A DNA stretch of 64,000 bases from Pseudonocardia parietis. GTDB taxonomy: Bacteria; Actinomycetota; Actinomycetes; Mycobacteriales; Pseudonocardiaceae. Shown piece by piece: positions 1 to 64,000 of the stretch. The stretch is from contig NZ_JAGINU010000001.1 of assembly GCF_017876315.1 (NCBI RefSeq), forward strand, positions 186,001 to 250,000. Reading direction: 5' to 3'. Under the pieces are notes generated by a model that did not search any database, was not told the origin of the DNA, and saw only the letters and a list, made by a program, of their open reading frames with translations. The translations under genes and the position numbers were made by a program. Numbering within the stretch: the stretch's first letter is position 1; each line of letters begins with the position of its first letter.

Positions 1-1
1 G

Positions 2-130
2 GGCCGGTTCGCGAGCTCGAGCAAGATCGCGGTGACGGTCGGCTCGCACACCTACGAGGTGGAGTTCCGGGGCGACGACAAGGCGAAGCTCGCCCACGAC
101 GTCATCCTCGGGCACCTCACCCGGCCCTGA
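2..130 (+). CDS. C-terminal end of an unidentified protein (partial)
   Basis: An open frame enters from the left edge and stops at TGA 128-130, giving the last 42 residues of a protein. The tail alternates short polar and hydrophobic stretches (for example KIAVTVGSHTYEVEFRGDD) that look like beta strands followed by a helix, ending HLTRP. Codon third positions are almost all G or C, so the frame is real. No family can be named from this fragment. It converges on the hepT-like gene, whose stop lies only 2 bases further on. Confidence 0.6.
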   Translation, partial: GRFASSSKIAVTVGSHTYEVEFRGDDKAKLAHDVILGHLTRP

Positions 131-132
131 GC

Positions 133-552
133 TCAGACGTCCCGCAGGGCGGCAAGGAAGGCGAGCAGGTCGGCAGGTCCCTCGGAGGCGATCGTGTGTA
201 CCCGGCGAAGGTCCAGGTCCCCGTAGGCGTGGACGATCAGGTTGCGGAATGCGGCGGCCCGGGCGAGCCGGTCCGCGAGAACGGGCTCCACGAAGCCGTG
301 CCGGCCGAGCACCCGGAACGCGTCGCCGTAGGTCGGGGGCGAGCCGAGGCCCAGAGCGACACAGGACGACACCGCGGTGTCGACGACCACCTGGATCGCC
401 TGCCAGAGATGCAGGACGACCGCGTCCGTGGCGTCGGTCATCGGCGCGAGCCCGGACGGGTCGGGCGGGAGCCGGTCACGGACCCGGTCCAGGTGTCGCC
501 GGACGGTCGCCGCCCGCTCGGCGAGCAGCTCGGGACGGATCGCGCGGGTCAC
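133..552 (-). CDS. hepT: HepT-like HEPN ribonuclease toxin
   Basis: A 139-residue DUF86/HepT-type HEPN protein. The catalytic Rx4HxY motif is seen as RNLIVHAY near residues 103-110, and the length is normal for the family. Family knowledge: HepT cleaves RNA and is silenced by its partner MntA, which adds AMP to the Tyr of this motif. The GTG start at 550-552 overlaps the stop of mntA by 4 bases (GTGA), so the two are translationally coupled with the antitoxin first. Longer upstream readings of the same frame lie inside mntA and are not credible. Confidence 0.88.
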   Translation of the reverse strand: MTRAIRPELLAERAATVRRHLDRVRDRLPPDPSGLAPMTDATDAVVLHLWQAIQVVVDTAVSSCVALGLGSPPTYGDAFRVLGRHGFVEPVLADRLARAAAFRNLIVHAYGDLDLRRVHTIASEGPADLLAFLAALRDV

Positions 553-965
553 CGGCCGAGCTCCGCGAGCACCTCGTCCTGCGCCCGGCGGATGACGGGG
601 CCGGCATCGCACCAGAACATCGTCGCGTCGAGGACGTAACGCAGGTGGACCTCGTCCGCCCCGTAGAGGAGGACACCGTCCCGGGCGGCTTCGAACCGGA
701 GCAGGGCCCCGGCCCGGGCGAGGTCGACGAGATCGACGTCGTCGGTCCCCAGTGCACTTGCGACGGCGTCGAGGAGTTCCGCGGGATCGATGTCGCCCAG
801 GTAGCCGAGGTCCCAGTCCGATCCCGGATGTGCCGTTCCGCGGCTCCGGGAGCCGTGCAGCAGCAGGAGTTCCAGCCCTTCGGCCCGGGCTGCGACGGCG
901 CGCACGGCGTCGAGTCGTGCCGTGTCGAGGACGTCCGGACCGTTCACGACCCCCACCGTAGTCAT
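549..965 (-). CDS. mntA: MntA-like nucleotidyltransferase antitoxin
   Basis: A 138-residue minimal nucleotidyltransferase. The signature GSRSRGTAHPGSDWDL (about residues 38-53) contains the GS...DxD metal and nucleotide site. Family knowledge: MntA antitoxins AMPylate the HEPN toxin HepT at its active-site Tyr. The ATG start is at 963-965; the gene ends in a 4-base overlap with hepT, the usual order for this type VII toxin-antitoxin pair. Only 77 bases separate it from the divergent FAD-dependent reductase, so its promoter must be in that gap. Confidence 0.88.
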   Translation of the reverse strand: MTTVGVVNGPDVLDTARLDAVRAVAARAEGLELLLLHGSRSRGTAHPGSDWDLGYLGDIDPAELLDAVASALGTDDVDLVDLARAGALLRFEAARDGVLLYGADEVHLRYVLDATMFWCDAGPVIRRAQDEVLAELGR

Positions 966-1042
966 CCGTGGAAGCCGGGACCGGCCGTGACCGGGAGCAC
1001 GCTCGGCGGCGGCGCCCGGGGCCGGGTTGCGACACTGGCCCC

Positions 1043-2377
1043 ATGACCACCTCCGCGTCGTCGCCGAGCACCCCCGACTCGGATGCGCCCCCCGCCGGGC
1101 CGGAGAGCCCCACCCCGGCCGGGCCGGAGAGCACGGACGTCCTGGTCGTCGGGGCGGGACCGGCCGGGGCCGCGGCCGCCGCCTGGGCCGCCCGGCACGG
1201 CATGGACGTGGTGCTCGCCGACTCCGCCACGTTTCCCCGGGACAAGGCGTGCGGCGACGGGCTGACGCCGCGGGCGATCGCCGAGCTCACCCGGCTCGGC
1301 CTCGGCGCGTGGGTCGACGGACACGGCACCAACCACGGCCTGCGCGCGCACGGGTTCGGTCAGGTGCTGGAGCTGCCGTGGCCGGGCGGATCGCTGCCGG
1401 CGCACGGATCGGCGATCCCGCGCACCGAGCTGGACGCCGGGATCCGGCAGGCGGCGCTCGACTCCGGGGTGACACCGCTGGAGGGCGCGAAGGCGGTCGA
1501 CGTCGTGTTCTCCGGCGGTCGGGTCGAGTCGGTGGTGTTCGCCGACGGCCGCTCGGTGCGCTGCCGGCGCCTGGTCGTCGCGGACGGTGCCCGTTCGACG
1601 CTGGGCCGGGTGCTCGGCCGCGAGTGGCACCAGGACACCGCGTACGGCGTCGCCGCCCGCGGCTACATCAGCTCCGGCCGGCACGACGACCCGTGGATCA
1701 GCTCGCACCTGGAGCTGCGCGGCGAGTCCGACGAGGTGCTGGCCGGCTACGGCTGGCTCTTCCCGCTGAACGACGGCCGGGTGAACATCGGCGTCGGCAC
1801 CCTGGCGACCGACCGGCGTCCGGCGAACATCAAGCTGCGCGGCCTGATCGAGCACTACGCGAACGGCCGCCGCGACGACTGGCAGCTCGGCGGCAAGGTC
1901 GAGCACGTGCGCTCGGCGCTGCTGCCGATGGGCGGGGCCGTCTCCGGTGTCGCCGGGCCGAACTGGGCCCTGATCGGCGACTCGGCCGGCTGCGTGAACC
2001 CGCTCAACGGCGAGGGCATCGACTACGGCCTGGAGACCGGACGGCTGGTGGCCGAGCTGCTCGCCGCCGGAGCGGACCTGGACCGGGCCTGGCCGGCGAC
2101 CCTGCGCTCGCACTACGGCACGGCGTTCTCGATCGCCCGCCGGCTCGCCGGGCTGATCACGATCCCGCGCCTGCTGCCGCTGGCCGGCCCGGTGGGGATG
2201 CGGTCGCGGGCGCTGATGACGGTCGCGCTGCGGGTGATGGGCAACCTCGTCACCGACGAGGACCGCGACCTCACCGCGCGCGCCTGGCGGGCCGCCGGGA
2301 AGCTGTCGGTGCGCCTCGACGACCGGCCGCCCTTCCCCGCCGCCGACCTGCGACGGGTCCCCGCCCAGGTGGGCTGA
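1043..2377 (+). CDS. Geranylgeranyl reductase family FAD-dependent oxidoreductase (MenJ-like)
   Basis: A 444-residue flavoprotein. After a Ser/Pro-rich N-terminus of about 30 residues comes the dinucleotide fold DVLVVGAGPAGAAAA; the family motif FPRDKACGDGL and the second FAD motif ALIGDSAGCVNPLNGEGI follow. Homologues reduce isoprenoid double bonds, for example MenJ acting on menaquinone side chains in mycobacteria. The ATG at 1043 was chosen because upstream codons lie in non-coding-like sequence; there is no clear ribosome site, so a leaderless message is possible. The substrate (menaquinone or another polyprenyl chain) is inferred from family only. Confidence 0.85.
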   Translation: MTTSASSPSTPDSDAPPAGPESPTPAGPESTDVLVVGAGPAGAAAAAWAARHGMDVVLADSATFPRDKACGDGLTPRAIAELTRLGLGAWVDGHGTNHGLRAHGFGQVLELPWPGGSLPAHGSAIPRTELDAGIRQAALDSGVTPLEGAKAVDVVFSGGRVESVVFADGRSVRCRRLVVADGARSTLGRVLGREWHQDTAYGVAARGYISSGRHDDPWISSHLELRGESDEVLAGYGWLFPLNDGRVNIGVGTLATDRRPANIKLRGLIEHYANGRRDDWQLGGKVEHVRSALLPMGGAVSGVAGPNWALIGDSAGCVNPLNGEGIDYGLETGRLVAELLAAGADLDRAWPATLRSHYGTAFSIARRLAGLITIPRLLPLAGPVGMRSRALMTVALRVMGNLVTDEDRDLTARAWRAAGKLSVRLDDRPPFPAADLRRVPAQVG

Positions 2378-2440
2378 CCCGCGTCACCGGGCTCCGGAAT
2401 CCGGGTGCGGCCGGGGTGCGCGGCCCGGCAGGATCGCGCC

Positions 2441-3298
2441 GTGAGTACCGATGAACCCACCGTCGTCCTGGTGCACGGCGCAGCGTGCAACTCCGCGTCG
2501 TGGGGCCCCGTGGTCCGTGAGCTCGCACTACGCGGGGTGCGCGCGCTGCCCGTCGACCTGCCGGGGCACGGCTTCGGCGCCCGCATCCCGCGCGGCTACC
2601 TCGGCGCCCAGGACGCCGAGCTGCTCGCCTCCGAGCCGAGCGGGATCGCCGGCATCGGGACCGCCGACGACGTCGCGTCGGTCGCGGCCGTGCTGCGGCG
2701 GGCGAAGGAGCACGGCCCGGTGGTGCTGGCCGGGGTCAGCCGGGGTGGGATCACCCTCAACGCCGTCGCCAACGCGCATCCCGATCTGGTGGACCGGCTC
2801 GTCTACATCTCGGCACAGTGCCCGATCACGACCGGGGCCGGTGAGTACCACGCGAGCCCGGAGAACGCGACCAGCCTGCTGCACCGGACCGCGGGCCTGA
2901 TCGTCGCCGACCCGGCTGCGGTCGGCGCGCTGCGGTTCAACTGGCGTACCGCGGATCCCGAGCTGCTCGACACGCTGCAGGAGGCGCTGCTCGCCGACGG
3001 CACCCGCGACGAGCTGCTCACCTACCTGCACGTCCAGGACCCGGACGAGTCGATCGTGATCGACGACGACCTGGCCCGCGCGAACCCGGACACCTGGGGC
3101 CGGATCCCGCGCCACTACGTGCGGCTCCCCGCGGACCGGGCGCTTCCGGCGACCCTGCAGGACCGCTACATCGCCGAGGCCGACGCCCTCACCCCGGACA
3201 ACCCGTTCGTCGTGCACGAGCTCGACGCGTCCCACATCGGCGTGCAGGTCCATCCGGAGCCGATCGCCGACCTCCTGCACCGGATCGTCACCGGGTGA
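2441..3298 (+). CDS. Alpha/beta hydrolase (esterase-like)
   Basis: A 285-residue alpha/beta hydrolase. The oxyanion region is VVLVHGAACNSASW near the N-terminus, the nucleophile elbow is GVSRGG (about residues 103-108), and the catalytic His is probably in DASHIGVQVHP near the C-terminus. The layout resembles plant-type methylesterase and pyrethroid-hydrolase relatives. GTG 2441 was chosen over an earlier GTG because the protein then starts just before the first beta strand. It follows the reductase by 63 bases on the same strand and could be cotranscribed. No substrate can be assigned. Confidence 0.8.
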   Translation: MSTDEPTVVLVHGAACNSASWGPVVRELALRGVRALPVDLPGHGFGARIPRGYLGAQDAELLASEPSGIAGIGTADDVASVAAVLRRAKEHGPVVLAGVSRGGITLNAVANAHPDLVDRLVYISAQCPITTGAGEYHASPENATSLLHRTAGLIVADPAAVGALRFNWRTADPELLDTLQEALLADGTRDELLTYLHVQDPDESIVIDDDLARANPDTWGRIPRHYVRLPADRALPATLQDRYIAEADALTPDNPFVVHELDASHIGVQVHPEPIADLLHRIVTG

Positions 3299-3304
3299 TC
3301 GACG

Positions 3305-3349
3305 GTTGTGGAGTGCGGCGTTCGCCTCGCGTACGGCGCACTCCTCAAC
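3305..3349 (+). terminator. Hairpin after the hydrolase gene
   Basis: Arms 3305-3317 and 3337-3349 pair over 12 of 13 positions (GTTGTGGAGTGCG with CGCACTCCTCAAC) around a 19-base loop, starting 7 bases after the hydrolase stop. No U-tract follows, which is usual for actinomycetes. It is followed at once by a perfect 14-bp palindrome, CGGGTGATCACCCG, at 3349-3362, which may be part of the terminator or an operator for the kinase gene. Confidence 0.5.
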
Positions 3350-3493
3350 GGGTGATCACCCGGTGGTCCGCGCGCCGAGAGCCGGTGTGTGGCCGGCGTG
3401 GCGGTACCGTCGGCCGACCTTTCCGCCACCAGGCGGACGGCCGCTGGTCCGCGGGTGTGGACCGGGCCGCGACACCGACCACCGGGAGGGCCC

Positions 3494-5002
3494 GTGCAGC
3501 GCGGGGACGATCCGGACCGCACCCGCCAGGCGGGGCCCGGGGCCTGGCAGACCGGGAACCGCCGCCGGGGCGGTCCCACAGGCCCGGGCGACGACGCCAC
3601 CCGGCACGCCGGTCCGCCTCCCGGCGCGCCACCGCGGGGAGCGCAGCCCGGTGGCCCGCCGCCGGGGAGCACCCGCCGGACGGGGCCGGGCGATGACGCG
3701 ACCCGCCACATGGGACCTGCGCCGACCGCCGCGTACGGCGCACCGCGCCCGCAGCGCCCGGACGCCACCCGGATGATGCCGGCGCCGGTCACCGAGCCGG
3801 AGTCGCTCGGCGGCCGCTACCGGCTGGAGGGTCTGATCGGCCAGGGCGGGATGGCCGACGTCCACCGCGCCACCGACACCCGGCTCAACCGGCCGGTCGC
3901 GGTCAAGATCTTCGGGCCGGGCAACGACCCGACGGCCGACCAGCGCTTCGAGCAGGAGGCGCAGGTCATGGCGAACCTGCGCCATCCCGGCCTGGTCGCG
4001 GTGCACGACTTCGCCGTCGAGCCGGGCCGCGCCTACCTGGTGATGGAGCTGGTCGACGGCCCCACGCTGAAAGATGTCATCGCCCGCGAGGACCTCCCGC
4101 CCGACGACATCCGCCGGATCGGTACCGAGGTCGCGCAGACCCTCGCCTACGTCCACGGCCAGGGTGTCACGCACCGGGACGTGAAGCCGTCCAACATCCT
4201 CATCGACTCCGACGGCCGCGCCCGGCTCGCCGACTTCGGCGTCGCCGCCCTGCTGGGCGCGGACAGCCACACCGCCGCCGGGGAGATCATCGGGACGCCG
4301 GCGTACCTGTCCCCGGAGCAGGTCCAGGGCCGCGACGTGGGCCCGCCGACCGACGTCTACGCGCTCGGCCTGGTGCTGCTCGAAGCCTGGACCGGGCGGA
4401 AGGAGTACCAGGGCGACGGGCTGCAGGGCGCCGCTGAGCGGGTGCACCGCGCGCCGGTGGTGCCCGGCGACGTCCCGGACCCGCTGCGCTCGGCGATCTC
4501 CGGGGCCACCGCGACCGACCCGTACCGCCGTCCGGACGCCGGGCGCATCGCCGAGATGCTCGCCGCCCCCGGTCCGGCGCCGGCCGCTCCGTCGCCGGAA
4601 CCGGAGCCCGGGCGGCAGGACCTGGGCTCGTCGGGTGCCGGGAAGTGGATCGCGATCGGCGCGTTCGTGGTGGCGCTGCTGGTGCTGCTGATCGGGTTCC
4701 TGCTCTTCGGCGGTAGCGACGAGTCCGACACCCAGGCGCCGCCGACCACCGAGTCCAGCGCCCCGGCGACGACCACCGAGGAGACGACCGAGTCCACGCC
4801 GACGACCTCCGAGGAGGGCGGAGGCGGGTTCCCGATCCCGCTGCCCTCGAACATCCCCACGGAGCTGCCGTCGTGGCCGTCGAACATCCCGACCGAGCTG
4901 CCGTCGAACCTGCCCGACCCGGGCGAGATCGGGCAGGACGCGCAGGGCTTCTGGAACTCGATCCAGCAGTGGTGGTCGAGCGTCACGGGCGGCGGGAACT
5001 GA
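3494..5002 (+). CDS. Transmembrane serine/threonine protein kinase (PknB-type)
   Basis: A 502-residue Hanks-type kinase. Residues 1-105 are Pro/Gly-rich and disordered, with GPGDDATRH occurring twice. The kinase domain runs from about 107 to 370: glycine loop IGQGGMADV, VAVKI lysine near 137, HRDVKPSN near 226, DFG near 247 and TPAYLSPEQ. One membrane helix follows (about 385-405), then an extracytoplasmic tail rich in Thr, Ser and Glu, with NIPTELPS occurring twice. GTG 3494 was preferred because GGGAGG lies 4 bases upstream of it. The extracellular part has no PASTA domain, so the signal sensed is unknown. Confidence 0.9.
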   Translation: MQRGDDPDRTRQAGPGAWQTGNRRRGGPTGPGDDATRHAGPPPGAPPRGAQPGGPPPGSTRRTGPGDDATRHMGPAPTAAYGAPRPQRPDATRMMPAPVTEPESLGGRYRLEGLIGQGGMADVHRATDTRLNRPVAVKIFGPGNDPTADQRFEQEAQVMANLRHPGLVAVHDFAVEPGRAYLVMELVDGPTLKDVIAREDLPPDDIRRIGTEVAQTLAYVHGQGVTHRDVKPSNILIDSDGRARLADFGVAALLGADSHTAAGEIIGTPAYLSPEQVQGRDVGPPTDVYALGLVLLEAWTGRKEYQGDGLQGAAERVHRAPVVPGDVPDPLRSAISGATATDPYRRPDAGRIAEMLAAPGPAPAAPSPEPEPGRQDLGSSGAGKWIAIGAFVVALLVLLIGFLLFGGSDESDTQAPPTTESSAPATTTEETTESTPTTSEEGGGGFPIPLPSNIPTELPSWPSNIPTELPSNLPDPGEIGQDAQGFWNSIQQWWSSVTGGGN

Positions 5003-5126
5003 TCGCGCAGGTGGCGTCCGCTACCCGGGGCGGCGCGCGGCGCGGGCCATCGGGGACCATCGTGGGGAGAGCGCGGGCCGGCACGACCTGACCGGCACGC
5101 CCGGTTCGACCTGCGGAGGATCCCCG

Positions 5127-7235
5127 GTGAGCGCGAGCACGGAGCCGGCGGCGGAACGGTCGCGGCCGGAGAGCACGGTGGACGACGGCGCGAGCGGCAC
5201 CGACGGCCCGGCCGCGGACACCACGGCCCCGGACACGGCGGCTCCCGGCACGGCGGCCACCGCCGCACCACACCGGGACCGGCGCGCGCTCGCGACCGCA
5301 CTGACGGTGCTGCTGGTCGCGGTCTGCGGCGGGGTCGCCGTCGCGGCCGCGCTCGGCGACGACGGCTTCTGGCGGCAGGGCGGCCTGCCGGTCCCGGCCG
5401 ACGGCGTCCGGATCGCCGGGATCCTGGCGCGGGTCGCCGCCGTGGCCGGGATGGCCCTGGCCGCCGGGTCGCTGCTGGTCGCCGGGTTCGTCGCCCCGCC
5501 CCAGGCGTCCGGGACCGTGGGGGTGCAGGGCTACCGGGCCCTGCGCCGCGGTGCGCTGGCCGCGCTGCTCGGCGGGCTAGCCGCGATCGCGGCCGGATGG
5601 CTGTCGGTCGCCGAGACCACCGGCACCGGGCTCGGGGACCTGGCCGGGGCCGGACCGTTCGGCTGGCTCGCCCCGGCGGCCACCCTGGACGAGCCGATGG
5701 GCTGGGCGCTGGCCGGGTTCCTGCTGCTCCTGGTCGCGGCCGGGGCGGCGTTCGTCCTCGGCTGGAAGGCCGCGGCCGCACTGGGCCTGGTGGCGTCGGC
5801 GACGGCCGTCATCCCCTCGGCGGTGCACCCGGCGGCCACCGGGATGGCGCACGACTGGAGCGGTGACGGCGTCATGATCCGGTCCGTCGCCGGCGTGGTC
5901 TTCCTCGGTGTCGCCGCCGCGCTCGCCGCCTACCGCCTGCACGGTGGCTCGCTGTCCGGGACTCCCGCGCGCCGTGGCCGCGCACTGCTGATCGGCGCCG
6001 GAACGCTGTACCTGATCGGGGAGATCGTCTTCCAGGTCGTCACGATCTGGACCGGCCCGCTCACCGGGTCGGCCTACACCCGCACCGTCGCCGGTACGGC
6101 GGTGCTGCTGGTACCGCTGGTCATCGGTACCGGACTGCTCGCCCGGGCGCTGGGCAGCGGGTCGGGCGCACGCGGTGCCGGGCGGCTGCTGCCGGTGCTG
6201 GCGCTGGCCGGTGGGCTGGTCGCGGCGCTCGGCGTCGCCGGGACCCGGCTGGTGCCGCCGCGTTTCGTGGCCCGTCCCGACACCGCCTTCGAGACCCTGA
6301 TCGGCTGGAACTTCGAGCAGCCGTTCTCCGCGGTGACGATGCTGGTCGAGTGGCGCTGGAACATCCTGTTCGGCACCGGTGCGCTGCTGCTCGCCGGGCT
6401 GTACGCGGCCGGGGTGCGTCGCCTCGCCGGCCGCGGTGTCCGCTGGCCGGTCGGGCGGACCTGGGCCTGGATGCTCGGGTGCGCGGCGCTGCTGTTCTCG
6501 ACGTCGTCCGGGCTGGGCTACTACTCCCCGGCCATGTTCAGCGTCCACATGATCAGCCACATGTCGCTGAACATGCTCACCCCGATCCTGCTCGCCATGG
6601 GTGGCGCGGTGACGCTGGCGCTGCGGGTGCTCCGCCCGGCCGGCCGCGACCAGCAGCCGGGTCCGCGGGAGTGGGTCCTCGCCGCCGTGCACTCGCCCGT
6701 CGCGCGGGTGATGACCCACCCGGCGTTCGCCGCGGTGCTGTTCGTGAGCTCGTTCTACATCCTGTACTTCACCCCGCTGTTCGACGTCGCGCTGCGGTTC
6801 CACTGGACGCACCAGCTGATGAACCTGCACTTCGTGCTGATCGGCTACCTGTTCTTCTGGCCGCTGATCGGCGTCGACGCGGCACCGCACCGGCTTCCGC
6901 ACCTGGGCCGGCTGGCGGTGCTGCTCGCGACGATGCCGTTCCACGCGTTCTTCGGGATCGCCGTGATGAGCTCGTCCGACGTGCTGGGCTACAACTTCTA
7001 CTCCCAGGTCGGGCTGCCGTGGCTGGACCTGCTCGACGACCAGAAGGTCGGCGGCGGGATCGCCTGGGCCACCGGCGAGCTCCCGATGCTGCTGGTGATG
7101 GTGACGCTGGTGGTGCAGTGGTCGCGGGCCGACTCCCGGGAGGCGGTCCGCACCGACCGGCAGGCCGAGCGGGACGACGACGCGGACCTGAAGGCCTACA
7201 ACGAGATGCTGGCCAAGCTGCGCCAGGGCGGCTGA
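5127..7235 (+). CDS. Fused CopD-CtaG copper membrane protein
   Basis: A 702-residue polytopic membrane protein. The first half (about residues 50-400, many helices) is CopD-like; the second half (about 430-680) matches the caa3-type CtaG family, with FSVHMISHMSLNMLTPILLAMGG and HWTHQLMNLHFVLIGYLF. Such fusions are typical of mycobacteria and relatives and are linked to copper delivery to cytochrome oxidase or copper import. The GTG start has GGAGGA 6 bases upstream. It sits in a copper-themed neighbourhood with the P-type ATPase downstream on the other strand. The last about 40 residues are a charged cytoplasmic tail. Confidence 0.85.
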   Translation: MSASTEPAAERSRPESTVDDGASGTDGPAADTTAPDTAAPGTAATAAPHRDRRALATALTVLLVAVCGGVAVAAALGDDGFWRQGGLPVPADGVRIAGILARVAAVAGMALAAGSLLVAGFVAPPQASGTVGVQGYRALRRGALAALLGGLAAIAAGWLSVAETTGTGLGDLAGAGPFGWLAPAATLDEPMGWALAGFLLLLVAAGAAFVLGWKAAAALGLVASATAVIPSAVHPAATGMAHDWSGDGVMIRSVAGVVFLGVAAALAAYRLHGGSLSGTPARRGRALLIGAGTLYLIGEIVFQVVTIWTGPLTGSAYTRTVAGTAVLLVPLVIGTGLLARALGSGSGARGAGRLLPVLALAGGLVAALGVAGTRLVPPRFVARPDTAFETLIGWNFEQPFSAVTMLVEWRWNILFGTGALLLAGLYAAGVRRLAGRGVRWPVGRTWAWMLGCAALLFSTSSGLGYYSPAMFSVHMISHMSLNMLTPILLAMGGAVTLALRVLRPAGRDQQPGPREWVLAAVHSPVARVMTHPAFAAVLFVSSFYILYFTPLFDVALRFHWTHQLMNLHFVLIGYLFFWPLIGVDAAPHRLPHLGRLAVLLATMPFHAFFGIAVMSSSDVLGYNFYSQVGLPWLDLLDDQKVGGGIAWATGELPMLLVMVTLVVQWSRADSREAVRTDRQAERDDDADLKAYNEMLAKLRQGG

Positions 7236-7240
7236 CCCGG

Positions 7241-8203
7241 TCAGTAGGTCGAGCAGGAGACGTGCGCTGAGCCGTACTCGCTGTCGTCGAGCGACTGCGA
7301 GGTCCGGGTCGAGACGATGTCGCCGGTCGTGGTGTCGGTGATGGTGCAGGTGATCGAGCCGGGGCCGGAGCTGGACGCCGACAGGTAGGCGGACGGGTAG
7401 TCACCGGACGCCTCGACCGTCGTGTTCCACGGCAGCGCCTGGTAGTCGCCGGACATGCTGGACGCCGAGTTGGTGCCGTAGCCGACCATCATCTTCGCGG
7501 CGGTGCCGGTGACCTCCAGCCGGTAGCTGACCGGGCCGGCGGCCGCAGGCGACTCGTAGGCCGGCAGCGGGTAGCTCGACGACCCGTACGAGGGCGTCCC
7601 GTAGGCGGGTGTCTCGTCGGCGGGGATCTCGGAGGACGGCGCCTCGTAGGACGGTGCGTCGTAAGTGGGTGCCGCGTAGCCGGGAGCCTCGTAGGTCGGC
7701 GCGTCCACCGGAGCCGGGGCAGCCGCCTCCGCCTGCGGGACCACGGCCGGCGCCGACGCCGTCGGGACGGTCTGCAGATCTTCGGCCAGCTGGTTCAGGC
7801 CGGTGAACACGATGACCATGCCCCAGATGCCGAGCGCGATCGCGAGCGCGGACAGCACGGTTCCCGAGACGGCGGTCTTCAGGTTGGTGGCCGTCCCGCG
7901 GCGGGCCCGGGCGAAGCCGACCAGACCCAGGATCGCGCCGACGGCACCGAGCGCGAACGCGATGAACCCGGTGAACGGCACCAGGCCGAACAGCAGCCCG
8001 ACGACGCCGAGGCACAGCGCGGCGATGCCGAGTCCGTTGCGCGGCGCGGGCGGCGGGACGGGCGCCCAGCCGATCGGCCGGGGTGCGAACCCGGCCGGTG
8101 CCCACTGCTGCGGGATGGGCGGGACGGGCGGGGCGGACTGCTGCTCGGCGGCGCGGACGGTCTGGGCGGTGTGGCCCTGCTGCGGGCCCGGCGGAGTGGT
8201 CAC
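7241..8203 (-). CDS. Membrane-anchored MmpS-like / DUF4190 protein
   Basis: A 320-residue protein. A Pro/Gln-rich cytoplasmic leader (about 55 residues) is followed by two membrane helices of DUF4190 type (GLGIAALCLGVVGLLFGL and a second from about 105), then a degenerate repeat rich in SYEAP/TYDAP units, then a C-terminal beta domain (about 220-320) with YRLEVTG, LPWNTTVEASG and SITCTITDTTTGDIVS. The last part resembles mycobacterial MmpS proteins, which work with MmpL transporters, but no mmpL is adjacent here. It converges on the CopD-CtaG gene with only 5 bases between stops. The function is not established. Confidence 0.65.
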   Translation of the reverse strand: MTTPPGPQQGHTAQTVRAAEQQSAPPVPPIPQQWAPAGFAPRPIGWAPVPPPAPRNGLGIAALCLGVVGLLFGLVPFTGFIAFALGAVGAILGLVGFARARRGTATNLKTAVSGTVLSALAIALGIWGMVIVFTGLNQLAEDLQTVPTASAPAVVPQAEAAAPAPVDAPTYEAPGYAAPTYDAPSYEAPSSEIPADETPAYGTPSYGSSSYPLPAYESPAAAGPVSYRLEVTGTAAKMMVGYGTNSASSMSGDYQALPWNTTVEASGDYPSAYLSASSSGPGSITCTITDTTTGDIVSTRTSQSLDDSEYGSAHVSCSTY

Positions 8204-8277
8204 GCCACGCCTGTCGCTACGCCGAACGGCCCTGTTTCAAAGGGACTGTTCGTATCCCCAATCCTGTGGAGAACGGG

Positions 8278-10602
8278 TCAGTCGCGAGCCTCGACGTACT
8301 GCTCCTCGTCGTTCTCCTGCGATGTCCGGACCGCGCCGAGCGTGCCGTCCGCCCAGCTCGCCGCCCGGCGCAGCCGCAGGCTGTTCGTCACCACCAGGAA
8401 CGACGACACCGCCATCGCGGCGCCGGCCAGCAGGGGGTTGAGCAGCCCGGCCATCGCGACCGGGATCGCGGCGGTGTTGTAGCCGAACGCCCACCAGAGG
8501 TTGCCCCGGATGGTGCTCATCGTGGCCCGCGCGAGCTCGACCGTGGCCGGGAGCACCAGCAGGTCGTCGCGCACCAGGACGATGTCGGCGGCCTCCAGCG
8601 CGACGTCCGTACCCGATCCGACGGCGATGCCCAGGTCCGCGGCGGCCAGCGCGGCCGCGTCGTTCACGCCGTCGCCCACCATCGCGACGGTGCGCCCCTG
8701 CGCCTGCAGGGCTCGCACGTGGTCGACCTTCTCGTCGGGCAGCGCCCCGGCCACGACCTCGGTGATGCCGCAGGCCCGCGCGACGGCGTGCGCGGCGGCG
8801 GGCCGGTCCCCGGTGAGCAGCACCGGCTGCAGTCCCATCGCGACCAGCTCGGCGACCGCGACCGGAGCGGACTCCTTCACCGGGTCGGACAGCGCGATCA
8901 CCCCGGCCAGGGTGTCGTGGCCGGCCTCGCGGACGTGCACGGCGATCACCGTGTTGCCGGCTGCCTCCCACTCCGCGATCCGCTCGGTGAGCGGGCCGGT
9001 GTGCTCCGGCGGGCGGCCGACCGTCACCGCGACGCCGTCGACGGTGCCGCGGGCGCCGAGGCCGGGCAGGGCCACGAAGTCCTCGACCGGAGGCACCGTC
9101 AGCCCGGTGGCGCGGGCGTGGCCGCGGATCGCCTCGGCGATGGAGTGTTCGGACCCGGCCTCGACGGCGGCGGCGCGAGCGAGCAGCAGGTCCGGGTCGA
9201 GGCCGTCGGTCACGGCGACGTCCGCGACCCGCATCCGCCCGGTCGTCAGCGTCCCGGTCTTGTCGAGCACGACGACGTCGGCGGCCCGGGTGGTCTCCAG
9301 CGCCCGGTAGCCCTTCACGAAGATGCCCAGCTCGGCGCCGCGGCCGGTGGCGACCATCAGCGCGGTCGGCGTCGCGAGCCCCAGTGCACACGGGCAGGCG
9401 ATGATCACGACGGCGATGGCGGGCCCGATCGAGCCGGCCCACCCGGCCCCGGCGAGCAGCCAGCCGAGCAGGGTGAGCACGGCCAGGCCCAGCACGATCG
9501 GGACGAACACCGACGACACCCGGTCGACGAGGCGCTGGGTGGCGGACTTCTCGATCTGCGCCCGCTCGACGGCGGCGATCATCCGGGCCAGCCGGGTGTC
9601 CGCACCGACCTGCTCGGCGACCACGACCAGCCGCCCGCCGGACGGGATGGTGCCCCCGGTGACCTTCTCCCCCGGCCCGACCTCGACCGGGACCGGTTCG
9701 CCGGTCATCGCGCTGGTGTCGACCGCCGCGCGCCCGGTCTCGACGACGCCGTCGGCGGCGATCCGCTCGCCGGGCCGCACCACGAAGCTGTCGCCGGCCC
9801 GCAGCCGTCCCACCGGGATCCGCTGTTCCGTCCCGTCGGTGACGACCGTCACCTCGTCGCTCTCCAGCGCGGCCAGCGAGCGCATCACCCGGCCCGCGGT
9901 ACGCCGGGCGCGGGCCTCGAAGTAGCGCCCGGCCAGCACGAACGTCGTGACGCCTGCCGCGACCTCGAGGTAGAGCGGGCCGGAGGGGTGGAGCACGGCG
10001 TCCCAGCCGGTGAGCGCGGAGCGGGAGTCGAGCAGCGCCATCTCACCCAGTGACCAGGCCGACGCCGAGATCACACCGAGCGAGACCAGCGTGTCCATCG
10101 AGGTGGTGCCGTGGCGCAGGTTCACGAACGCGGTGCGGTGGAACGGCCACGCCGCCCAGACCACGACCGGCAGCGCCAGCGCGACGACGACCCACTGCCA
10201 GCCGGGGAACCGCAGCGTCGGGACCAGCGACATCGCCAGCGAGAGGTCCGCCAGCGGGATGAACAGGATGAGCGCGACGGCCATCCGCCGCCGCAGCCGC
10301 TTCAGGGCGGTGTCGTCCTCGGTCGCCGCGTCGCCGGTGTCGGCGGACGCGCGCACCTCGGTGGCCCCGTAGCCGGCCTTGCGCACCGTCTCGACCAGCG
10401 CGGTGACCGGGGTGTCGCCCGGGTACTCGACGACCGCGCGCTCGGTGGCCAGGTTCACGGTCGCCCGGACCCCGTCGAGCTTGCCGAGCTTGCGCTCGAC
10501 GCGGCCGACACAGGCGGCGCAGGTCATCCCGTCGATACGCAACTCGACCGTACGGACGTCCGTCTCCGTACCGGTACGGTCCGCGGCGCTGTCGATGCTC
10601 AC
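8278..10602 (-). CDS. copA: Copper-translocating P1B-type ATPase
   Basis: A 774-residue heavy-metal ATPase. An N-terminal HMA domain carries GMTCAAC (about residues 25-31); an MTGEPVPV actuator motif, the CPC motif in ACPCALGLATP (about 402), the phosphorylation site DKTGTLTTG (about 445) and GDGVND (about 640) are in the normal order. The CPC motif indicates Cu(I)/Ag(I) export across the cytoplasmic membrane, using ATP. The GTG start at 10600-10602 has GGAGG only one base upstream, too close to be ideal, so translation may be leaderless. The gene is single, with no chaperone or CsoR visible nearby. Confidence 0.92.
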   Translation of the reverse strand: MSIDSAADRTGTETDVRTVELRIDGMTCAACVGRVERKLGKLDGVRATVNLATERAVVEYPGDTPVTALVETVRKAGYGATEVRASADTGDAATEDDTALKRLRRRMAVALILFIPLADLSLAMSLVPTLRFPGWQWVVVALALPVVVWAAWPFHRTAFVNLRHGTTSMDTLVSLGVISASAWSLGEMALLDSRSALTGWDAVLHPSGPLYLEVAAGVTTFVLAGRYFEARARRTAGRVMRSLAALESDEVTVVTDGTEQRIPVGRLRAGDSFVVRPGERIAADGVVETGRAAVDTSAMTGEPVPVEVGPGEKVTGGTIPSGGRLVVVAEQVGADTRLARMIAAVERAQIEKSATQRLVDRVSSVFVPIVLGLAVLTLLGWLLAGAGWAGSIGPAIAVVIIACPCALGLATPTALMVATGRGAELGIFVKGYRALETTRAADVVVLDKTGTLTTGRMRVADVAVTDGLDPDLLLARAAAVEAGSEHSIAEAIRGHARATGLTVPPVEDFVALPGLGARGTVDGVAVTVGRPPEHTGPLTERIAEWEAAGNTVIAVHVREAGHDTLAGVIALSDPVKESAPVAVAELVAMGLQPVLLTGDRPAAAHAVARACGITEVVAGALPDEKVDHVRALQAQGRTVAMVGDGVNDAAALAAADLGIAVGSGTDVALEAADIVLVRDDLLVLPATVELARATMSTIRGNLWWAFGYNTAAIPVAMAGLLNPLLAGAAMAVSSFLVVTNSLRLRRAASWADGTLGAVRTSQENDEEQYVEARD

Positions 10603-10722
10603 GCCTCCATGGTTCTACACGAGGTCAAACGTCGCCGCACCGGCCGTTGGATACCCCGGAGCGCCGCCGAAGGCAAGGGGCCAGTACAACAGAGACGTGA
10701 CAACCACCCCGAGGAGGACCCG

Positions 10723-11409
10723 ATGATGGCCGGTAAGAGGAAGGCGCCGACGAAGAACCCGCTCACCTCCAAGCAGGGGCCCTCCCAGGCGACGATCATC
10801 GGCATCATCGTCGTGATCGCCTTCGGCGCGCTCGTCGGTCTCGGGGTGTACTGGAACAACAGCACCTCCAGCACGCTCGTGCCCCCGAACGCGACAGCCG
10901 CGGGCATCCCGACGGGCAACACCGCCGCACCGAAGACGGTCGACGTCTACCTCGACTTCATGTGTCCGCACTGCAAGACGTTCGAGGAGATGGTCGGCCC
11001 CACCCTGGAGCAGCTCCGTGACTCCGGAGAGGCTCAGGTCGTCTACCACCCGGTCACCTTCCTGGACCGGGCGTCGAGCACTCAGTTCTCGACGCGTGCC
11101 TCAGCGGCAGCCGGCTGCGCCGCGGCGGCGAACGTATTCCCGCAGTTCGAAAAGCTGCTGTACGCGAACCAGCCCACCGAGGGCGGTGCTGGCCTCCCGA
11201 ATCAGCAGCTAGTGGCACTGGGCCAGCAGGCCGGCGCTGGTGGCGACTTCGCGCAGTGCGTCGAGGACCAACGGTACGCCCCGTGGAGCCAAGGCGTCAC
11301 CCAACAGGCAATGCAGGCCGGTGTCTCCGGGACCCCGACCGTCAAGGTGAACGGGCAGGACGTCGAGGCCAGCCCGCAGGCGATCCAGCAGGCAGTCGCC
11401 GCCGGCTGA
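10723..11409 (+). CDS. Membrane-anchored DsbA-like thiol oxidoreductase
   Basis: A 228-residue protein with a short basic N-terminus, one membrane anchor (about residues 22-46, IIGIIVVIAFGALVGLGVYW) and an extracytoplasmic thioredoxin-fold domain. The active site is CPHC (about residues 80-83) and the cis-Pro loop is GTPTVKVNG near the C-terminus. It therefore probably forms or shuffles disulfides in exported proteins. The ATG start has GAGGAGG 5 bases upstream. It is divergent from copA with a 120-base promoter gap and is followed by a very stable hairpin. Confidence 0.88.
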   Translation: MMAGKRKAPTKNPLTSKQGPSQATIIGIIVVIAFGALVGLGVYWNNSTSSTLVPPNATAAGIPTGNTAAPKTVDVYLDFMCPHCKTFEEMVGPTLEQLRDSGEAQVVYHPVTFLDRASSTQFSTRASAAAGCAAAANVFPQFEKLLYANQPTEGGAGLPNQQLVALGQQAGAGGDFAQCVEDQRYAPWSQGVTQQAMQAGVSGTPTVKVNGQDVEASPQAIQQAVAAG

Positions 11410-11425
11410 CAACCGACCCCTGAGA

Positions 11426-11465
11426 CTGAGGTGGCGCACCCACGAATGTGGGGGCGCCACCTCAG
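11426..11465 (+). terminator. Long near-perfect hairpin between convergent genes
   Basis: Outer arms CTGAGGTGGCGC (11426-11437) and GCGCCACCTCAG (11454-11465) pair perfectly over 12 bp; inside them CCCAC and GTGGG pair over 5 bp around a GAAT loop. It lies between the DsbA-like gene and the convergent secreted-protein pair, so it can serve as a bidirectional terminator. There is no U-tract. Confidence 0.75.
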
Positions 11466-11498
11466 ATCTCGCCAGTCCTGCGAGTGAATGGGCGCAAG

Positions 11499-11819
11499 CT
11501 AGACGATCTTCCAGGTCACATTTCCCCAGGCCCCACCGAACGTGTCGCACCGCACCGGCCGTTGAATGCTTGCTCCTGGCTCACGGTAAACATGAGTGAA
11601 CATGAAATTGCTGGTAGTGGGACAGGTCACCTCGTACTGGACGGTGCCCGACCCGACGCAGCTGTGCACGACGCTCGCGCCGCCGGGGGCGTTGTAGTCA
11701 ACGAATGCGCGCCCACAGGTCAGGCCTGCGGCGTGCGCTCCAGGGGCGGCAGCCGTCTGCACCCCCGCGAGCGAGAGAATCGCTACCAGCAACGCTGACA
11801 TGAACCAGGACTTCTTCAT
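11499..11819 (-). CDS. Small secreted protein (paralogue of its upstream neighbour)
   Basis: A 106-residue protein with a good Sec signal peptide (basic start MKKSWF, hydrophobic core SALLVAILSLAGV, likely cut after AHA near residue 31). The mature part of about 75 residues has four Cys and shares VVHSCVGSGTVQYEV with the next protein. It belongs to no family I can name. The ATG overlaps the upstream paralogue's stop by 4 bases. Codon use and GC content are lower than in neighbouring genes, suggesting recent acquisition or relaxed selection. Confidence 0.75.
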   Translation of the reverse strand: MKKSWFMSALLVAILSLAGVQTAAAPGAHAAGLTCGRAFVDYNAPGGASVVHSCVGSGTVQYEVTCPTTSNFMFTHVYREPGASIQRPVRCDTFGGAWGNVTWKIV

Positions 11820-12145
11820 GCCGGCTTCCAGGAAATCGTGGTTATGTACGAATCGCCTGCTGGGTCCATCGCTATCGGCTTTCGAATCGACTGGCCGGGT
11901 GCGGGAAAATAGTGGCTCATCTGAAAGCTCGGCAGGCCAAGTCGACCGATCGTATAGACGACTGTCCCCTGCCCGGTACAGGAATGCACGATGAATCCGC
12001 TGGTGCGAACAGCGTTCAGTTCAAGACCCGCGCCTCCACACTCGAGGGAGGCAGCATACGCGGTGCCGCTTATCGGCATCACCCCCAGAAGTGCCGCTGC
12101 AACAAGAGCGGGTACGCCAAGAAGTTTTATCGAACATCTAATCAC
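11816..12145 (-). CDS. Small secreted protein, tandem paralogue
   Basis: A 109-residue protein from GTG 12145, chosen because it places a clean signal peptide at the start (LLGVPALVAAALLGVMPISG, likely cut after AYA); earlier TTG starts in the same frame are possible. The mature domain contains IVHSCTGQGTVVYTIG and two Cys, and aligns with the downstream paralogue, which has two further Cys. The pair is clearly a tandem duplication that has diverged. The function is unknown; short, secreted and Cys-containing proteins can be inhibitors, toxins or surface proteins, but nothing here decides between these. Confidence 0.7.
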   Translation of the reverse strand: MIRCSIKLLGVPALVAAALLGVMPISGTAYAASLECGGAGLELNAVRTSGFIVHSCTGQGTVVYTIGRLGLPSFQMSHYFPAPGQSIRKPIAMDPAGDSYITTISWKPA

Positions 12146-12504
12146 AAACAGATCGTGACGCCTTGACCGACCTCTTCTCAATGACTCAGACAAACTTGCT
12201 CAGCTTTCCACTCGATCGAGTGTGATGTTTGGCATCGTGAGCGCGTACGGTGACTGACGACGCCCTGTTCGGGGCTTGCGCATGAGGGACCGGTCGGCGA
12301 TCCCTGCTGCGGTAGCGGTGCGATGCCCGTGCGACTGAGTGCTGCGGTAGCACTGGCGCGTCTGCCCCACTGCGCCACTTGGCTACATGGGGCGTCGACT
12401 GGCTTGCAGCCGTCCACGGGACCTGCGTGCGGCAAACCCGATTCGTCCGGATCTGCTTGTACTGAGCAGTATGCTCTCCATGGGGCTGTTGGCGAGGAGG
12501 GCAC
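12146..12504 (+). promoter_or_regulatory. Divergent control region with 14-bp palindrome
   Basis: This 359-base gap, visibly lower in GC than its surroundings, separates the secreted-protein pair from the XRE regulator. It holds a perfect 14-bp palindrome, CACTCGATCGAGTG (12209-12222), and a shorter inverted repeat, GAGCA-GTA-TGCTC (12464-12476), about 28 bases before the regulator start. Both are candidate operators. No tRNA or convincing small gene was found in it. Confidence 0.4.
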
Positions 12505-13365
12505 ATGACCGTGGCGCACGGCCCGGTCGTCATCCGGCGGCGCCTCGGGCACGTCCTCAAGCAGCTGCGCGTCGGCCGGGGCAAGCAGCTGTCGGAGATC
12601 GCCAAGCTGCTCGAGGTCTCCCCCTCGAAGCTGAGCCGGATCGAGACCGGCCACGTCGAGCCGAAGTTCCGTGACGTCCGGAGCCTGCTCGATCTCTACG
12701 AGGCCGGCACCGAGGTACAGGACCAGGTCCTGAACTGGGCCAACGAGGCGAAGTCCCCGGGGTGGTGGCAACCGTTCTCGGTCCGGGTCACGGTCGATCT
12801 GGACCTCTACATCTCACTCGAGTCCGAGGCGCGGTCCGTCCTGATCCACAGCACGCCGATCAGCGGCCTGCTGCAGACCGAGCAGTACGCCCGCGAGATG
12901 CTGCGCGGCGCGTATCCCGACATGACCGAGGAGGAGGTCACGACGCTGGTCGACCTCCGGATGGGACGCCAGCGCGTCGTCGCCCCGGACCGCTCCGACT
13001 CCCGGCCGCTCGATCTGCACGCCGTCCTGGACGAGTCCGCGTTGCACCGGATACCCGGCAGCCCAGCGACGATGCGCGACCAGCTCCGCGAGCTGGTCAC
13101 CCGGTCGCGCCAACCGAACATCGTGGTGCAGATCCTGCCCTTCTCCGCGGGTTACACGAGCGTCACCAGCACGTTCGCCATCTTCGAGCCCCTGTCGGAC
13201 CAGGACTGGACGGTCGTCAACGTCGAGGGCACCGGGCTCGACACCTACTTCGACACACCGGCCGAGGTGCAGAGGTACCGAGCCTTCTGGGACGACGTGC
13301 TCGCGAGCTCTCTGGATCCCGAGGCCTCGCGCGCGTACATCGAGAACCTCATCGACCGGAGCTGA
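12505..13365 (+). CDS. XRE-family regulator with DUF5753 domain
   Basis: A 286-residue regulator of the actinomycete-specific type. An N-terminal helix-turn-helix (about residues 10-65, KQLSEIAKLLEVSPSKLSRIETG) precedes a DUF5753 ligand/partner domain with the typical LLQTEQYAR and DESALHR motifs. ATG 12505 has GAGGAGG 4 bases upstream. The next gene is a DUF397 protein, the usual partner of these regulators (as with WhiJ in Streptomyces, where the small protein relieves repression). It is divergent from the two small secreted genes and could control them. Confidence 0.9.
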   Translation: MTVAHGPVVIRRRLGHVLKQLRVGRGKQLSEIAKLLEVSPSKLSRIETGHVEPKFRDVRSLLDLYEAGTEVQDQVLNWANEAKSPGWWQPFSVRVTVDLDLYISLESEARSVLIHSTPISGLLQTEQYAREMLRGAYPDMTEEEVTTLVDLRMGRQRVVAPDRSDSRPLDLHAVLDESALHRIPGSPATMRDQLRELVTRSRQPNIVVQILPFSAGYTSVTSTFAIFEPLSDQDWTVVNVEGTGLDTYFDTPAEVQRYRAFWDDVLASSLDPEASRAYIENLIDRS

Positions 13366-13487
13366 CGAGCCCCATCGGGTGACGAGGGACGCCTTTCGGC
13401 GCATCGATCACCTCGCCAGGCGCACCGGCGGCCGCTCGCAGGTGGCTGGTTTGGCCTGGTGATCCGCGCGCTCTAGCTTCACGGCTC

Positions 13488-13724
13488 GTGACTCCCCTTA
13501 CGGTCGTGCCCGCGGATCGACACCCGGGCAGCGTCGAGTTCCGGATCAGCTCCTACTGCCATCAGGGCGGCTGCGTCGCCGTCGGCACCGACCGGGACGA
13601 GGTCGTCGTCCGCTCGAGCCGTATCCCGGACAGCCCGGTTCTCCGCTTCACGGCCGAGGAGTGGGACGCGTTCGTGGCGGGCGTCCGCAACGGCGAGTTC
13701 GACCGGGCGGCGCTCCAGGCCTGA
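13488..13724 (+). CDS. DUF397 small protein, partner of the XRE regulator
   Basis: A 78-residue DUF397 protein. The family pattern is clear: EFRISSYCHQGGCVAV, then DSPVLRFTAEEWDAFVAGVRNGEFD at the C-terminus. In Streptomyces such proteins act with the adjacent XRE/DUF5753 protein in developmental or antibiotic control. It starts at GTG 13488, 122 bases after the regulator, without an obvious ribosome site, so it probably has its own leaderless promoter. Confidence 0.88.
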   Translation: MTPLTVVPADRHPGSVEFRISSYCHQGGCVAVGTDRDEVVVRSSRIPDSPVLRFTAEEWDAFVAGVRNGEFDRAALQA

Positions 13725-13739
13725 TCGACGCCACCCGGC

Positions 13740-14711
13740 TCACGCCTCGGCGGCCAGCTCCGACTGCGCGGCGGGGGCCCGGTTCTCCGCCCGCCGGATG
13801 AGCACGATGCCCGCCAGGATCAGCAGGCCGCCGAACAGCTGGATCGCGCTCGGCGTCTGGGCGAGCAACAGCCACGCGGCGATCACCCCGAACATCACCT
13901 CGGAGAGGCCGACGAAGGAGGCGATCCGGGTGTCGAGCAGCCGGATCCCGATGATGCCCGTGACGTAGGCCAGCGCGGTCGCCAGCACGACCAGCATCAC
14001 GAGCATCAGCGGCCAGCCGACCTCGACCCCGGCCAGCGTCCCGGTCGGCGCGCCCACCTCCCAGGGGGTGATCCCGGTCAGCCCGGTCACGGTCAGCGCC
14101 ACCGCCCCGACGAGCATCGCACCGGAGAGCATCAGCATCGGGGGGACGCCGCCCTCCTCGCCACCGCCGGGCAGCAGGAAGTACACGCAGACGCAGACCG
14201 CCGAGGCGATGCCCCACAGGATGCCGGCGACGTCGACCTGCTGCGGGCCGAACGGATCGACGACGAACACCAGCCCGGCCAGCGACACCACGCAGCCGAG
14301 CAGCGTGATCGCGGCCGGCGTCCGCCGGGTTCGCAGCCAGGTCCAGCCGACCAGCAGCACCGGCGCGAGGAACTCCAGCAGCAGTGCCACCCCCACCGTG
14401 AGGTGCTGCAGCGCCTGGAAGAAGCACAGCTGGACGCCGGCGACCGCGGCCAGTCCGTAGATCAGGATCTTCCGGACGTTCGGGCCGGTCAGCGGATGCC
14501 GGCGCAGCATCACGACCAGCACCGGCAGCAGCAGCACCGCCGTGCCGGCGATGCGCAGCAACGTGGTCAGGCCGGGTGACCAGCCGGCCTCCAGGAACGC
14601 GGAGCCGAGCGGTCCGGAGAACCCGTACCCGGCCGCCGAGACCAGCGCCAACGCGAGCCCACGCACCATGCGCTGCTGCGCCGACCCTGATGTCACGACC
14701 GAAGTACTCAT
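13740..14711 (-). CDS. EamA/DMT-superfamily exporter
   Basis: A 323-residue membrane protein with ten hydrophobic segments in two EamA repeats, the family norm. The first repeat starts at about residue 18 (GLALALVSAAGYGFSGPLG) and the second near 160. Family members export amino acids or other small metabolites; the substrate is unknown. It is divergent from the CGNR-type regulator with only 39 bases between start codons, and that gap carries an inverted repeat, so it is very likely that regulator's target. Confidence 0.85.
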   Translation of the reverse strand: MSTSVVTSGSAQQRMVRGLALALVSAAGYGFSGPLGSAFLEAGWSPGLTTLLRIAGTAVLLLPVLVVMLRRHPLTGPNVRKILIYGLAAVAGVQLCFFQALQHLTVGVALLLEFLAPVLLVGWTWLRTRRTPAAITLLGCVVSLAGLVFVVDPFGPQQVDVAGILWGIASAVCVCVYFLLPGGGEEGGVPPMLMLSGAMLVGAVALTVTGLTGITPWEVGAPTGTLAGVEVGWPLMLVMLVVLATALAYVTGIIGIRLLDTRIASFVGLSEVMFGVIAAWLLLAQTPSAIQLFGGLLILAGIVLIRRAENRAPAAQSELAAEA

Positions 14712-14712
14712 A

Positions 14713-14747
14713 GACTCCTGACAGTAGGAACCGATGAGTCAGGGGTC
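14713..14747. promoter_or_regulatory. Inverted repeat in the EamA/CGNR divergent promoter
   Basis: GACTCCTGAC (14713-14722) and GTCAGGGGTC (14738-14747) are inverted with 9 of 10 matches, centre-to-centre 25 bases. A second overlapping pair, ACTCAT (14706-14711) and ATGAGT (14734-14739), is also inverted. The site covers nearly the whole gap between the two divergent starts and is a likely operator for the CGNR protein. Confidence 0.5.
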
Positions 14748-14750
14748 AAC

Positions 14751-15317
14751 ATGGAATTCGCCCATGACACGCAGGTCGTGCTGGCGGCAGCCGCCTCGCT
14801 GGTGAACACGACGCTCTCCGAGCCCGACGCCCTCGCCGACGCCGCGGGCTTCGAAGCCTGGATGGACGCGCAGCCCTACACCGGCGACCGCGCGCACACC
14901 GACGACGAACGCACCGCGGTCCGCGCACTCCGCGACCGGCTCGTAGCGCTGTGGCCGGCCGGTGCCGGGGCCGAGTGTCCCGACCGGGACCGCACCGTCG
15001 AACTGGTCAACACGATCCTCGACGAGACCGACGCCCGCCCCCACCTGGCCCGCCACGACGGCTGGGACTGGCACCTGCACGTCACGCCGCGCAACGCCCC
15101 GCTGGCCGACCGGATGGGAGCCGAGATCGCGATGGCGGTCGCCGATCTCGTCCGCGTCGACGACCTGTCCCGGCTGCGCCGGTGTGCGGGCGAGGACTGC
15201 GACGCCGTCCTCGTCGACCTGTCACGCAATCGTTCGAAGCGGTTCTGCGACACCGGCAACTGCGCGAACCGGGCCCACGTCGCCGCCTACCGCGCCCGCC
15301 GGGCGAGCCGCACGTGA
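14751..15317 (+). CDS. CGNR zinc-finger/ABATE-domain regulator
   Basis: A 188-residue protein of the stress-induced ABATE/CGNR transcription factor family. The N-terminal helical domain covers residues 1-130; the C-terminal zinc finger has RRCAGEDCDAVLVDLSRNRS followed by RFCDTGNCANR. The signature CGNR is changed to CANR here; the four Cys remain. Divergent pairing with an EamA exporter suggests local control of that transporter. The ATG start at 14751 follows the inverted-repeat operator directly. Confidence 0.85.
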   Translation: MEFAHDTQVVLAAAASLVNTTLSEPDALADAAGFEAWMDAQPYTGDRAHTDDERTAVRALRDRLVALWPAGAGAECPDRDRTVELVNTILDETDARPHLARHDGWDWHLHVTPRNAPLADRMGAEIAMAVADLVRVDDLSRLRRCAGEDCDAVLVDLSRNRSKRFCDTGNCANRAHVAAYRARRASRT

Positions 15318-15327
15318 GTGGCGCCGC

Positions 15328-16095
15328 TCAGGAGTTCCGAAGGTGCTCCTCGATGAGCGCGTTGACCTCGTCCGGGCGCTCGTAGCTCAGCAGGTGCGCG
15401 GAGTCCGCGACCTCGGCGTAGCGCGCACCGGCGATGCCCGTGGCGATCTCGCGGACCACCAACGGCGGCGTGGCGGGGTCGTCGGCGCCGGCCACGACCA
15501 GCGTGGGCACCGACACCGCGGGCAGCTCGGCCCGGATGTCGAAGTCGCCGACCGCGCTGGTGCAGGCCGCGTACCCCTCCGGCTTCGTGGCGCGCAGCAT
15601 GTCCAGCAGCCGCTTCTCGCCCTCGGGGTTGCGGCGGGCCCAGTCCTCGACGTACCAGGTGCCCGGGCGGGAGGCGACCATCTCCCCGGTGCCGTTCGCA
15701 CGCACGGCCGCCGCGCGCTGTGGCCACGCGTGCGGGTTCGGGAACCGCGCCGCCGTCGCGAGCAGCGCGATGCTCCGCACCCGCTCGCCGCCGTATGCGC
15801 CGAGCCACTGCCCGATCGCCCCGCCGATCGAGACACCGACGTAGTGGAAGTCGGTGACCCCGGCGGCGTCGGCCGCGGCCAGTGCCCCGCGTGCCAGGTC
15901 CTCGATCGTCAGGTCGCCGGTCGCGTCGGGCGAACCACCGTGACCCGGCAGGTCGAACCGCACGCAGCGGTAGCGGTCCGCGAGCGCGTCCACCTGCGGG
16001 TCGAACAGGTGCAGGTCGGTACCCAGGGACGGCCCGAAGAGGATGGCCGGGGCATCGGCGGGGCCGTCGACGACGTGGTGCAGATCGAGTGCCAT
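15328..16095 (-). CDS. 3-oxoadipate enol-lactonase-like alpha/beta hydrolase
   Basis: A 255-residue alpha/beta hydrolase of the PcaD/BioH type. The nucleophile elbow is GVSIGG (about residues 87-92), the acid loop is VVAGADDPATPP and the catalytic His is in ADSAHLLSYERP. PcaD opens the enol-lactone of the beta-ketoadipate pathway; no other pca genes are visible here, so the exact substrate is uncertain. It is divergent from the aldehyde dehydrogenase with a 121-base gap. Confidence 0.75.
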   Translation of the reverse strand: MALDLHHVVDGPADAPAILFGPSLGTDLHLFDPQVDALADRYRCVRFDLPGHGGSPDATGDLTIEDLARGALAAADAAGVTDFHYVGVSIGGAIGQWLGAYGGERVRSIALLATAARFPNPHAWPQRAAAVRANGTGEMVASRPGTWYVEDWARRNPEGEKRLLDMLRATKPEGYAACTSAVGDFDIRAELPAVSVPTLVVAGADDPATPPLVVREIATGIAGARYAEVADSAHLLSYERPDEVNALIEEHLRNS

Positions 16096-16216
16096 GCCTC
16101 CATCCTGCCTCGGTGCGCCCGTCCGACCGCGGAGAGGAGTGCGGAGCGCGATCCGGATTCGTAAGGTCTCCGATCAGGCATCCGCCACTGAAGTGACCTG
16201 CAGGGAGGACCACCCC

Positions 16217-17692
16217 ATGGCCGAGCTCGAGACGTTCCGGATGCTGATCGCCGGTGAGCAGGTCGACGCCGCCTCCGGCGCCACCTTCGAGACGCAGAAC
16301 CCCTACACCGGCCGGCCGTGGGCGACGGTGCCCGACTGCGGGCCCGCCGACGTCGACGCCGCCGTCGGGGCCGCCCGGGCCGCGCTGGACGGCGAGTGGG
16401 GGTCGATGACCGCGTTCGCCCGCGCGGCGTGCCTGCGCAGGCTCGGTGACCTCGTCGCCGAGAACGCCGAGGCGCTGGCCCGCACGGAGGTGAACGACTC
16501 CGGCAAGCTCTACCGGGAGATGATCGGCCAGCTGAACGCCCTGGGCGGCTGGTACAGCTACTTCGCCGGCGTCGCGACGACGATCGAGGGCCGTCAGATC
16601 CCCTCGCCGAACCCGAACTACCTGGTCTACACGCGCCGGGAGCCGGTCGGCGTGGTCGCCGCCATCACGCCGTGGAACTCGCCGCTGCTGCTGATGACCT
16701 GGAAGCTCGCGCCCGCGCTGGCGGCCGGCTGCACGGTCGTGATCAAGCCGTCGGAGCACTCGCCGGCGTCCACACTGCGCTTCGCCGAGCTGGCCGAGAA
16801 GGCCGGAATCCCGGCCGGGGTGGTGAACGTCGTGTCCACGAACGACCGGGACACCGCCGCGCACCTGGCCGGGCACCCGGGCGTCGACAAGGTCGCCTTC
16901 ACCGGCTCGACGGCGACCGGCCGCGCGATCGCGAAGGCGGCGGCGGAGAACCTCAACAAGGTCACCCTGGAGCTGGGTGGGAAGTCCCCGCAGGTCGTCT
17001 TCGACGACGCCGACCTGGAGGCCGCCGCGAACGGGATCATCGCCGGCGTCTTCGCCGCGACCGGTCAGACCTGCATGGCCGGCTCACGGCTGATCGTGCA
17101 CGCCGACGTGCACGACGAGCTGGTCCGGCTGGTCGCCGAGCGTGCGGCGAAGATCAGGCTCGGCGACCCGAACGCCGAGGACACCGAGATGGGCCCCGTC
17201 GCGAACGGGCCCCAGTACGAGAAGGTCCTCGGCTTCCTGGACACGGCGCGCGCGGAGGGCAACACGATCGCCTACGGCGGCGCCGCGGAGGACGGCCTCG
17301 GTGGGTACTTCGTGCAGCCGACCGTCATCACCGGCGTGACGCGGGAGTCCACCGTGTACCGGGAGGAGGTCTTCGGCCCGGTCCTCGCCGCGCTGACCTT
17401 CACCGACGAGGACGAGGCGGTGAAGCTCGCCAACGACACCCCGTACGGCCTCGCCGGTGCGGTGTGGACGAAGGACGTACACCGCGCGCACCGGGTAGCC
17501 GGGCGGATCCGGGCCGGGTCGGTGTGGATCAACGCCTACCGGGTGGTCGCGCCCAACGTGCCGTTCGGCGGGTTCGGGCACTCCGGCCTCGGCCGGGAGA
17601 ACGGCCTGCACGCGGTCGACGACTACCTGGAGGAGAAGGCCATCTGGGTGGAGCTCTCCGGCGGCACCCGCGATCCGTTCACGCTCGGGTAG
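16217..17692 (+). CDS. NAD(P)-dependent aldehyde dehydrogenase
   Basis: A 491-residue aldehyde dehydrogenase of normal length. It has the cofactor motif FTGSTATGRAI, the general-base Glu in LELGGKSP (about residue 252), the catalytic Cys in GQTCMAGS (about residue 284) and the C-terminal FGGFGHSGLGRENG. It oxidises an aldehyde to the acid in the cytoplasm; the substrate is not evident. The ATG start has GGGAGG 8 bases upstream. The next gene begins 8 bases after its stop and is probably cotranscribed. Confidence 0.9.
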   Translation: MAELETFRMLIAGEQVDAASGATFETQNPYTGRPWATVPDCGPADVDAAVGAARAALDGEWGSMTAFARAACLRRLGDLVAENAEALARTEVNDSGKLYREMIGQLNALGGWYSYFAGVATTIEGRQIPSPNPNYLVYTRREPVGVVAAITPWNSPLLLMTWKLAPALAAGCTVVIKPSEHSPASTLRFAELAEKAGIPAGVVNVVSTNDRDTAAHLAGHPGVDKVAFTGSTATGRAIAKAAAENLNKVTLELGGKSPQVVFDDADLEAAANGIIAGVFAATGQTCMAGSRLIVHADVHDELVRLVAERAAKIRLGDPNAEDTEMGPVANGPQYEKVLGFLDTARAEGNTIAYGGAAEDGLGGYFVQPTVITGVTRESTVYREEVFGPVLAALTFTDEDEAVKLANDTPYGLAGAVWTKDVHRAHRVAGRIRAGSVWINAYRVVAPNVPFGGFGHSGLGRENGLHAVDDYLEEKAIWVELSGGTRDPFTLG

Positions 17693-17700
17693 GTGGTCGG

Positions 17701-18123
17701 GTGGCACCGCGAGGGGCCCGGGTCGAGGACGTCCACGACCTGGCGGCCGGGATGTCGCACGTCACGGTCGAGTACGGGTCCCGCGGCAATCCCGTCTACC
17801 AGGTCGGGCGGAAGTCGTTCGTCTTCTTCCGGACGCCGCGTCCGGACGCCACGGACCCGGAGACCGGGGAGCGCTACCCGGACGTGATCGTGTTCTGGGT
17901 GGAGTCCGAGACCGACAAGCTCGCCCTCGTGCAGGACCCGCACACGCCGTGCTTCACCACCGCGCACTTCGACGGCCACCCGTCGGTACTGCTGCGCGCG
18001 AGCCGGATCGGCGAGCTCTCCCGAGCCGAGCTGGCCGAGATCGTGCAGGACGCGTGGCTCGCCCAGGCATCGAACCGGCGGCGGACGGCGTGGCTGGCCG
18101 AGCACGGCATCGACGGGCCGTAG
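17701..18123 (+). CDS. MmcQ/YjbR-like small protein
   Basis: A 140-residue protein with the outline of the MmcQ/YjbR family: a beta-rich core around GNPVYQVGRKSFVFFRTPRP, a segment DVIVFWVESETDKLALVQ, and a helical C-terminus RAELAEIVQDAWLAQASNRR. The family fold is CyaY-like and is often called DNA-binding, but the role is not settled. It starts at GTG 17701, 8 bases after the aldehyde dehydrogenase stop. It converges with the 39-codon minus-strand ORF, 3 bases between stops. Confidence 0.7.
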   Translation: MAPRGARVEDVHDLAAGMSHVTVEYGSRGNPVYQVGRKSFVFFRTPRPDATDPETGERYPDVIVFWVESETDKLALVQDPHTPCFTTAHFDGHPSVLLRASRIGELSRAELAEIVQDAWLAQASNRRRTAWLAEHGIDGP

Positions 18124-18126
18124 GGC

Positions 18127-18246
18127 TCAGCCGGTCTCCTCCCAGCCGAGACGTTCGAGCCAGCTCTCGCCCCGGTCGGCCCGGCGTGGCGCCGGGACGG
18201 TGACGTACTGCTCGGTCTCGGTGGGGGTGTCCGGGGTGGCGGTCAT
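18127..18246 (-). CDS. 39-residue small protein of unknown function
   Basis: A short frame with a near-ideal ribosome site: GGAGG ends 6 bases before the ATG at 18244-18246. The peptide is acidic and Thr/Pro-rich at the start (MTATPDTPTETEQYVTVPAP), then basic, and ends in an aromatic, acidic tail (ESWLERLGWEETG). It has no signal peptide, membrane segment or Cys. No modifying enzyme that would make it a RiPP precursor is nearby. The strong ribosome site and the ordered composition argue that it is translated. Confidence 0.5.
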   Translation of the reverse strand: MTATPDTPTETEQYVTVPAPRRADRGESWLERLGWEETG

Positions 18247-18580
18247 GGCGAACCTCCAGGGGTCGTGACGTCCCGCCGTGCCCGGGGCCGAGGGGCCCGG
18301 GCACGGCGGCCTGCCGGCTCCACGGTCGTGACGGCGTCGCCTCGAGGTGTGTCCGGCGGCGGGGAGCATCGCCGGACAACGGGGACGTCGTCGCATGCGG
18401 GCCGGAGGTAGGGGGAGCGCGCAGCACTGCGACGTGCACGGACCGTACGAGCTGAACGGCGAGGAGGCTCACGTCTGAGACCGTCTACCCGCCGGGCGCG
18501 ACCGCCGGGACGGTGAGCGGGAAAGCGTTCGGCCATCCGGGTGGCCCTGTGCCCCTGAACGCCCGTCCGGTTCTCAGCGC
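18247..18580. other. Gene-free stretch upstream of the 39-codon ORF
   Basis: These 334 bases separate the small ORF from the Rieske gene stop. Frames here lack consistent codon bias or ribosome sites. It must hold the promoter of the small ORF and probably the end of the Rieske transcript, but I see no clear promoter or strong hairpin. Confidence 0.4.
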
Positions 18581-19066
18581 TCACGCGAGCACGATGCGGT
18601 CGCCCTCGACCCGCACCGGGCGCTCCTGGAGCGGGGCCTTCGCCGGCCCGTCCAGCGGGGCACCGTCAGCGGCGCCGAAGACACTGCCGTGGCACGGGCA
18701 GGAGATGCCGGAGTCGGTGACCTGGTCGACCAGGCAGCCGGCGTGCGGGCAGGTGGCGTCGAACCCGACGAACGTGCCTGGCTGCGGCTGGGTGACGACG
18801 ACGCCCTCGCCGGAGAACACCCGGCCACCGCCGACCGGGATGTCGGCCGTGGCGGCCAGGCCCTGCTGGGCCGACTGCGGTTGCGCCGCGGGGACGGCGG
18901 GCTCGCTCGCCGGGGCCGGCGCGGGATCCGGAGCCGGTGCGGGGCCGGTGGCCGCCGGTGCCGCCGTGTCGCGGGGCGTTCCGTAGGTGGCGCACCCCGC
19001 GGCGCAGCAGGCCGCCACAGCGGTGCCCGCGCCGGTCAGCAACCGGCGCCGGGTGATCGGGGACAT
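18581..19066 (-). CDS. Exported Rieske [2Fe-2S] protein
   Basis: A 161-residue protein with a Tat-type signal (RRRLLTGAGTAVAACCAAGC) whose final Cys could be lipidated. A Pro/Ala linker (about residues 30-70) leads to a Rieske domain with both ligand motifs: CPHAGC (about 105) and CPCHGS (about 121). It is an electron carrier on the outer face of the membrane or in the wall zone. It is the last gene of the minus-strand membrane redox group, 90 bases after the DUF6529 gene. AGGAGA lies 4 bases before the ATG. Confidence 0.88.
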   Translation of the reverse strand: MSPITRRRLLTGAGTAVAACCAAGCATYGTPRDTAAPAATGPAPAPDPAPAPASEPAVPAAQPQSAQQGLAATADIPVGGGRVFSGEGVVVTQPQPGTFVGFDATCPHAGCLVDQVTDSGISCPCHGSVFGAADGAPLDGPAKAPLQERPVRVEGDRIVLA

Positions 19067-19077
19067 GGGGTCTCCTG

Positions 19078-19143
19078 GGTCGTCGGTCGTCGGTCGTCTC
19101 GTCGGTTCGGTCGTCGGTCGTCTCGGTCGTCTCGGTCGTCGGC
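19078..19143. repeat. Short tandem repeat of GGTCGTC units
   Basis: About nine imperfect copies of the 7-9 base units GGTCGTC and TCGGTCGTC fill the gap between the Rieske gene and the end of the DUF6529 gene. It is non-coding on both strands here and looks like a simple-sequence repeat that could vary in length. Confidence 0.75.
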
Positions 19144-19156
19144 TATCGGCCCGAGG

Positions 19157-21256
19157 TCAGAGGGTCAGGCCGTTGCCGGTGAAGAACCACAGCGCCGAGG
19201 TCAGCCAGATGCCGGCGAGGACCACGAGCAGCAGTCCCCCGGCGACGGCGAGCACCCAGCCGGGCACACCGGGACGCCGCAGGAGCAGCATCTTCGTGAC
19301 GAACGCGCCGTAGAACAGGCAGCCCAGCGCCGAGTGCAGCAGGGCCGACGTCGTCGCTCCGGACCAGCCGAAGGCGTACAGGCACTGCACCGCGACCGGG
19401 ACGGTCACCAGGACAGCGGCCCGCCCCGACCAGCGGTGCACGACGGCCGTCATCGGGTCGGCCGTGCCGCGGTGCAGCATCCGCCCGCTGACGCCCTGGA
19501 CGATCGCGAGCAGCAGCGCGAGCGAGCCGAGCCAGGCCTTCGCGGCGGACCCGCTGGAGAAACCTGCCAGGTTGACCGCGACGCCCGTGCCCTCGTGCTG
19601 GCGGGCCCAGACCCCGAGTGCCACGGCGACCAGCGACCCGATGACGACCGGGATCAGCACGGCACGGAGCCGGAGCGCACCGCCGGGATCGTCCGGCGGG
19701 AGGGCCGCAGCACTCTCGCCGTGTTCCCGGGGCGGGCGGCCGCTCCCGGTACGGCGGGCCGGTCGGCGCGGCGCGGCCTCGGCTGCTTCGTGCTCGCCCG
19801 TCCAGGTACGCGCATCGGCGCGGCCGGGGCCGGCCGACCTGCCGCGGAAGCCGCGTCGAGCAGGAGCGTCCCCGGGGTCGGGGTCGTCGGTGTCCCAGGG
19901 CTCGGCCGGTTCCCACGGTGCGGCGGGTTCCCACGGCGCGGCGGGTTCCCACGGCGCGGCGGGTTCCCACGGAGCGGCCGCTCGGCCGCGGGGGCCCCAC
20001 GGCTCGGGCCCGTCGTCCGGCTCGAGTCCGTTCCGCGGAACGCGCGCGCCCCACCGGGGAGCGGCGTCCGGGGCGTCGGTCGCGTTCCGCGGAACGCGAC
20101 CGGCCCACTCCTCCCCTGGCGTTCCCGGCTCCATCGGAGCCATCGCGTTCCGCGGAACGCGACCGGCCCACTCCTCACCGGGCTCCTCCGGATCCATCGC
20201 GTTCCGCGGAACGCGGGTGGCCTCCCACTCGTCAGCGGCATCGCGTGGGTCCGTCAGGTTCCGCGGAACACGGCCGCCCCACCCTTCAGCGGCGTCATCC
20301 GGGTCCGGGGCGTTCCGCGGAACGCGCGCGCCCCACCGGGCGGCGGCGCCAGGGGCATCGGTCGCGTTCCGCGGAACGCGACCGGCCCACTCCTCGCCGG
20401 GCTCACCCGGATCCATCGCGTTCCGCGGAACGCGGCCGGCCCACTCCTCACCGGACTCCCCCGGCTCTATCGCGTCCCGCGGAACGCGGTTGGACTCCCA
20501 CACGTCGGCGGCGTCCCCTGATGCTGCCGGGTTCCGCGGAACGTGGCTGGCCCGTCCGTCATCACCCGGGTACGGCGCGTTCCGCGGAACGCAGTCGTCC
20601 CGACCCTCAGCGGCATCGCCCGGCCCTGGGACGTTCCGCGGAACGCGACCGCCCCAATCCTCAGCCGCCTCACTCGGGCCTGGCGCGTTCCGCGGAACGC
20701 GACCATCCCAACCCTCGGCAGCGTCATCCGCGCCCGGAGCGTTCCGCGGAACGCGCTCGCCTCGAGGATCAGGGGCGTCCCGCAGGTCGGGGGCGCCTCG
20801 CTGGTCGGGGGCATCCCACCGTCCAGGAGGTGCGAACAGGTCACCCGCGACGGCCGCACGCCGCCGCTCGGCGGTGCCCGACCAGCGGTCGGCGATCTCG
20901 GGCGCGGGGGCGTCCCAGCCGTCGTCGGGGTCTTGGTCAGGGTCTTGGTCGGGGCCAGGGGCGGGGGCGGCAGCGCGGCGCAGGCGGTGCCGGGCGTCCC
21001 GGGCGGACCGGCGGCCGCGGCGGACCGCGCGGTTTCCTCCCGTGGCGGAGGGTTCGGGTTCGAGCCAGGTGCGCTCGTCGGGCGGGGTGCCGTCCTCGGG
21101 ACCGGCCCGGCCGGTGTGGCCGGCCGGGGCCGGGCGCCCGACCCACCCGCCGCTGTGGTCGGGGCGCCGGGGCGACGGGACGGCCGCGGCCGGGACCGGC
21201 GGGAAGCCGAACGGGTCGGTGGTCTCGCGGTCGGCGTGCCGAGCGCGGGGACTCAT
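19157..21256 (-). CDS. DUF6529-type membrane protein with long N-terminal RVPRN repeat region
   Basis: A 699-residue protein. The C-terminal about 190 residues form six hydrophobic helices like the DUF6529/cytochrome b561-like family (LIPVVIGSLVAVALGVWARQ; LHRGTADPMTAVVHRWSGR, with possible haem-ligand His). The first about 500 residues are disordered: a charged leader, then 14 repeats of about 18 residues (about 167-410) with consensus RVPRNAxDPxEPGEEWAG, then four AAPWEP units. Each RVPRN lies on a palindrome in the DNA. Ordinary DUF6529 proteins are near 200 residues, so the repeat region is an added part. The ATG overlaps the upstream stop by one base (TGATG). Confidence 0.75.
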   Translation of the reverse strand: MSPRARHADRETTDPFGFPPVPAAAVPSPRRPDHSGGWVGRPAPAGHTGRAGPEDGTPPDERTWLEPEPSATGGNRAVRRGRRSARDARHRLRRAAAPAPGPDQDPDQDPDDGWDAPAPEIADRWSGTAERRRAAVAGDLFAPPGRWDAPDQRGAPDLRDAPDPRGERVPRNAPGADDAAEGWDGRVPRNAPGPSEAAEDWGGRVPRNVPGPGDAAEGRDDCVPRNAPYPGDDGRASHVPRNPAASGDAADVWESNRVPRDAIEPGESGEEWAGRVPRNAMDPGEPGEEWAGRVPRNATDAPGAAARWGARVPRNAPDPDDAAEGWGGRVPRNLTDPRDAADEWEATRVPRNAMDPEEPGEEWAGRVPRNAMAPMEPGTPGEEWAGRVPRNATDAPDAAPRWGARVPRNGLEPDDGPEPWGPRGRAAAPWEPAAPWEPAAPWEPAAPWEPAEPWDTDDPDPGDAPARRGFRGRSAGPGRADARTWTGEHEAAEAAPRRPARRTGSGRPPREHGESAAALPPDDPGGALRLRAVLIPVVIGSLVAVALGVWARQHEGTGVAVNLAGFSSGSAAKAWLGSLALLLAIVQGVSGRMLHRGTADPMTAVVHRWSGRAAVLVTVPVAVQCLYAFGWSGATTSALLHSALGCLFYGAFVTKMLLLRRPGVPGWVLAVAGGLLLVVLAGIWLTSALWFFTGNGLTL
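19908..19980 (-). repeat. 18-bp tandem repeat coding for AAPWEP
   Basis: Four near-identical 18-base units (plus-strand core GGCGGGTTCCCACG) lie in tandem inside the DUF6529 gene and encode AAPWEP four times. Differences between copies are single bases, suggesting recent expansion. Confidence 0.8.
20029..20753 (-). repeat. 14-copy 54-bp repeat array with palindromic core CGTTCCGCGGAACG
   Basis: The 14-base perfect palindrome begins at 20029, 20083, 20146, 20200, 20257, 20311, 20365, 20419, 20473, 20530, 20578, 20632, 20686 and 20740. Copies 5, 9 and 10 differ at one or two bases. Spacing is 54 bases for most, with 48, 57 and 63 as in-frame exceptions. In copies 2 and 7 the symmetry extends to 22 bp. 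On the minus strand the core encodes VPRN. The sequences between cores are related (GEEWAG, AAEGWGG types) but less conserved than the cores. Confidence 0.95.
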
Positions 21257-21915
21257 CAGTAGCCACCCCCGTAGCCGCCGGACCCACCGTAGGAGCCTGA
21301 GCCGCCGGACGAGGTGTCCGCAGGCGGGGCTGCGGGCGCGGCCGGTGCATCGGGGGCCGCCGGGGCGGCGGGGGTATCAGCAGCGGGGTTGTCGGCAGCC
21401 GAGGTGTCAGCAGCCGATGTGTCAGCAGCCGATGTGTCAGCAGCCGGGGCGGACGCTCCGCTGTCGGCCGGGGCACGGTTCGCCGTGAAGTCCCAGCTCT
21501 TCCCGCCGGTCGACGCGGTGCCGGTGGCGGCCCCGTCCTGCACGGTGTATTCGACCCAGCTGCCGTCATCAGCGGTGAGGCGGGTCGGGCCGTTCTGCGC
21601 GACGGCGCCCTTCGTCCACGACTCGATCGCCTCGCCGTCACAGACGTAGGCCTTCGCGTTGCCGTTCTCCACCCAGATGTCCACGGTCACCGCACCGTTC
21701 GTCGATCGCCCCTTGTAGACGACCTTCTCCGCGGGCGCGGCAGGAGCCGGTGCGGCGGCGGGTGCCGGAAGGGGCGAGCCCAGTGCCAGTGCACCGGTGG
21801 CCTGCTCGACGGCCTGCGGCTCCGGGTCGCCGGTGAGGACGACGTTCGCCGTCGCCACGCCGGCCGCGATCGCGCCGACGGCGGCCAGGGTCAGTGCCGG
21901 TCCGGTGATCCGCAT
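21256..21915 (-). CDS. Exported protein with repeat-rich Ala/Gly tail
   Basis: A 219-residue protein with an N-terminal signal or anchor (about residues 3-27, ITGPALTLAAVGAIAAGVAT). A compact domain (about 65-150) has VVYKGRSTNGAVTVDIWVEN, KAYVCDGEAIESW and TASTGGKSWDFTA, a small beta domain seen in actinomycete envelope proteins but without a known role. The tail carries four AADTS-type units and ends in a Gly/Tyr-rich GGYGGGY. It overlaps the DUF6529 start by one base and is 1 base from the upstream gene, so it is in the same operon. Confidence 0.75.
   Translation of the reverse strand: MRITGPALTLAAVGAIAAGVATANVVLTGDPEPQAVEQATGALALGSPLPAPAAAPAPAAPAEKVVYKGRSTNGAVTVDIWVENGNAKAYVCDGEAIESWTKGAVAQNGPTRLTADDGSWVEYTVQDGAATGTASTGGKSWDFTANRAPADSGASAPAADTSAADTSAADTSAADNPAADTPAAPAAPDAPAAPAAPPADTSSGGSGSYGGSGGYGGGY
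21404..21450 (-). repeat. 15-bp tandem repeat coding for AADTS
   Basis: Three near-perfect copies of a 15-base unit (plus-strand GTGTCAGCAGCCGAT) encode AADTS in the tail of the exported protein, with weaker copies on the downstream side. Confidence 0.7.
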
Positions 21916-21916
21916 G

Positions 21917-22957
21917 TCAGCCCACCTCGATCCGGACGGAGTCGACCGCCGGCGTCTGGTTGGCCCGCTGCATCATCGGCGTGCGGTGCGAGCCGTCACC
22001 GGCCCACGACGTGCACTGCAGCTCGCCCGCCTGCTCGACTCCGGGGACCTGGATCGTGACGCTGTCCGGGGTGCTGCCCCCGCCGCCGTCCTCGGTGGCC
22101 TCGAAGAACAGCGGGTCCGGTGCGGAGTCCGGAGCCTCGTCGGAGTTGGCCAGTGCCCGGCACGCGGTGTGGAAGTGACCGCGCTGCAGGCCCTCACCGT
22201 TCAGCAGCGACGACTCGACGTAGTAGCCGCCCTGAGCCGCTCCCAGGAACCGGTCGCGGACCAGGTTGCGGGTGCTGACGGTGATCGAGAAGTCCTGACC
22301 GGCGGCGACCTGCTCGGGCGCGTCGGTGATCAGCAGCGAGGGGCTGCGCTCGGCGTCGGCGACCTCGCCGAACGACGTCGACACGCAGCGCGGGGCCTTC
22401 TGGAAACCGTCGTGCGGCTGGAGCTCGCTGCCGGTGCAGTCGGAGGCGAGGACGTCGAGTGCCGCCGCGGCGGCCTGGTCCGGGCCGTCGTTGGCGCCGG
22501 CGGCGTCGTCCCCACCGGGACCGTCGCCGTCACCGTCGCCACCCTGCGCCGGCGCCTGTGCCGGGTCGTCCTGCGCCGAACCGTCCTGGGCCGGGGCGCC
22601 CTGGGCCGGGGCGCCCTGGGCCGGGGCGCCCTGGGCGGGAGCGTCCTGCCCCGAGGCGCCCTGGGCCGCGGCGTCCTGGTCGCCGGTGCCCTCCGCGCCG
22701 GAGCCGCCGTCCCCGGCGTCGTCGGCGTCGGGCTGCTGCGCCGCCGCGGACGACGACGAGTGGTCGTGTCCGGCGCCCGCGCCGGTTCCGGTGACCCCGG
22801 ATCCGGTGCCGGACTCGGCGACGTTCTCCGCGGCCGGGTTCTCCCCGTCCGCGGTCGCTGCTCCGGCGGCGTAGGCGGCCGGGCCCGCTACGAGCAGGCA
22901 GGCGACGAAGGTGGCAGCCGCGGTCATCCGGCGGCGGCTGGCGGTGGTTGGTCTCAT
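21917..22957 (-). CDS. Exported protein with GAPAQ repeats, unknown function
   Basis: A 346-residue protein with a clear signal peptide (MTAAATFVACLLVAGPAAYA, cut near AYA). A long acidic, Ala/Gln/Asp-rich linker (about residues 35-165) contains repeated GAPAQ units. The folded part (about 170-346) has four Cys, SPSLLITDAPEQVAAGQDFS, STRNLVRDRFLGAAQGGYYV and GLQRGHFHTACRAL. I do not recognise the family. AGGAG lies a few bases before the ATG. It overlaps the DUF4142 gene upstream by 4 bases, so it is part of the redox operon. Confidence 0.75.
   Translation of the reverse strand: MRPTTASRRRMTAAATFVACLLVAGPAAYAAGAATADGENPAAENVAESGTGSGVTGTGAGAGHDHSSSSAAAQQPDADDAGDGGSGAEGTGDQDAAAQGASGQDAPAQGAPAQGAPAQGAPAQDGSAQDDPAQAPAQGGDGDGDGPGGDDAAGANDGPDQAAAAALDVLASDCTGSELQPHDGFQKAPRCVSTSFGEVADAERSPSLLITDAPEQVAAGQDFSITVSTRNLVRDRFLGAAQGGYYVESSLLNGEGLQRGHFHTACRALANSDEAPDSAPDPLFFEATEDGGGGSTPDSVTIQVPGVEQAGELQCTSWAGDGSHRTPMMQRANQTPAVDSVRIEVG
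22590..22650 (-). repeat. 15-bp tandem repeat coding for GAPAQ
   Basis: Three identical 15-base units plus a variant (plus-strand GGGCCGGGGCGCCCT) lie in tandem and encode GAPAQ in the linker of the exported protein. Confidence 0.8.
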
Positions 22958-24054
22958 CGGTGACGGCTCCTCGGTGCGGTCCGCGCGTGGCGCGCGCCGT
23001 TGGGTCGGGATGTGGGCCGGTGGTGCCCGGTCGGGGGCTCCGCGGCCTCGCGGCCGGACGGGGGGCCGTCCGGTTCGGGGTCGGGCAGGTGGTCCGGGGT
23101 CGTGGTCCCGAACAGGTCCGGTGGCCGGTCGTGGGGTCCGTCCCGGTCGTGCCGATCGAAGGCCGGGCGACGGCTGTCGTCGTCCGGACGCGACGGGGGC
23201 GGCGGCGCGTGCGCGAGCTCGTCCCACGGGTCGGGCGGCCCGACCGGCAGCACCGCCCGTGGCGGGGGGCCGGTGTCGTCGCGGGGCCGGCGCGGCCGCG
23301 GGATCAGCCCGGTGGCCGCCGGCAGCAGCCCGGGGAGGATCGCGCCGGGACGGCCGCGCCGGTACAGCGTCATCAGCAGGCCGCCCGCAGCGAGCAGCGC
23401 CACCCCGACCACGAGGGCCGGGACGATCAGGTCGGACATGCTGCGCGCCGGCGCCGGGTCGGGCGGGGCGGGCAGGGCGGCGTAGTCGACCAGCCCGGTG
23501 GACTCCAGGTAGCCGACGTGCCGGGTGACGTAGGTGTCGGCCTCGGCCGCGAACCGGCGCATCAGTTCGTTGCGGGTGCCCACCCGCACATCGGTGATCA
23601 CGGGCAGGACGGAGCCGTGCGCCGATCGCAGGATCTGCACGAACTGCCGGTCGTAGTCGGTTCCCGACCGCGCGGTCAGGTCGTTCATCCAGCCGATCTG
23701 CTGGTCGCTGGGCCGGCTGGGCAGCTGGACACCGAGCTGTTCGGCGGTGGTGCGGACGAGCTCGTCCAGGTCGTGGTGCTCCACCCCGATCTTGCCTGCG
23801 ACCTCGCGCACGGCCGGTGAGCTGGCCTGCTGCTCGCCCTGCTCCCCGGTCGGGGCCTCCCAGAGCCCGGCGAGGCGGACCTTCTCCAGCAGGTCACGAT
23901 CGGCGGGGCCGAGCGGCCCCCATCGGGTCTGGGTCCATCCCTGGGCGGCCGCGGTCGGCACGGACGTCCAGGACTGGGCCAGCGCGACGACCACGACCGC
24001 GGCGAGCGCAGCGAGGATCGACCAGCGCAGCGGGCCGGGGATCCGGCGGGACAT
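22954..24054 (-). CDS. DUF4142 membrane protein
   Basis: A 366-residue protein. A signal/anchor helix (about residues 10-30) is followed by an extracytoplasmic four-helix DUF4142 domain (about 45-195; GPLGPADRDLLEKVRLAGLWE, VEHHDLDELV, AHGSVLPVITDVRVGTRNELM). A second membrane helix (about 205-228) is followed by a Pro/Arg/Asp-rich cytoplasmic tail of about 130 residues. DUF4142 has a ferritin-like fold with conserved His, but its role is not established. It ends in a 4-base overlap with the next gene and starts 24 bases after the flavocytochrome stop. Confidence 0.82.
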   Translation of the reverse strand: MSRRIPGPLRWSILAALAAVVVVALAQSWTSVPTAAAQGWTQTRWGPLGPADRDLLEKVRLAGLWEAPTGEQGEQQASSPAVREVAGKIGVEHHDLDELVRTTAEQLGVQLPSRPSDQQIGWMNDLTARSGTDYDRQFVQILRSAHGSVLPVITDVRVGTRNELMRRFAAEADTYVTRHVGYLESTGLVDYAALPAPPDPAPARSMSDLIVPALVVGVALLAAGGLLMTLYRRGRPGAILPGLLPAATGLIPRPRRPRDDTGPPPRAVLPVGPPDPWDELAHAPPPPSRPDDDSRRPAFDRHDRDGPHDRPPDLFGTTTPDHLPDPEPDGPPSGREAAEPPTGHHRPTSRPNGARHARTAPRSRHR

Positions 24055-24078
24055 GGCGTATCTCCTCGAGAACGTGGG

Positions 24079-25455
24079 TCAGACCTGGGCGAACTGCTCG
24101 GTGTGCACCCGGTCGTCCGGGACGCCGAGCGCGCCGAGGGTGTCCAGGACGTCGGTGACCAGCTGCGGACGCCCGCAGATGAAGTAGTCGAGCCGGCGGG
24201 CCGGCTCCTCCAGGTCGGTCAGGACGGCGGCCAGCAGCGCCGTGTCGATCGGCCCGGTGGCGCCGCCCCAGTTCGGGGCCGGACGCCGCAGCACCTCGGT
24301 GACCTGCAGGTCCAGGCAGGTGCGCAGGTGCGCCAGCTCGGCCCGGAACAGCAGGTCGGCGCGGTCGCGGGCGTGCACGACGAGCCGGTACGGGCGCCGG
24401 TCGCCCCGGTCGGCGGCGGTGCGGAGCATGCTCATCATCGGCGTGATCCCGACCCCGCCCGCGATCAGCACGAGCCCGGTCGACGGCACGGCGTCCGGGG
24501 TGAACGAGCCGTACGGGCCGTCCACCCACACCGGGTCGCCCCGCTGCAGCTCGCGCAGCCGGGAGGCGAAGTCGCCGGTGTGCCGGACGGTGAACTCGAC
24601 CCGCCCGCCGTCGGCCGCGGACGACGCGATGGTGAACGGGTGCTCCTCCACCGACATCTGCTCCAGCCGCAGCCAGGCGAACTGGCCGGGCCGGAACCAC
24701 GGTCCGGCGTGCCGGCCGCGCCGGGCCAGCACCAGGGTGGACACGGTCGGGCTCTCCGGGCGCACGACGTGCACCCGGAACTCACCGGCTCCGGCCCGGG
24801 CGCCCCAGCGCAGGACGAGCACCGCGATCAGCAGCAGCCCGAGCCCGGTCAGCACCGGACCCATGACGGCGTCGGTGACCAGGTTGTTCAGCCAGAACAC
24901 GTGCAGCGCGGACGCCCCGACCACCAGCGCGGCCAGGCTCAGGTGCACCCAGCGCCACACCTCGTGGGTGCCGGAGCGCACCCCGCGCACCGCCAGCGCG
25001 AGCAGGACCCCGATCGCGACGGTGGCGGCGGTGGCGGCCTGGCCACGCCCGGGCGCGGCGAGCGGGACGAGCAGCCCGACCCGTTCGGGCTGGTCGGCGA
25101 CCACGAACGCCAGGTGCAACGCCACCAGCGCACCGGCCAGCAGGCCGAGCCGGCGGTGCAGCCCCAGCAGAGTCTCCAGCCCGAGCGCACCGGACAGCCC
25201 GCGTACCCGGGACGGGAGCACCGCGACGATCACCATCGCGGACAGCGCCAGCAGCCCGGTCAGCACCGACATCTGGTGCAGCAGCGGCTGCGGACCGGTG
25301 CGGAGCATCCAGATCACCGACGGCCCGACCAGGACGGCGACCAGCACCGATCCCCAGACCAGGCGGGCACGGCGGTGCACCAGCCAGGCGTCGGTGGGCG
25401 GCGGGTCGTCCCGGCGGACGGGTGCGGTGACCGGATGCGGGGCCGGGCGGCTCAC
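24079..25455 (-). CDS. Ferric-reductase-like transmembrane flavocytochrome
   Basis: A 458-residue protein. The N-terminal half has six membrane helices; His residues in LGLHRRLGLLAGALVALHLAF and WRWVHLSLAALVVGASALHVFW are placed to bind two haems. The C-terminal half is an NAD(P)H/FAD reductase: HPFTIASS (about residue 270), GGVGITPMMSML (about 335) and CGRPQLVTDVL. It would carry electrons from cytoplasmic NAD(P)H across the membrane. It heads the redox group with DUF4142, exported proteins, DUF6529 and Rieske. The GTG start overlaps a small upstream ORF by 4 bases. Confidence 0.88.
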   Translation of the reverse strand: MSRPAPHPVTAPVRRDDPPPTDAWLVHRRARLVWGSVLVAVLVGPSVIWMLRTGPQPLLHQMSVLTGLLALSAMVIVAVLPSRVRGLSGALGLETLLGLHRRLGLLAGALVALHLAFVVADQPERVGLLVPLAAPGRGQAATAATVAIGVLLALAVRGVRSGTHEVWRWVHLSLAALVVGASALHVFWLNNLVTDAVMGPVLTGLGLLLIAVLVLRWGARAGAGEFRVHVVRPESPTVSTLVLARRGRHAGPWFRPGQFAWLRLEQMSVEEHPFTIASSAADGGRVEFTVRHTGDFASRLRELQRGDPVWVDGPYGSFTPDAVPSTGLVLIAGGVGITPMMSMLRTAADRGDRRPYRLVVHARDRADLLFRAELAHLRTCLDLQVTEVLRRPAPNWGGATGPIDTALLAAVLTDLEEPARRLDYFICGRPQLVTDVLDTLGALGVPDDRVHTEQFAQV

Positions 25456-25637
25456 AGGTCGCCGGGCGCGCGCCCGGCGGTGGTCACGGCCTGCAGCCGG
25501 CCCGGGTGCGCGGTACGGGACCGGGACGGTCGGATCGGCGCGACGCGGGGTCGCACCGGACGGGGATGCGCGGTGCGCGCTACGGTCACACGGACGTCGG
25601 GAGCGCGTCCGGGCAGCACAGGGCCTCGACGGGTCAT
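25452..25637 (-). CDS. Possible 61-residue Arg/Pro-rich protein coupled to the flavocytochrome gene
   Basis: A short frame from ATG 25635-25637 with GGAAG 7 bases upstream. It ends in a 4-base GTGA overlap with the flavocytochrome start. The peptide is strongly basic (many Arg and Pro) with no membrane segment. It could be a leader peptide that couples translation, or chance in GC-rich DNA. No family is recognised. Confidence 0.3.
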   Translation of the reverse strand: MTRRGPVLPGRAPDVRVTVARTAHPRPVRPRVAPIRPSRSRTAHPGRLQAVTTAGRAPGDL

Positions 25638-26080
25638 CGGGTCACTTCCGGTTCGGGGAGCGGCCGGGCGGGGGTTCCCGGCCACCGCCGCGGCTCGAGG
25701 GGGAGCGGGCCGCTCGCGGTGCCACGACCATAGGAAGCGCAGCCGAGATCAGGTTGCCTTCCTGAGAGGGGTCACCGCCCTCCGGCGGCGCGAGACGGCC
25801 GAACGGCACGTGATCACTCCGGTCGGAGTACATACGTCCGTCCATCCGCGCCGAACACTCTCAGGCACCGACCGCTCACCGCCCGGGGCCGCGACGAGCG
25901 CACGCCGAGCCGCCGCCCGGCATCCCGCTAACGGGCGCGCACGCGAAAAGCGGGCGGTGACCCGTAGGCCTGCGGAGCACCCGGGGGCCGTGTGGGCGCG
26001 CGCAGCGGTGCGAGGTGCTACGAGGTGAGGCACCGAGCGCGGCGGCCGCAGCCCCGGCGTGGCGCGGCACCCCCGCGAGA

Positions 26081-26114
26081 GGCCCGCGCACCGGCACTAC
26101 CCGGTGCGCGGGCC
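26081..26114 (-). terminator. Perfect 14-bp hairpin downstream of trpA
   Basis: GGCCCGCGCACCGG (26081-26094) and CCGGTGCGCGGGCC (26101-26114) are perfectly complementary around a 6-base loop. It sits 112 bases beyond the trpA stop on the minus strand and is the likely end of the trpBA transcript, without a U-tract. Confidence 0.7.
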
Positions 26115-26180
26115 CCTACGGCGTGCGACGTCCCGGGCCACGTGCGAGGCCCCGGGCCGAGGGTGCGACGACGGCACGCG

Positions 26181-26210
26181 CGTCGGTCACACGTGCGTCG
26201 GTCACACGTG
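26181..26210. repeat. Perfect 15-bp tandem duplication
   Basis: CGTCGGTCACACGTG occurs twice in direct tandem (26181-26195 and 26196-26210), just after the trpA stop. A partial third unit may precede it. It has no known function. Confidence 0.8.
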
Positions 26211-26225
26211 CAACGAGCGGGAGAA

Positions 26226-27032
26226 TCAGGCGTTCGCCGAGGTGGCCGACCGGACGCCGTCGGAGAGCTCCTGTGCCAGATCCTGGACCGCGGACGGCCC
26301 ACCGGCCTCGAGCGCCTGCACGAAGGCCGTGCCGACGATGACGCCGTCGGCGTAGGAGGCCACGTCGGCCGCCTGCTGCGCGGTCCGCACGCCCAGCCCG
26401 ACGCACACCGGCAGGGTCGCGACCTCGTGGGCCCGGGTGACCAGCTCGCGGGCCTCGGCACCGACCGAGCGGACACCGGTGACGCCCATCAGCGACGCCG
26501 CGTAGAGGAACCCACGGCTCGCCTCGGCGGTCAGCTTCATCCGCTCCGGGGTGGTCGTCTGGGCGACCAGGAAGATCCGGTCCAGGTCGTGCTTCGCCGC
26601 CGCGGCGAGCCACTCCTCGGCGTCGTCGGGAAGCAGGTCCGGGGTGATCAGACCCGATCCACCGGCCTCCGCGATGTCCGCGGCGAACCGCTCGACGCCG
26701 TAGCGGTCGATCAGGTTCCAGTAGGTCATGACGACGGCCGGCGCACCGGCCTCGACGACGGCACGGATCGCGGTGAACGCGTCCCGGGTGCGGGCACCGT
26801 TGTCCAGGGCCTGCTGGGTCGCCCGCTGGATGACCGGGCCGTCCATCAGCGGGTCCGAGTACGGGAGCCCGACCTCGACGACGTCCACGCCGCCGGCGAC
26901 CATCGCGCGCATCGCCTCGACCGAGCCCTCGACGGTCGGGAAGCCGACCGGCAGGTACCCGATCAGGGCCGCGCGGCCTTCCTGCGCACGGACCGCCTCG
27001 ATCCGCGCCGCGACACCGTGGCCGCTGCCCAT
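26226..27032 (-). CDS. trpA: Tryptophan synthase alpha chain
   Basis: A 268-residue TrpA, which cleaves indole-3-glycerol phosphate to indole and glyceraldehyde phosphate. Motifs: GYLPVGFPTVEGS, VDVVEVGLPYSDPLMDGP (catalytic Glu and Asp), and the phosphate loops near VCVGLGVRT and DGVIVGTAFV. The ATG start overlaps the trpB stop by one base (TGATG), with GGAGG 4 bases upstream; an in-frame GTG lies just before it. The final residues are Ser/Ala-rich. It forms the channelled complex with TrpB encoded just upstream. Confidence 0.95.
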   Translation of the reverse strand: MGSGHGVAARIEAVRAQEGRAALIGYLPVGFPTVEGSVEAMRAMVAGGVDVVEVGLPYSDPLMDGPVIQRATQQALDNGARTRDAFTAIRAVVEAGAPAVVMTYWNLIDRYGVERFAADIAEAGGSGLITPDLLPDDAEEWLAAAAKHDLDRIFLVAQTTTPERMKLTAEASRGFLYAASLMGVTGVRSVGAEARELVTRAHEVATLPVCVGLGVRTAQQAADVASYADGVIVGTAFVQALEAGGPSAVQDLAQELSDGVRSATSANA

Positions 27033-28294
27033 CACGCCTCCCCGTCCGTCACCGCGTTGCCCGCGTCGTCGATGAGCTCGAAGTACTTCGCGGCGGTGTC
27101 GACGTCCTTGTCGCCGCGGCCGGACAGGTTGACCAGCACGACCGCGCCCTCGCCCAGCCGCCGCCCCTCACGCAGCGCACCGGCCAGCGCGTGCGCGCTC
27201 TCGATCGCCGGGATGATGCCCTCGGTGCGGCAGAGCAGCCGGAACGCGTCCATCGCCTCGGCGTCGGTGACCGACTCGTAGCGGGCACGCCGCATGTCGT
27301 GCAGCCAGGAGTGCTCCGGGCCGACGCCCGGGTAGTCCAGACCGGCCGAGATCGAGTGCGAGTCGCGGGTCTGGCCGTCCTCGTCCTGCAGGATGAAGCT
27401 GCGCGAACCGTGCAGGACGCCGACGTCTCCCCCGCCGATCGACGACGCGTGTCGCGGGGTCCCGATGCCGTCGCCGCCCGCTTCGAAGCCGACCAGCTCG
27501 ACACCGGAGTCGTCGAGGAAGGCGTGGAAGATGCCCATCGCGTTCGATCCGCCGCCGACGCAGGCGCACACCAGGTCGGGGAGCGCGCCGGTCATGTCCT
27601 GGACCTGCTGGCGCGCCTCGACGCCGATGATCCGCTGGAAGTCGCGCACCATCGCCGGGAACGGGTGCGGCCCGGCGACCGAGCCGATCAGGTAGTGCGT
27701 GTCGGCCACGTTGGTGACCCAGTCACGCATGGCCTCGTTCATCGCGTCCTTGAGCGTGCGCGTGCCCGAGGTGACGGGGCGGACCTCGGCCCCGAGCATG
27801 CGCATCCGGGCGACGTTGAGCGCCTGGCGCCGGGTGTCGACCTCGCCCATGTAGACGACGCAGTCCAGGCCGAGCAGCGCGGCAGCGGTCGCCGATGCGA
27901 CGCCGTGCTGGCCCGCGCCGGTCTCGGCGATCACCCGGGTCTTGCCCATCCGCTGGGTGAGCAGTGCCTGGCCCAGCACATTGTTGATCTTGTGTGAGCC
28001 GGTGTGGTTCAGGTCCTCGCGCTTGAGCAGGATCCGCGCGCCACCCGCGTGCTCGGCGAACCGGGGCGCCTCGGTGACGAGGCTCGGCCGGCCGGAGTAG
28101 GTCCGGTGCAGCTCGGCCAGCTCGGCCTGGAAGGCCTCGTCGGTCATGGCTGCGTGGTAGGCCTGCTCCAGCTCGTCCAGCGCGGCGACCAGCGCCTCCG
28201 GGACATAGCGGCCGCCGAAGCGGCCGAAGTACGGGCCGGTCTGGTCGACCAGCCGCGCCGAGCCCCCGGCCGGGGGGAGGGCGGTGTCGGTCAC
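27032..28294 (-). CDS. trpB: Tryptophan synthase beta chain
   Basis: A 420-residue TrpB, the PLP enzyme joining indole and serine. The PLP lysine is in [11 protein letters not shown] (about residue 101) and the phosphate loop is GGGSNAMG. The length and the start ([13 protein letters not shown]) are standard TrpB1. GTG 28294 has AGGGAG 5 bases upstream. No trpC or trpD lies next to it; the upstream gene is an MFS transporter. No leader peptide with Trp codons was found in the 167-base gap, although a hairpin is present there. Confidence 0.96.
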
Positions 28295-28330
28295 GAGTAC
28301 TCCCTGACGGATCTGCGGGAACCCTCGATC

Positions 28331-28362
28331 GCCGGCGGAGCGTGTCGCTGACGGACGCCGGC
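28331..28362 (-). terminator. Hairpin between the MFS transporter and trpB
   Basis: GCCGGCG (28331-28337) pairs with CGCCGGC (28356-28362); inside it AGCG and CGCT can pair around TGT. It follows the MFS gene and precedes trpB on the minus strand, so it may be a terminator or act in control of trpB. Confidence 0.4.
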
Positions 28363-28461
28363 TCGGTCGGGTGCGTCTCGACGGTACACCGCGCCCACCA
28401 CCGCCTCTGCCCCGCACGGGCGTCCGTCGCGGCACCCCGGCGCGGTGCTCCGGCACCGGCG

Positions 28462-29685
28462 TCAGACGAAGCGCGGGCGCCCGACGATCCAGCCGACGAC
28501 CATCTCCACGACGATCACCCCGCCCAGCAGGACCAGCGAGGGCGTCCAGCTGCCGGTGACCCCGTGCAGCATGCCGAACAGGAAGGGACCGGCGGCACCG
28601 ATCAGGTAGCCGACGCCCTGCGCCATGGCGGACAGGTCGGTCGTCTCGGACGCCGCCCGGGTCCGCAGGGCGATCACGCCCAGCGCCAGCGGGAAGACCC
28701 CCATCCCGATGCCGAGCATCACCGACCACAGCCACGGCGCGGCGGCGGGAGCGACGGCGAGACCGATGACCGCGGCCAGCGAGAAGGCGGCGAGCCCGAC
28801 GATCCAGCCGGACTGCGAGTTGCGGTTCAGCGCGATCGGCGGGATGACGAAGCTCAGCGGGATCCCGATCAGGTTGATCAGCGCGAGCATCAGGCCCGCG
28901 TCGGTCCGGGAGATCCCCTCCGAGACGAACAGCTCGGACAGCCAGCCCATCGCGACGTAGGCCACGCACGCCTGCAGCCCGAAGAACGCGGTGACCGCCC
29001 AGGCCAGCGGCCTGCGCAGCATCGAACGGGGCGGCCCGGAGGTGGCGGGCGCGGGCACGTCCGCCGCCGAGCCGTGCCGGGCCCCGAACATCCAGACCAC
29101 CAGTGCCGCCGCGGACAGCAGGGCCCAGGCCCCGACCGCACCGCGCCAGCTGTCGAGCAGCGGCACCAGCGGTGGGGTGAGGCCCGCCCCGATGCCGCCG
29201 CCCGCGGCGAGCGCCGCGGTGTAGATGCCGGTCACCCGGCCGACCGCGTGCGGGAACGACTCCTTGACCACGACCGGGATGAGCACGTTCCCGATCGCGA
29301 TGCCGGCCGTCGCGATGAAGGTCCCGCCGAGCACCACCCAGGGCCCGTCGATGATCCGCAGGACCAGGCCCGCGGTGAGCACCGCGAGGGCGCCGCCGAT
29401 CGCGCGGGCCATGCCGACGCGCCGGCCCAGCCACGGGGCGGCGATCGCAGCCAGCCCGAAACAGATCGTCGGGACCGCGGTGAGCACGCTGGTCCAGGCG
29501 GCGGACGCACCGAGGGCATCGCGCACGTCCCCGAGCACCGAGGCCATGCTGGTGACCGCGGGACGCAGGTTCGCCGCGGCGAGCGCGACGCCGACGACGA
29601 GCAGTGGGGTGCTGAGCAACGCGGCATGTCTCGACCGATCGCCGACGGCTTCCCCGGCGCGCGCCCTCTGCTCAGCAATGCTCAC
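28462..29685 (-). CDS. MFS transporter (CynX/NimT type)
   Basis: A 407-residue membrane protein with about 12 helices, resembling the CynX/NimT cyanate-nitroimidazole family of MFS carriers. Visible features are the early [23 protein letters not shown] segment and the helix 2-3 loop [16 protein letters not shown]. The substrate is unknown. It starts at GTG 29685 and is divergent from a FadR-type regulator with 49 bases between starts, so it is the probable target of that regulator. Confidence 0.82.
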
Positions 29686-29687
29686 GA

Positions 29688-29699
29688 AACAGTATTGTT
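29688..29699. promoter_or_regulatory. Candidate GntR/FadR operator
   Basis: AACA-GTAT-TGTT is an inverted repeat with a 4-base spacer in the AT-rich gap between the divergent MFS and FadR-type genes, 2 bases from the MFS start codon. GntR-family proteins often bind such short repeats. Confidence 0.4.
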
Positions 29700-29734
29700 A
29701 CAGACGTAGGATGTTCGGATGGAAGGATGACCCG

Positions 29735-30469
29735 GTGCCTCTTGTCACAGCACGTCGCGGCAGCCTGGTCGACCAGGTCATCGACCAGCTGCGGACCGCG
29801 ATCTCCACCGGCGAGTGGCCGGTCGGCGGGCGCATCCCGCCGGAGTCCGAGCTGGCGTCGTCGCTCGAGGTCGGCCGTAACACCGTCCGTGAGGCGGTCC
29901 GGGCGCTCGCGCACGGCGGGCTGCTCGAGGTGCGGCAGGGCGACGGCACCTACGTGCGGGCGACGACCGAGCTGTCCGGTGCGCTGCGCACGCTGTGCGG
30001 GGCGGAGCTGCGCGAGGTGCTGGAGGTACGCCGGACCCTCGAGGTCGAGGCGGCCCGGCTGGCCGCCGCCCGCCGCACCACCGACGACCTGACCGTCCTG
30101 CGCGCGGCACTCGCCGAGCGCGACGTCGCCATCGAGGCCGTCGCCGCGAGCACCCGCCGCGGCGACGAGCCGGGCCCGGCCGAGCTGGAACGCGCCGCCC
30201 GGGCCGACACCGACTTCCACCTCGCCGTCGTCCACTGCTCGGGCAACGGGCTGCTCGCCGCGCTCTACCGGGGCGTGGTCGAGGCGGTCGCCGGCAGTGT
30301 CGCGGCGACGATGCCCGGCACCGTCGGCACCGACGACGACGTCTCGCACACCGGCATCGTCGACGCCATCACCGACGGCGACGTCGAGCGGGCCGCCCGG
30401 GAGGCCGGTGACTTCCTGGACCGGTTGATCGCCGAGCGCCGGGTCGGACAGGGCCCCGCCGACGGGTGA
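29735..30469 (+). CDS. FadR-subfamily GntR regulator
   Basis: A 244-residue regulator. The winged helix-turn-helix (about residues 8-72) has GGRIPPESELASSLEVGRNTVREAVRAL, followed by VRQGDGTYV; the C-terminal helical FCD domain has FHLAVVHCSGN with metal-binding His/Asp positions. GTG 29735 was chosen because GGAAGGA lies 7 bases upstream; an earlier ATG at 29711 is also in frame. It is divergent from the MFS transporter and probably controls it. The ligand is likely a small carboxylate by family analogy. Confidence 0.87.
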   Translation: MPLVTARRGSLVDQVIDQLRTAISTGEWPVGGRIPPESELASSLEVGRNTVREAVRALAHGGLLEVRQGDGTYVRATTELSGALRTLCGAELREVLEVRRTLEVEAARLAAARRTTDDLTVLRAALAERDVAIEAVAASTRRGDEPGPAELERAARADTDFHLAVVHCSGNGLLAALYRGVVEAVAGSVAATMPGTVGTDDDVSHTGIVDAITDGDVERAAREAGDFLDRLIAERRVGQGPADG

Positions 30470-30485
30470 TCCCGGCGAGCGCGCG

Positions 30486-30953
30486 GCAGCTGTCGTCATC
30501 GGCGCCGCGTTCACCGCCGTGGTCACCACGTTCACGAAGTCGTTCCTCGAGCCGCTGCTCCGGCTGTTCTCCGGTGGTGAGAACGCCGTCCCGCCGGGCA
30601 CGATCCCGCTCACCGACGAGGTCCAGCTCGACTACGCGGCGTTCCTCAACGCGATCATCCAGTTCATGATCACGGCCGCGGTCATCTACTTCCTGGTCGT
30701 CTTCCCGATGAAGTGGCTGCAGGAGCGGCGCAAGCGGGGCCAGGAGGAGGAGACCCCGGTGACCGACAGCGAGCTGTTGAAGCAGATCCGGGACCTGCTC
30801 CAGGAGCAGGCCGAGAACCAGCGCGACCGGACCACCGTCCTGAGCCGGCAGGAACCGGCCCGGCAGGAACCTGCGCAGTCCCGGCCGATGGCGTCGGTCA
30901 CGGGTCACGGGTCCTATCCGGACACCGCGCGCGGCCCCCGCCACCGCGGCTGA
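30486..30953 (+). pseudogene. mscL: N-terminally truncated MscL mechanosensitive channel
   Basis: Homology to MscL starts abruptly at VVIGAAFTAVVTTFTKSFLE, in the middle of membrane helix 1, and continues through helix 2 (FMITAAVIYFLVVFPMKWL) and the C-terminal bundle (LLKQIRDLLQEQ). The usual first about 22 residues (amphipathic FKEFL..RGN and the VVDLAV gate segment) are absent. No in-frame start codon lies upstream of GTG 30519, which would begin inside helix 1; upstream codons run into the regulator gene in another frame. A deletion between the two genes explains this. The product would lack the pore constriction. Confidence 0.65.
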
Positions 30954-31106
30954 TCACCCGGGTGGTGCCGCGGCACCCCGGTCGCCGATCGTGCCGGTCC
31001 GCGGGCAGCCGGGGCGTGGCCGATGCGTCTCGACACCGCGCCCGGGGACGACCAGGCTGTCCGGGTCGCGGCGCGTGCCGGGTGCGCCGCAGGAGGGGGT
31101 ACGCGG

Positions 31107-32522
31107 ATGGCTGAGGCCGCCACCACGTCGGCCGGGGAGAACGGGCCCGCTCTGAAGCGGGTGATGGGCCCCGGGCTGCTGTTGCTGTTCATCGTCGGCG
31201 ACATCCTCGGCACCGGGATCTACGCCCTGGTCGGCCAGGTGGCCGAGGAGGTCGGCGGGGCGGCGTGGCTGCCGTTCCTGGTCGCCTTCGCGGTCGCGAT
31301 GGTCACCGCGTTCTCCTACCTGGAGCTGGTCACCAAGTACCCGGCCGCCGCCGGCGCCGCGCTCTACGCGCACAAGGCCTTCGGCATCCACTTCCTCACG
31401 TTCATGGTCACCTTCGTGGTGATGTCCTCCGGGATCACCTCGGCGTCGACGGCGTCGCGGGCGTTCGCGGCGAACCTGGACGAGGGCTTCGGCCTCGACC
31501 TGGGCAACGGCGGGATCCTGCTGATCGCGCTGGGCTTCATGGTGCTGGTGGCCGCGGTCAACTTCCGCGGCGTCGGCGAGAGCGTCGCGGTCAACGTGGT
31601 GCTCACGATGGTCGAGCTCGCCGGCCTGCTGCTGGTGATCCTGGTCGGCGTGTACGCCATCGCCGGGGGCAACGCCGACTGGTCCCGGGTGGTCGCTTTC
31701 GACACCCCCGAGGACAAGAGCGTGTTCCTGGCGGTCACCTCGGCGACCTCGCTCGCGTTCTTCGCGATGGTCGGCTTCGAGGACTCGGTGAACATGGCCG
31801 AGGAGTGCCGCGAGCCGCGCCGGATCTTCCCGAAGATCATGCTCACCGGCCTGACGATCACCGGGATCATCTACGTGCTGGTCGCGATCTGCGCCGTCGC
31901 ACTCGTCCCGGTGGGCCCGCTGGCCGCCAGCGAGACCCCGCTGGTCGAGGTCGTCCGGGCCGGCGCGCCGAACATTCCGGCGGACGCGGTGCTGCCCTTC
32001 ATCTCGATGTTCGCGGTCGCCAACTCGGCACTGATCAACATGCTGATGGCCTCGCGGCTGCTCTACGGCATGGCCAACCAGGCCGTGCTGCCGAAGCCGC
32101 TGGCCCGGGTGCACCCGTTCCGCCGCACCCCGTGGGTCGCGATCCTGGTCACCACGCTGATCTCGTTCGGACTGATCAGCTACGTGTCGCTGGACTCCGA
32201 GTCCGACGTGGTCTCCGCGCTCGGCGGGACGACATCGCTGCTGCTGCTCTCGGTGTTCGCCATCGTCAACGTCGCGGTGCTGGTACTGCGGCGCGACCGG
32301 GTCGACGCCGACCACTTCCGGGCCCCGCCCGGGCTGCCGATCATCGGTGCACTCACCAGCGCGTACCTGGTGCTGCCGCTCTCCGGGCGGGACGCGATCG
32401 AGTACGAGCTGGCCGGCCTGCTCCTCCTGCTCGGCCTGGTCCTCTACGGGATCACGATCCTGCTCAACCGCAGGCTCGGCGTGCGCCCTGCACCCCTGGA
32501 CCCCTCGAAGATGGACGGCTGA
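31107..32522 (+). CDS. APC-family amino acid permease
   Basis: A 471-residue membrane protein with about 12 helices. The first helix has the APC signature GLLLLFIVGDILGTGIYALVG, and SLAFFAMVGFEDSVNMAEECREPRR matches the conserved helix 6 to loop region. It imports an amino acid or amine; the substrate is unknown. The ATG has AGGAGGGGG about 8 bases upstream. It converges on the LLM oxidoreductase, 12 bases between stops. Confidence 0.88.
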   Translation: MAEAATTSAGENGPALKRVMGPGLLLLFIVGDILGTGIYALVGQVAEEVGGAAWLPFLVAFAVAMVTAFSYLELVTKYPAAAGAALYAHKAFGIHFLTFMVTFVVMSSGITSASTASRAFAANLDEGFGLDLGNGGILLIALGFMVLVAAVNFRGVGESVAVNVVLTMVELAGLLLVILVGVYAIAGGNADWSRVVAFDTPEDKSVFLAVTSATSLAFFAMVGFEDSVNMAEECREPRRIFPKIMLTGLTITGIIYVLVAICAVALVPVGPLAASETPLVEVVRAGAPNIPADAVLPFISMFAVANSALINMLMASRLLYGMANQAVLPKPLARVHPFRRTPWVAILVTTLISFGLISYVSLDSESDVVSALGGTTSLLLLSVFAIVNVAVLVLRRDRVDADHFRAPPGLPIIGALTSAYLVLPLSGRDAIEYELAGLLLLLGLVLYGITILLNRRLGVRPAPLDPSKMDG

Positions 32523-32534
32523 CGGCTCGCTCGG

Positions 32535-33503
32535 TCAGGCAGCCGGCTCGAGCGCTCGGACCCGCTCGGCCAGCTCCTTCTCGTAGAAGCCGAAGAAGCC
32601 CTCCGGGTCGGGGCCCGCGTTGATCAGGGCGAGGCGGTCGTAGCCGGCGTCGACGAAGCCCTGTGCGACGGCGAGATGCCGCTCGACGTCCGGCCCGGCG
32701 CCGAAGACGTCGCGCATGTCCTCGGTGCGCACGAACTGCGTGGCGGCCTCGAAGTTCCGCACGTTCGGCAGCTCGGACTGCACCTTCCAGCCGGTCGGGC
32801 CGAACCGGAACCTCTCGTGCGCGCTCGCCAGCGCCGCGTCCTCGGTGGGCGCCCAGGCCAGCGGCACCTCGGCATACCGGGCCCCGGTGCCGCCCGCCGC
32901 GAGGTAGGCCCCGAGCAGATCAGTGCGCGGCTCGGTGACGAACAGGGCGTCGCCCAGCTCGGCGGCGATCCGCGCGGCCCGCGGCCCGCCCGCGGCGACG
33001 GCGATCTCCGGCAGCGGGTCCGGCAGGTCGAACACCTGGGCGTCCTCGATGGACAGATACCTGCCGCGGTAGGTGCGGTACCCGCCGGTCCACAGCAGCC
33101 GGATGATCTCCAGCGCCTCGCGGAGCATCTCCTGCCGCACGCCGATCACCGGCCACTCGGCGCCGGTGACGTGTTCGGAGAGCCGTTCCCCGGAGCCGAC
33201 GCCCAGGGTGAACCGGCCGTCGGCGAGCAGCGCCGTGGTCGCGGCGGCCTGCGCGATGATCGCCGGGTGGTACCGGATCGTCGGGCAGGTCACGCCGGTG
33301 GCGAGGTGGATCCGCTCGGTGCGCGCGGCGATCGCGGCGAGGATCGACCAGGCGAAACCGGAGTGTCCGTGGTTCTCGAGCCACGGGTGGTAGTGGTCGG
33401 AGATCTCGACGAAGTCGAAGCCGGCCTCCTCGGCGCGGACGGCCTGGCGGACCATCTCCTGCGGGGTGAAGGCCTCGGCGAAGAGCTTGTAGCCGATCTG
33501 CAC
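32535..33503 (-). CDS. F420-dependent LLM-class oxidoreductase
   Basis: A 322-residue luciferase-like TIM-barrel enzyme of the F420-dependent glucose-6-phosphate-dehydrogenase-like type. It opens with IGYKLFAEAFTPQEMV and has EISDHYHPWLENHGHSGFAW, ATGVTCPTIRYHP and FTLGVGSGERLSEHVTG. F420 use is inferred from family; the substrate is unknown. The GTG start has GGAAGGAG 6 bases upstream. It is the last gene of the minus-strand run, 70 bases after the carboxyltransferase gene, and may or may not belong to the pyrimidine cluster. Confidence 0.85.
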   Translation of the reverse strand: MQIGYKLFAEAFTPQEMVRQAVRAEEAGFDFVEISDHYHPWLENHGHSGFAWSILAAIAARTERIHLATGVTCPTIRYHPAIIAQAAATTALLADGRFTLGVGSGERLSEHVTGAEWPVIGVRQEMLREALEIIRLLWTGGYRTYRGRYLSIEDAQVFDLPDPLPEIAVAAGGPRAARIAAELGDALFVTEPRTDLLGAYLAAGGTGARYAEVPLAWAPTEDAALASAHERFRFGPTGWKVQSELPNVRNFEAATQFVRTEDMRDVFGAGPDVERHLAVAQGFVDAGYDRLALINAGPDPEGFFGFYEKELAERVRALEPAA

Positions 33504-33573
33504 GCGCGGCTCCTTCCGTGGGTTGCCGGCCAGGTACCCGGCGACCGCCCACGTCACTCCTGCCGGCGGATCC

Positions 33574-35109
33574 TCAGTCCCGCCGGCGCCGCCCCAGGCG
33601 TCGCGTCCCGCCGGTCGCGGCCGCGAGCGGGAGCTCCTCGGCGAGCGCCGCGGCGACCCGGGCGGCGAACGCGTCCGGCTCGTCGGCGGCGTCCGGGCAC
33701 TCCTCGACGATCCGGTCGACGACGCCGTGGGCGGCCAGGTCGGCACTGCGTACCCGCTGGTCGGCGACGACCTCGGCGGCGCGTTCCGCGGTGCCGTGCA
33801 CGATCGCGCTCGCGCCCTCCGGGGGCAGCGGGGTCAGCCAGGCGTTCCGCGCCGCGAGCACCCGGTCGGCCGGCAGCAGCGCCAGCGCGGCACCTCCGCC
33901 ACCCTGCCCGAGCAGCACCGACACCACCGGAACCGGCAGGTCGGCCAGCTCCGCCAGGCAGCGGGCGATCTCCCCGGCCAGGCCGCCCTCCTCGGCGGCC
34001 GGGCTCAGCTCCGCTCCGGCGGTGTCGATCACCGTGACCAGGGGGAGGCGCAGCTCGCGGGCCAGCGCCGCGGCGCGGCGGACGACCCGCAGGTCCGCCG
34101 GTCCCGGCGCGCGACCGGCGCTCCGGTCCTGCCCGGCGAGCACGCACGCGGACGCCCCGAACCGGGCCAGGCACAGCACGGTCGCGGCCGCCGTCTCCCC
34201 CGCGCCGGTGCCGCGCAGTTCCACGGTGTCCTCGACCGCGGCGAGCAGGGCGCGGACGCCCGGCCGGTCGGTGCGCCGGGTCGCGGTGATCGACGTCCAC
34301 GCGTCGGGGGTCCGATCACGTGGGAGGCCCCGGCGTTCCGCGGAACGCACCGAGGCCGGTCCGGGCGGTGCCGAGCTCGGGCCGCTGCGGATCAGCGCAA
34401 GGATCCGCCGCAGCACCGGCGCCAGCTCGTCCGCCGTGAGCACGGCGTCGACCAGGCCGCGCTCGTGCAGGTGCTCGCCGGTCTGCACCCCGGGCGGGAA
34501 CGGCGCGCCGTGGAGCTCCCGGTACACCCGCGGCCCCAGGAACCCGACGAGCGCACCGGGCTCCGCGAACGTCAGCGACCCGAGCGACCCCCAGGACGCG
34601 AAGGCGCCCCCGGTCGTCGGATGCCGCAGGTGCACGACGACCGGCAACCCCGCCCGCCGGTGCGCGGCGACCCGGTCCGCGATCTCGATCATCGCGAGAA
34701 ACGCGGCCGTCCCCTCCTGCATCCGGGTCCCGCCCGAGGCGGGGGCGAGCAGCAGCGGGAGCCGGGCCGCGGTGGCCCGCTCCACGGCCGTCACGATCCG
34801 GGCGGCCGCGACGGTGCCGACCGACCCGGCGAGGAAGCCGAACTCGCTGCACACCACCGCGAGCCGCTCCCCGCCCGCGCTCCCCTCGCCGGTGACCACC
34901 GACTCGTCGGTACCGGCGTCCGCCCGGGCGCGGATCAGCTCGGCCCGGTAACCGGCATCGGCTCCGACGGGTGGAGCGGCGGGCGTGGTCCAGGCGCGGA
35001 ACGAGCCCGGGTCGAGCACGGCGTCGAGGTAGGCCGTCGAACCGGGGCGGACGCAGTCGGTCACCGCGCCACCCTCCCCCGAGGTGCGCGGCGGACGGAT
35101 CTGGGGCAC
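33574..35109 (-). CDS. Fused acyl-CoA carboxylase carboxyltransferase (AccD3-like)
   Basis: A 511-residue fusion of beta- and alpha-type carboxyltransferase domains. The beta half (about residues 10-240) has PASGGTRMQEGTAAFLAMIE and HPTTGGAFASWGSLGSLTFAEPGA but lacks the AccD zinc finger; the alpha half (about 270-511) has VTVIDTAGAELSPAAEEGG and LLGQGGGGAALALLPADRVL. The linker carries the palindrome CGTTCCGCGGAACG, read as RSAER. The biotin-independent malonate decarboxylase is built from related subunits, so a malonate role is conceivable in this cluster. GAGGAG lies 5 bases before the GTG start. Confidence 0.8.
   Translation of the reverse strand: MPQIRPPRTSGEGGAVTDCVRPGSTAYLDAVLDPGSFRAWTTPAAPPVGADAGYRAELIRARADAGTDESVVTGEGSAGGERLAVVCSEFGFLAGSVGTVAAARIVTAVERATAARLPLLLAPASGGTRMQEGTAAFLAMIEIADRVAAHRRAGLPVVVHLRHPTTGGAFASWGSLGSLTFAEPGALVGFLGPRVYRELHGAPFPPGVQTGEHLHERGLVDAVLTADELAPVLRRILALIRSGPSSAPPGPASVRSAERRGLPRDRTPDAWTSITATRRTDRPGVRALLAAVEDTVELRGTGAGETAAATVLCLARFGASACVLAGQDRSAGRAPGPADLRVVRRAAALARELRLPLVTVIDTAGAELSPAAEEGGLAGEIARCLAELADLPVPVVSVLLGQGGGGAALALLPADRVLAARNAWLTPLPPEGASAIVHGTAERAAEVVADQRVRSADLAAHGVVDRIVEECPDAADEPDAFAARVAAALAEELPLAAATGGTRRLGRRRRD
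34334..34347. repeat. Solitary copy of the CGTTCCGCGGAACG palindrome
   Basis: A perfect 14-base copy of the core found 14 times in the DUF6529 gene. Here it lies alone in the linker between the two carboxyltransferase domains and is read in a different frame, giving RSAER rather than VPRNA. It adds no stop and keeps the frame. Confidence 0.85.
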
Positions 35110-35186
35110 GGGCGCTCCTCGGTCCGGTCGGCGGTGACGCGCCCGGCCGGCCCCGCGGTCACGGAACCGGCCGGAGGCGGGAACGG

Positions 35187-36290
35187 TCAGCCCAGGTCGA
35201 CGATCGCGGCGACCGGGCCGCCGCCCTCCGGGCCCTGGTGCGCGGCGGACACCGACACGAACACCGCCGGGTCCCCGGTGACGGCCGCGGTGACCCCGCC
35301 GACGCAGGCCTTGATCTGGCGGTGCCAGTGCACGTCGGAGTCGTCGAGCATGGCGTTGCGCCGCCCGCGGACGGTGCCGTCCAGCGACGCCTCGCACTTG
35401 AGGAACACGTTGACCAGCCGGTCACCGAGGTCGGAGGTGCGCGGGCGCTCCGGCAGGTCGAGCCCGGCGTCGCGGATCGCGTTCCAGATGCCGTCGGCGT
35501 CGAGGGCGTCGTTCATCACCGAGTGCCCGACCCGGTAGCGACCGCCGACCCCGCGGGCGTTGCCGACGACGACGACCTGCGCCCGGTCCAGCTCCACACC
35601 GGACGAGCAGGACGCCACCGCGGAGTACAGGTCGCGGGAGTGCATGACGTCGTCGTCGGTCGGCATCTCGATCTCACCGAGGGCGACGGCGACACCGAGC
35701 GCGGTGCAGCCGTTCGACAGGTCCATCGACTCGTGAGTCTGCTCGGTCCACACCGTCGCGCCGCGGGACTTGGCGTCGCGGATGGTGTGGATGGTCAGCA
35801 GCGGGGTCTTGGTCTGGACGTAGTGGACGTCGGCCGGGTCGGTGATGCCGGCGCGCTTCATCGCCGCGTGCACGGCGTCGGCCACCTTGGTGATCATCGG
35901 GGTGCGGCCGATGTCCTCCGGGGCGAGCTGCTCGCTCATCGCGAAGCCGACGGTGAGACGCGGCTCGTCGGACGGCGTGGCCTCCTCCGGCGGGACGGTC
36001 GCGAAGATCGTCGCGTGCGGGCTGATCACGCCGTCGGTGCCGCCGGACCAGACGATCGGGACGTCGCGGACCTGCGTGGCCGGTGCACCCTTCTCGATGA
36101 GCACCTCGCGGAAGGCACGGTCGGCGATGATCCGGGTGTAGTCGTTGACCCCGCCGTTGCCCTCGGTCTTGCCGATGATCGCGACGACCCGCTCGGCCCG
36201 CAGGTCACCGGAGTCGATCAGTTTCGCGAGCTCGCTCGCGTCGGCGACGGAGTGGATCGGGACCTTGCGTACCTCGATGGCGTCGGGCAT
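35187..36290 (-). CDS. Ring-opening amidohydrolase (barbiturase/cyanuric acid hydrolase family)
   Basis: A 367-residue member of the AtzD/TrzD/barbiturase family, which consists of three repeated domains, each giving a Ser-Lys pair. Seen here: [14 protein letters not shown] and [11 protein letters not shown] (domain 1), VQTKTPLLT and [16 protein letters not shown] (domain 2), [17 protein letters not shown] and [15 protein letters not shown] (domain 3). Barbiturase opens barbiturate to ureidomalonate; cyanuric acid hydrolase makes carboxybiuret. The uracil-type permease and molybdenum hydroxylase nearby favour barbiturase. It starts 11 bases after the carbamate kinase stop, so the two are cotranscribed. 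Confidence 0.88.
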
Positions 36291-36301
36291 GACGACTCCT
36301 C

Positions 36302-37237
36302 TCAGGACGGGACGACGACGGTTCCGGAGTCGCCGGTGAGCGACTCCGCCAGGTGTTCCAGATCGGTGATGACGGCCCGGGTACCGCCGTGCTCGACGAA
36401 CCGGCAGGCGGCGTCGACCTTGGGGCCCATGGAGCCCCCGGCGAAGTGCCCCTCGGCGGCGTGGGCGCGCATCTTCTCGACCGGCACCACGCCCAGCGGC
36501 TCGGCCGACGGGGTGCCGAAACGCAGCACCGCCTGCGGCACGTCGGTGCCGATGACCAGCACGTCGGCGTGCACGGTGCGGGCCAGCTGCGCGGCGCCGA
36601 GGTCCTTGTCGATGACCGCCTCGACGCCGTGCAGTGACCCGTCACCGGCCCGCACCACCGGGATCCCGCCGCCACCCCCCGCGACGACGACGAACCCGGC
36701 ATCGACGAGTGCCCGGATCGCGGCCCCGTCGACGATCTCGCGTGGCTCCGGCGAGGCGACGACCCGGCGCCACCCGCGCTCGCCGCGGTCCTCCCAGTGC
36801 TGGCCGTGCCCGGCGAGGACCGCGGCCTCGTCGGCGGGCAGGTAGCGGCCGATCGGCTTGGTCGGCCGGCTGAAACCGGGATCGTCGGCGGCGACGACGG
36901 TGCGGGTGACGACGGCGGCGGTGCGCCGGTCGATCCCGCGGGTGGCCAGCGCCGCGTCGAGCGCGGTGGTGAGGACGAAGCCGAGCGTCCCCTGGGTCTG
37001 CGCGCCGCACCAGTCCAGCGGGACGGGCGGGACCACCGAGGCGGCCAGCTCGTTCTTCACCAGCAGGTTGCCGACCTGCGGGCCGTTGCCGTGGGTGATC
37101 ACCACATCGACCTCGCGGGCCAGCAGCCCGGCGACGGCGGCGGCCGCGACCCGGGCCGCGGCCACCTGGTCCTCGGGCCGGGCGCGACCGTCGGCGGCGG
37201 TCATCGCGTTGCCGCCCAGCGCCAGCAGAACCCTCAC
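36302..37237 (-). CDS. arcC: Carbamate kinase
   Basis: A 311-residue carbamate kinase: LLALGGNAM at the start, [14 protein letters not shown], the PTKPIG loop and [15 protein letters not shown] near the C-terminus. It converts carbamoyl phosphate plus ADP to ATP, with carbamate falling apart to CO2 and ammonia. No arginine deiminase genes are present. Its partners here are the barbiturase 11 bases downstream and the FdrA-type transcarbamylase genes about 15 kb away, which would supply carbamoyl phosphate. The GTG start lies 4 bases from a perfect 16-bp palindrome. Confidence 0.9.
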
Positions 37238-37241
37238 GCCG

Positions 37242-37257
37242 ACGAACCTAGGTTCGT
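37242..37257. promoter_or_regulatory. Perfect 16-bp palindrome before carbamate kinase
   Basis: ACGAACCTAGGTTCGT is fully symmetric and ends 4 bases before the carbamate kinase start codon. It is a strong operator candidate for the carbamate kinase-barbiturase unit. The rest of the 163-base gap upstream holds nothing else clear. Confidence 0.6.
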
Positions 37258-37400
37258 GGTGCGACCTGGATCACCGTCTGCTGAGACGGAAAGCGGACCG
37301 GATCGATGGCAGTTGTTGCCGAATCTGCGGCAGCACGCGGGCGCGTGCCGGAAAGGGTGCGTCACAGCAGTGCCGTCCTTGTCGTGGGAGGACGCCGTGC

Positions 37401-38087
37401 TCAGCGGTCGAGCAGGGCGGTGAGCGTGCGGGTGCCGACGGGCAGGCCGTGCCGGTCGTAGTAGGCGAACATCGCGTCGAGCCACTCGCCGAGCCCGGAG
37501 GGCCCGGGGACCCGCTCGGCGGTGACACCGGCCTCGGCGGCGAGCTCGGCGACGGTGGCGGTGCGGGACGCGAGCTCGTAGGTCGCGCCGGCGTGCCCGG
37601 GTTCGAGCAGCACGGTGGCGGCGGCCGCGGCGACGTCGGCCAGGTCGGCGAAACCGAAGACGGCGTCGACGTCGTAGGGCACCCGGACCGGACCGGTGAC
37701 GTCGACGTTCTGCAGGTAGGCGCCCGGCTGCAGGATCGTCCAGTGAAGACCGGACCGGCGCACGAGATCCTCGGCCCGGGCCTTGCCCAGGTGGTGCGGC
37801 ATGTCCGGGGCGTACGGCGAGGCCACCGAGTGGTAGACGACCCGCCCGACGCCCGCGGCCCGCAGCTCGTCGAGCAGTCCGGCGATCAGTGCGGGCTCGT
37901 CCGGATGCATGTTCGGGGCGATCAGGTACGCGGCGTCGCACCCGGCCGCGGCTGCCCGGACCCGGTCGCCGCGCCCCAACGGGACGGCCGTGGCACCGCG
38001 CTCGTGCAGCGCCGCCGCGACCGCCTGCCCCGTCTTCCCGTTACCTCCCGGGATCGCCACCCGCAGCACCGCACCCACCCCTCTCAC
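37401..38087 (-). CDS. NmrA-like NAD(P)-binding protein
   Basis: A protein of up to 228 residues of the atypical short-chain dehydrogenase/NmrA group. The dinucleotide loop is PGGNGKTGQAV near the N-terminus; VVYHSVASPY and WTILQPGAYLQNV are typical of the family. Four in-frame GTG codons (38087, 38078, 38069, 38060) make the start uncertain; the third has a GAGGGG about 8 bases upstream. Such proteins act as reductases or redox sensors. Whether it serves the pyrimidine cluster is unclear. Confidence 0.75.
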   Translation of the reverse strand: MRGVGAVLRVAIPGGNGKTGQAVAAALHERGATAVPLGRGDRVRAAAAGCDAAYLIAPNMHPDEPALIAGLLDELRAAGVGRVVYHSVASPYAPDMPHHLGKARAEDLVRRSGLHWTILQPGAYLQNVDVTGPVRVPYDVDAVFGFADLADVAAAAATVLLEPGHAGATYELASRTATVAELAAEAGVTAERVPGPSGLGEWLDAMFAYYDRHGLPVGTRTLTALLDR

Positions 38088-38179
38088 TTCCGATCGCGTG
38101 CCCCACCGAAAGACACCCAGATGCTCCGCCAGGAACCCTCACGTGCCACTCGGCGCCCATCGGGCGTGCGTCGCGCAGC

Positions 38180-40138
38180 TCAGAGCCGGTCTACGTCGGC
38201 GTGGGGGGCGCCGGCGGCCAGGGCCGCGTAGCCGGGGCCTCGGTCGAAGAAGGCGTCGTCGGCCTTGGACCAGGCGGAGCGGCCGGCGCGCTCGGTGATG
38301 GTGGCGGCGGGGTCGTGGGCCAGGGTGTCGTCGTCGAGCGTGCCGGTGAGCACGACGCCGTAGTCGGCGAAGGCGGCCTCGGGCGACACCTTGCGCCACA
38401 CGACGTCCTGCACGACCGCTTCCGGCTCGCGGGCGAGCGGGTCGCCCCAGCCGCCACCCCCGGTGGTGCGGATCCGGATCACCTCACCCGCGGCGACCGG
38501 CTCGGCGTCGGCCAGCGCGTCGACCTCGCGCTCGTTCGGCCCGTCCGGGTCGATGACGACCTGGAACGGGTGCCCGGCCTTGCCGCCCCTCACGCCCCAG
38601 CAGGCCAGGATCGACCGGTCCGCGATGGACATGAAGTGCGCGTTCTTGAGCATCCGGATGTGCTTCTCGTAGCCGAGACCGCCACGGAACTCGCCCGGGC
38701 CGCCGGAGTCGACGGCCAGCGACAGCGACTCCACCAGGAACGGGAAGCGGGCCTCGGTGAACTCGGTCGGCAGGTTCCGCGAGTCCGGGACGACGTGGAT
38801 GGTGTCCTCGCCGTCGGCGTAGTACCGGCCGCCGGATCCGCCACCGAGCACCTCGCGCATGAGGTAGGGGCGGCCCTCGAGGTCCTCGCCGTAGACGCCG
38901 GTGTAGCGGATCGTCTCCTGGTCGGCGGGCATCTGCCCGTCGACCGCCTTGGCGACGACGCCGGCGAGCACGCCGAGCAGCCGCAGGATGACGAACGTGC
39001 GGGCGTTGGTCGGCGCCGGGAAGACCGGGGTCAGCAACGTGCCGGGGGGCGGGAACCGCATCTCGATCAGCGGGACGATGCCCTCGTTGACGTCGAGCTC
39101 GGCCATCCGCTCCGGGGAGTCGGCGAGGTTGCGCAGGATCGGCGCGAGCCACTTCTTGAGGAAGACGCCGTCGGAGTAGTCACCGCAGTGGTTGATCGGC
39201 CCCTTGGCCTGCGGCGACGTCCCGGCGAAGTCGAGGATCAGCCGCTCGCCGTCCGGGTCGTCGGGGCCGGTGCGGGTCAGCGTGATCCGCTGGGTGTGCA
39301 GCTTCGGCTCGTCGACGCCGTCGTGCTCGGCGTAGTCCTCCCAGGTCCAGGTGCCGACCGGGATCCGGCCGAGGATCTCCCGGCGGTAGGTCTCGGTGGT
39401 GCGGGAGATGATCGCGTCGAAGCAGGACTCGACGGTCTCGACGCCATAGCGGTCGAACAGCTCCCCGAGCCGGCGTGCGCCCATCAGGCAGGCCGAGCAC
39501 TCTGCGTCGAGGTCCGCAGACAGCGACTCGGGCATCCGCGAGTTCCGGGTCATGATCGCCAGGGCGGCCCGGTTGGGGACACCGGCATCCCACAGCCGGA
39601 TCGGCGGGACCATCAGCCCCTCGGAGAACACGCTGGTCGCGTTGGACGGCATCGAGCCGGGGACAGCACCACCGATGTCGTCGTGGTGCCCGAACGCCTG
39701 GACGAACGCGACCACCCGGCGGTCGTCGGCGGGCCCGGCGAAGACCGGGACGGTCACGCACAGGTCGGGCAGGTGCCCGATGCCGCCCTCGGAGCGGTAG
39801 ACGTCGTTGTGGAAGAAGACGTCGCCCTCGCGCATCTCCTCGATCGGGAACTCGCGGGCGATCGGGTGCACCAGCGCCGAGTAGGAGCGGCCGGTGAGCT
39901 TGCGCAGCCTGCGGTCGTGGATGCCGGCGCGGAAGTCGTGCGCGTCGCGGATCATCGGGCTGCGGCTGGTGCGGGCGATGGCGGTCTCGACCTCCATCTC
40001 CACGCTGGCCAGCGAGCCCTGCACGATCTCGACGAGGACGGGGTCGGCGCTCGCGCCGGCGTCACCGGTGAGCGGGCCGAACGGGAACTGGGTGGGAGCC
40101 CGGCGGGAGCCGGTGTCCGGGACGACGACGGCGGTCAC
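38180..40138 (-). CDS. hyuB: Hydantoinase B/oxoprolinase family protein
   Basis: A 652-residue HyuB-type subunit. Characteristic segments: SRSPMIRDAHDF near residue 60, FHNDVYRSEGGIGHLPDL, GSMPSNATSVFSEGL and the C-terminal TTGGGGWGDPLAREPE. With HyuA it forms ATP-dependent enzymes opening cyclic amides (hydantoins, 5-oxoproline) or carboxylating ketones. The GTG start overlaps the hyuA stop by 4 bases. The substrate here is unknown; a ureide or lactam of pyrimidine origin would fit the neighbourhood. Confidence 0.88.
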   Translation of the reverse strand: MTAVVVPDTGSRRAPTQFPFGPLTGDAGASADPVLVEIVQGSLASVEMEVETAIARTSRSPMIRDAHDFRAGIHDRRLRKLTGRSYSALVHPIAREFPIEEMREGDVFFHNDVYRSEGGIGHLPDLCVTVPVFAGPADDRRVVAFVQAFGHHDDIGGAVPGSMPSNATSVFSEGLMVPPIRLWDAGVPNRAALAIMTRNSRMPESLSADLDAECSACLMGARRLGELFDRYGVETVESCFDAIISRTTETYRREILGRIPVGTWTWEDYAEHDGVDEPKLHTQRITLTRTGPDDPDGERLILDFAGTSPQAKGPINHCGDYSDGVFLKKWLAPILRNLADSPERMAELDVNEGIVPLIEMRFPPPGTLLTPVFPAPTNARTFVILRLLGVLAGVVAKAVDGQMPADQETIRYTGVYGEDLEGRPYLMREVLGGGSGGRYYADGEDTIHVVPDSRNLPTEFTEARFPFLVESLSLAVDSGGPGEFRGGLGYEKHIRMLKNAHFMSIADRSILACWGVRGGKAGHPFQVVIDPDGPNEREVDALADAEPVAAGEVIRIRTTGGGGWGDPLAREPEAVVQDVVWRKVSPEAAFADYGVVLTGTLDDDTLAHDPAATITERAGRSAWSKADDAFFDRGPGYAALAAGAPHADVDRL

Positions 40139-42213
40139 TGCGAAACCTTCCGGGTCACGATGATGTTCAGGTGCTCGTCGATGCGGGCGGTGAAGCCGGG
40201 GTGCAGCGGCGAGGTGGAGCCGAACTCCTCGACGATCGCCGGCCCGTCGACGACCGCGCCGGGCACCAGGTCGGAACGCCGGTAGACGGGGGTGTCGACG
40301 AAGCCGTCGGCGGCGTCGAAGCACACCGGCCGCCGGGACACCTCGGTGGCGACCGGGTCGGCGACGAGGTCGTGGCGCGGGATCTCGGGGCGGCGGATCG
40401 GCCCGATCCCGGAGACGCGCAGGTTCACCCACTCGACCTGCTGGTCGGGGTCACCGGCGAAGTCGTAGCCGTACAGCGTGCGGTGTGCGGCGTGGAACGC
40501 CTCCGCGACAGTGTCCAACGTGGACGCGGTCACCGGCCCGTCCGGCACCGGGACCCGCACCTCGAAGGCCTGCCCGAAGTAGCGCAGGTCCGCGGTCCGG
40601 ACGAAGCCGTGCTGCTCGGGGGCGAACCCCTCCCGGTTCAGCGCCGCGGTGGCCTGCCCGGTGAGGTCGCCGACGATCCGGGTGACGTCGGCCGGGTCGA
40701 GGGTGTCGGCCAGCGCGACGTGGGTCTGCACGTAGTCGTTCTTGACGTCGACGGTGAGCAGCCCGAACGCGGAGACGTTGCCGGGGTTCGGCGGGACCAG
40801 CACGGTCGGGACGCCGAGCACGTCGACCAGCCGGCACAGCAGCAGCGACCCGGACCCGCCGAACGTGGTGAGCGCGAAGTCGCGGACGTCGAGGCCGCGC
40901 TTCACGGTGACCTGGCGCAGCGCGTTGGCCTGGTTCCAGGCGGAGATCTCCAGGATCCCGGTGGCGCACGCCTCCGGGCTCAGCTCGAGCTCCTTGGCGA
41001 GGGTCTCGATACCGGCGCGGGCGGCGTCGACGTCGAGCGGGATCTCGCCGCCGAGCAGGTGCGGCGGGATCCGGCCGAGGAACACGTGCGCGTCGGTGAT
41101 GGTCACCTCGGTGCCGCCCCGGCCGTAGCAGAGCGGTCCCGGGTCGGCGCCCGCCGAGTGCGGGCCGACCTTCAGGGTGCCCTCCGGCGAGATCCACGCG
41201 ATGGAGCCGCCACCCGCGCCGACCGTGACGACGTCGATCATCGGGATCTTGGACGGGAACCGGCCGACCGTGCCCTCGGTGGTCAGCGTCGGCTCGCCGT
41301 CGATCACCACCGAGACGTCGGTGGAGGTGCCGCCGCCGTCGGAGGTCAGGACCTTGTCGAAGCCGGCCTCCTTCGCGATCAGCGCGGCGCCGAGCGCGCC
41401 GGCCGCCGGTCCGGACAGGACGGTGGTGATCGGCTGGTGGACGACCTCGTCGGCGGAGAGCACGCCGCCGTTGGACTTCATGACGTAGAACGGGATCTCG
41501 CGGTCGTCGTACTCGGCGAGCCGGTTCTTGATGTTGCCGACGTACGCCGAGAGCCGCGGCTTCACCGCGGCGTCCACCAGCACCGTCGTGGCTCGCTCGA
41601 ACTCGCGGTACTCCCGCAGCACCTCGCTGGACAGCGACACGACGGCCTCGGGGTGCTCCTCGGTGAGGATCTCCCGCATCCGCTGCTCGTGCGAGGGCTC
41701 GGCGTAGGCGTGCAGGAAGCAGACGCCGAGGGTGTTCACGCCGTGGTCGCGGAACCAGCGGGCGGCCGCCCGCGCGCCCGCCTCGTCGAACGGGCGGACC
41801 TGCGCGCCGGTGTGGTCCAGCCGGCCCTCGACGCCCTTCACCAGGTGCCGCGGCACGATCCGGCTCGGCTTGACCCAGAAGTAGGAGTTGCCGTAGCCGT
41901 CCGGCACCGACTGGCGGGCGATCTCCAGCATCGCCTCGTAGCCGGCCGTGGTGATGAAGCCGAGCCGGTCGACCTTGCCCTCGAGGAGCTGGTTGGTCGC
42001 GACCGTGGTGCCGTGGCTGACGGCCTCGATCGCGGAGCCGTCCGCACCCAACAGGCCCAGGACCTTGTCGATCCCGGCCAGGAACCCGTCGGCCGGGTTG
42101 GCGGGGGTGGACGGCGTCTTGGTGGTGACGAGCTCGCCCGCCTCCTCGTCGAAGGCGACGACGTCGGTGAACGTCCCACCGGTGTCGATGCCGATCCGGA
42201 TGCGCCGGGTCAT
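40135..42213 (-). CDS. hyuA: Hydantoinase A/oxoprolinase family protein
   Basis: A 692-residue HyuA-type subunit with the actin-like ATPase fold: IGIDTGGTFTDVVAFDEEAG at the start, VSHGTTVATNQLLEGK, TSDGGGTSTDVSVV and VTVGAGGGSIAWIS. It couples ATP hydrolysis to ring opening or carboxylation with HyuB. ATG 42213 has AGGAGG 7 bases upstream. It begins a new unit 105 bases after the amidase gene; that gap carries a small inverted repeat, so it may be separately controlled. Confidence 0.9.
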   Translation of the reverse strand: MTRRIRIGIDTGGTFTDVVAFDEEAGELVTTKTPSTPANPADGFLAGIDKVLGLLGADGSAIEAVSHGTTVATNQLLEGKVDRLGFITTAGYEAMLEIARQSVPDGYGNSYFWVKPSRIVPRHLVKGVEGRLDHTGAQVRPFDEAGARAAARWFRDHGVNTLGVCFLHAYAEPSHEQRMREILTEEHPEAVVSLSSEVLREYREFERATTVLVDAAVKPRLSAYVGNIKNRLAEYDDREIPFYVMKSNGGVLSADEVVHQPITTVLSGPAAGALGAALIAKEAGFDKVLTSDGGGTSTDVSVVIDGEPTLTTEGTVGRFPSKIPMIDVVTVGAGGGSIAWISPEGTLKVGPHSAGADPGPLCYGRGGTEVTITDAHVFLGRIPPHLLGGEIPLDVDAARAGIETLAKELELSPEACATGILEISAWNQANALRQVTVKRGLDVRDFALTTFGGSGSLLLCRLVDVLGVPTVLVPPNPGNVSAFGLLTVDVKNDYVQTHVALADTLDPADVTRIVGDLTGQATAALNREGFAPEQHGFVRTADLRYFGQAFEVRVPVPDGPVTASTLDTVAEAFHAAHRTLYGYDFAGDPDQQVEWVNLRVSGIGPIRRPEIPRHDLVADPVATEVSRRPVCFDAADGFVDTPVYRRSDLVPGAVVDGPAIVEEFGSTSPLHPGFTARIDEHLNIIVTRKVSQ

Positions 42214-42291
42214 GCCTGGTCCTCCTGCTGCCGGGGCGTGGCCCTGCTTGGGCACGGCTCGATTCAACCCGCGCAGGAGGTGCGCCGACAT

Positions 42292-42335
42292 GGCAAAGAT
42301 TGCCGTCGGAACGCCTCGTTACTGGCAATGATTGG
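42292..42335. promoter_or_regulatory. Repeated GGCAA-nGA-TTG motif upstream of hyuA
   Basis: A perfect inverted repeat GGCAA-AGA-TTGCC lies at 42292-42304, and a similar copy, GGCAATGATTGG, at 42324-42335 overlaps the last codons of the amidase gene. The copies are about 32 bases apart, three helical turns, as expected for a cooperative operator. Confidence 0.4.
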
Positions 42336-43728
42336 AGTACTGCTCCACGGCGGCGGCGACCTCCAGCAGGCGCCGGTCGGCGCCGTGTCGCGCGACGATC
42401 TGGATCCCCACCGGCAACCCGTCCGGCGTCGTCCCGAACGGCACCGAGATCGCCGGGCAGCCGGTGACGGTGATCAGGTACGCCGACCGCATCCAGTCCA
42501 GGTAGGACTCCATCGGCCGTCCGTCGATCGCGGTCGGGAACTCCTGGTCGGCAGGGAAGGGCGGCACCTGCGACACGGGCAGCACCAGCACGTCGTGCTC
42601 GGCGAAGAACTCCCGCATCCGCTGGGCCAGCGCACTCCGCCGCCGGTAGGCCAGCGCGATGTCCGGGCCGGTCAGGGTCTCGCCGGCCCGGATGTTCGCG
42701 GCGAGCGAGGCCTTGAACTGCTCCGGGTGCTCGGCGAGCAGGTCCCCGAAGCGGGCCTGGAAGTGCCAGGCACGCAGGGTCCGGAAACACTCGTCGGCGC
42801 CGGTCAGGTCGGGGACCGCGGAGCCGACGGACGCGCCGGCACCGGCCAGCGCCCGTCCGGCGGCCTCGACGACCGCGCCCACCTCGGGGTCGACCGCGAA
42901 GGCACCACCGAGGTCGGGCGAGAGCGCGACCCGCAGACCGGCCGGCGGCGCCGGCTCCAGCGGCGGAGCGAACGTCGCCCCCGGGTCGCCGAGCGCGTGC
43001 GGGGCCCGCGGGTCCGGGCCGGCCAGCACCGACAGCAGCAGCGCCAGGTCGCCGACGGTGCGGGCCATCGGGCCACCGGTGCTCGTGGTCTCCCACATGT
43101 TGGCCTGCGGCCACTCCGGCACCCGGCCCCAGGACGGCCGCAACCCGACCACCCCGCAGAACGACGCCGGGTTGCGCAGCGAGCCACCCATGTCCGAGCC
43201 CTCGGCCAGCGGCACCATCCCGGCCGCGAGCGCGCACGCGGCGCCACCCGACGAACCGCCCGCGGAACGGGACGGGTCGTGCGGGTTGAGCGTGGTGCCG
43301 AAGACCGGGTTGAACGTGTGCGAGCCGGCCGCGAACTCCGGGACGTTGGTCTTGCCGATCGGCACCGCCCCGGCTCGCCGGATCCGCTCGACGACCAGCT
43401 CGTCGGTCTCCGGGACGTGCTCAGCGAACAGCGGCGAGCCGTAGGTGGTGCGCCACCCCGCGGCGTCGTGGGTGTCCTTGAACGCGAACGGCAGCCCGTG
43501 CAGCGGGCCCGGGTCCGTCCCGGCGGCGAGGGCCTCGTCGGCGGCGGCCGCGGTGGCGCGGGCGCGTTCCGGATCCAGCGAGACGACCGCGTTCAGCTGC
43601 GGGTTCCGCTCGGCGATCCGGTGCAGGTGCAGCTCCAGGAGCTCGCGCGCCGAGATCTCCTTGGCACGCAGCGCCGCGGCCTGCGCACGGGCGGTCGAGT
43701 CCACCGACAGGGCGGGCCCGCCGGTCAC
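42319..43728 (-). CDS. Amidase-signature family amidase
   Basis: A 469-residue amidase. The Ser-Ser-Lys triad is visible: Lys in FAFKDTHD (about residue 85), Ser in AGGSSGGAACALAAG, and Ser in GSDMGGSLRNPASFCGVVGLRP. It hydrolyses an amide to acid and ammonia. In this operon it overlaps coxG by 4 bases and so is co-produced with the molybdenum hydroxylase and permease. Malonamate, expected from ureidomalonate after carbamoyl removal, would be a logical substrate; a malonamidase of this family is known from Bradyrhizobium. This assignment is inference. Confidence 0.87.
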   Translation of the reverse strand: MTGGPALSVDSTARAQAAALRAKEISARELLELHLHRIAERNPQLNAVVSLDPERARATAAAADEALAAGTDPGPLHGLPFAFKDTHDAAGWRTTYGSPLFAEHVPETDELVVERIRRAGAVPIGKTNVPEFAAGSHTFNPVFGTTLNPHDPSRSAGGSSGGAACALAAGMVPLAEGSDMGGSLRNPASFCGVVGLRPSWGRVPEWPQANMWETTSTGGPMARTVGDLALLLSVLAGPDPRAPHALGDPGATFAPPLEPAPPAGLRVALSPDLGGAFAVDPEVGAVVEAAGRALAGAGASVGSAVPDLTGADECFRTLRAWHFQARFGDLLAEHPEQFKASLAANIRAGETLTGPDIALAYRRRSALAQRMREFFAEHDVLVLPVSQVPPFPADQEFPTAIDGRPMESYLDWMRSAYLITVTGCPAISVPFGTTPDGLPVGIQIVARHGADRRLLEVAAAVEQYSNHCQ

Positions 43729-44420
43729 CGGCGCCGCCCGATCGCGGCGCCGACCAGCACACCGAGCAGCGCCACCGCGGCACCGATGCCGATGCCCTTC
43801 GTGAGGTCGTCCGGACCGGCCGCGCCCGCGGCGGACGCCGTGTGGACGCCCGGCCGGGTGGTCGGGGCGGTGTACCCCGGCCCCCCGACGAGTGCCGGCG
43901 GCACGGTGTCGGCGTCCCGGTCGACGGCGACCGGCGCACCGCCGATGTCGGAGCCGGACCCCTCGACCGGCACCGACATCGGCGCGGCGATCGCCCGGCC
44001 GACGTTGCCGAAGAACTCGGCCGCCATCCGCTTCGACACGCTCGCGAGCATCCGCTGGCCGACGCCGCCGACCATCCCGCCGACGGTCGCGTCGGCGGCG
44101 TAGGAGATGCGGGTGCCGTCCGCGCCGAGGTCCTCGAACCCGACGTCGACGACCGCATCGATCGTGCCCGGAGCACCGGCCCCGGCCAGCGTCATCACCA
44201 GCGACTCGTGCGGCTTCAGGTCGGACAGCGCGCACCTCCCGGCGTAGCTGCCCTTGATCGCGGCCACCCCCGCCGTGACCGTCATGGCGTACTCGTGGTC
44301 GCCGGTGGCCTCCAGCCTCTCGCAGCCGGGGATGCTCGCGACCAGCACACGGGGGTCGAGCACCGCGTCCCACACGTGCTCGACCGGGTGCGGTACGACG
44401 TTGGTCCCGCTGATCTTCAT
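43725..44420 (-). CDS. coxG: CoxG-type SRPBCC protein with membrane anchor
   Basis: A 231-residue protein. The N-terminal SRPBCC domain (about residues 1-150) opens MKISGTNVVPHPVEHVWDAV, as in CoxG proteins that accompany carbon-monoxide-dehydrogenase-type molybdenum enzymes. A flexible linker leads to a C-terminal membrane helix (IGIGAAVALLGVLVGAAIG). CoxG helps recruit the hydroxylase to the membrane and links it to quinones. It lies between coxL and the amidase with 4-base overlaps on both sides. Confidence 0.85.
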   Translation of the reverse strand: MKISGTNVVPHPVEHVWDAVLDPRVLVASIPGCERLEATGDHEYAMTVTAGVAAIKGSYAGRCALSDLKPHESLVMTLAGAGAPGTIDAVVDVGFEDLGADGTRISYAADATVGGMVGGVGQRMLASVSKRMAAEFFGNVGRAIAAPMSVPVEGSGSDIGGAPVAVDRDADTVPPALVGGPGYTAPTTRPGVHTASAAGAAGPDDLTKGIGIGAAVALLGVLVGAAIGRRR

Positions 44421-46795
44421 GAGCGGTGTTCCTCCCGAAGGGTGTGCAGGTCGGACGGCGAGATCGGCATCGCCCGGATCGGGATGCCCTCGGCATCCTC
44501 GATAGCCGCCGCGACCACCGCGGAGACCGGGATGACCCCGGCCTCGCCGGCACCCTTGATCCCCAGCGGGTTCAGCGGGGACGGTGTCTCCAGGTGGTCG
44601 ATCTCGATCCCGTCGGGGATCTCGGTGACATAGGGCATCAGGAAGTCCATGAAGGACGCGTTGAGCAGCTGGCCGCCCTCGTCGTAGGCCATCCGCTCGT
44701 ACAGGGCACCGCCCACGCCCTGGGCCACCCCGCCGTGGATCTGCCCTTCGACGACCATCGGGTTGATCAGGTTCCCGCAGTCGTGCACGACGGCGTAGCG
44801 CAGGATCCGGATCTCGGCGGTGGCCGGGTCGGTCTCGACGATCGCCGCGTGCATGCCGGAGGCGAACGTGGCGTGCTCCGGGCTGTAGAAGTCCTTGCCC
44901 TCGAGGCCGGGCTCCTCCCCCTCGGCGACCGGGAGCGCGTCGCGCTCACCCACCGAGAACTGGGTCGCGGCCTTCGAGGCCTCGTCGAAGGCGTAGCGCA
45001 GCGGGTTGGACAGCACCGACAGCGTGCCCAGCGGGATCGAGCGGTCCGTCCCGCGCACCCCGACCACACCGTCGACGATCTCCAGGTCGTCGACGGAGGC
45101 CTCGAGCGCGTCCGCGGCGAGCCGCAGCGCCTTCTCCTTCGTCCGCCGGGCGGCCTTGAAGATCGCCGAGCCGGACATCACCGCGGCCCGGGAGGCGAAC
45201 GTGCCCACCGCGTACGGCATCCGGCGGGTGTCGCCGGTGACGACCTCCACGTCGCTGAAGCGCACCCCGAGCTCGTCCGCGACGATCTGGGCGAACGCCG
45301 TCTCGTGGCTCTGCCCCTGCGTGGTGAGGCCGGTCGCGACCTTGACCTTGCCGGTGGTCTCGACGTGCACGTGGGCGCCCTCGTACGGGCCGACGCCGGT
45401 GCCCTCGACGTAGCAGGCCAGCCCGATCCCGACGGTGCGGCCGTCGCGCGCCATCTGCTCCTTGAACGCGCCGAACTCGTGCCAGCCGATCAGCTTGCGC
45501 AGCTTCTCCAGCGACGCCGGGTAGTCACCCGAGTCGTACTCCAGCGCCCGGCCGTCCTGGAAGATCAGGCCGTGGTCGTAGGGGAACTCGTGCGGCTGGA
45601 TGAAGTTCGCCGCCCGCACCTCGGTGCGGTCCCGCCCCAGGTACTCGGCGATCGCGTCCATCGTGCGTTCCATGGCGTAGCAGCCCTGCGGGCGGCCTGC
45701 GCCGCGGTACGGCGTGACGATCACGGTGTTGGTGTAGAGCGACTCGAACGTCACCCGGTAGGCGCCGGGCTTGTACGGGCCGAGCAGCTGGGTCGAGGTG
45801 ATGATCGGGACGATCAGCCCGTACGGCGTGTAGGCGCCGTGGTCGTGCCAGAACTCGACGTCCAGGCCGAGCAGCCGGCCGTCGTCGTCGAACCCGACCT
45901 CGATGTGCTGGACCTGCCCGCGCTCGTGCGCCGAGGAGATGAAGTGCTCGCGCCGGTCCTCGGTGAACTTCACCGGCCGGCCCAGCGCGCGGGCGGCCAT
46001 CGGGACCAGCAGCTCCTCCGGCCACGGGTGCACGATCTTCACACCGAACCCGCCACCGACGTCCGGGGTGATCACGTCGACCCGGCCGATGTCCAGGCCG
46101 AGCTTCGCGGCGACCGCCGCACGGACACCGGTGGAGCTCTGGGTGGAGGTCCACAGGACGAGCCGGCCTGCGTCGGGGTCCCAGCGGGCGACGGTGCCGC
46201 GGCCCTCCAGGGGCATGCAGGCGCTGCGCTCGATCTCCAGGTCCAGCTCGAGGCGGTGCGGGGCCGCGGCGATCGCGGCCGGCGCGTCCCCGACCGTCTG
46301 CTCCATGCGAGCGCCGACGTTGCCGGGGACGTCGTCGTGCACCAGTCGCTCCGCGGCACGGGCGACATCGATCCCGACGACGGCGGGCAGCACCTCGTAG
46401 TCGACGACGATCCGGTCCACCGCGTCCTCGGCCAGGTAGCGGTCGTCGGCGACGACGAAGGCGATCGCCTCGCCGACGTGGTTCACCTCGTCGCGGGCCA
46501 GCGGGTACTGCGTGCGGCCGTGGGTGAGCGCGGGGTGCGGGATGAGGACGGGCAGCGGCTCGGCCAGTGGGCCGGTCAGGTCGTCGTAGGTGTAGACGGC
46601 GTGCACACCGTCGACGTCGAGGACCCCGGAGACGTCGATGTCGACGATGCGGGCGTGCGCGTGCGGGGACCGCAGGACGGCCGCGTGCAGGGTGCCGGGG
46701 CCCGCTGCGACGTCGTCGACGTAGCGGCCGCCGCCGCGCAGGAACCGCTGGTCCTCGACCCGCTGGACGGGCTGTCCCATCAGCTTGGTGGTCAC
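44417..46795 (-). CDS. Molybdenum hydroxylase large subunit (CoxL/XdhB-type)
   Basis: A 792-residue molybdopterin-binding subunit. The active-site loop is PYRGAGRPQ (about residue 360), the form II signature, not the Cys-containing loop of true CO dehydrogenase; the catalytic Glu is in IKGAGEAGVIP (about 748). The enzyme therefore hydroxylates a ring carbon such as in purines, pyrimidines or nicotinate-like compounds. The barbiturase and uracil-type permease suggest uracil or thymine oxidation to barbiturates, as known for Rhodococcus uracil/thymine dehydrogenase. It overlaps coxS and coxG by 4 bases each. Confidence 0.9.
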   Translation of the reverse strand: MTTKLMGQPVQRVEDQRFLRGGGRYVDDVAAGPGTLHAAVLRSPHAHARIVDIDVSGVLDVDGVHAVYTYDDLTGPLAEPLPVLIPHPALTHGRTQYPLARDEVNHVGEAIAFVVADDRYLAEDAVDRIVVDYEVLPAVVGIDVARAAERLVHDDVPGNVGARMEQTVGDAPAAIAAAPHRLELDLEIERSACMPLEGRGTVARWDPDAGRLVLWTSTQSSTGVRAAVAAKLGLDIGRVDVITPDVGGGFGVKIVHPWPEELLVPMAARALGRPVKFTEDRREHFISSAHERGQVQHIEVGFDDDGRLLGLDVEFWHDHGAYTPYGLIVPIITSTQLLGPYKPGAYRVTFESLYTNTVIVTPYRGAGRPQGCYAMERTMDAIAEYLGRDRTEVRAANFIQPHEFPYDHGLIFQDGRALEYDSGDYPASLEKLRKLIGWHEFGAFKEQMARDGRTVGIGLACYVEGTGVGPYEGAHVHVETTGKVKVATGLTTQGQSHETAFAQIVADELGVRFSDVEVVTGDTRRMPYAVGTFASRAAVMSGSAIFKAARRTKEKALRLAADALEASVDDLEIVDGVVGVRGTDRSIPLGTLSVLSNPLRYAFDEASKAATQFSVGERDALPVAEGEEPGLEGKDFYSPEHATFASGMHAAIVETDPATAEIRILRYAVVHDCGNLINPMVVEGQIHGGVAQGVGGALYERMAYDEGGQLLNASFMDFLMPYVTEIPDGIEIDHLETPSPLNPLGIKGAGEAGVIPVSAVVAAAIEDAEGIPIRAMPISPSDLHTLREEHRS

Positions 46796-47277
46796 GAGGA
46801 CGCCCCGATCTCCGCCGCCCGCTCCACTGCACGCACGATGTTCTGGTAGCCCGTGCACCGGCAGAGGTTCCCGGCGATCATGTCCCGGGCCTGCTCGTGG
46901 GTCGGGCACGGCTCGCGGCGCAGCCCGGCGGTGACCGTCGTCAGGAAGCCGGGGGTGCAGAACCCGCACTGCAGGCCGTGGCACTCGGCGAACGCCTGCT
47001 GCACCGGCGAGAGCGTCCCGTCCGGCTCCGCCAACCCCTCGACGGTGGTGATGTCGTGTGTTTGGGCGGCGACCGCCAGCATCAGGCAGGCCCGCACCGG
47101 TTCGCCGTCGGCCAGGATCGTGCAGGACCCGCAGACTCCGTGCTCGCAGCCGACGTGCGTCCCGGTCAGTCCCAGATCGTGACGCAACGCGTCGGACAGC
47201 AGCCGCCGCGCCGGGACCCGCAGCTCGTGCTCGATCCCGTTCACCCGCAGGCGGATCTCGTGCAGCGTCTCGCTCAC
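46792..47277 (-). CDS. Molybdenum hydroxylase [2Fe-2S] subunit (CoxS-type)
   Basis: A 161-residue iron-sulfur subunit. The plant-type cluster motif is GCEHGVCGSC with a further Cys in VRACLML; the second cluster is in LQCGFCTPGFL and GNLCRCTGYQNIV. It moves electrons from the molybdenum site of the large subunit to the FAD subunit. The order here, FAD-FeS-Mo subunit, is the coxMSL order. Both ends overlap neighbours by 4 bases. Confidence 0.93.
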   Translation of the reverse strand: MSETLHEIRLRVNGIEHELRVPARRLLSDALRHDLGLTGTHVGCEHGVCGSCTILADGEPVRACLMLAVAAQTHDITTVEGLAEPDGTLSPVQQAFAECHGLQCGFCTPGFLTTVTAGLRREPCPTHEQARDMIAGNLCRCTGYQNIVRAVERAAEIGASS

Positions 47278-48110
47278 GGCTGTGCTCCCTTCAGCATCGC
47301 AGCGGAGTTCTCGACCGCGGAAGCCACGACGCGGTCGGTCAGTACCCGCACGAGCGTGCGTCGGTAGGCGGCCGTGGCGTGGATGTCACCGATCGGGTCC
47401 AGCTGTTCCAGCGCCGCATCGGCCCGGTCGCCCGGGTCGAGCCCGGTCAGGTCGACGACGGTCGGCACGTCGCTCACCGACAGGTAGCCGACCCGGATCC
47501 GCTCGCCCTCGACCAGCGCGGCCACCCCGACCAGGGCGTAGTCGCCGTGCCGGCGAGCGATCTCGTCGAAGGCGACACCCGCCCCGGGGGGCAGCGCGGG
47601 GAAGAAGGCGGAGACGGCGATCTCGTCCGGCCCCACCGACGACTCCAGCGGGCCGGTGAACAGCTCGGACGCGGCGATCGCGCGGCGCCCGGCGGGCCCC
47701 TCGACGTCCAGCGACCCGCCGAGCAGGCTCAGCACCACCGGCATCTCGGCGGCGGCGTCGGCGTGCGCCAGCGACCCGACCGTCGTCCCGCGGTTGCGGA
47801 TGGTGGCGTGCGCGACGTGCTCGAGGGCCATCGGCACCAGCGGCTGCACCCGGGCGACGTCCGGCGACTCCAGCACGGTGGTGTGCCGGGCCAGCGCGCC
47901 GACCCGTACCCCGTCGGCGGTGACCGTGACGGCGCCGAGACCGGGCAGGCCGTTGATGTCGACGAGCAGCGACGGCGCGGCGAGGCGCATCGACAGCAGC
48001 GGGATCAGGCTCTGCCCGCCTGCCAGCACCTTGCTGTCCGGTGTGGACAGCGCGGCGACGGCGTCGGCCAGCCGGTCGGGCCGTACGTAGTCGAAGGGAG
48101 CAGGTTTCAC
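47274..48110 (-). CDS. Molybdenum hydroxylase FAD subunit (CoxM-type)
   Basis: A 278-residue FAD-binding subunit. Motifs are LAGGQSLIPLLSMRLAAP (about residues 29-46) and TIRNRGTTVGSLAHADAAAEMP (about 103-124), both flavin contacts in the CoxM/xanthine dehydrogenase family. It receives electrons from the CoxS-type subunit. The GTG start overlaps the permease stop by 4 bases, so uptake and oxidation are translated from one message. Confidence 0.93.
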   Translation of the reverse strand: MKPAPFDYVRPDRLADAVAALSTPDSKVLAGGQSLIPLLSMRLAAPSLLVDINGLPGLGAVTVTADGVRVGALARHTTVLESPDVARVQPLVPMALEHVAHATIRNRGTTVGSLAHADAAAEMPVVLSLLGGSLDVEGPAGRRAIAASELFTGPLESSVGPDEIAVSAFFPALPPGAGVAFDEIARRHGDYALVGVAALVEGERIRVGYLSVSDVPTVVDLTGLDPGDRADAALEQLDPIGDIHATAAYRRTLVRVLTDRVVASAVENSAAMLKGAQP

Positions 48111-49534
48111 GGGGTCTTCTTCGTCTCCTGGTCGTCATCGGCGCCGGGCGCCGTGGTCGTCATCCCACCGGCCGGTGTCCCCGCGGCGGGCACGGACTCT
48201 CCGGTCCGGCGGTCGCGCAGCGCGACGGCGTGGAAGTAGACGATGACCATGATCGTGCCCAGCGCGATGCCGCCGAGCTCGAAACCGCCACCGAAGTCCA
48301 TGGCCACGCCGCCGATGCCCGCGACGAGGCCCGCCGCGAGCCCCACGAGGTTGCGCGGCTCGGCGAAGTCGACACCGTTCTCCACCCAGATCTTCGCTCC
48401 GACCAGGGCGATCATCCCGTAGAGCACCACGGTGATCCCGCCGAGCACGCCGCCCGGGATGGCACCGACCAGCACCCCGAACTTCGGGCAGAGCCCCAGC
48501 ACGATCGCGACGCCGGCCGCGACGTAGTACGCGGCGGTGGAGTACACGCGGGTGGCGCCCATGACGCCGATGTTCTCCGCGTAGGTGGTCGTCGGGGAGC
48601 CGCCGAACAGGCTCGCGAGCGCGGTGGCGGCACCGTCGGCACCGATGGCACGACCCATGTACGGGTCGAGGTCGTCACCGGTCATCTCGGCGACGGCCTT
48701 GACGTGCCCGAGGTTCTCGGCGATCAGCGCGATCACGCCCGGGAGCACCAGCAGGAGGAACACGAGCGAGAAGCTCGGCCCGTGCACGGCGGCCACACCG
48801 TCGTCCAGGGTGCCGCTGGGCAGGCCGAACCAGGCGGCGTCGGAGAGGCCCTCGAACGTGACACGCGAGTGCGGCTCCGGGGTGCAGTCGGCGCCGCCGC
48901 AGGAGGTGATCGGGCCGAACACGACGTCGAACAGGAACGAGATCACGAAGCCGAAGACGAGCGCGAGGAACACCGCGATCCGGCCCCAGAAGCCGGGGAA
49001 CAGCACCGCGGCGCACACCAGGAAGGTCGCCGTCAGCAGCGCCGTCCACTGGTCCACCGGCCAGTACACCGACGCGACGACCGGGGCGAGGTTGAACCCG
49101 ATCAGCATGACGACGGCGCCGGTGACGGCGGGCGGCAGCACGGCGTGCACCAGGCGCGGCCCGGCGAAGTGCACGAACACGCCGACGGCGAGCAGCACGA
49201 GACCGGACAGCAGGATCGCGCCGGTGACGTCCGCGGAGTCGCCGCCCATCGCGCGGATCGCGGCCACGCCGCCGACGAACGCCGCGCTGGTGCCGAGGTA
49301 GCTGGGGACCCGGTTCTTGCAGACGACCAGGAACAGAATCGTGCAGATCCCGGAGAACAGGATGGCGAGGTTCGGGTCGAGCCCCATCACCACCGGGAAG
49401 ACGAACGTCGCACCGAACATCGCGACGACGTGCTGGATACCCAGCCCCGCGGTCCTCCCCCACGGCAGCCGCTGCTTGGCTCCGACCGCCTCACCGGGAG
49501 CGGGATCGACGACCTCCCACTTGAACATCGACAT
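48107..49534 (-). CDS. NCS2-family uracil-type permease
   Basis: A 475-residue nucleobase-cation symporter with about 14 helices. The substrate-contact segment TTTYAENIGVMGATRVYST matches UraA/RutG-type uracil permeases, whose Glu in the (G/A)ENIGV segment binds uracil; xanthine and urate carriers have a different sequence there. This is the best single hint to the pathway's substrate. The ATG has GGAGG about 9 bases upstream. It heads a six-gene operon (permease, coxM, S, L, G, amidase), every junction a 4-base overlap. Confidence 0.9.
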   Translation of the reverse strand: MSMFKWEVVDPAPGEAVGAKQRLPWGRTAGLGIQHVVAMFGATFVFPVVMGLDPNLAILFSGICTILFLVVCKNRVPSYLGTSAAFVGGVAAIRAMGGDSADVTGAILLSGLVLLAVGVFVHFAGPRLVHAVLPPAVTGAVVMLIGFNLAPVVASVYWPVDQWTALLTATFLVCAAVLFPGFWGRIAVFLALVFGFVISFLFDVVFGPITSCGGADCTPEPHSRVTFEGLSDAAWFGLPSGTLDDGVAAVHGPSFSLVFLLLVLPGVIALIAENLGHVKAVAEMTGDDLDPYMGRAIGADGAATALASLFGGSPTTTYAENIGVMGATRVYSTAAYYVAAGVAIVLGLCPKFGVLVGAIPGGVLGGITVVLYGMIALVGAKIWVENGVDFAEPRNLVGLAAGLVAGIGGVAMDFGGGFELGGIALGTIMVIVYFHAVALRDRRTGESVPAAGTPAGGMTTTAPGADDDQETKKTP

Positions 49535-49710
49535 CTCGATCCCCCTCCGGTTCTGCTACTTCGCGAACCCGACTCAAGCTAATGAGACCCAGGTCGCACC
49601 TCGACGGCGATCCTTGCCGATCGTTGTGCGGATCCACTGGCACGAATTGATGACGCGGCACCGTGACACGCGTGCGGGTCCCCGTAGGTTTCGCGGAGAT
49701 TTCGCCGCAC
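49535..49710. promoter_or_regulatory. Gap between the permease operon and pucR
   Basis: A 176-base, somewhat lower-GC region that must hold the promoter of the permease-hydroxylase-amidase operon on the minus strand. I see no strong palindrome, tRNA or small gene in it. Confidence 0.35.
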
Positions 49711-51114
49711 TCAACGGCTGATCTTGAGCGCCTGCAGGGCCACCGCGACGTCGAGGCGCAGGTTCGGGTCCGTCGACAGTGGTCCGAGCAGCCGCTCCAG
49801 CTTCGAGACCCGGTACCGCATCGTGTTGTAGTGGAAGAACTGCGACCGGGCCGCCTCGGCGACGTTGAAGTTGGTGTCGAGCAGGATCTGCAGCGTCTCC
49901 CGCAGCTCGGTCGCCTCGGCGGTCGGTTCGGCGAGCGGTCCCAGCGCGTCCCGCACGAAGGACGTCAGCTCGGCCGGGTCCGGGATGAGTGCGATCAGCC
50001 GGTGCAGGCCGAGCTGGTCGAAGAACGTGGTGCGGCCCCCGCCACCGATCCGCCTGCCGACCTCGACCGCGCGCCGGGCCTGCCCGTAGGCGCCCGGCAG
50101 GGAGTCGACGTCGGCGACCGGGCGGCTCACCCCGGCCGAGAACGGGCGACGGCCACCGCCCTTGTCCCCGGCCACCGCGGTGACCGCCCGCTGCACGAGG
50201 TCCCGGCCGGGCGGGCCGTCGGTGCCCTTGCCACCACCTTTGCCGCCCTTGCCGCCCCCGCCCCCGCCGCCGGCGCCGCTCCGGTCGCCGCCCGAGCCGC
50301 CGACCGGGCCGCCGACCGGGCCGCCGACCGGGAGCAGGGTGACCACCTCGGAGGAGAAGTCGACCGTCGGAATGCCCGGGCCCAGCCCGGTGCACACCTG
50401 ACGCCACGCCGCCGAGAACCGCTTCTGCCAGGTCCGCCGCTGCTCGCCGGAGACCGGCTCGTCGGTCGGGTCCAGCTCGGCCGACACCACGACCATCGGG
50501 CGGCGCAGGTCCCAGCCGAACAGGTCGGCGTGCTCGGCCACGTACGCCGGGTCGGCGGTGCGGCGCAGCAGCAGGTCCCGCAGGAAGTCGCCCTGGTACT
50601 TGGTCTCGACCGCGGTGACGGCCTCCTCGCGGGTGATCAGCAGCGCGGCGACCGCGGCGGCCCGTTCCAGGGCGTGGACGTCGTCCGGGGTCAGTCGCGC
50701 GTCCCGGCGCACGCACACCAGCCGGGCCAGGTTCTGCCCGCCCGCGGCGACCCGCAGCGTGCGCGCCTCACCGCCGCCGACGGCGACCCCGCCCGCCCCC
50801 ATCCGCTCCACCCTGAGCCGGCCGGTCGGATCGACGAGAGCGTGCTCGGCGAGCACCCCGCGGACGTCGTCGGGCAGCGCCGAGGCCCGCTCCCGGCCGT
50901 CGGTGGAGGTGAAGGCGACGCCCACGCCGAGCACCCGTCCGACCTCGGCCGCGATGCCGTCGAGATCGCCGCCCTCCAGGGCGATCTGGGTGAGGCCGGT
51001 GTGCAGGGCGTCGACCCGGGCCAGCGCGGCCCGGGCAGGCGGCTCGGGATCACTACGATCATGCTTGAGCAACAGTTGCCGTCCATCCACGCCGAAGGTG
51101 GCACAAGTTAACAT
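49711..51114 (-). CDS. PucR-family transcriptional regulator
   Basis: A protein of up to 467 residues with the C-terminal PucR helix-turn-helix (about 405-460; ILLDTNFNVAEAARSQFFHYN, then TMRYRVSKLERLLG). A Gly/Lys-rich low-complexity insert (about 257-300) interrupts the middle domain. PucR proteins activate purine or allantoin catabolism in other bacteria. It lies between the permease operon and the divergent DUF2877-FdrA-DUF1116 genes, so it is the natural regulator of the cluster. The ATG at 51114 leaves little room for a promoter; GTG 51090 is an alternative start. Confidence 0.88.
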   Translation of the reverse strand: MLTCATFGVDGRQLLLKHDRSDPEPPARAALARVDALHTGLTQIALEGGDLDGIAAEVGRVLGVGVAFTSTDGRERASALPDDVRGVLAEHALVDPTGRLRVERMGAGGVAVGGGEARTLRVAAGGQNLARLVCVRRDARLTPDDVHALERAAAVAALLITREEAVTAVETKYQGDFLRDLLLRRTADPAYVAEHADLFGWDLRRPMVVVSAELDPTDEPVSGEQRRTWQKRFSAAWRQVCTGLGPGIPTVDFSSEVVTLLPVGGPVGGPVGGSGGDRSGAGGGGGGGKGGKGGGKGTDGPPGRDLVQRAVTAVAGDKGGGRRPFSAGVSRPVADVDSLPGAYGQARRAVEVGRRIGGGGRTTFFDQLGLHRLIALIPDPAELTSFVRDALGPLAEPTAEATELRETLQILLDTNFNVAEAARSQFFHYNTMRYRVSKLERLLGPLSTDPNLRLDVAVALQALKISR

Positions 51115-51150
51115 CGGTCAAGCGTTGTGCCCAGGGCTAGCGTCGGATTC

Positions 51151-51879
51151 GTGATCCCCGCCGGCGCACCTGTCCGGGTCCGGGACCGGCTCCGCCGGAC
51201 CCCCGACGGCCCGGTCACGGTCGTGCACCGCGGACCGGACGCGGTCTACCTCGCGGTCGGTGACGGCTGCGTCGGCGTCACGGGGCGCCACGCGGTCGCG
51301 GTCCCCTGTGCGCTGCACACCCGCGTCGAGCGGTTCGATGTCGCGGACGCCCGGGTGCACGGCGGTGTGCTGCACCTCGACGGCGTCCCGCTGGTCGTAC
51401 GGCGACTGGTCGACACCCGCGTCCCGGCACTCCCGGCGACCGCCGCAGCGGCGACCGCACCCTCTTCGCCGGCCGGAATCGCCGAGCTCCCCACCGCCGT
51501 CACCACAGCCACGGTTCCCGGTCTCGTCGGGCGCGGCGACGGGCTCACCCCGCTCGGCGACGACGTCCTCTGCGGCTGGCTGGCCCTGCACCGCGCGGCC
51601 CGGGTGCCGACCCCGGAGGTCGACGACGCCGTGCGCGCCTGCCTGCACCGCACGACCCTGCTGTCCGCCGAGCTGCTGCGCTGCGCGCTCGACGGCGAGG
51701 TGATCCCGCAGTTCGCGGCGTTCGTCACGAGCGCGGGGGCGCTCGCCGCCGAGGCCGCGCTCACCGCCGTCGGTCACTCGTCCGGGATCGGGATGCTGCA
51801 CGGCGCCCGGCTCGCGCTGACCGGACTCCACCTGCCCACGCTCGATCCATCCACATTCCACGAAGGGGTCGCCGCATGA
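51151..51879 (+). CDS. DUF2877 protein (AllH-like carbamoyltransferase component)
   Basis: A 242-residue DUF2877 protein with the family loop GRGDGLTPLGDDVLCGWL. In E. coli the matching protein AllH works with AllF (FdrA) and AllG (DUF1116) in oxamate carbamoyltransferase, which turns oxalurate and phosphate into oxamate and carbamoyl phosphate. GTG 51151 is used; GTG 51127 in frame would add 8 residues but leaves only 12 bases to the divergent pucR. It overlaps fdrA by 4 bases. Confidence 0.85.
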   Translation: MIPAGAPVRVRDRLRRTPDGPVTVVHRGPDAVYLAVGDGCVGVTGRHAVAVPCALHTRVERFDVADARVHGGVLHLDGVPLVVRRLVDTRVPALPATAAAATAPSSPAGIAELPTAVTTATVPGLVGRGDGLTPLGDDVLCGWLALHRAARVPTPEVDDAVRACLHRTTLLSAELLRCALDGEVIPQFAAFVTSAGALAAEAALTAVGHSSGIGMLHGARLALTGLHLPTLDPSTFHEGVAA

Positions 51880-53300
51880 CGACGCACGTCGAGGTACGAC
51901 CCGGCGCCTACGCCGACTCCGTGACCCTGCTCCGGGTCAGCCGCACCGTGCAGGGACTCGACGGGGTCACCGCCGCGCAGGTCGCGATGGCCACCCCGCT
52001 CAACGTCGAGGTCCTCACCGGCATGGGATTCGAGGTCCCGCCGGGCACCGGATCGAACGACCTGGTGGTGGCGCTGCACCTGGCCGGCGACGAGGCGTTG
52101 CCGGCCGCGCTGGCCGGGGTCGAGCGCGCGCTGCAGGAGGCGAACCGCCCGGCCGGGAACGGTGACGGCCCCGCCGTCGCGCCCCCGCGCACCACCGGCT
52201 CCGCGCTGGAGCGCGAGGCCGCCCCGATCGCGCTGGTGTCGGTGCCCGGCCCGCACGCCTGCGTCGAGGCGATGGACGCGCTCGACGCGGGCAGCGACGT
52301 CATGATCTTCAGCGACAACGTGCCGGTGGAGCAGGAGGTCGCCCTAAAGACAGTGGCGGCCGGCCGCGGACTGCTGGTGATGGGGCCGGACTGCGGCACC
52401 GCCGTCCTGCGCGGGATCGGCCTGGGGTTCGCGAACACCGTCGCCCCGGGGCCGGTCGGGATCGTCGCCGCGTCCGGCACCGGCTGCCAGCAGCTGCTGG
52501 CCCTGCTCGACCACGCCGGCGTCGGCGTGACCTCGGCGCTCGGGGTCGGCGGGCGGGACCTGTCGGCACCGGTCGGCGGGCTCGCCACCCGCGAGGCACT
52601 GCGCAGGCTCGACGCGGACCCGGCCGTCGAGCTGATCGTCGTGGTCTCCAAGCCCCCGGCCGACGAGGTCGCCGCCGCGCTCCGCGAACTGGCCGGGCAG
52701 CTCGCCACCCCCGTCGAGTTCGCGCTGCTCGGGGCCGGTCGGCCGGACCTCACCGCGGCCACCGAGGCGGTGCTGACCCGGCTCGGGCGGCCGGTGCCAC
52801 AGTGGCCGGTGCACGGCCGCGCACGTGCGGCCGGCGGTGGCCGGTACCTGCGCGGGCTGTTCGTCGGCGGCACCCTGGCGACCGAGGCCGAGCAGATCGC
52901 CGTCGCCGCGGCGGGACCCGACGCCGGGCACACCTTCGTCGACTTCGGCGACGACGCCTACACCGCGGGCCGGGCCCACCCCATGATCGATCCGACACTG
53001 CGCCTGGACCACCTGGGCAAGGCACTGGCCGACCCGGACACCGGCGCCGTGCTGCTCGACGTCGTGCTCGGGCACGGTGCCGAGCCCGATCCCGCCGCGC
53101 TGCTCGCCCCCGCGATCACCGGTGCGCCCGTACCGGTCGTCGTCACCGTCGTCGGGACCGGCGGCGACCTGCAGGACCTGCCACGCCAGGTCGGCACGCT
53201 GGTCGACGCCGGCGCCGAGGTGTACCTGTCCCACGCCCACGCCACCCGGCGGGCCCTCGCACTCGCGGCCGGGACCGCGCAGAACGGAGCCACCCTGTGA
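51876..53300 (+). CDS. fdrA: FdrA-like acyl-CoA-synthetase-fold protein (AllF-like)
   Basis: A 474-residue FdrA-type protein, related in fold to the succinyl-CoA synthetase alpha subunit. Motifs: VRPGAYADSVTLLRVSR at the start, SVPGPHACVEAMDALDAG, SDNVPVEQEVALK and GPDCGTAVLRGIGLGFAN. E. coli FdrA/AllF is part of oxamate carbamoyltransferase. Here the three genes overlap by 4 bases each, matching a fixed complex. With barbiturase and carbamate kinase in the same island, ureidomalonate is a likely carbamoyl donor; this is inference. Confidence 0.88.
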   Translation: MTTHVEVRPGAYADSVTLLRVSRTVQGLDGVTAAQVAMATPLNVEVLTGMGFEVPPGTGSNDLVVALHLAGDEALPAALAGVERALQEANRPAGNGDGPAVAPPRTTGSALEREAAPIALVSVPGPHACVEAMDALDAGSDVMIFSDNVPVEQEVALKTVAAGRGLLVMGPDCGTAVLRGIGLGFANTVAPGPVGIVAASGTGCQQLLALLDHAGVGVTSALGVGGRDLSAPVGGLATREALRRLDADPAVELIVVVSKPPADEVAAALRELAGQLATPVEFALLGAGRPDLTAATEAVLTRLGRPVPQWPVHGRARAAGGGRYLRGLFVGGTLATEAEQIAVAAAGPDAGHTFVDFGDDAYTAGRAHPMIDPTLRLDHLGKALADPDTGAVLLDVVLGHGAEPDPAALLAPAITGAPVPVVVTVVGTGGDLQDLPRQVGTLVDAGAEVYLSHAHATRRALALAAGTAQNGATL

Positions 53301-54712
53301 GTACGCCCGAGGCCGTCGTGAGCACCGGAACCGACCTGTTGGCCGACGCCGTCGCGGGCCAGGCCGTCCCCGTCACCCGGGTCGACTGGCGCCCGCCGAT
53401 GGAGGACACGGCGGACGATCTCGCCACCGTCGCCACCGACCCGCTGCGCCGGGACGCGAACGCCCGCGCGCTCGCGGCGATGCTCGGCGTCACCGCCACG
53501 CTGGTCGACGTCGCCCCGGCGTCGGAGGTCCTCGGGCTGGCGCGGGGCGAGTTCCTGCACGCCGGCCCGCCGATCACCTGGGACCGCGCCTCCGGGCCGT
53601 TGCGCGGCGCGCTGATGGGTGGCGCCGCGCTGGAGGGCCTGGTCGACGCCCCGGAGCAGGCGTCCGCGCTGTTCGAGGCGGGCACCTCGGTGTCGCTGGA
53701 GCCGTGCCACCACCGCTCGGCGGTCGGCCCGATGGCCGGCGTCGTCACCCCCAGCATGTGGATGCTCGTGCTGGAGGATCCGGCGACCGGGCGCCGCACC
53801 TACTGCTCGCTGAACGAGGGCCTGGGCAAGGTGCTGCGCTACGGCGCGTACGCCCCGGACGTCCTGGACCGGCTGCGCTGGCTGGGGAACGTGCTCGGGC
53901 CGCTGCTGCGTGCCGCGGTCCGGTCGGTGCGCGACGCGGGCACGCCGGTCGACGCCACCGCGATCCTCACCCAGATGCTGCAGATGGGCGACGAGGCGCA
54001 CAACCGCAACCGGGCCGGCACGCTCATGCTGCTGCGCGACCTGTCCCCCGCCCTGGTCACCGGGGCCGCGGATGCCGGCTTCTCCAGTGCCGATGTCGCC
54101 GCCGCGTTGCGGTTCGTCGGCGGCAACGACCACTTCTTCCTCAACCTGGCGATGCCGGCGTGCAAGCTCGCCCTCGACGCCGCCCGCGACATCGAGGGCT
54201 CGACGATGGTCGTCGCGATGGCTCGCAACGGCACCGACTTCGGGATCCAGGTCGCCGGCACCGGCGACGAGTGGTTCACCGGCCCGGCGCAGGTCGCCGA
54301 CGGCCTGTTCCTGGGCGACTACGGCCCGGACGACGCGAACCCGGACATCGGCGACTCCGCGATCACCGAGACGGCCGGGATCGGCGGGTTCGCCATGGCC
54401 ACCGCGCCGGCGATCGTCCGGCTGGTCGGCGGCAGCGTGCCGGACGCGCTGGCCACCACCCGCCGGATGCGCGAGATCACGATCGGGGAGAACCCCCGCT
54501 GGACGGTCCCGGTGCTGGAGTTCGCCGGGGTGCCCAGCGGCGTCGACGTGACCAGGGTGTGCCGGACCGGGATTCTCCCCCAGATCAACACCGGGATGGC
54601 CGGCCGGGTCGCGGGCGTCGGTCAGGTGGGTGCAGGGTTGGTGACGCCGCCCGCCGAGATCTTCCCGAAGGCGCTGGCCGGGCTCGCCGCGCGGACCCGC
54701 GCCCGGGGCTGA
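53297..54712 (+). CDS. DUF1116 protein (AllG-like)
   Basis: A 471-residue DUF1116 protein. Conserved stretches are VGPMAGVVTPSMWMLVLED, MGDEAHNRNRAGTLMLLRDL, GGNDHFFLNLAMPACKLALD, MARNGTDFGIQVAGTGDEWF and TGILPQINTGMAGRVAGVGQ. E. coli AllG (YlbE) is its counterpart and is needed with AllF and AllH to make carbamoyl phosphate from oxalurate. The GTG start overlaps fdrA by 4 bases; this is the last gene of the divergent unit. Confidence 0.88.
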   Translation: MSTPEAVVSTGTDLLADAVAGQAVPVTRVDWRPPMEDTADDLATVATDPLRRDANARALAAMLGVTATLVDVAPASEVLGLARGEFLHAGPPITWDRASGPLRGALMGGAALEGLVDAPEQASALFEAGTSVSLEPCHHRSAVGPMAGVVTPSMWMLVLEDPATGRRTYCSLNEGLGKVLRYGAYAPDVLDRLRWLGNVLGPLLRAAVRSVRDAGTPVDATAILTQMLQMGDEAHNRNRAGTLMLLRDLSPALVTGAADAGFSSADVAAALRFVGGNDHFFLNLAMPACKLALDAARDIEGSTMVVAMARNGTDFGIQVAGTGDEWFTGPAQVADGLFLGDYGPDDANPDIGDSAITETAGIGGFAMATAPAIVRLVGGSVPDALATTRRMREITIGENPRWTVPVLEFAGVPSGVDVTRVCRTGILPQINTGMAGRVAGVGQVGAGLVTPPAEIFPKALAGLAARTRARG

Positions 54713-54864
54713 GCGGCACCGCGGGACCCACCGTCCCGGGGCCCTGCGGGCGAGTCCCGGGTCGCTACGCACGACCGTCACACCTGGTTCACGGATTTGC
54801 GAGTGAGGATCGCCACCGGGGCCGGCGGGTGTCCGCCCCGCGTTCCGCGGGGTAGTCGCCCGGT

Positions 54865-57800
54865 ATGTCAGACGTGTCCAATCGATCGGCGTTGGCCGGC
54901 GGTGCCGCCGGCGACGGGAGGTCGCAGGCGGACACCCCGCAGGTGATCCGCCGCGACCTGCCGTACACGCCGTCGCCGCGCCCCCGGGACTCCCGGCTCG
55001 ACGAGCGCGTCCTGGTTCCCGGCCGCACGCTCGAGGAGCCGCGCACCCGCACCGGTGAACAGCTCGCCGAGGTGTTCGAGGAGGCCGTCGACGCCCACCC
55101 GGACGCCGTCGCGGTCGACACCGGTGACACCGAGCTGACCTACCGCGACCTGGACGGGCGCGCCGACCGGCTCGCCCACCACCTCCAGGAGCGCGGGACC
55201 GGACCCGGCGCCGTGGTCGGCCTGCTGCTCGACGACCCGGTCGAGGCCTACACCGCGATGCTCGCGGTACTGAAGGCCGGAGCCACGTTCGTCCCGCTGG
55301 ACGCCGGGTTCCCCGCCGACCGGATCTCCTACATCCTCGACGACTCGGCGGCCGGCCTGCTGTTGGCGACGACGTCGGCGCTGGAGAAGGTCGGCGAACC
55401 GGTCGACGCGGGCGTGGAGGTGCTCCGCGTGGCGGGCGCGGGCTCGGACACCGCGGAGATCGCGCGTCGGCCCGCCCGCCGGCTCGGCGCGGACGCCCGG
55501 CGCGACGGCACCGCACATCCCGCGTACCTGATCTACACCTCGGGCTCGACCGGCCGCCCCAAGGGCGTCGTGATCTCCCACCCGTCCATCTGCAACTTCG
55601 TGCGGGTCGCCGCGGACTGCTACGGCGTGCGCCCGGACGACCGCATGTACCAGGGCCTGACCCTGGCCTTCGACTTCTCGGTCGAGGAGATCTGGACGAC
55701 CTTTCTGGTCGGCGCCACCCTCGTCCCCAAGCCGGCGGGCGCGTCGCTGGTCGGCGAGGACCTCCACGACTTCCTGGCCCGGCGCCGGGTCACCGCGCTG
55801 TGCTGCGTGCCCACGCTGCTCGCGACTCTCGACACCGGACTGGACGACCTGCGCTTCCTGCTCGTGTCGGGCGAGGCCTGCCCGCAGGACCTGGTACGCC
55901 GGTGGCACCGCGAGGACCGCCGGTTCCTCAACGTCTACGGGCCCACCGAGGCGACCGTGACGGCCACCTGGACCGAACTGCACCCGGACCGCCCGGTGAC
56001 GATCGGCGAACCGCTGCCCACCTACGCCGTGCTGGTTCTGGACCCGGACGACCCGGGCACGGTGCTGCCGTTCGGCGGGACCGGCGAGATCGCCATCGCC
56101 GGCGTCGGATTGGCCGAGGGATACCGCAACCGCGACGAGAAGACCGCCGAGGTGTTCGTCGACGCGACGGTCGACCTGCCGAACAACCCATCGGGGCTGA
56201 TCTACCGCACCGGTGACCTCGGCCGGGTCGACGACCGCGGCGAGATCGAGTACCGGGGCCGGATCGACCTGCAGGTGAAGATCCGTGGCTACCGGATCGA
56301 GCTGTCCGAGATCGAGGCGGTGCTCCAGGAGCACCCGGCGGTCGCGATGGCGGTGGTGGACACGTTCGAACCGGCTCCCGGCAGCCCGGAGCTGGTCGGC
56401 TACGTCAGCCTGGTCCGTGGCGCCGAGCTGCCCGACGGCCTGCGGGAACGGCTGCAGGAGCGGCTGCCGTCGTACATGGTGCCCGCCTACCTGGAGCACC
56501 TCGACCGCATCCCGATGACGACCAGCGACAAGGCGGACCGCAAGAACCTGCCCGCGCCGAGCGGGAGCCGGATCTCGGCGACCGGCCCGGTCGTCGCCGC
56601 CGGGTCCGACGTCGAGCGCGGCCTGGTCGAGGAACTGGCCGCCGCGCTCTCGGTGGCACCGCAGGAGATCTCGGTGACCGCCCACGTGTTCGACGAGCTC
56701 GGGGCGACGTCGCTGCTGGTCGCCGGGTTCGCCGCCGCCGTCCGGCGCCGCGGCGACCTCCCGCCGGTGTCCACCCGGGGGGTCTACGAGTACCCGACCG
56801 TCCGCGACCTCGCCGCCGCGCTGGGCGAGCCCGCACCCGAGCGGGAGCCGGCCGCCGAGATCGCCCCGGTCCGGCCGCGGCCGGTGGCGCACGCACTCAC
56901 CGGCCTCGGGCAGCTGCTGTTCCTGCTGGCCGGCGGGTTCGCCGCCGCCGCGGTGCTGGTGCTCGGCTACCGGTGGGTCTCCGCCGCCCCGGACGCCGGC
57001 GGGCTGCTCGCCCGGGCCGGGATCTGGACGGTCGGGGCGTTCGCCGCCGTCGTGCTCCTGCCGGTGCTGGCCAAGTGGACCCTGATCGGCCGGTTCCGTC
57101 CGCGCTCGATCCGGATGTGGGGCGCTGCGCACTTCCGGTTCTGGGTGGTGTCGACACTGATCCGGGCCAACCCGATGGCGTTGCTCGCCGGCACCCCGCC
57201 CCACGTGCTGTGGCTGCGCATGCTCGGTACCCGGATCGGGCGCGGCGCGGCGCTGTTCGGGGCGGTGCCGGTCGCGACCGACCTGGTCCGGATCGGTGCA
57301 CGCTCACTGGTGCATCCCGAGGCGTCGCTGCAGGGCTACCGGGCGGTGCCGGGGGCGATCGAGTTCGGACCGGTCGAGATCGGCGACGACTGCGTCGTCG
57401 GCGAGGCCGGCGCACTGGACGTGTGGACCGGGATGGAGAACGGCGCGCAGCTGGGGCACACCTCCGCGCTGTGGGCCGGTGCCACCATCCCGGCCGGCGA
57501 GGCCTGGCACGGGTCCCCGGCCGGTCCGTCCGACGCCGACTACCGGACCGTGCCGGCCGCCGGGGCCGGGTGGGTCCGCCGGCTCGGCTACAGCGCGGGA
57601 CTCCTCGGGCTGATCTGTGCGGTCGGCACCGCCGTGTTCGCCACGGTCGTCGCGGCGTTCGCCCGGTTCGCCGCACCGGTCGCCGGGTGGATCGGCGCGG
57701 TCGGCGTGCCGGCCTTCCTCCTGGTCGGCGCTCTCGCGGCGATGGCACTGTTCGTGCTCGCGCTCACCGTCGGCGTGCTCGCCGTGCTGGCCGTGCCACG

Positions 57801-59022
57801 CCTGGCGGCACTGGCGGTGCCACCAGGACGGACCTTCCCGCTGTACGGGTTCCGGCACATCGCACAGCAGATCGTGACCGGGGTGTCCAACGCCCGCGTC
57901 CTGGTCCTGCTGCTCGGCGACAGCTCGTTCATCACCGGCTACCTGAAGGGACTCGGCTACGACCTGGGCGACCTGCGCCAGACCGGCTCGAACTTCGGCA
58001 CCCAGCTGCGCCAGGAGGCACCGCAGCAGACGCACGTGGGCCGCGGCACGATGGTGTCCGACGGCCTGCGGATGATGAACACCGAGCTGTCGCACGACTC
58101 CTTCCGGGTCAGCCCGGTCGGCCTCGGAGTGGACAGCTTCGTCGGCAACGACGTGCACCTGCCGCCCGACGCCCGGGTCGGCGACGACGTGCTGCTCGCG
58201 ACGAAGGTGATGGTCCCGACCGACGGACCGGTCCGCGCCGGCGTCGGGCTGCTCGGGTCGCCGCCGATGGAGATCTCGCGCACGAGCACGGAACCGCACC
58301 CGAACCACCCGGGCACCGACGACGAGCTGGCCCGGCGCCTGCGGTCCAAGAACCGCTACAACGCCTCGACGCTGGTCGTGACGGTGCTGCTGCGTGCCCT
58401 CGGGGCCGCGGGTGCGCTGGTCCCCACCGCGCTCGCGCTCGCGCTGTGGCCGGTCTGGGGCTTCTGGGCGATGGGGCCGGCGATCGCCCTGGGTCCGCTG
58501 CTGCTGATGGTGTGGTCGGCGCTGCTGGAGCGGGCGACGCTCGGGTTCCGCCCGCTGCAACCACGGACCGCCTCGATCTACGACCGCTACTTCTGGTTCC
58601 ACGAGCGGCTGTGGAAGCTCTACGTCCGCCCGGTGCTGGCCGGCACCCCGCTGCTGGTCTGGCGCAACCAGCTCGCCGGGCTCACCGCCGGGCGGCGGGT
58701 GTTCGACGACGGCGCGATGCTGCCGGAGAAGAGCCTGGTCTCCCTCGGCGACGACGCCGTGCTCAACGCCGGCTCGGTGATCCAGTGCCACTCGCTGGAG
58801 GACGGCCGTTTCGAGTCCGGCCGGGCCCGGGTCGGCGCGGGCGCCTGCGTCGGGGTGCGCGCGTTCGTGCACCACTCGACCGAGCTCGGTGACGGCGCGA
58901 CGCTGGTGGCGGACTCGTTCCTGATGAAGGGCGAGCAGGCCGGGCCGGGTGAGCGCTGGGGCGGCAACCCCGCCGAGCCCGACGCGCGGGAGGCGCCCGT
59001 CCCGGACCACCGCGCCGCGTGA
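54865..59022 (+). CDS. Membrane NRPS with epsilon-poly-lysine synthetase (Pls) architecture
   Basis: A 1385-residue protein. The adenylation domain (about residues 60-560) has YLIYTSGSTGRPKG (221), NVYGPTEAT (355), YRTGDLG (446) and the catalytic Lys in TSDKADRKN. The carrier domain has the phosphopantetheine Ser in DELGATSLL (about 613). Then three blocks of two membrane helices plus a soluble hexapeptide-like domain follow: helices about 680-740, 908-985 and 1168-1222; domains about 780-890, 1000-1135 and 1245-1375. This is the A-T-(2TM-C)x3 order of Pls, which makes amino-acid homopolymers. The monomer is unknown; FDFSVEEIW has an acidic pocket residue that would suit a basic amino acid. 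Confidence 0.85.
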   Translation: MSDVSNRSALAGGAAGDGRSQADTPQVIRRDLPYTPSPRPRDSRLDERVLVPGRTLEEPRTRTGEQLAEVFEEAVDAHPDAVAVDTGDTELTYRDLDGRADRLAHHLQERGTGPGAVVGLLLDDPVEAYTAMLAVLKAGATFVPLDAGFPADRISYILDDSAAGLLLATTSALEKVGEPVDAGVEVLRVAGAGSDTAEIARRPARRLGADARRDGTAHPAYLIYTSGSTGRPKGVVISHPSICNFVRVAADCYGVRPDDRMYQGLTLAFDFSVEEIWTTFLVGATLVPKPAGASLVGEDLHDFLARRRVTALCCVPTLLATLDTGLDDLRFLLVSGEACPQDLVRRWHREDRRFLNVYGPTEATVTATWTELHPDRPVTIGEPLPTYAVLVLDPDDPGTVLPFGGTGEIAIAGVGLAEGYRNRDEKTAEVFVDATVDLPNNPSGLIYRTGDLGRVDDRGEIEYRGRIDLQVKIRGYRIELSEIEAVLQEHPAVAMAVVDTFEPAPGSPELVGYVSLVRGAELPDGLRERLQERLPSYMVPAYLEHLDRIPMTTSDKADRKNLPAPSGSRISATGPVVAAGSDVERGLVEELAAALSVAPQEISVTAHVFDELGATSLLVAGFAAAVRRRGDLPPVSTRGVYEYPTVRDLAAALGEPAPEREPAAEIAPVRPRPVAHALTGLGQLLFLLAGGFAAAAVLVLGYRWVSAAPDAGGLLARAGIWTVGAFAAVVLLPVLAKWTLIGRFRPRSIRMWGAAHFRFWVVSTLIRANPMALLAGTPPHVLWLRMLGTRIGRGAALFGAVPVATDLVRIGARSLVHPEASLQGYRAVPGAIEFGPVEIGDDCVVGEAGALDVWTGMENGAQLGHTSALWAGATIPAGEAWHGSPAGPSDADYRTVPAAGAGWVRRLGYSAGLLGLICAVGTAVFATVVAAFARFAAPVAGWIGAVGVPAFLLVGALAAMALFVLALTVGVLAVLAVPRLAALAVPPGRTFPLYGFRHIAQQIVTGVSNARVLVLLLGDSSFITGYLKGLGYDLGDLRQTGSNFGTQLRQEAPQQTHVGRGTMVSDGLRMMNTELSHDSFRVSPVGLGVDSFVGNDVHLPPDARVGDDVLLATKVMVPTDGPVRAGVGLLGSPPMEISRTSTEPHPNHPGTDDELARRLRSKNRYNASTLVVTVLLRALGAAGALVPTALALALWPVWGFWAMGPAIALGPLLLMVWSALLERATLGFRPLQPRTASIYDRYFWFHERLWKLYVRPVLAGTPLLVWRNQLAGLTAGRRVFDDGAMLPEKSLVSLGDDAVLNAGSVIQCHSLEDGRFESGRARVGAGACVGVRAFVHHSTELGDGATLVADSFLMKGEQAGPGERWGGNPAEPDAREAPVPDHRAA

Positions 59023-59126
59023 TCATCGGACGAGTGCCGATCGGTGCCACGGTTGGCACCGATCCGCACTCGACCGACGATCACCGTGTCTCGGCACACA
59101 CCCGCGAGGCGTGACCCGGCCACCAA

Positions 59127-59148
59127 ATGACCGTACATTCACGGTCAT
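59127..59148. promoter_or_regulatory. Operator over the GntR start codon
   Basis: ATGACCGT (59127-59134) and ACGGTCAT (59141-59148) form a perfect 8-bp inverted repeat with a 6-base spacer. The right arm overlaps the ATG start of the GntR gene, so binding would block its own expression. The same ACGGTCAT half occurs before the MBL-rhodanese gene at 61185-61192. Confidence 0.7.
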
Positions 59149-59956
59149 GCCTGACCGTGCCGCCACCACCACGGGCCCGGCACCGCTGCGCCGGATCGCC
59201 GGCAGGCGGCTCTGGGAACAGCTGCTCGCCGACCTGCGCCGCCGGCTCGACGCCGACGAGTTCACCGGCGGCTTCCCCGGCGAGCTCGCCCTGGTCGAGG
59301 AGTACGGCGTCAGCCGGCACACCGTCCGCCAGGCCGTGCAGATCCTCCGCGAGGAGGGCCTGGTGATCGGCAGCCGGGGCAGGCCGTCCCGGCAGGCCGA
59401 GCCGGTCGAGATCGCCCAGCGGCTCGGCGCCCTCTACAGCCTCCACGAGTCGGTCCGGGCGATGGGCCTGGAGCAGCGCAGCGTCGTCCGGTCCCTGGGC
59501 GTCGTCGCCGACGGCGTCGTCGCCGCCCGGCTGGGCCTGGAGGAGTCCACGCCGCTGGTCCACCTGGAGCGCCTGCGCCTGGCCGGCGGCGATCCCCTCG
59601 CCCTGGACCGGGTGTGGCTGCCGCACGAGCTGGCCGCTCCGCTGCTGCACGCCGACTTCTCGAGCGGCGCGCTCTACGAGCGCTACGCCGAGCTGTGCGG
59701 GGTCGTGCTCACCGGGGGCGAGGAGACGATCCAGCCGATCCTGCCCACCCCGGCCGAGCACCGGCTGCTCGGCGGCAGCCCGTCGACCGCGGCGTTCGCC
59801 GTCCGCCGGCTCGGCACGGCGAAGGGCCGGCGGGTCGAGTGGCGCCAGACGCTGGTGCGCGGCGACCGGTTCGTCCTGCGCACCGACTTCGCCGGCTCCG
59901 GCGGCTACCACCTGGACCTGCTCGGGTCCCCGGACGGGCGGGATCCGCGCCGGTGA
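59147..59956 (+). CDS. GntR-family regulator with UTRA domain
   Basis: A 269-residue HutC-type regulator. The winged helix-turn-helix (about residues 15-80) has GELALVEEYGVSRHTVRQAVQILREEGLV; the UTRA ligand domain (about 95-255) has VVRSLGVVADGVVAARLGLEES and LALDRVWLPHELA. No ribosome site precedes the ATG at 59147, which suggests a leaderless message. The palindrome over its start indicates self-repression. It overlaps the TauE exporter by 4 bases, so both are controlled together. Confidence 0.88.
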   Translation: MPDRAATTTGPAPLRRIAGRRLWEQLLADLRRRLDADEFTGGFPGELALVEEYGVSRHTVRQAVQILREEGLVIGSRGRPSRQAEPVEIAQRLGALYSLHESVRAMGLEQRSVVRSLGVVADGVVAARLGLEESTPLVHLERLRLAGGDPLALDRVWLPHELAAPLLHADFSSGALYERYAELCGVVLTGGEETIQPILPTPAEHRLLGGSPSTAAFAVRRLGTAKGRRVEWRQTLVRGDRFVLRTDFAGSGGYHLDLLGSPDGRDPRR

Positions 59957-60768
59957 TCGGCGTCCTGTCCGGTGCGCTGGGCCTGGTCGTCGGCCTGGTC
60001 ATCGGGACCCTCGGCGGAGGCGGCGGTGTGCTGTCCGTACCCGCGCTGGTCTACCTGCTCGGCCAGGACGCCCGGGCCGCCACCACCGGCAGCATCGTGA
60101 TCGTCGGGCTCGTCTCGGCGGTCGGGATGCTGACCCGGCTGCGCGGCCGGGTGATCGACTGGCGGACCGGGCTCGCGTTCGGCGTGGTGGGGATCCCGGC
60201 GGCCTGGGCCGGAGCGTTGCTCAACCGGACCGTGCCGCAGCCGGCCCTGCTGCTGTCGTTCTCGGTGCTGACCCTGGCGATCGCGGTGCTGCTGCTGGTG
60301 CGCAGCTCGTCCACGGCCCGGGAGGACACTCCACCGGCCACCGGGGCGACCGGGTCGACGGGCGTCCTCGCCCCGCCGGACCGGCGCAGCGCCGTGGCGC
60401 GCGCGGTGAAGGTGATCGCCTCCGCGGCGGTGGTCGGCTTCATGACCGGCTTCCTCGGCGTCGGCGGCGGCTTCCTCGTGGTCCCGGCGCTGGCGATCGT
60501 GCTCGGCATGACGATGCCCGCGGCCATCGCCACCTCGCTGCTCGTGCTGACCCTCAACGCGGCCGGGTCACTGGCGGCCCGGGCCGGGCACCTCGACCTC
60601 GACTGGGCCGTGCTCGGGCCGTTCGTGGGCGTCGCCGTGCTCGGGGCGCTGGCCGGGAAGCCGATCGCGGACCGGATGTCCTCGGCGGCGCTCGGCCGCG
60701 CGTTCGCGGTGCTGCTGCTGGGCGTCGGCGGGTTCGTCGGGGTCGAGAGCCTGCTGTCGCTGGTCTGA
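59953..60768 (+). CDS. TauE/SafE-family sulfite or organo-acid exporter
   Basis: A 271-residue membrane protein with about eight helices in two repeats. The paired glycine motifs are GTLGGGGGVLSVPALVYLLG near the start and GFLGVGGGFLVVPALAIVLG in the second half, both typical of TauE/SafE. Members export sulfite, sulfoacetate or similar anions. The GTG start overlaps the GntR stop by 4 bases. With the MBL-rhodanese gene downstream it suggests a small sulfur-handling unit. Confidence 0.87.
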   Translation: MIGVLSGALGLVVGLVIGTLGGGGGVLSVPALVYLLGQDARAATTGSIVIVGLVSAVGMLTRLRGRVIDWRTGLAFGVVGIPAAWAGALLNRTVPQPALLLSFSVLTLAIAVLLLVRSSSTAREDTPPATGATGSTGVLAPPDRRSAVARAVKVIASAAVVGFMTGFLGVGGGFLVVPALAIVLGMTMPAAIATSLLVLTLNAAGSLAARAGHLDLDWAVLGPFVGVAVLGALAGKPIADRMSSAALGRAFAVLLLGVGGFVGVESLLSLV

Positions 60769-61215
60769 CCCGGGCTCAGAACGGGACGCGAGCGGTGTGT
60801 GCGGCCCGGACGGCGGCGGCGATCCGGGTGAGCAACCCACGGTCCTCGCGGTCACCACCGCGGGGCGGCTCCACCGGCGACGGCGGTTCGACGGATGCGG
60901 GTTCGGACGGCGCAGGGCACGGCGGCAGGACGGGATTCACGACGGGTTCGCTCCGGGCGTCGGCAGACGGGGACGACGGGAGCGGGCCGGGACCGGCCGG
61001 GCCCGCTCAGGAACCCGGGCGACAGCGGCGGTCGTCGATCGACAGCTGGTCGGTCGCGATCAGGCACACGACGAACGCGTGATCGGCCGGCGAGCTGTCG
61101 AGGGACACGCCGACCACTGCACCACGCCCCGCTGCCCACCGCAAAGGGCCTTCTCACTCCTCGACCGGCGACCCGTTTCAAAGTACGGTCATTTCGGTCC
61201 CGCCGAGGAGGCGTC
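60769..61215. promoter_or_regulatory. Region before the MBL-rhodanese gene with GntR half-site
   Basis: This 447-base stretch carries ACGGTCAT at 61185-61192, the half-site of the GntR operator, in the promoter of the MBL-rhodanese gene. A small minus-strand ORF (61007-61144) and an open continuation of the same frame down to 60776 are the only coding-like parts seen. Confidence 0.4.
61007..61144 (-). CDS. Possible 45-residue protein
   Basis: A short frame from TTG 61142-61144, with GAAGG 4 bases upstream, to TGA 61007-61009. Its codons have the usual G/C third positions, and the peptide contains SPADHAFVVCLIATDQLSID. After the stop the same frame stays open to 60776 with Pro/Ser-rich then basic sequence, so this may be the front of a longer gene broken by a stop. 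No family is recognised. Confidence 0.3.
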   Translation of the reverse strand: MRWAAGRGAVVGVSLDSSPADHAFVVCLIATDQLSIDDRRCRPGS

Positions 61216-62664
61216 ATGGCACAGGATCCCGTCGATGCAGGCGCCTGGCAGTACAGCGGCGACCTGATGTTCCGGCAGTACTACCTGGGGTGCCTGTCCC
61301 AGGCGTCCTACCTGGTCGGTGACCGGGGATCCGGCCGCGCGGTCGTCGTCGACCCGCAGCGGGACATCGCCCGCTACCTCGCCGACGCCGCGGCCGAGGG
61401 CCTGCGCATCGAGCGGGTGCTGGAGACGCACGTGCACGCCGACTTCCTCTCCGGGCACCTCGAGCTGGCCGCCGCGACCGGAGCCCCGATCTCCTACGGC
61501 GCGGCCGCCGACGTCGAGTTCCCGATCGAACCGCTCGCCGACGGGCAGGTACTCACCCTCGGCGCGGTGAACCTGGAGGTCCTGCACACGCCCGGCCACA
61601 CGCCGGAGTCGATCTGCCTGGTCGTGCGGGACGCCCCCGGGGCAGCGCCGTGGAGCGTGCTGACCGGGGACACCCTGTTCATCGGCGACGTCGGCCGGCC
61701 CGATCTGCTGGGCGGCGCCGGGTGGTCGGCCGAGGAGCTGGGCCGGGCGCTGTACGAGTCCACCCGGCGGCTGCTCACCCTCCCGGACGAGACCCGCGTC
61801 CATCCCGCGCACGGCGCAGGTTCGGCGTGCGGCAAGAACCTGTCGACCGAGACGTCCAGCACGATCGGCGTGCAGCGGCGCACCAACTACGCGCTGGCCC
61901 CGATGGACGCCGACGCGTTCGTCGCCGTCGTCACCGACGGCCAGTCCGCCCCGCCGACCTACTTCGCCCACGCCTCGCACCGCAACCGCGAGCTGCACCC
62001 GATGCTGGACGAGACCGCCCCGGTCCCGGCCATCGGTCTCGCCGAGGCCGACGCCGCGGTCGAGCGCGGTGCGCTCCTGCTCGACACCCGCGACCCGCAG
62101 GACTTCGCGGCCGCGCACCTGCCCGGCTCGGTGAACGTCGGCCTGGGCGGGCGGTTCGCCGAGGTGGTCGGCCAGGTCGTCGGGCCGGAGACCGGCCTGG
62201 TGCTGGTCGGCGACGAGGGCACCGCCACCGAGGCGCGCAACCGGCTGGCCCGGATCGGCTTCGACCGGGTGCTCGGCTTCCTCGACGGCGGCGTGCACGC
62301 CGCCCCGCCGCAGCGGCTGCGTGCTGCCGGCCGGGTCACCGCCGACCAGCTCGCGACCCTCGGCGGCACCGTCCGGGCGGTCGACGTCCGCGGCCCCGGG
62401 GAGGTCGCCGGCTCCGGCCTGGTGCCGGGTGCGGTGCCGATCCCGCTCCCGACCCTGGTCACCCGGCTCGGTGAGCTCGACCCGGACGCGCCGACCGTCG
62501 TCTACTGCGCGGGCGGCTACCGGTCCTCGACCGCCGCATCCCTGCTGCGCTCGCGCGGGTTCGCCCGGGTGGACGACCTGCTCGGCGGCTTCGGGGCGTG
62601 GACGACCGGGGAGCACCCGGTGGAGCAGCCTGCCGGCGCACGGCCGGCGCCGGCCGGTGGCTGA
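61216..62664 (+). CDS. MBL-fold hydrolase with two rhodanese domains (persulfide dioxygenase-like)
   Basis: A 482-residue protein. The metallo-beta-lactamase domain (about residues 10-260) has the iron/zinc motif THVHADFLSGH, LHTPGHTPES and LTGDTLFIGDVGRPDL, as in ETHE1-type persulfide dioxygenases. Two rhodanese domains follow (about 275-370 and 375-465). The first has no Cys at the active loop (VLVGDEGT); the second has VYCAGGYRSS and should be active. Likely role: oxidation or transfer of sulfane sulfur. GAGGAGG lies 4 bases before the ATG. Confidence 0.88.
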   Translation: MAQDPVDAGAWQYSGDLMFRQYYLGCLSQASYLVGDRGSGRAVVVDPQRDIARYLADAAAEGLRIERVLETHVHADFLSGHLELAAATGAPISYGAAADVEFPIEPLADGQVLTLGAVNLEVLHTPGHTPESICLVVRDAPGAAPWSVLTGDTLFIGDVGRPDLLGGAGWSAEELGRALYESTRRLLTLPDETRVHPAHGAGSACGKNLSTETSSTIGVQRRTNYALAPMDADAFVAVVTDGQSAPPTYFAHASHRNRELHPMLDETAPVPAIGLAEADAAVERGALLLDTRDPQDFAAAHLPGSVNVGLGGRFAEVVGQVVGPETGLVLVGDEGTATEARNRLARIGFDRVLGFLDGGVHAAPPQRLRAAGRVTADQLATLGGTVRAVDVRGPGEVAGSGLVPGAVPIPLPTLVTRLGELDPDAPTVVYCAGGYRSSTAASLLRSRGFARVDDLLGGFGAWTTGEHPVEQPAGARPAPAGG

Positions 62665-62739
62665 CCGCAACGTGATTGCCCGCAGGGGCACGCCTACTAC
62701 GCTCCGTGGCTCATGGACGCATGAGGAGGGGGCGAGGCG

Positions 62740-63939
62740 ATGCCGTACTACCGCAGGGTGGGAGACATCCCACCGAAACGGCACACCCAGCACCGCCGGC
62801 CGGACGGGGGTCTGTACTACGAGGAGCTGATGGGTGAGGAGGGTTTCTCCTCCGACTCGTCCCTGCTCTACCACGCCGGGATCCCGTCCGCGCTCGTCGA
62901 CGCCAGCCCGTGGGAGCTGCCCGACCAGAGCCTGACCGACAACCGTCCGCTGCTCCCCCGGCACTTCACGCTGCACCAGCTGACGGCCGCCGACCCGTCC
63001 ACCGTCGACGTCGTGACCGGCCGCCGGTTGGTGCTGGGCAACCCCGACGTCCGGATCTCGTACGTGGTCGCGGGCGCGCCGAGCCCGCTCTACCGCAATG
63101 CGGTCGGCGACGAATGCGTCTACGTCGAGTCCGGCACCGCGACGCTGGAGACCGTGTTCGGCGTGCTGCCGGTACGCACGGGTGACTACGTGATCGTTCC
63201 GCGCGCCACCACGCACCGCTGGGTCCCGACCGGGCCGGACCCGCTGCGGGCCTACGCGATCGAGGCCGACTCGCACATCGCCCCGCCCGCCCGCTACCTG
63301 TCCCGCTACGGGCAGCTGCTCGAGCACGCGCCCTACTGCGAGCGCGATCTGCACGGTCCCACCGAGCCGCTGTCGGGCGAGGGCACCGACGTGGAGATCC
63401 TGGTCAGGCATCGGGGCGGCGCGCACGGCGTCACCGGCACCCGGTACACGGCACCGACCCACCCGTTCGACGTCGTCGGGTGGGACGGGTGTCTGTACCC
63501 GTACACCTTCAACATCTCCGACTTCGAACCGATCACCGGGCGGGTGCACCAGCCACCACCGGCACATCAGGTGTTCGAGGGCCGGAACTTCGTCGTCTGC
63601 AACTTCGTGCCGCGCAAGGTCGACTACCACCCGCTCGCCGTGCCGGTGCCCTACTACCACGCCAACGTCGACTCCGACGAGGTCATGTTCTACTGCGGCG
63701 GCAGCTACGAGGCCCGCAAGGGTTCCGGCATCGGCCAGGGCTCGGTGTCGCTGCACCCGGGCGGGCACTCGCACGGGCCGCAACCCGGTGCCGTCGAGCG
63801 CTCGCTGGGCGCGGAGTTCTTCGACGAGCTGGCGGTCATGGTCGACACCTTCCGGCCGCTCTCCCTGGGTTCGGCCGGTGTCGAGTGCGAGGACCCCGGC
63901 TACGCCTGGACCTGGTCCGGGCGGGGGCCGGCACGATGA
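62740..63939 (+). CDS. hmgA: Homogentisate 1,2-dioxygenase family protein
   Basis: A 399-residue cupin-type dioxygenase. It opens MPYYRRVGDIPPKRHTQHR; conserved parts are HPFDVVGWDG, VPVPYYHANVDSDEVMFYCGG with iron-ligand Glu/His, and SLHPGGHSHGPQPG. It opens the ring of homogentisate in tyrosine and phenylalanine breakdown, giving maleylacetoacetate. GAGGAGGGGG lies before the ATG. It overlaps the next gene by 4 bases. No hpd or fah gene is in view. Confidence 0.9.
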   Translation: MPYYRRVGDIPPKRHTQHRRPDGGLYYEELMGEEGFSSDSSLLYHAGIPSALVDASPWELPDQSLTDNRPLLPRHFTLHQLTAADPSTVDVVTGRRLVLGNPDVRISYVVAGAPSPLYRNAVGDECVYVESGTATLETVFGVLPVRTGDYVIVPRATTHRWVPTGPDPLRAYAIEADSHIAPPARYLSRYGQLLEHAPYCERDLHGPTEPLSGEGTDVEILVRHRGGAHGVTGTRYTAPTHPFDVVGWDGCLYPYTFNISDFEPITGRVHQPPPAHQVFEGRNFVVCNFVPRKVDYHPLAVPVPYYHANVDSDEVMFYCGGSYEARKGSGIGQGSVSLHPGGHSHGPQPGAVERSLGAEFFDELAVMVDTFRPLSLGSAGVECEDPGYAWTWSGRGPAR

Positions 63940-64000
63940 CCGCGCCGGACAACGCAGATCCCGCGAAGGGTCACCGGATCTTCGCCGCCGTCTACGACCG
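63936..64000 (+). CDS. Start of a possible class I methyltransferase (partial)
   Basis: The first 21 codons of a gene that runs off the right edge, starting at an ATG that overlaps the hmgA stop by 4 bases. The sequence KGHRIFAAVYDR resembles the opening of SAM-dependent methyltransferases (FAAVYD pattern). Too little is present for certainty. Confidence 0.4.
   Translation, partial: MTAPDNADPAKGHRIFAAVYD

Follow-up and report, generated by a model that had tools for sequence, protein, structure and literature searches.

The oxidative pathway of pyrimidine degradation, as presented in the accessible part of PMC3758960, ends in malonate and urea. As for AllFGH, the E. coli enzyme was described in 2024 as interconverting oxalurate and oxamate plus carbamoyl phosphate (PMC11326118, accessible part), while in nitrifiers the allFGHK clusters adjoin biuret/triuret genes, no atzD being reported from those genomes in the accessible part of PMC12625717. 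The locus analysed here lies in the window, i.e. the whole 64-kb stretch of Pseudonocardia parietis DNA under study, and its named gene set spans positions 35187-54712 as two divergent operons. Like the nitrifier clusters, it has AllFGH and carbamate kinase outside the enterobacteria, but with barbiturase instead of biuret/triuret genes. The island and E. coli AllFGH/AllK also have all three subunit families plus a carbamate kinase in common, although the E. coli genes are linked to allantoin genes and those of the island to barbiturase.

Profile matches located each family that the initial annotation had named for this interval at its place, and added HyuA, HyuB and an NmrA-like protein, which its gene list had overlooked:

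33574 to ~35064, minus strand: AccDA-like carboxyltransferase (PF01039/PF03255), start uncertain; just outside the 35187-54712 border, downstream of barbiturase
35187-36290, minus strand: ring-opening amidohydrolase assigned as barbiturase (PF09663, E 4e-145)
36302-37237, minus strand: carbamate kinase (PRK12352, 318 bits, cut-off 266)
37401-38087, minus strand: NmrA-like NAD(P)-binding protein (PF13460)
38180-40138, minus strand: HyuB, hydantoinase B/oxoprolinase family (PF02538, E 1e-133), CapB-like
40135-42291, minus strand: HyuA, hydantoinase A family (PF01968, PF05378)
42319-43728, minus strand: amidase-signature amidase, proposed malonamate amidase (PF01425, E 1.6e-107; PRK07486 subfamily above cut-off)
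43725-44420, minus strand: CoxG-like protein (PF06240)
44417-46795, minus strand: CoxL, form II-type Mo-hydroxylase large subunit, proposed uracil hydroxylase (NF040766, 1497 bits)
46792-47277, minus strand: CoxS, [2Fe-2S] subunit (PF01799, PF00111)
47274-48110, minus strand: CoxM, FAD subunit (PF00941)
48107-49534, minus strand: NCS2 (UraA/RutG-like) permease (PF00860)
49711-51114, minus strand: PucR-type regulator (PF13556, PF17853)
51127-51879, plus strand: AllH, DUF2877 (PF11392, 72 bits, cut-off 25)
51876-53300, plus strand: AllF, FdrA (PF00549; PRK06091 FdrA, 352 bits; PDB 3dmy FdrA)
53297-54712, plus strand: AllG, DUF1116 (PF06545, 300 bits), in the barbiturase-linked tree group

The ring opener carries N193, H323, K327, V347 and S348, i.e. 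the barbiturase type at all five specificity positions (N, H, K, V, S/A) given for Group VI of the AtzD/Bar family in the accessible part of PMC3758960; that of PMC4051656 gives Gln instead of Asn as the first residue, the window having Asn. The protein is 85% identical to the product of the Rhodococcus erythropolis barbiturase gene and matches PDB 5hwe, 'Barbiturase', with 683 bits. The five-residue signature was found in all the named relatives (80/80, the best 80 of 551 loci) and in 21 of the 26 other relatives from the phylum sample. A third kind of ring opener, represented by three proteins, shows N-GGG/N---- or F-GGG/F...., depending on the alignment, and the barbiturase set in neither alignment (L060 being incomplete). 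The window protein also passes the NCBI cyanuric acid amidohydrolase model (479 bits, cut-off 360), as would be expected of a cluster for cyanuric acid (s-triazine) degradation. This is barely credible: a cyanurate-type ring opener was rejected on the five residues, barbiturase is reported as unreactive with cyanuric acid (PMC4051656, accessible part), and the two sample family members with hydrolase-type residues (RTRGG) come from genomes without AllG. The initial annotation had identified a barbiturase-family enzyme, as these data confirm, and had named a preference for cyanurate as an outcome that would speak against its proposal; the residues of PMC3758960 contradict such a preference. By its residues, the ring opener is assigned as a barbiturase, predicted to act on barbiturate rather than cyanurate.

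As a whole, the phylum sample (396 genomes) shows AllG in 22/22 genomes with barbiturase-signature genes, in 0/5 with other members of the ring-opener family and in 27/369 with none (Fisher 7e-23; the genomes are not independent, and the 22 fall in 7 family codes). The named barbiturase loci were the best 80 out of 551 confirmed ones and are biased to near relatives, with many Nocardioides and Intrasporangiaceae. Carbamate kinase lies on the same strand, at most 300 bases from barbiturase, in 75 of them, and AllG was found in 46 of their 49 searched genomes. By coordinates, AllG is at most 42 kb from barbiturase in 44/46 (median of all 46: 23 kb), a shared contig being confirmed for 13 pairs and one of the 44 (L082) probably having AllG on another contig; in 45/46, it is on the opposite strand. 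Because of the kinase beside barbiturase (75/80) and of AllG (46/49), the gene set of the island is more than chance, and the co-occurrence of barbiturase with fdrA and arcC, for which the initial annotation had suggested a neighbourhood survey, was borne out. No description of barbiturase together with AllFGH, or with FdrA and carbamate kinase, was found among the matches listed from the open-access literature.

With a probability of about 0.7, the island would encode oxidative, barbiturate-route pyrimidine degradation ended by phosphorolysis of ureidomalonate, with ATP formed by carbamate kinase. Ureidomalonate is oxalurate with one additional CH2. As proposed for P. parietis from sequence, the NCS2 permease would import uracil, the form II-type Mo-hydroxylase would convert it into barbiturate, and barbiturase would open the ring to give ureidomalonate. 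AllF-AllG-AllH, a subfamily of oxamate carbamoyltransferase, would then turn ureidomalonate and phosphate into malonamate and carbamoyl phosphate, from which carbamate kinase would produce ATP (from ADP), ammonia and CO2. The amidase would release the second nitrogen and leave malonate, which may be converted into acetyl-CoA with the help of the AccDA-like protein, and PucR probably regulates both operons; HyuAB and the NmrA-like protein are given no part in the route as proposed. The survey supports the route from uracil via barbiturate and ureidomalonate to malonamate and carbamoyl phosphate, as outlined in the initial annotation, while we infer the hydroxylase substrate and the malonamate and malonate steps. 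For the permease, the nearest NCBIfam models are RutG and uracil permease, both with scores below cut-off; its 345 bits vs. 759 required place it outside RutG.

The FdrA/DUF1116/DUF2877 trio corresponds to the AllFGH subunit families, all three being present together. E. coli AllF and AllG are ~37% and ~46% identical to their window counterparts; the FdrA score (PRK06091, 352 bits) is below the subfamily cut-off of 433. For carbamate kinase, the TIGR00746 score (326 bits) is likewise below cut-off (358), PRK12352 providing the full-length match to a curated model. In quick trees with SH-aLRT support only, the 30 AllG rows linked to barbiturase fall into one group (97), as do the 28 such FdrA rows (99). 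Both groups are apart from the E. coli proteins and from a second set of the same genome, which comprises FdrA, carbamate kinase and AllG; for the FdrA tree, there is a warning that long branches are joined in the vicinity of E. coli FdrA. Grouping with E. coli oxamate carbamoyltransferase was found in neither tree, so that the claim concerns a carbamoyltransferase of the superfamily, not OXTCase itself. Window AllG has Gly at the position of E. coli AllG His385; a sequence search returned no solved-structure relative of AllG for placing this group-specific Gly/His.

PucR-type regulators, one of which is present here, are best known from purine genes, and a gene nearest guanine deaminase occurs in 4/80 clusters (best 80 of 551). 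Together with the action of E. coli AllFGH on oxamate/oxalurate (PMC11326118, accessible part), this would suit a purine/ureide island, with AllFGH acting on oxalurate and barbiturase and the hydroxylase on a purine-derived ring. Such an assignment is distinctly improbable, since the barbiturase-linked AllF and AllG form separate groups, outside which the second set falls, and since E. coli AllC and AllE had no match at 1e-10 in the compared loci (each ~20 kb or less; distant homologues could be missed), AllD being matched, in the same comparison, only in two AllG loci without barbiturase link (L161 and L162). The deaminase of Janibacter-type clusters was rejected as a cytosine deaminase, being nearer to guanine deaminase; cytosine-deaminase-like genes, which speak for the pyrimidine reading, were found in clusters L037, L040 and L042 and in 2/80 named loci (best 80 of 551).

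Concerning the urea-releasing ending, R. erythropolis NBRC 15567 likewise has permease, CoxMSL, CoxG, HyuAB and NmrA-like genes beside barbiturase, but neither AllG nor a carbamate kinase match, and its amidase directly follows barbiturase. The three Rhodococcus-type genomes among the 49 searched all show this arrangement (AllG 0/3, carbamate kinase 0/3, amidase directly after barbiturase 3/3) and present a natural swap, to all appearances with the classical urea-releasing route. Urease was found in 3/3 of them vs. 14/47 AllG genomes. The window differs from this profile: AllFGH and carbamate kinase are present, and the amidase gene occupies another place in the operon, not next to barbiturase. 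That amidase and the barbiturase-adjacent one of R. erythropolis are, however, reciprocal best matches (41%), so the former could itself be a ureidomalonase, and P. parietis, with a urease in its genome, could make use of urea. A classical hydrolytic route, with the island amidase releasing urea and AllFGH and carbamate kinase serving another ureide, is nevertheless unlikely: AllG is present in all 22 signature genomes, the only 3 of 49 genomes without it are those in which carbamate kinase is likewise missing, and urease was not found in 33/47 AllG genomes. In Rhodococcoides fascians, moreover, the window amidase is best matched by a different amidase (49%), ahead of the barbiturase-adjacent one (43%), and a Janibacter genome has no close amidase relative (best 33%), a nitrilase-family gene standing in its place. 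Malonamidase E2 (E 3e-30) was rejected as the nearest solved relative of the amidase, GatA and urethanases scoring higher. For the phosphorolytic ending, malonamate would be the amidase substrate.

CoxL, CoxS and CoxM together occupy 44417-48110. CoxL passes NF040766, CODH_aero_grp5 (cut-off 950), a family to which NCBI gives the name 'CO dehydrogenase group 5', and shares the PYRGAGR motif (residue 362) with form II CO dehydrogenases, although it sits in a pyrimidine island; GAGE is found at 748-751. CO oxidation was rejected, since PYRGAGR replaces the form I Cys motif, (A/S)YRCS(F/L)R, given in the accessible part of PMC13240472. The nearest solved relative of CoxL hydroxylates quinoline. 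Group 5 CoxL was found in 50/50 barbiturase genomes searched (from the best 80 of 551 loci) and in 21/22 signature genomes of the phylum sample, the exception (G304) having another Mo-hydroxylase.

The island HyuAB shares the HyuA and HyuB families with caprolactamase and N-methylhydantoinase, but scores far below the cut-offs of those models; the nearest solved relative of HyuA is the N-methylhydantoinase 7hk5. Known relatives of HyuAB are ATP-dependent. By analogy, HyuAB is probably ATP-using and, being in the same operon as barbiturase, prevents the net ATP per ring from being fixed at one. HyuAB was found in 61/80 named loci (best 80 of 551) as well as in all three genomes of the Rhodococcus type, and three genomes have CoxMSL, HyuAB, FdrA and AllG without PF09663. 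HyuAB might accordingly be the main opener of a different ring, either a hydantoin-like one or the 5-methylbarbiturate formed from thymine, barbiturase being secondary. This is very improbable, given 19 more distant signature loci that keep barbiturase, AllG and CoxL together while HyuAB was not seen there (stretches of 3-20 kb, absence from which is not absence from the genome).

Among the accessory genes, NmrA-like homologues (at least 35% identity) occur in 36/80 loci, the window ORF frame holding a GGNGKTG motif. AccDA-like homologues (at least 50% identity) are found in 18/80 named barbiturase loci vs. 0/38 other AllG loci, and a malonyl-CoA step is possible for this protein. A family III CoA-transferase shows a similar distribution (41/80 vs. 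0/38; best 80 of 551 in all three counts); this distribution speaks for the proposed route, but against it, the gene is absent from the window, and no close homologue was found in the window genome (best 270 bits, 38%).

At about even odds, the barbiturase-island AllFGH would represent an undescribed ureidomalonate carbamoyltransferase giving substrate-level ATP, and CO dehydrogenase group 5 a uracil/thymine dehydrogenase rather than a CO enzyme, while HyuAB may open a second ring, e.g. 5-methylbarbiturate from thymine. The described pathway is the urea-releasing form, although the proposed phosphorolytic form was the commoner one in the genomes searched (AllG in 46/49 named, from the best 80 of 551, and in 22/22 of the sample). 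If true, the oxidative pyrimidine route would acquire an energy-conserving ending, and the AllFGH carbamoyltransferases, identified only recently, would gain a second reaction. Form II 'CO dehydrogenases', described in the accessible part of PMC13240472 as having an unresolved activity, would moreover include a large clade with a substrate open to direct testing.

The island is organised in two divergent rows of genes, within a window of 73.5% G+C and a host genome of 8.1 Mb. The leftward row encodes PucR, an NCS2 permease, CoxM, CoxS, CoxL, CoxG, an amidase, HyuA, HyuB, an NmrA-like protein, carbamate kinase and barbiturase, and ends with an AccDA-like carboxyltransferase beyond the border drawn in the initial annotation; the rightward row encodes AllH (DUF2877), AllF (FdrA) and AllG (DUF1116). 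Overlaps of a few bases occur from the permease through the amidase, between HyuA and HyuB, and along AllH-FdrA-AllG. Pseudonocardia acidicola (loci L187 and L188) has an identical order of fifteen genes from AllG to barbiturase, at 60-90% identity. The island and two genes outside it are located as follows:

35187-54712, both strands, island from barbiturase to AllG
54865-59022 (+), Pls/PosA-type non-ribosomal peptide synthetase, immediately downstream of AllG
26226-27035 (-), tryptophan synthase alpha chain

The ring-opening enzyme aligns along its entire length with PDB 5hwe, 'Barbiturase' (683 bits); among solved proteins a cyanuric acid amidohydrolase comes second, at 331 bits. The enzyme shares 85% identity with the barbiturase of R. 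erythropolis NBRC 15567. According to Peat et al. 2013 (PMC3758960), five positions tell barbiturases and cyanuric acid hydrolases apart; there the window protein carries the barbiturase set N, H, K, V and S, also found in 80/80 named relatives (best 80 of 551 confirmed barbiturase loci). A single fixed sample of 396 genomes from the phylum supplied 26 further relatives: 21 show N, H, K and V followed by S, G or A, two carry the hydrolase residues RTRGG, and three fit neither pattern. The sole point against barbiturase is that the NCBI cyanuric acid amidohydrolase model is also passed. A cyanurate-type enzyme, which the initial annotation had named as evidence against its pathway, is contradicted by these residues. 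Third-kind ring openers, with neither signature and an adjacent amidase, occur at L058 (genome G297), L059 (G181) and L060 (G192); these genomes lack AllG and encode a CoxL scoring about 1050 bits with NF040766 (CoxL group 5), which adjoins the ring opener in L059 and is encoded on separate contigs in the genomes of L058 and L060.

The joint occurrence of barbiturase, fdrA and arcC put forward earlier was borne out by the survey. PF09663, the ring-opener family, was present in 27 of the 396 genomes and AllG in 49. AllG was found in 22/22 genomes with the barbiturase residue set (signature genomes, P. parietis counted) vs. 27/374 remaining genomes (Fisher 7e-23), the latter divided into 0/5 with other ring-opener sets and 27/369 without PF09663. 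Seventeen of the 22 have AllG within 45 kb of barbiturase on a shared contig, and the remaining five have it on a different contig. Carbamate kinase adjoins barbiturase in 75 of the 80 named loci (best 80 of 551), and 46 of their 49 searched genomes possess AllG.

Concerning the first step, CoxL has the motif PYRGAGR at the site of the form I CO dehydrogenase Cys motif, and its best-scoring solved relatives are quinoline 2-oxidoreductase (449 bits), 6-hydroxypseudooxynicotine dehydrogenase (434) and CO dehydrogenase (403). Form II activity has been called unresolved (PMC13240472). NF040766 CoxL exceeded the cut-off in 30/396 genomes, 21 of them signature genomes (Fisher 8e-27), and group 5 was found in 50/50 barbiturase genomes (49 named-locus genomes and P. 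parietis). The nine non-signature genomes comprise three with third-kind ring openers (G181, G192, G297), three with CoxMSL-HyuAB-FdrA-AllG without PF09663 (G032, G135, G157), two with permease-FdrA-AllG on their contigs (G013, G028) and a draft of 80% completeness (G378). In the signature genome without NF040766 CoxL (G304, locus L039), barbiturase and FdrA-AllG stand beside a different molybdenum hydroxylase (30% to CoxL), possibly a replacement of the first enzyme. Since CoxL co-occurs with barbiturase, uracil hydroxylation is the simplest reading of the CoxMSL step. Most NF040766-named proteins of the sample lie in genomes with barbiturase or AllG, and the name 'aerobic CO dehydrogenase large subunit' may be misleading. 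In three barbiturase clusters (L038, L046, L048), an NMT1/THI5-like substrate-binding protein was found and no RutG-type permease was matched.

The barbiturase product ureidomalonate (HOOC-CH2-CO-NH-CO-NH2) is similar to oxalurate (HOOC-CO-NH-CO-NH2) and, by this structural analogy, would undergo phosphorolysis, ureidomalonate and phosphate giving malonamate and carbamoyl phosphate. In E. coli, work published in 2024 identified FdrA, DUF1116 and DUF2877 as the subunits of oxamate carbamoyltransferase, with oxalurate synthesis as the reaction assayed (PMC11326118). Quick trees were built from 70 AllG and 56 FdrA sequences; in each, the barbiturase-linked members form a single group (AllG 30 rows, SH-aLRT 97; FdrA 28 rows, SH-aLRT 99), with E. 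coli and a second P. parietis set outside in both; the nearest AllG group has HyuAB or a permease without barbiturase. One AllG column has Gly in 30/30 barbiturase-linked sequences and His in 25/35 others (His385 in E. coli), one FdrA column has Asp in 28/28 vs. Lys in 16/23 others, and two further, weaker columns passed the filter. The second set (L053; contig 1, ca. 3677200-3687700) comprises AllG, FdrA and carbamate kinase at 38-44% identity.

Three of the 49 named-locus genomes lack AllG: R. erythropolis, Rhodococcus sp. IEGM 1409 and Rhodococcoides fascians. Carbamate kinase was matched in none of them vs. 4/4 comparison genomes, an amidase directly follows barbiturase in all three (confirmed by Pfam in R. 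erythropolis), and urease is present in 3/3 vs. 14/47 AllG genomes (P. parietis included, one genome by partial match; Fisher 0.035). The permease, CoxMSL, CoxG, HyuAB and NmrA-like genes are retained in R. erythropolis. This species is the source of the described barbiturase, and malonate and urea are the end products of the described pathway (PMC3758960). Because the AllG-less genomes combine absence of carbamate kinase, an amidase after barbiturase and urease, AllFGH with carbamate kinase behave as a substitute for the final hydrolysis. The window amidase could itself be a ureidomalonase, as its sequence matches are compatible with that activity and keep a hydrolytic ending alive as a less likely rival to the carbamoyltransferase.

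HyuAB is encoded in 61/80 named loci (best 80 of 551) and 3/3 Rhodococcus-type genomes, but none turned up in the 3-20 kb stretches inspected for 19 remoter signature loci (64-68% identity). The role of HyuAB may lie in the use of thymine or of some side substrate. In L147 (G032), L156 (G135) and L157 (G157), CoxMSL-HyuA-HyuB-FdrA-AllG stand in a row in genomes devoid of PF09663; there HyuAB may substitute for barbiturase, perhaps opening the ring. HyuAB relatives use ATP, which makes the previously proposed yield of one ATP per ring a tentative figure.

Among the best 80 of 551 barbiturase loci, 41 carry a family III CoA-transferase (at least 50% identical to that of Janibacter), vs. 0/38 AllG loci outside the barbiturase-linked set, and 18 of the 80 encode an AccDA-like protein. 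The window has the latter and lacks the CoA-transferase. Both would suit malonate activation and decarboxylation. The Janibacter cluster has a nitrilase-family gene between CoxG and HyuA, at the amidase's place, with relatives in 7 of these 80 loci. A guanine-deaminase-like gene, fitting no proposed step, occurs in four of the 80. At L037, L040 and L042, a cytosine-deaminase/isopropylammelide-hydrolase-like gene and an M24 peptidase-family gene, nearest to DddP, lie beside barbiturase.

Searches of open-access papers listed none that describes barbiturase together with AllFGH and carbamate kinase; such an account may exist elsewhere. We give a probability of about 0.5 to AllFGH of the island being a ureidomalonate carbamoyltransferase that yields ATP from pyrimidine rings, with CoxL group 5 as a uracil/thymine dehydrogenase, since the permease and carbamoyl genes score below some of the curated cut-offs and hydrolysis stays a rival in view of the amidase matches. 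The island would add a variant to oxidative pyrimidine degradation.
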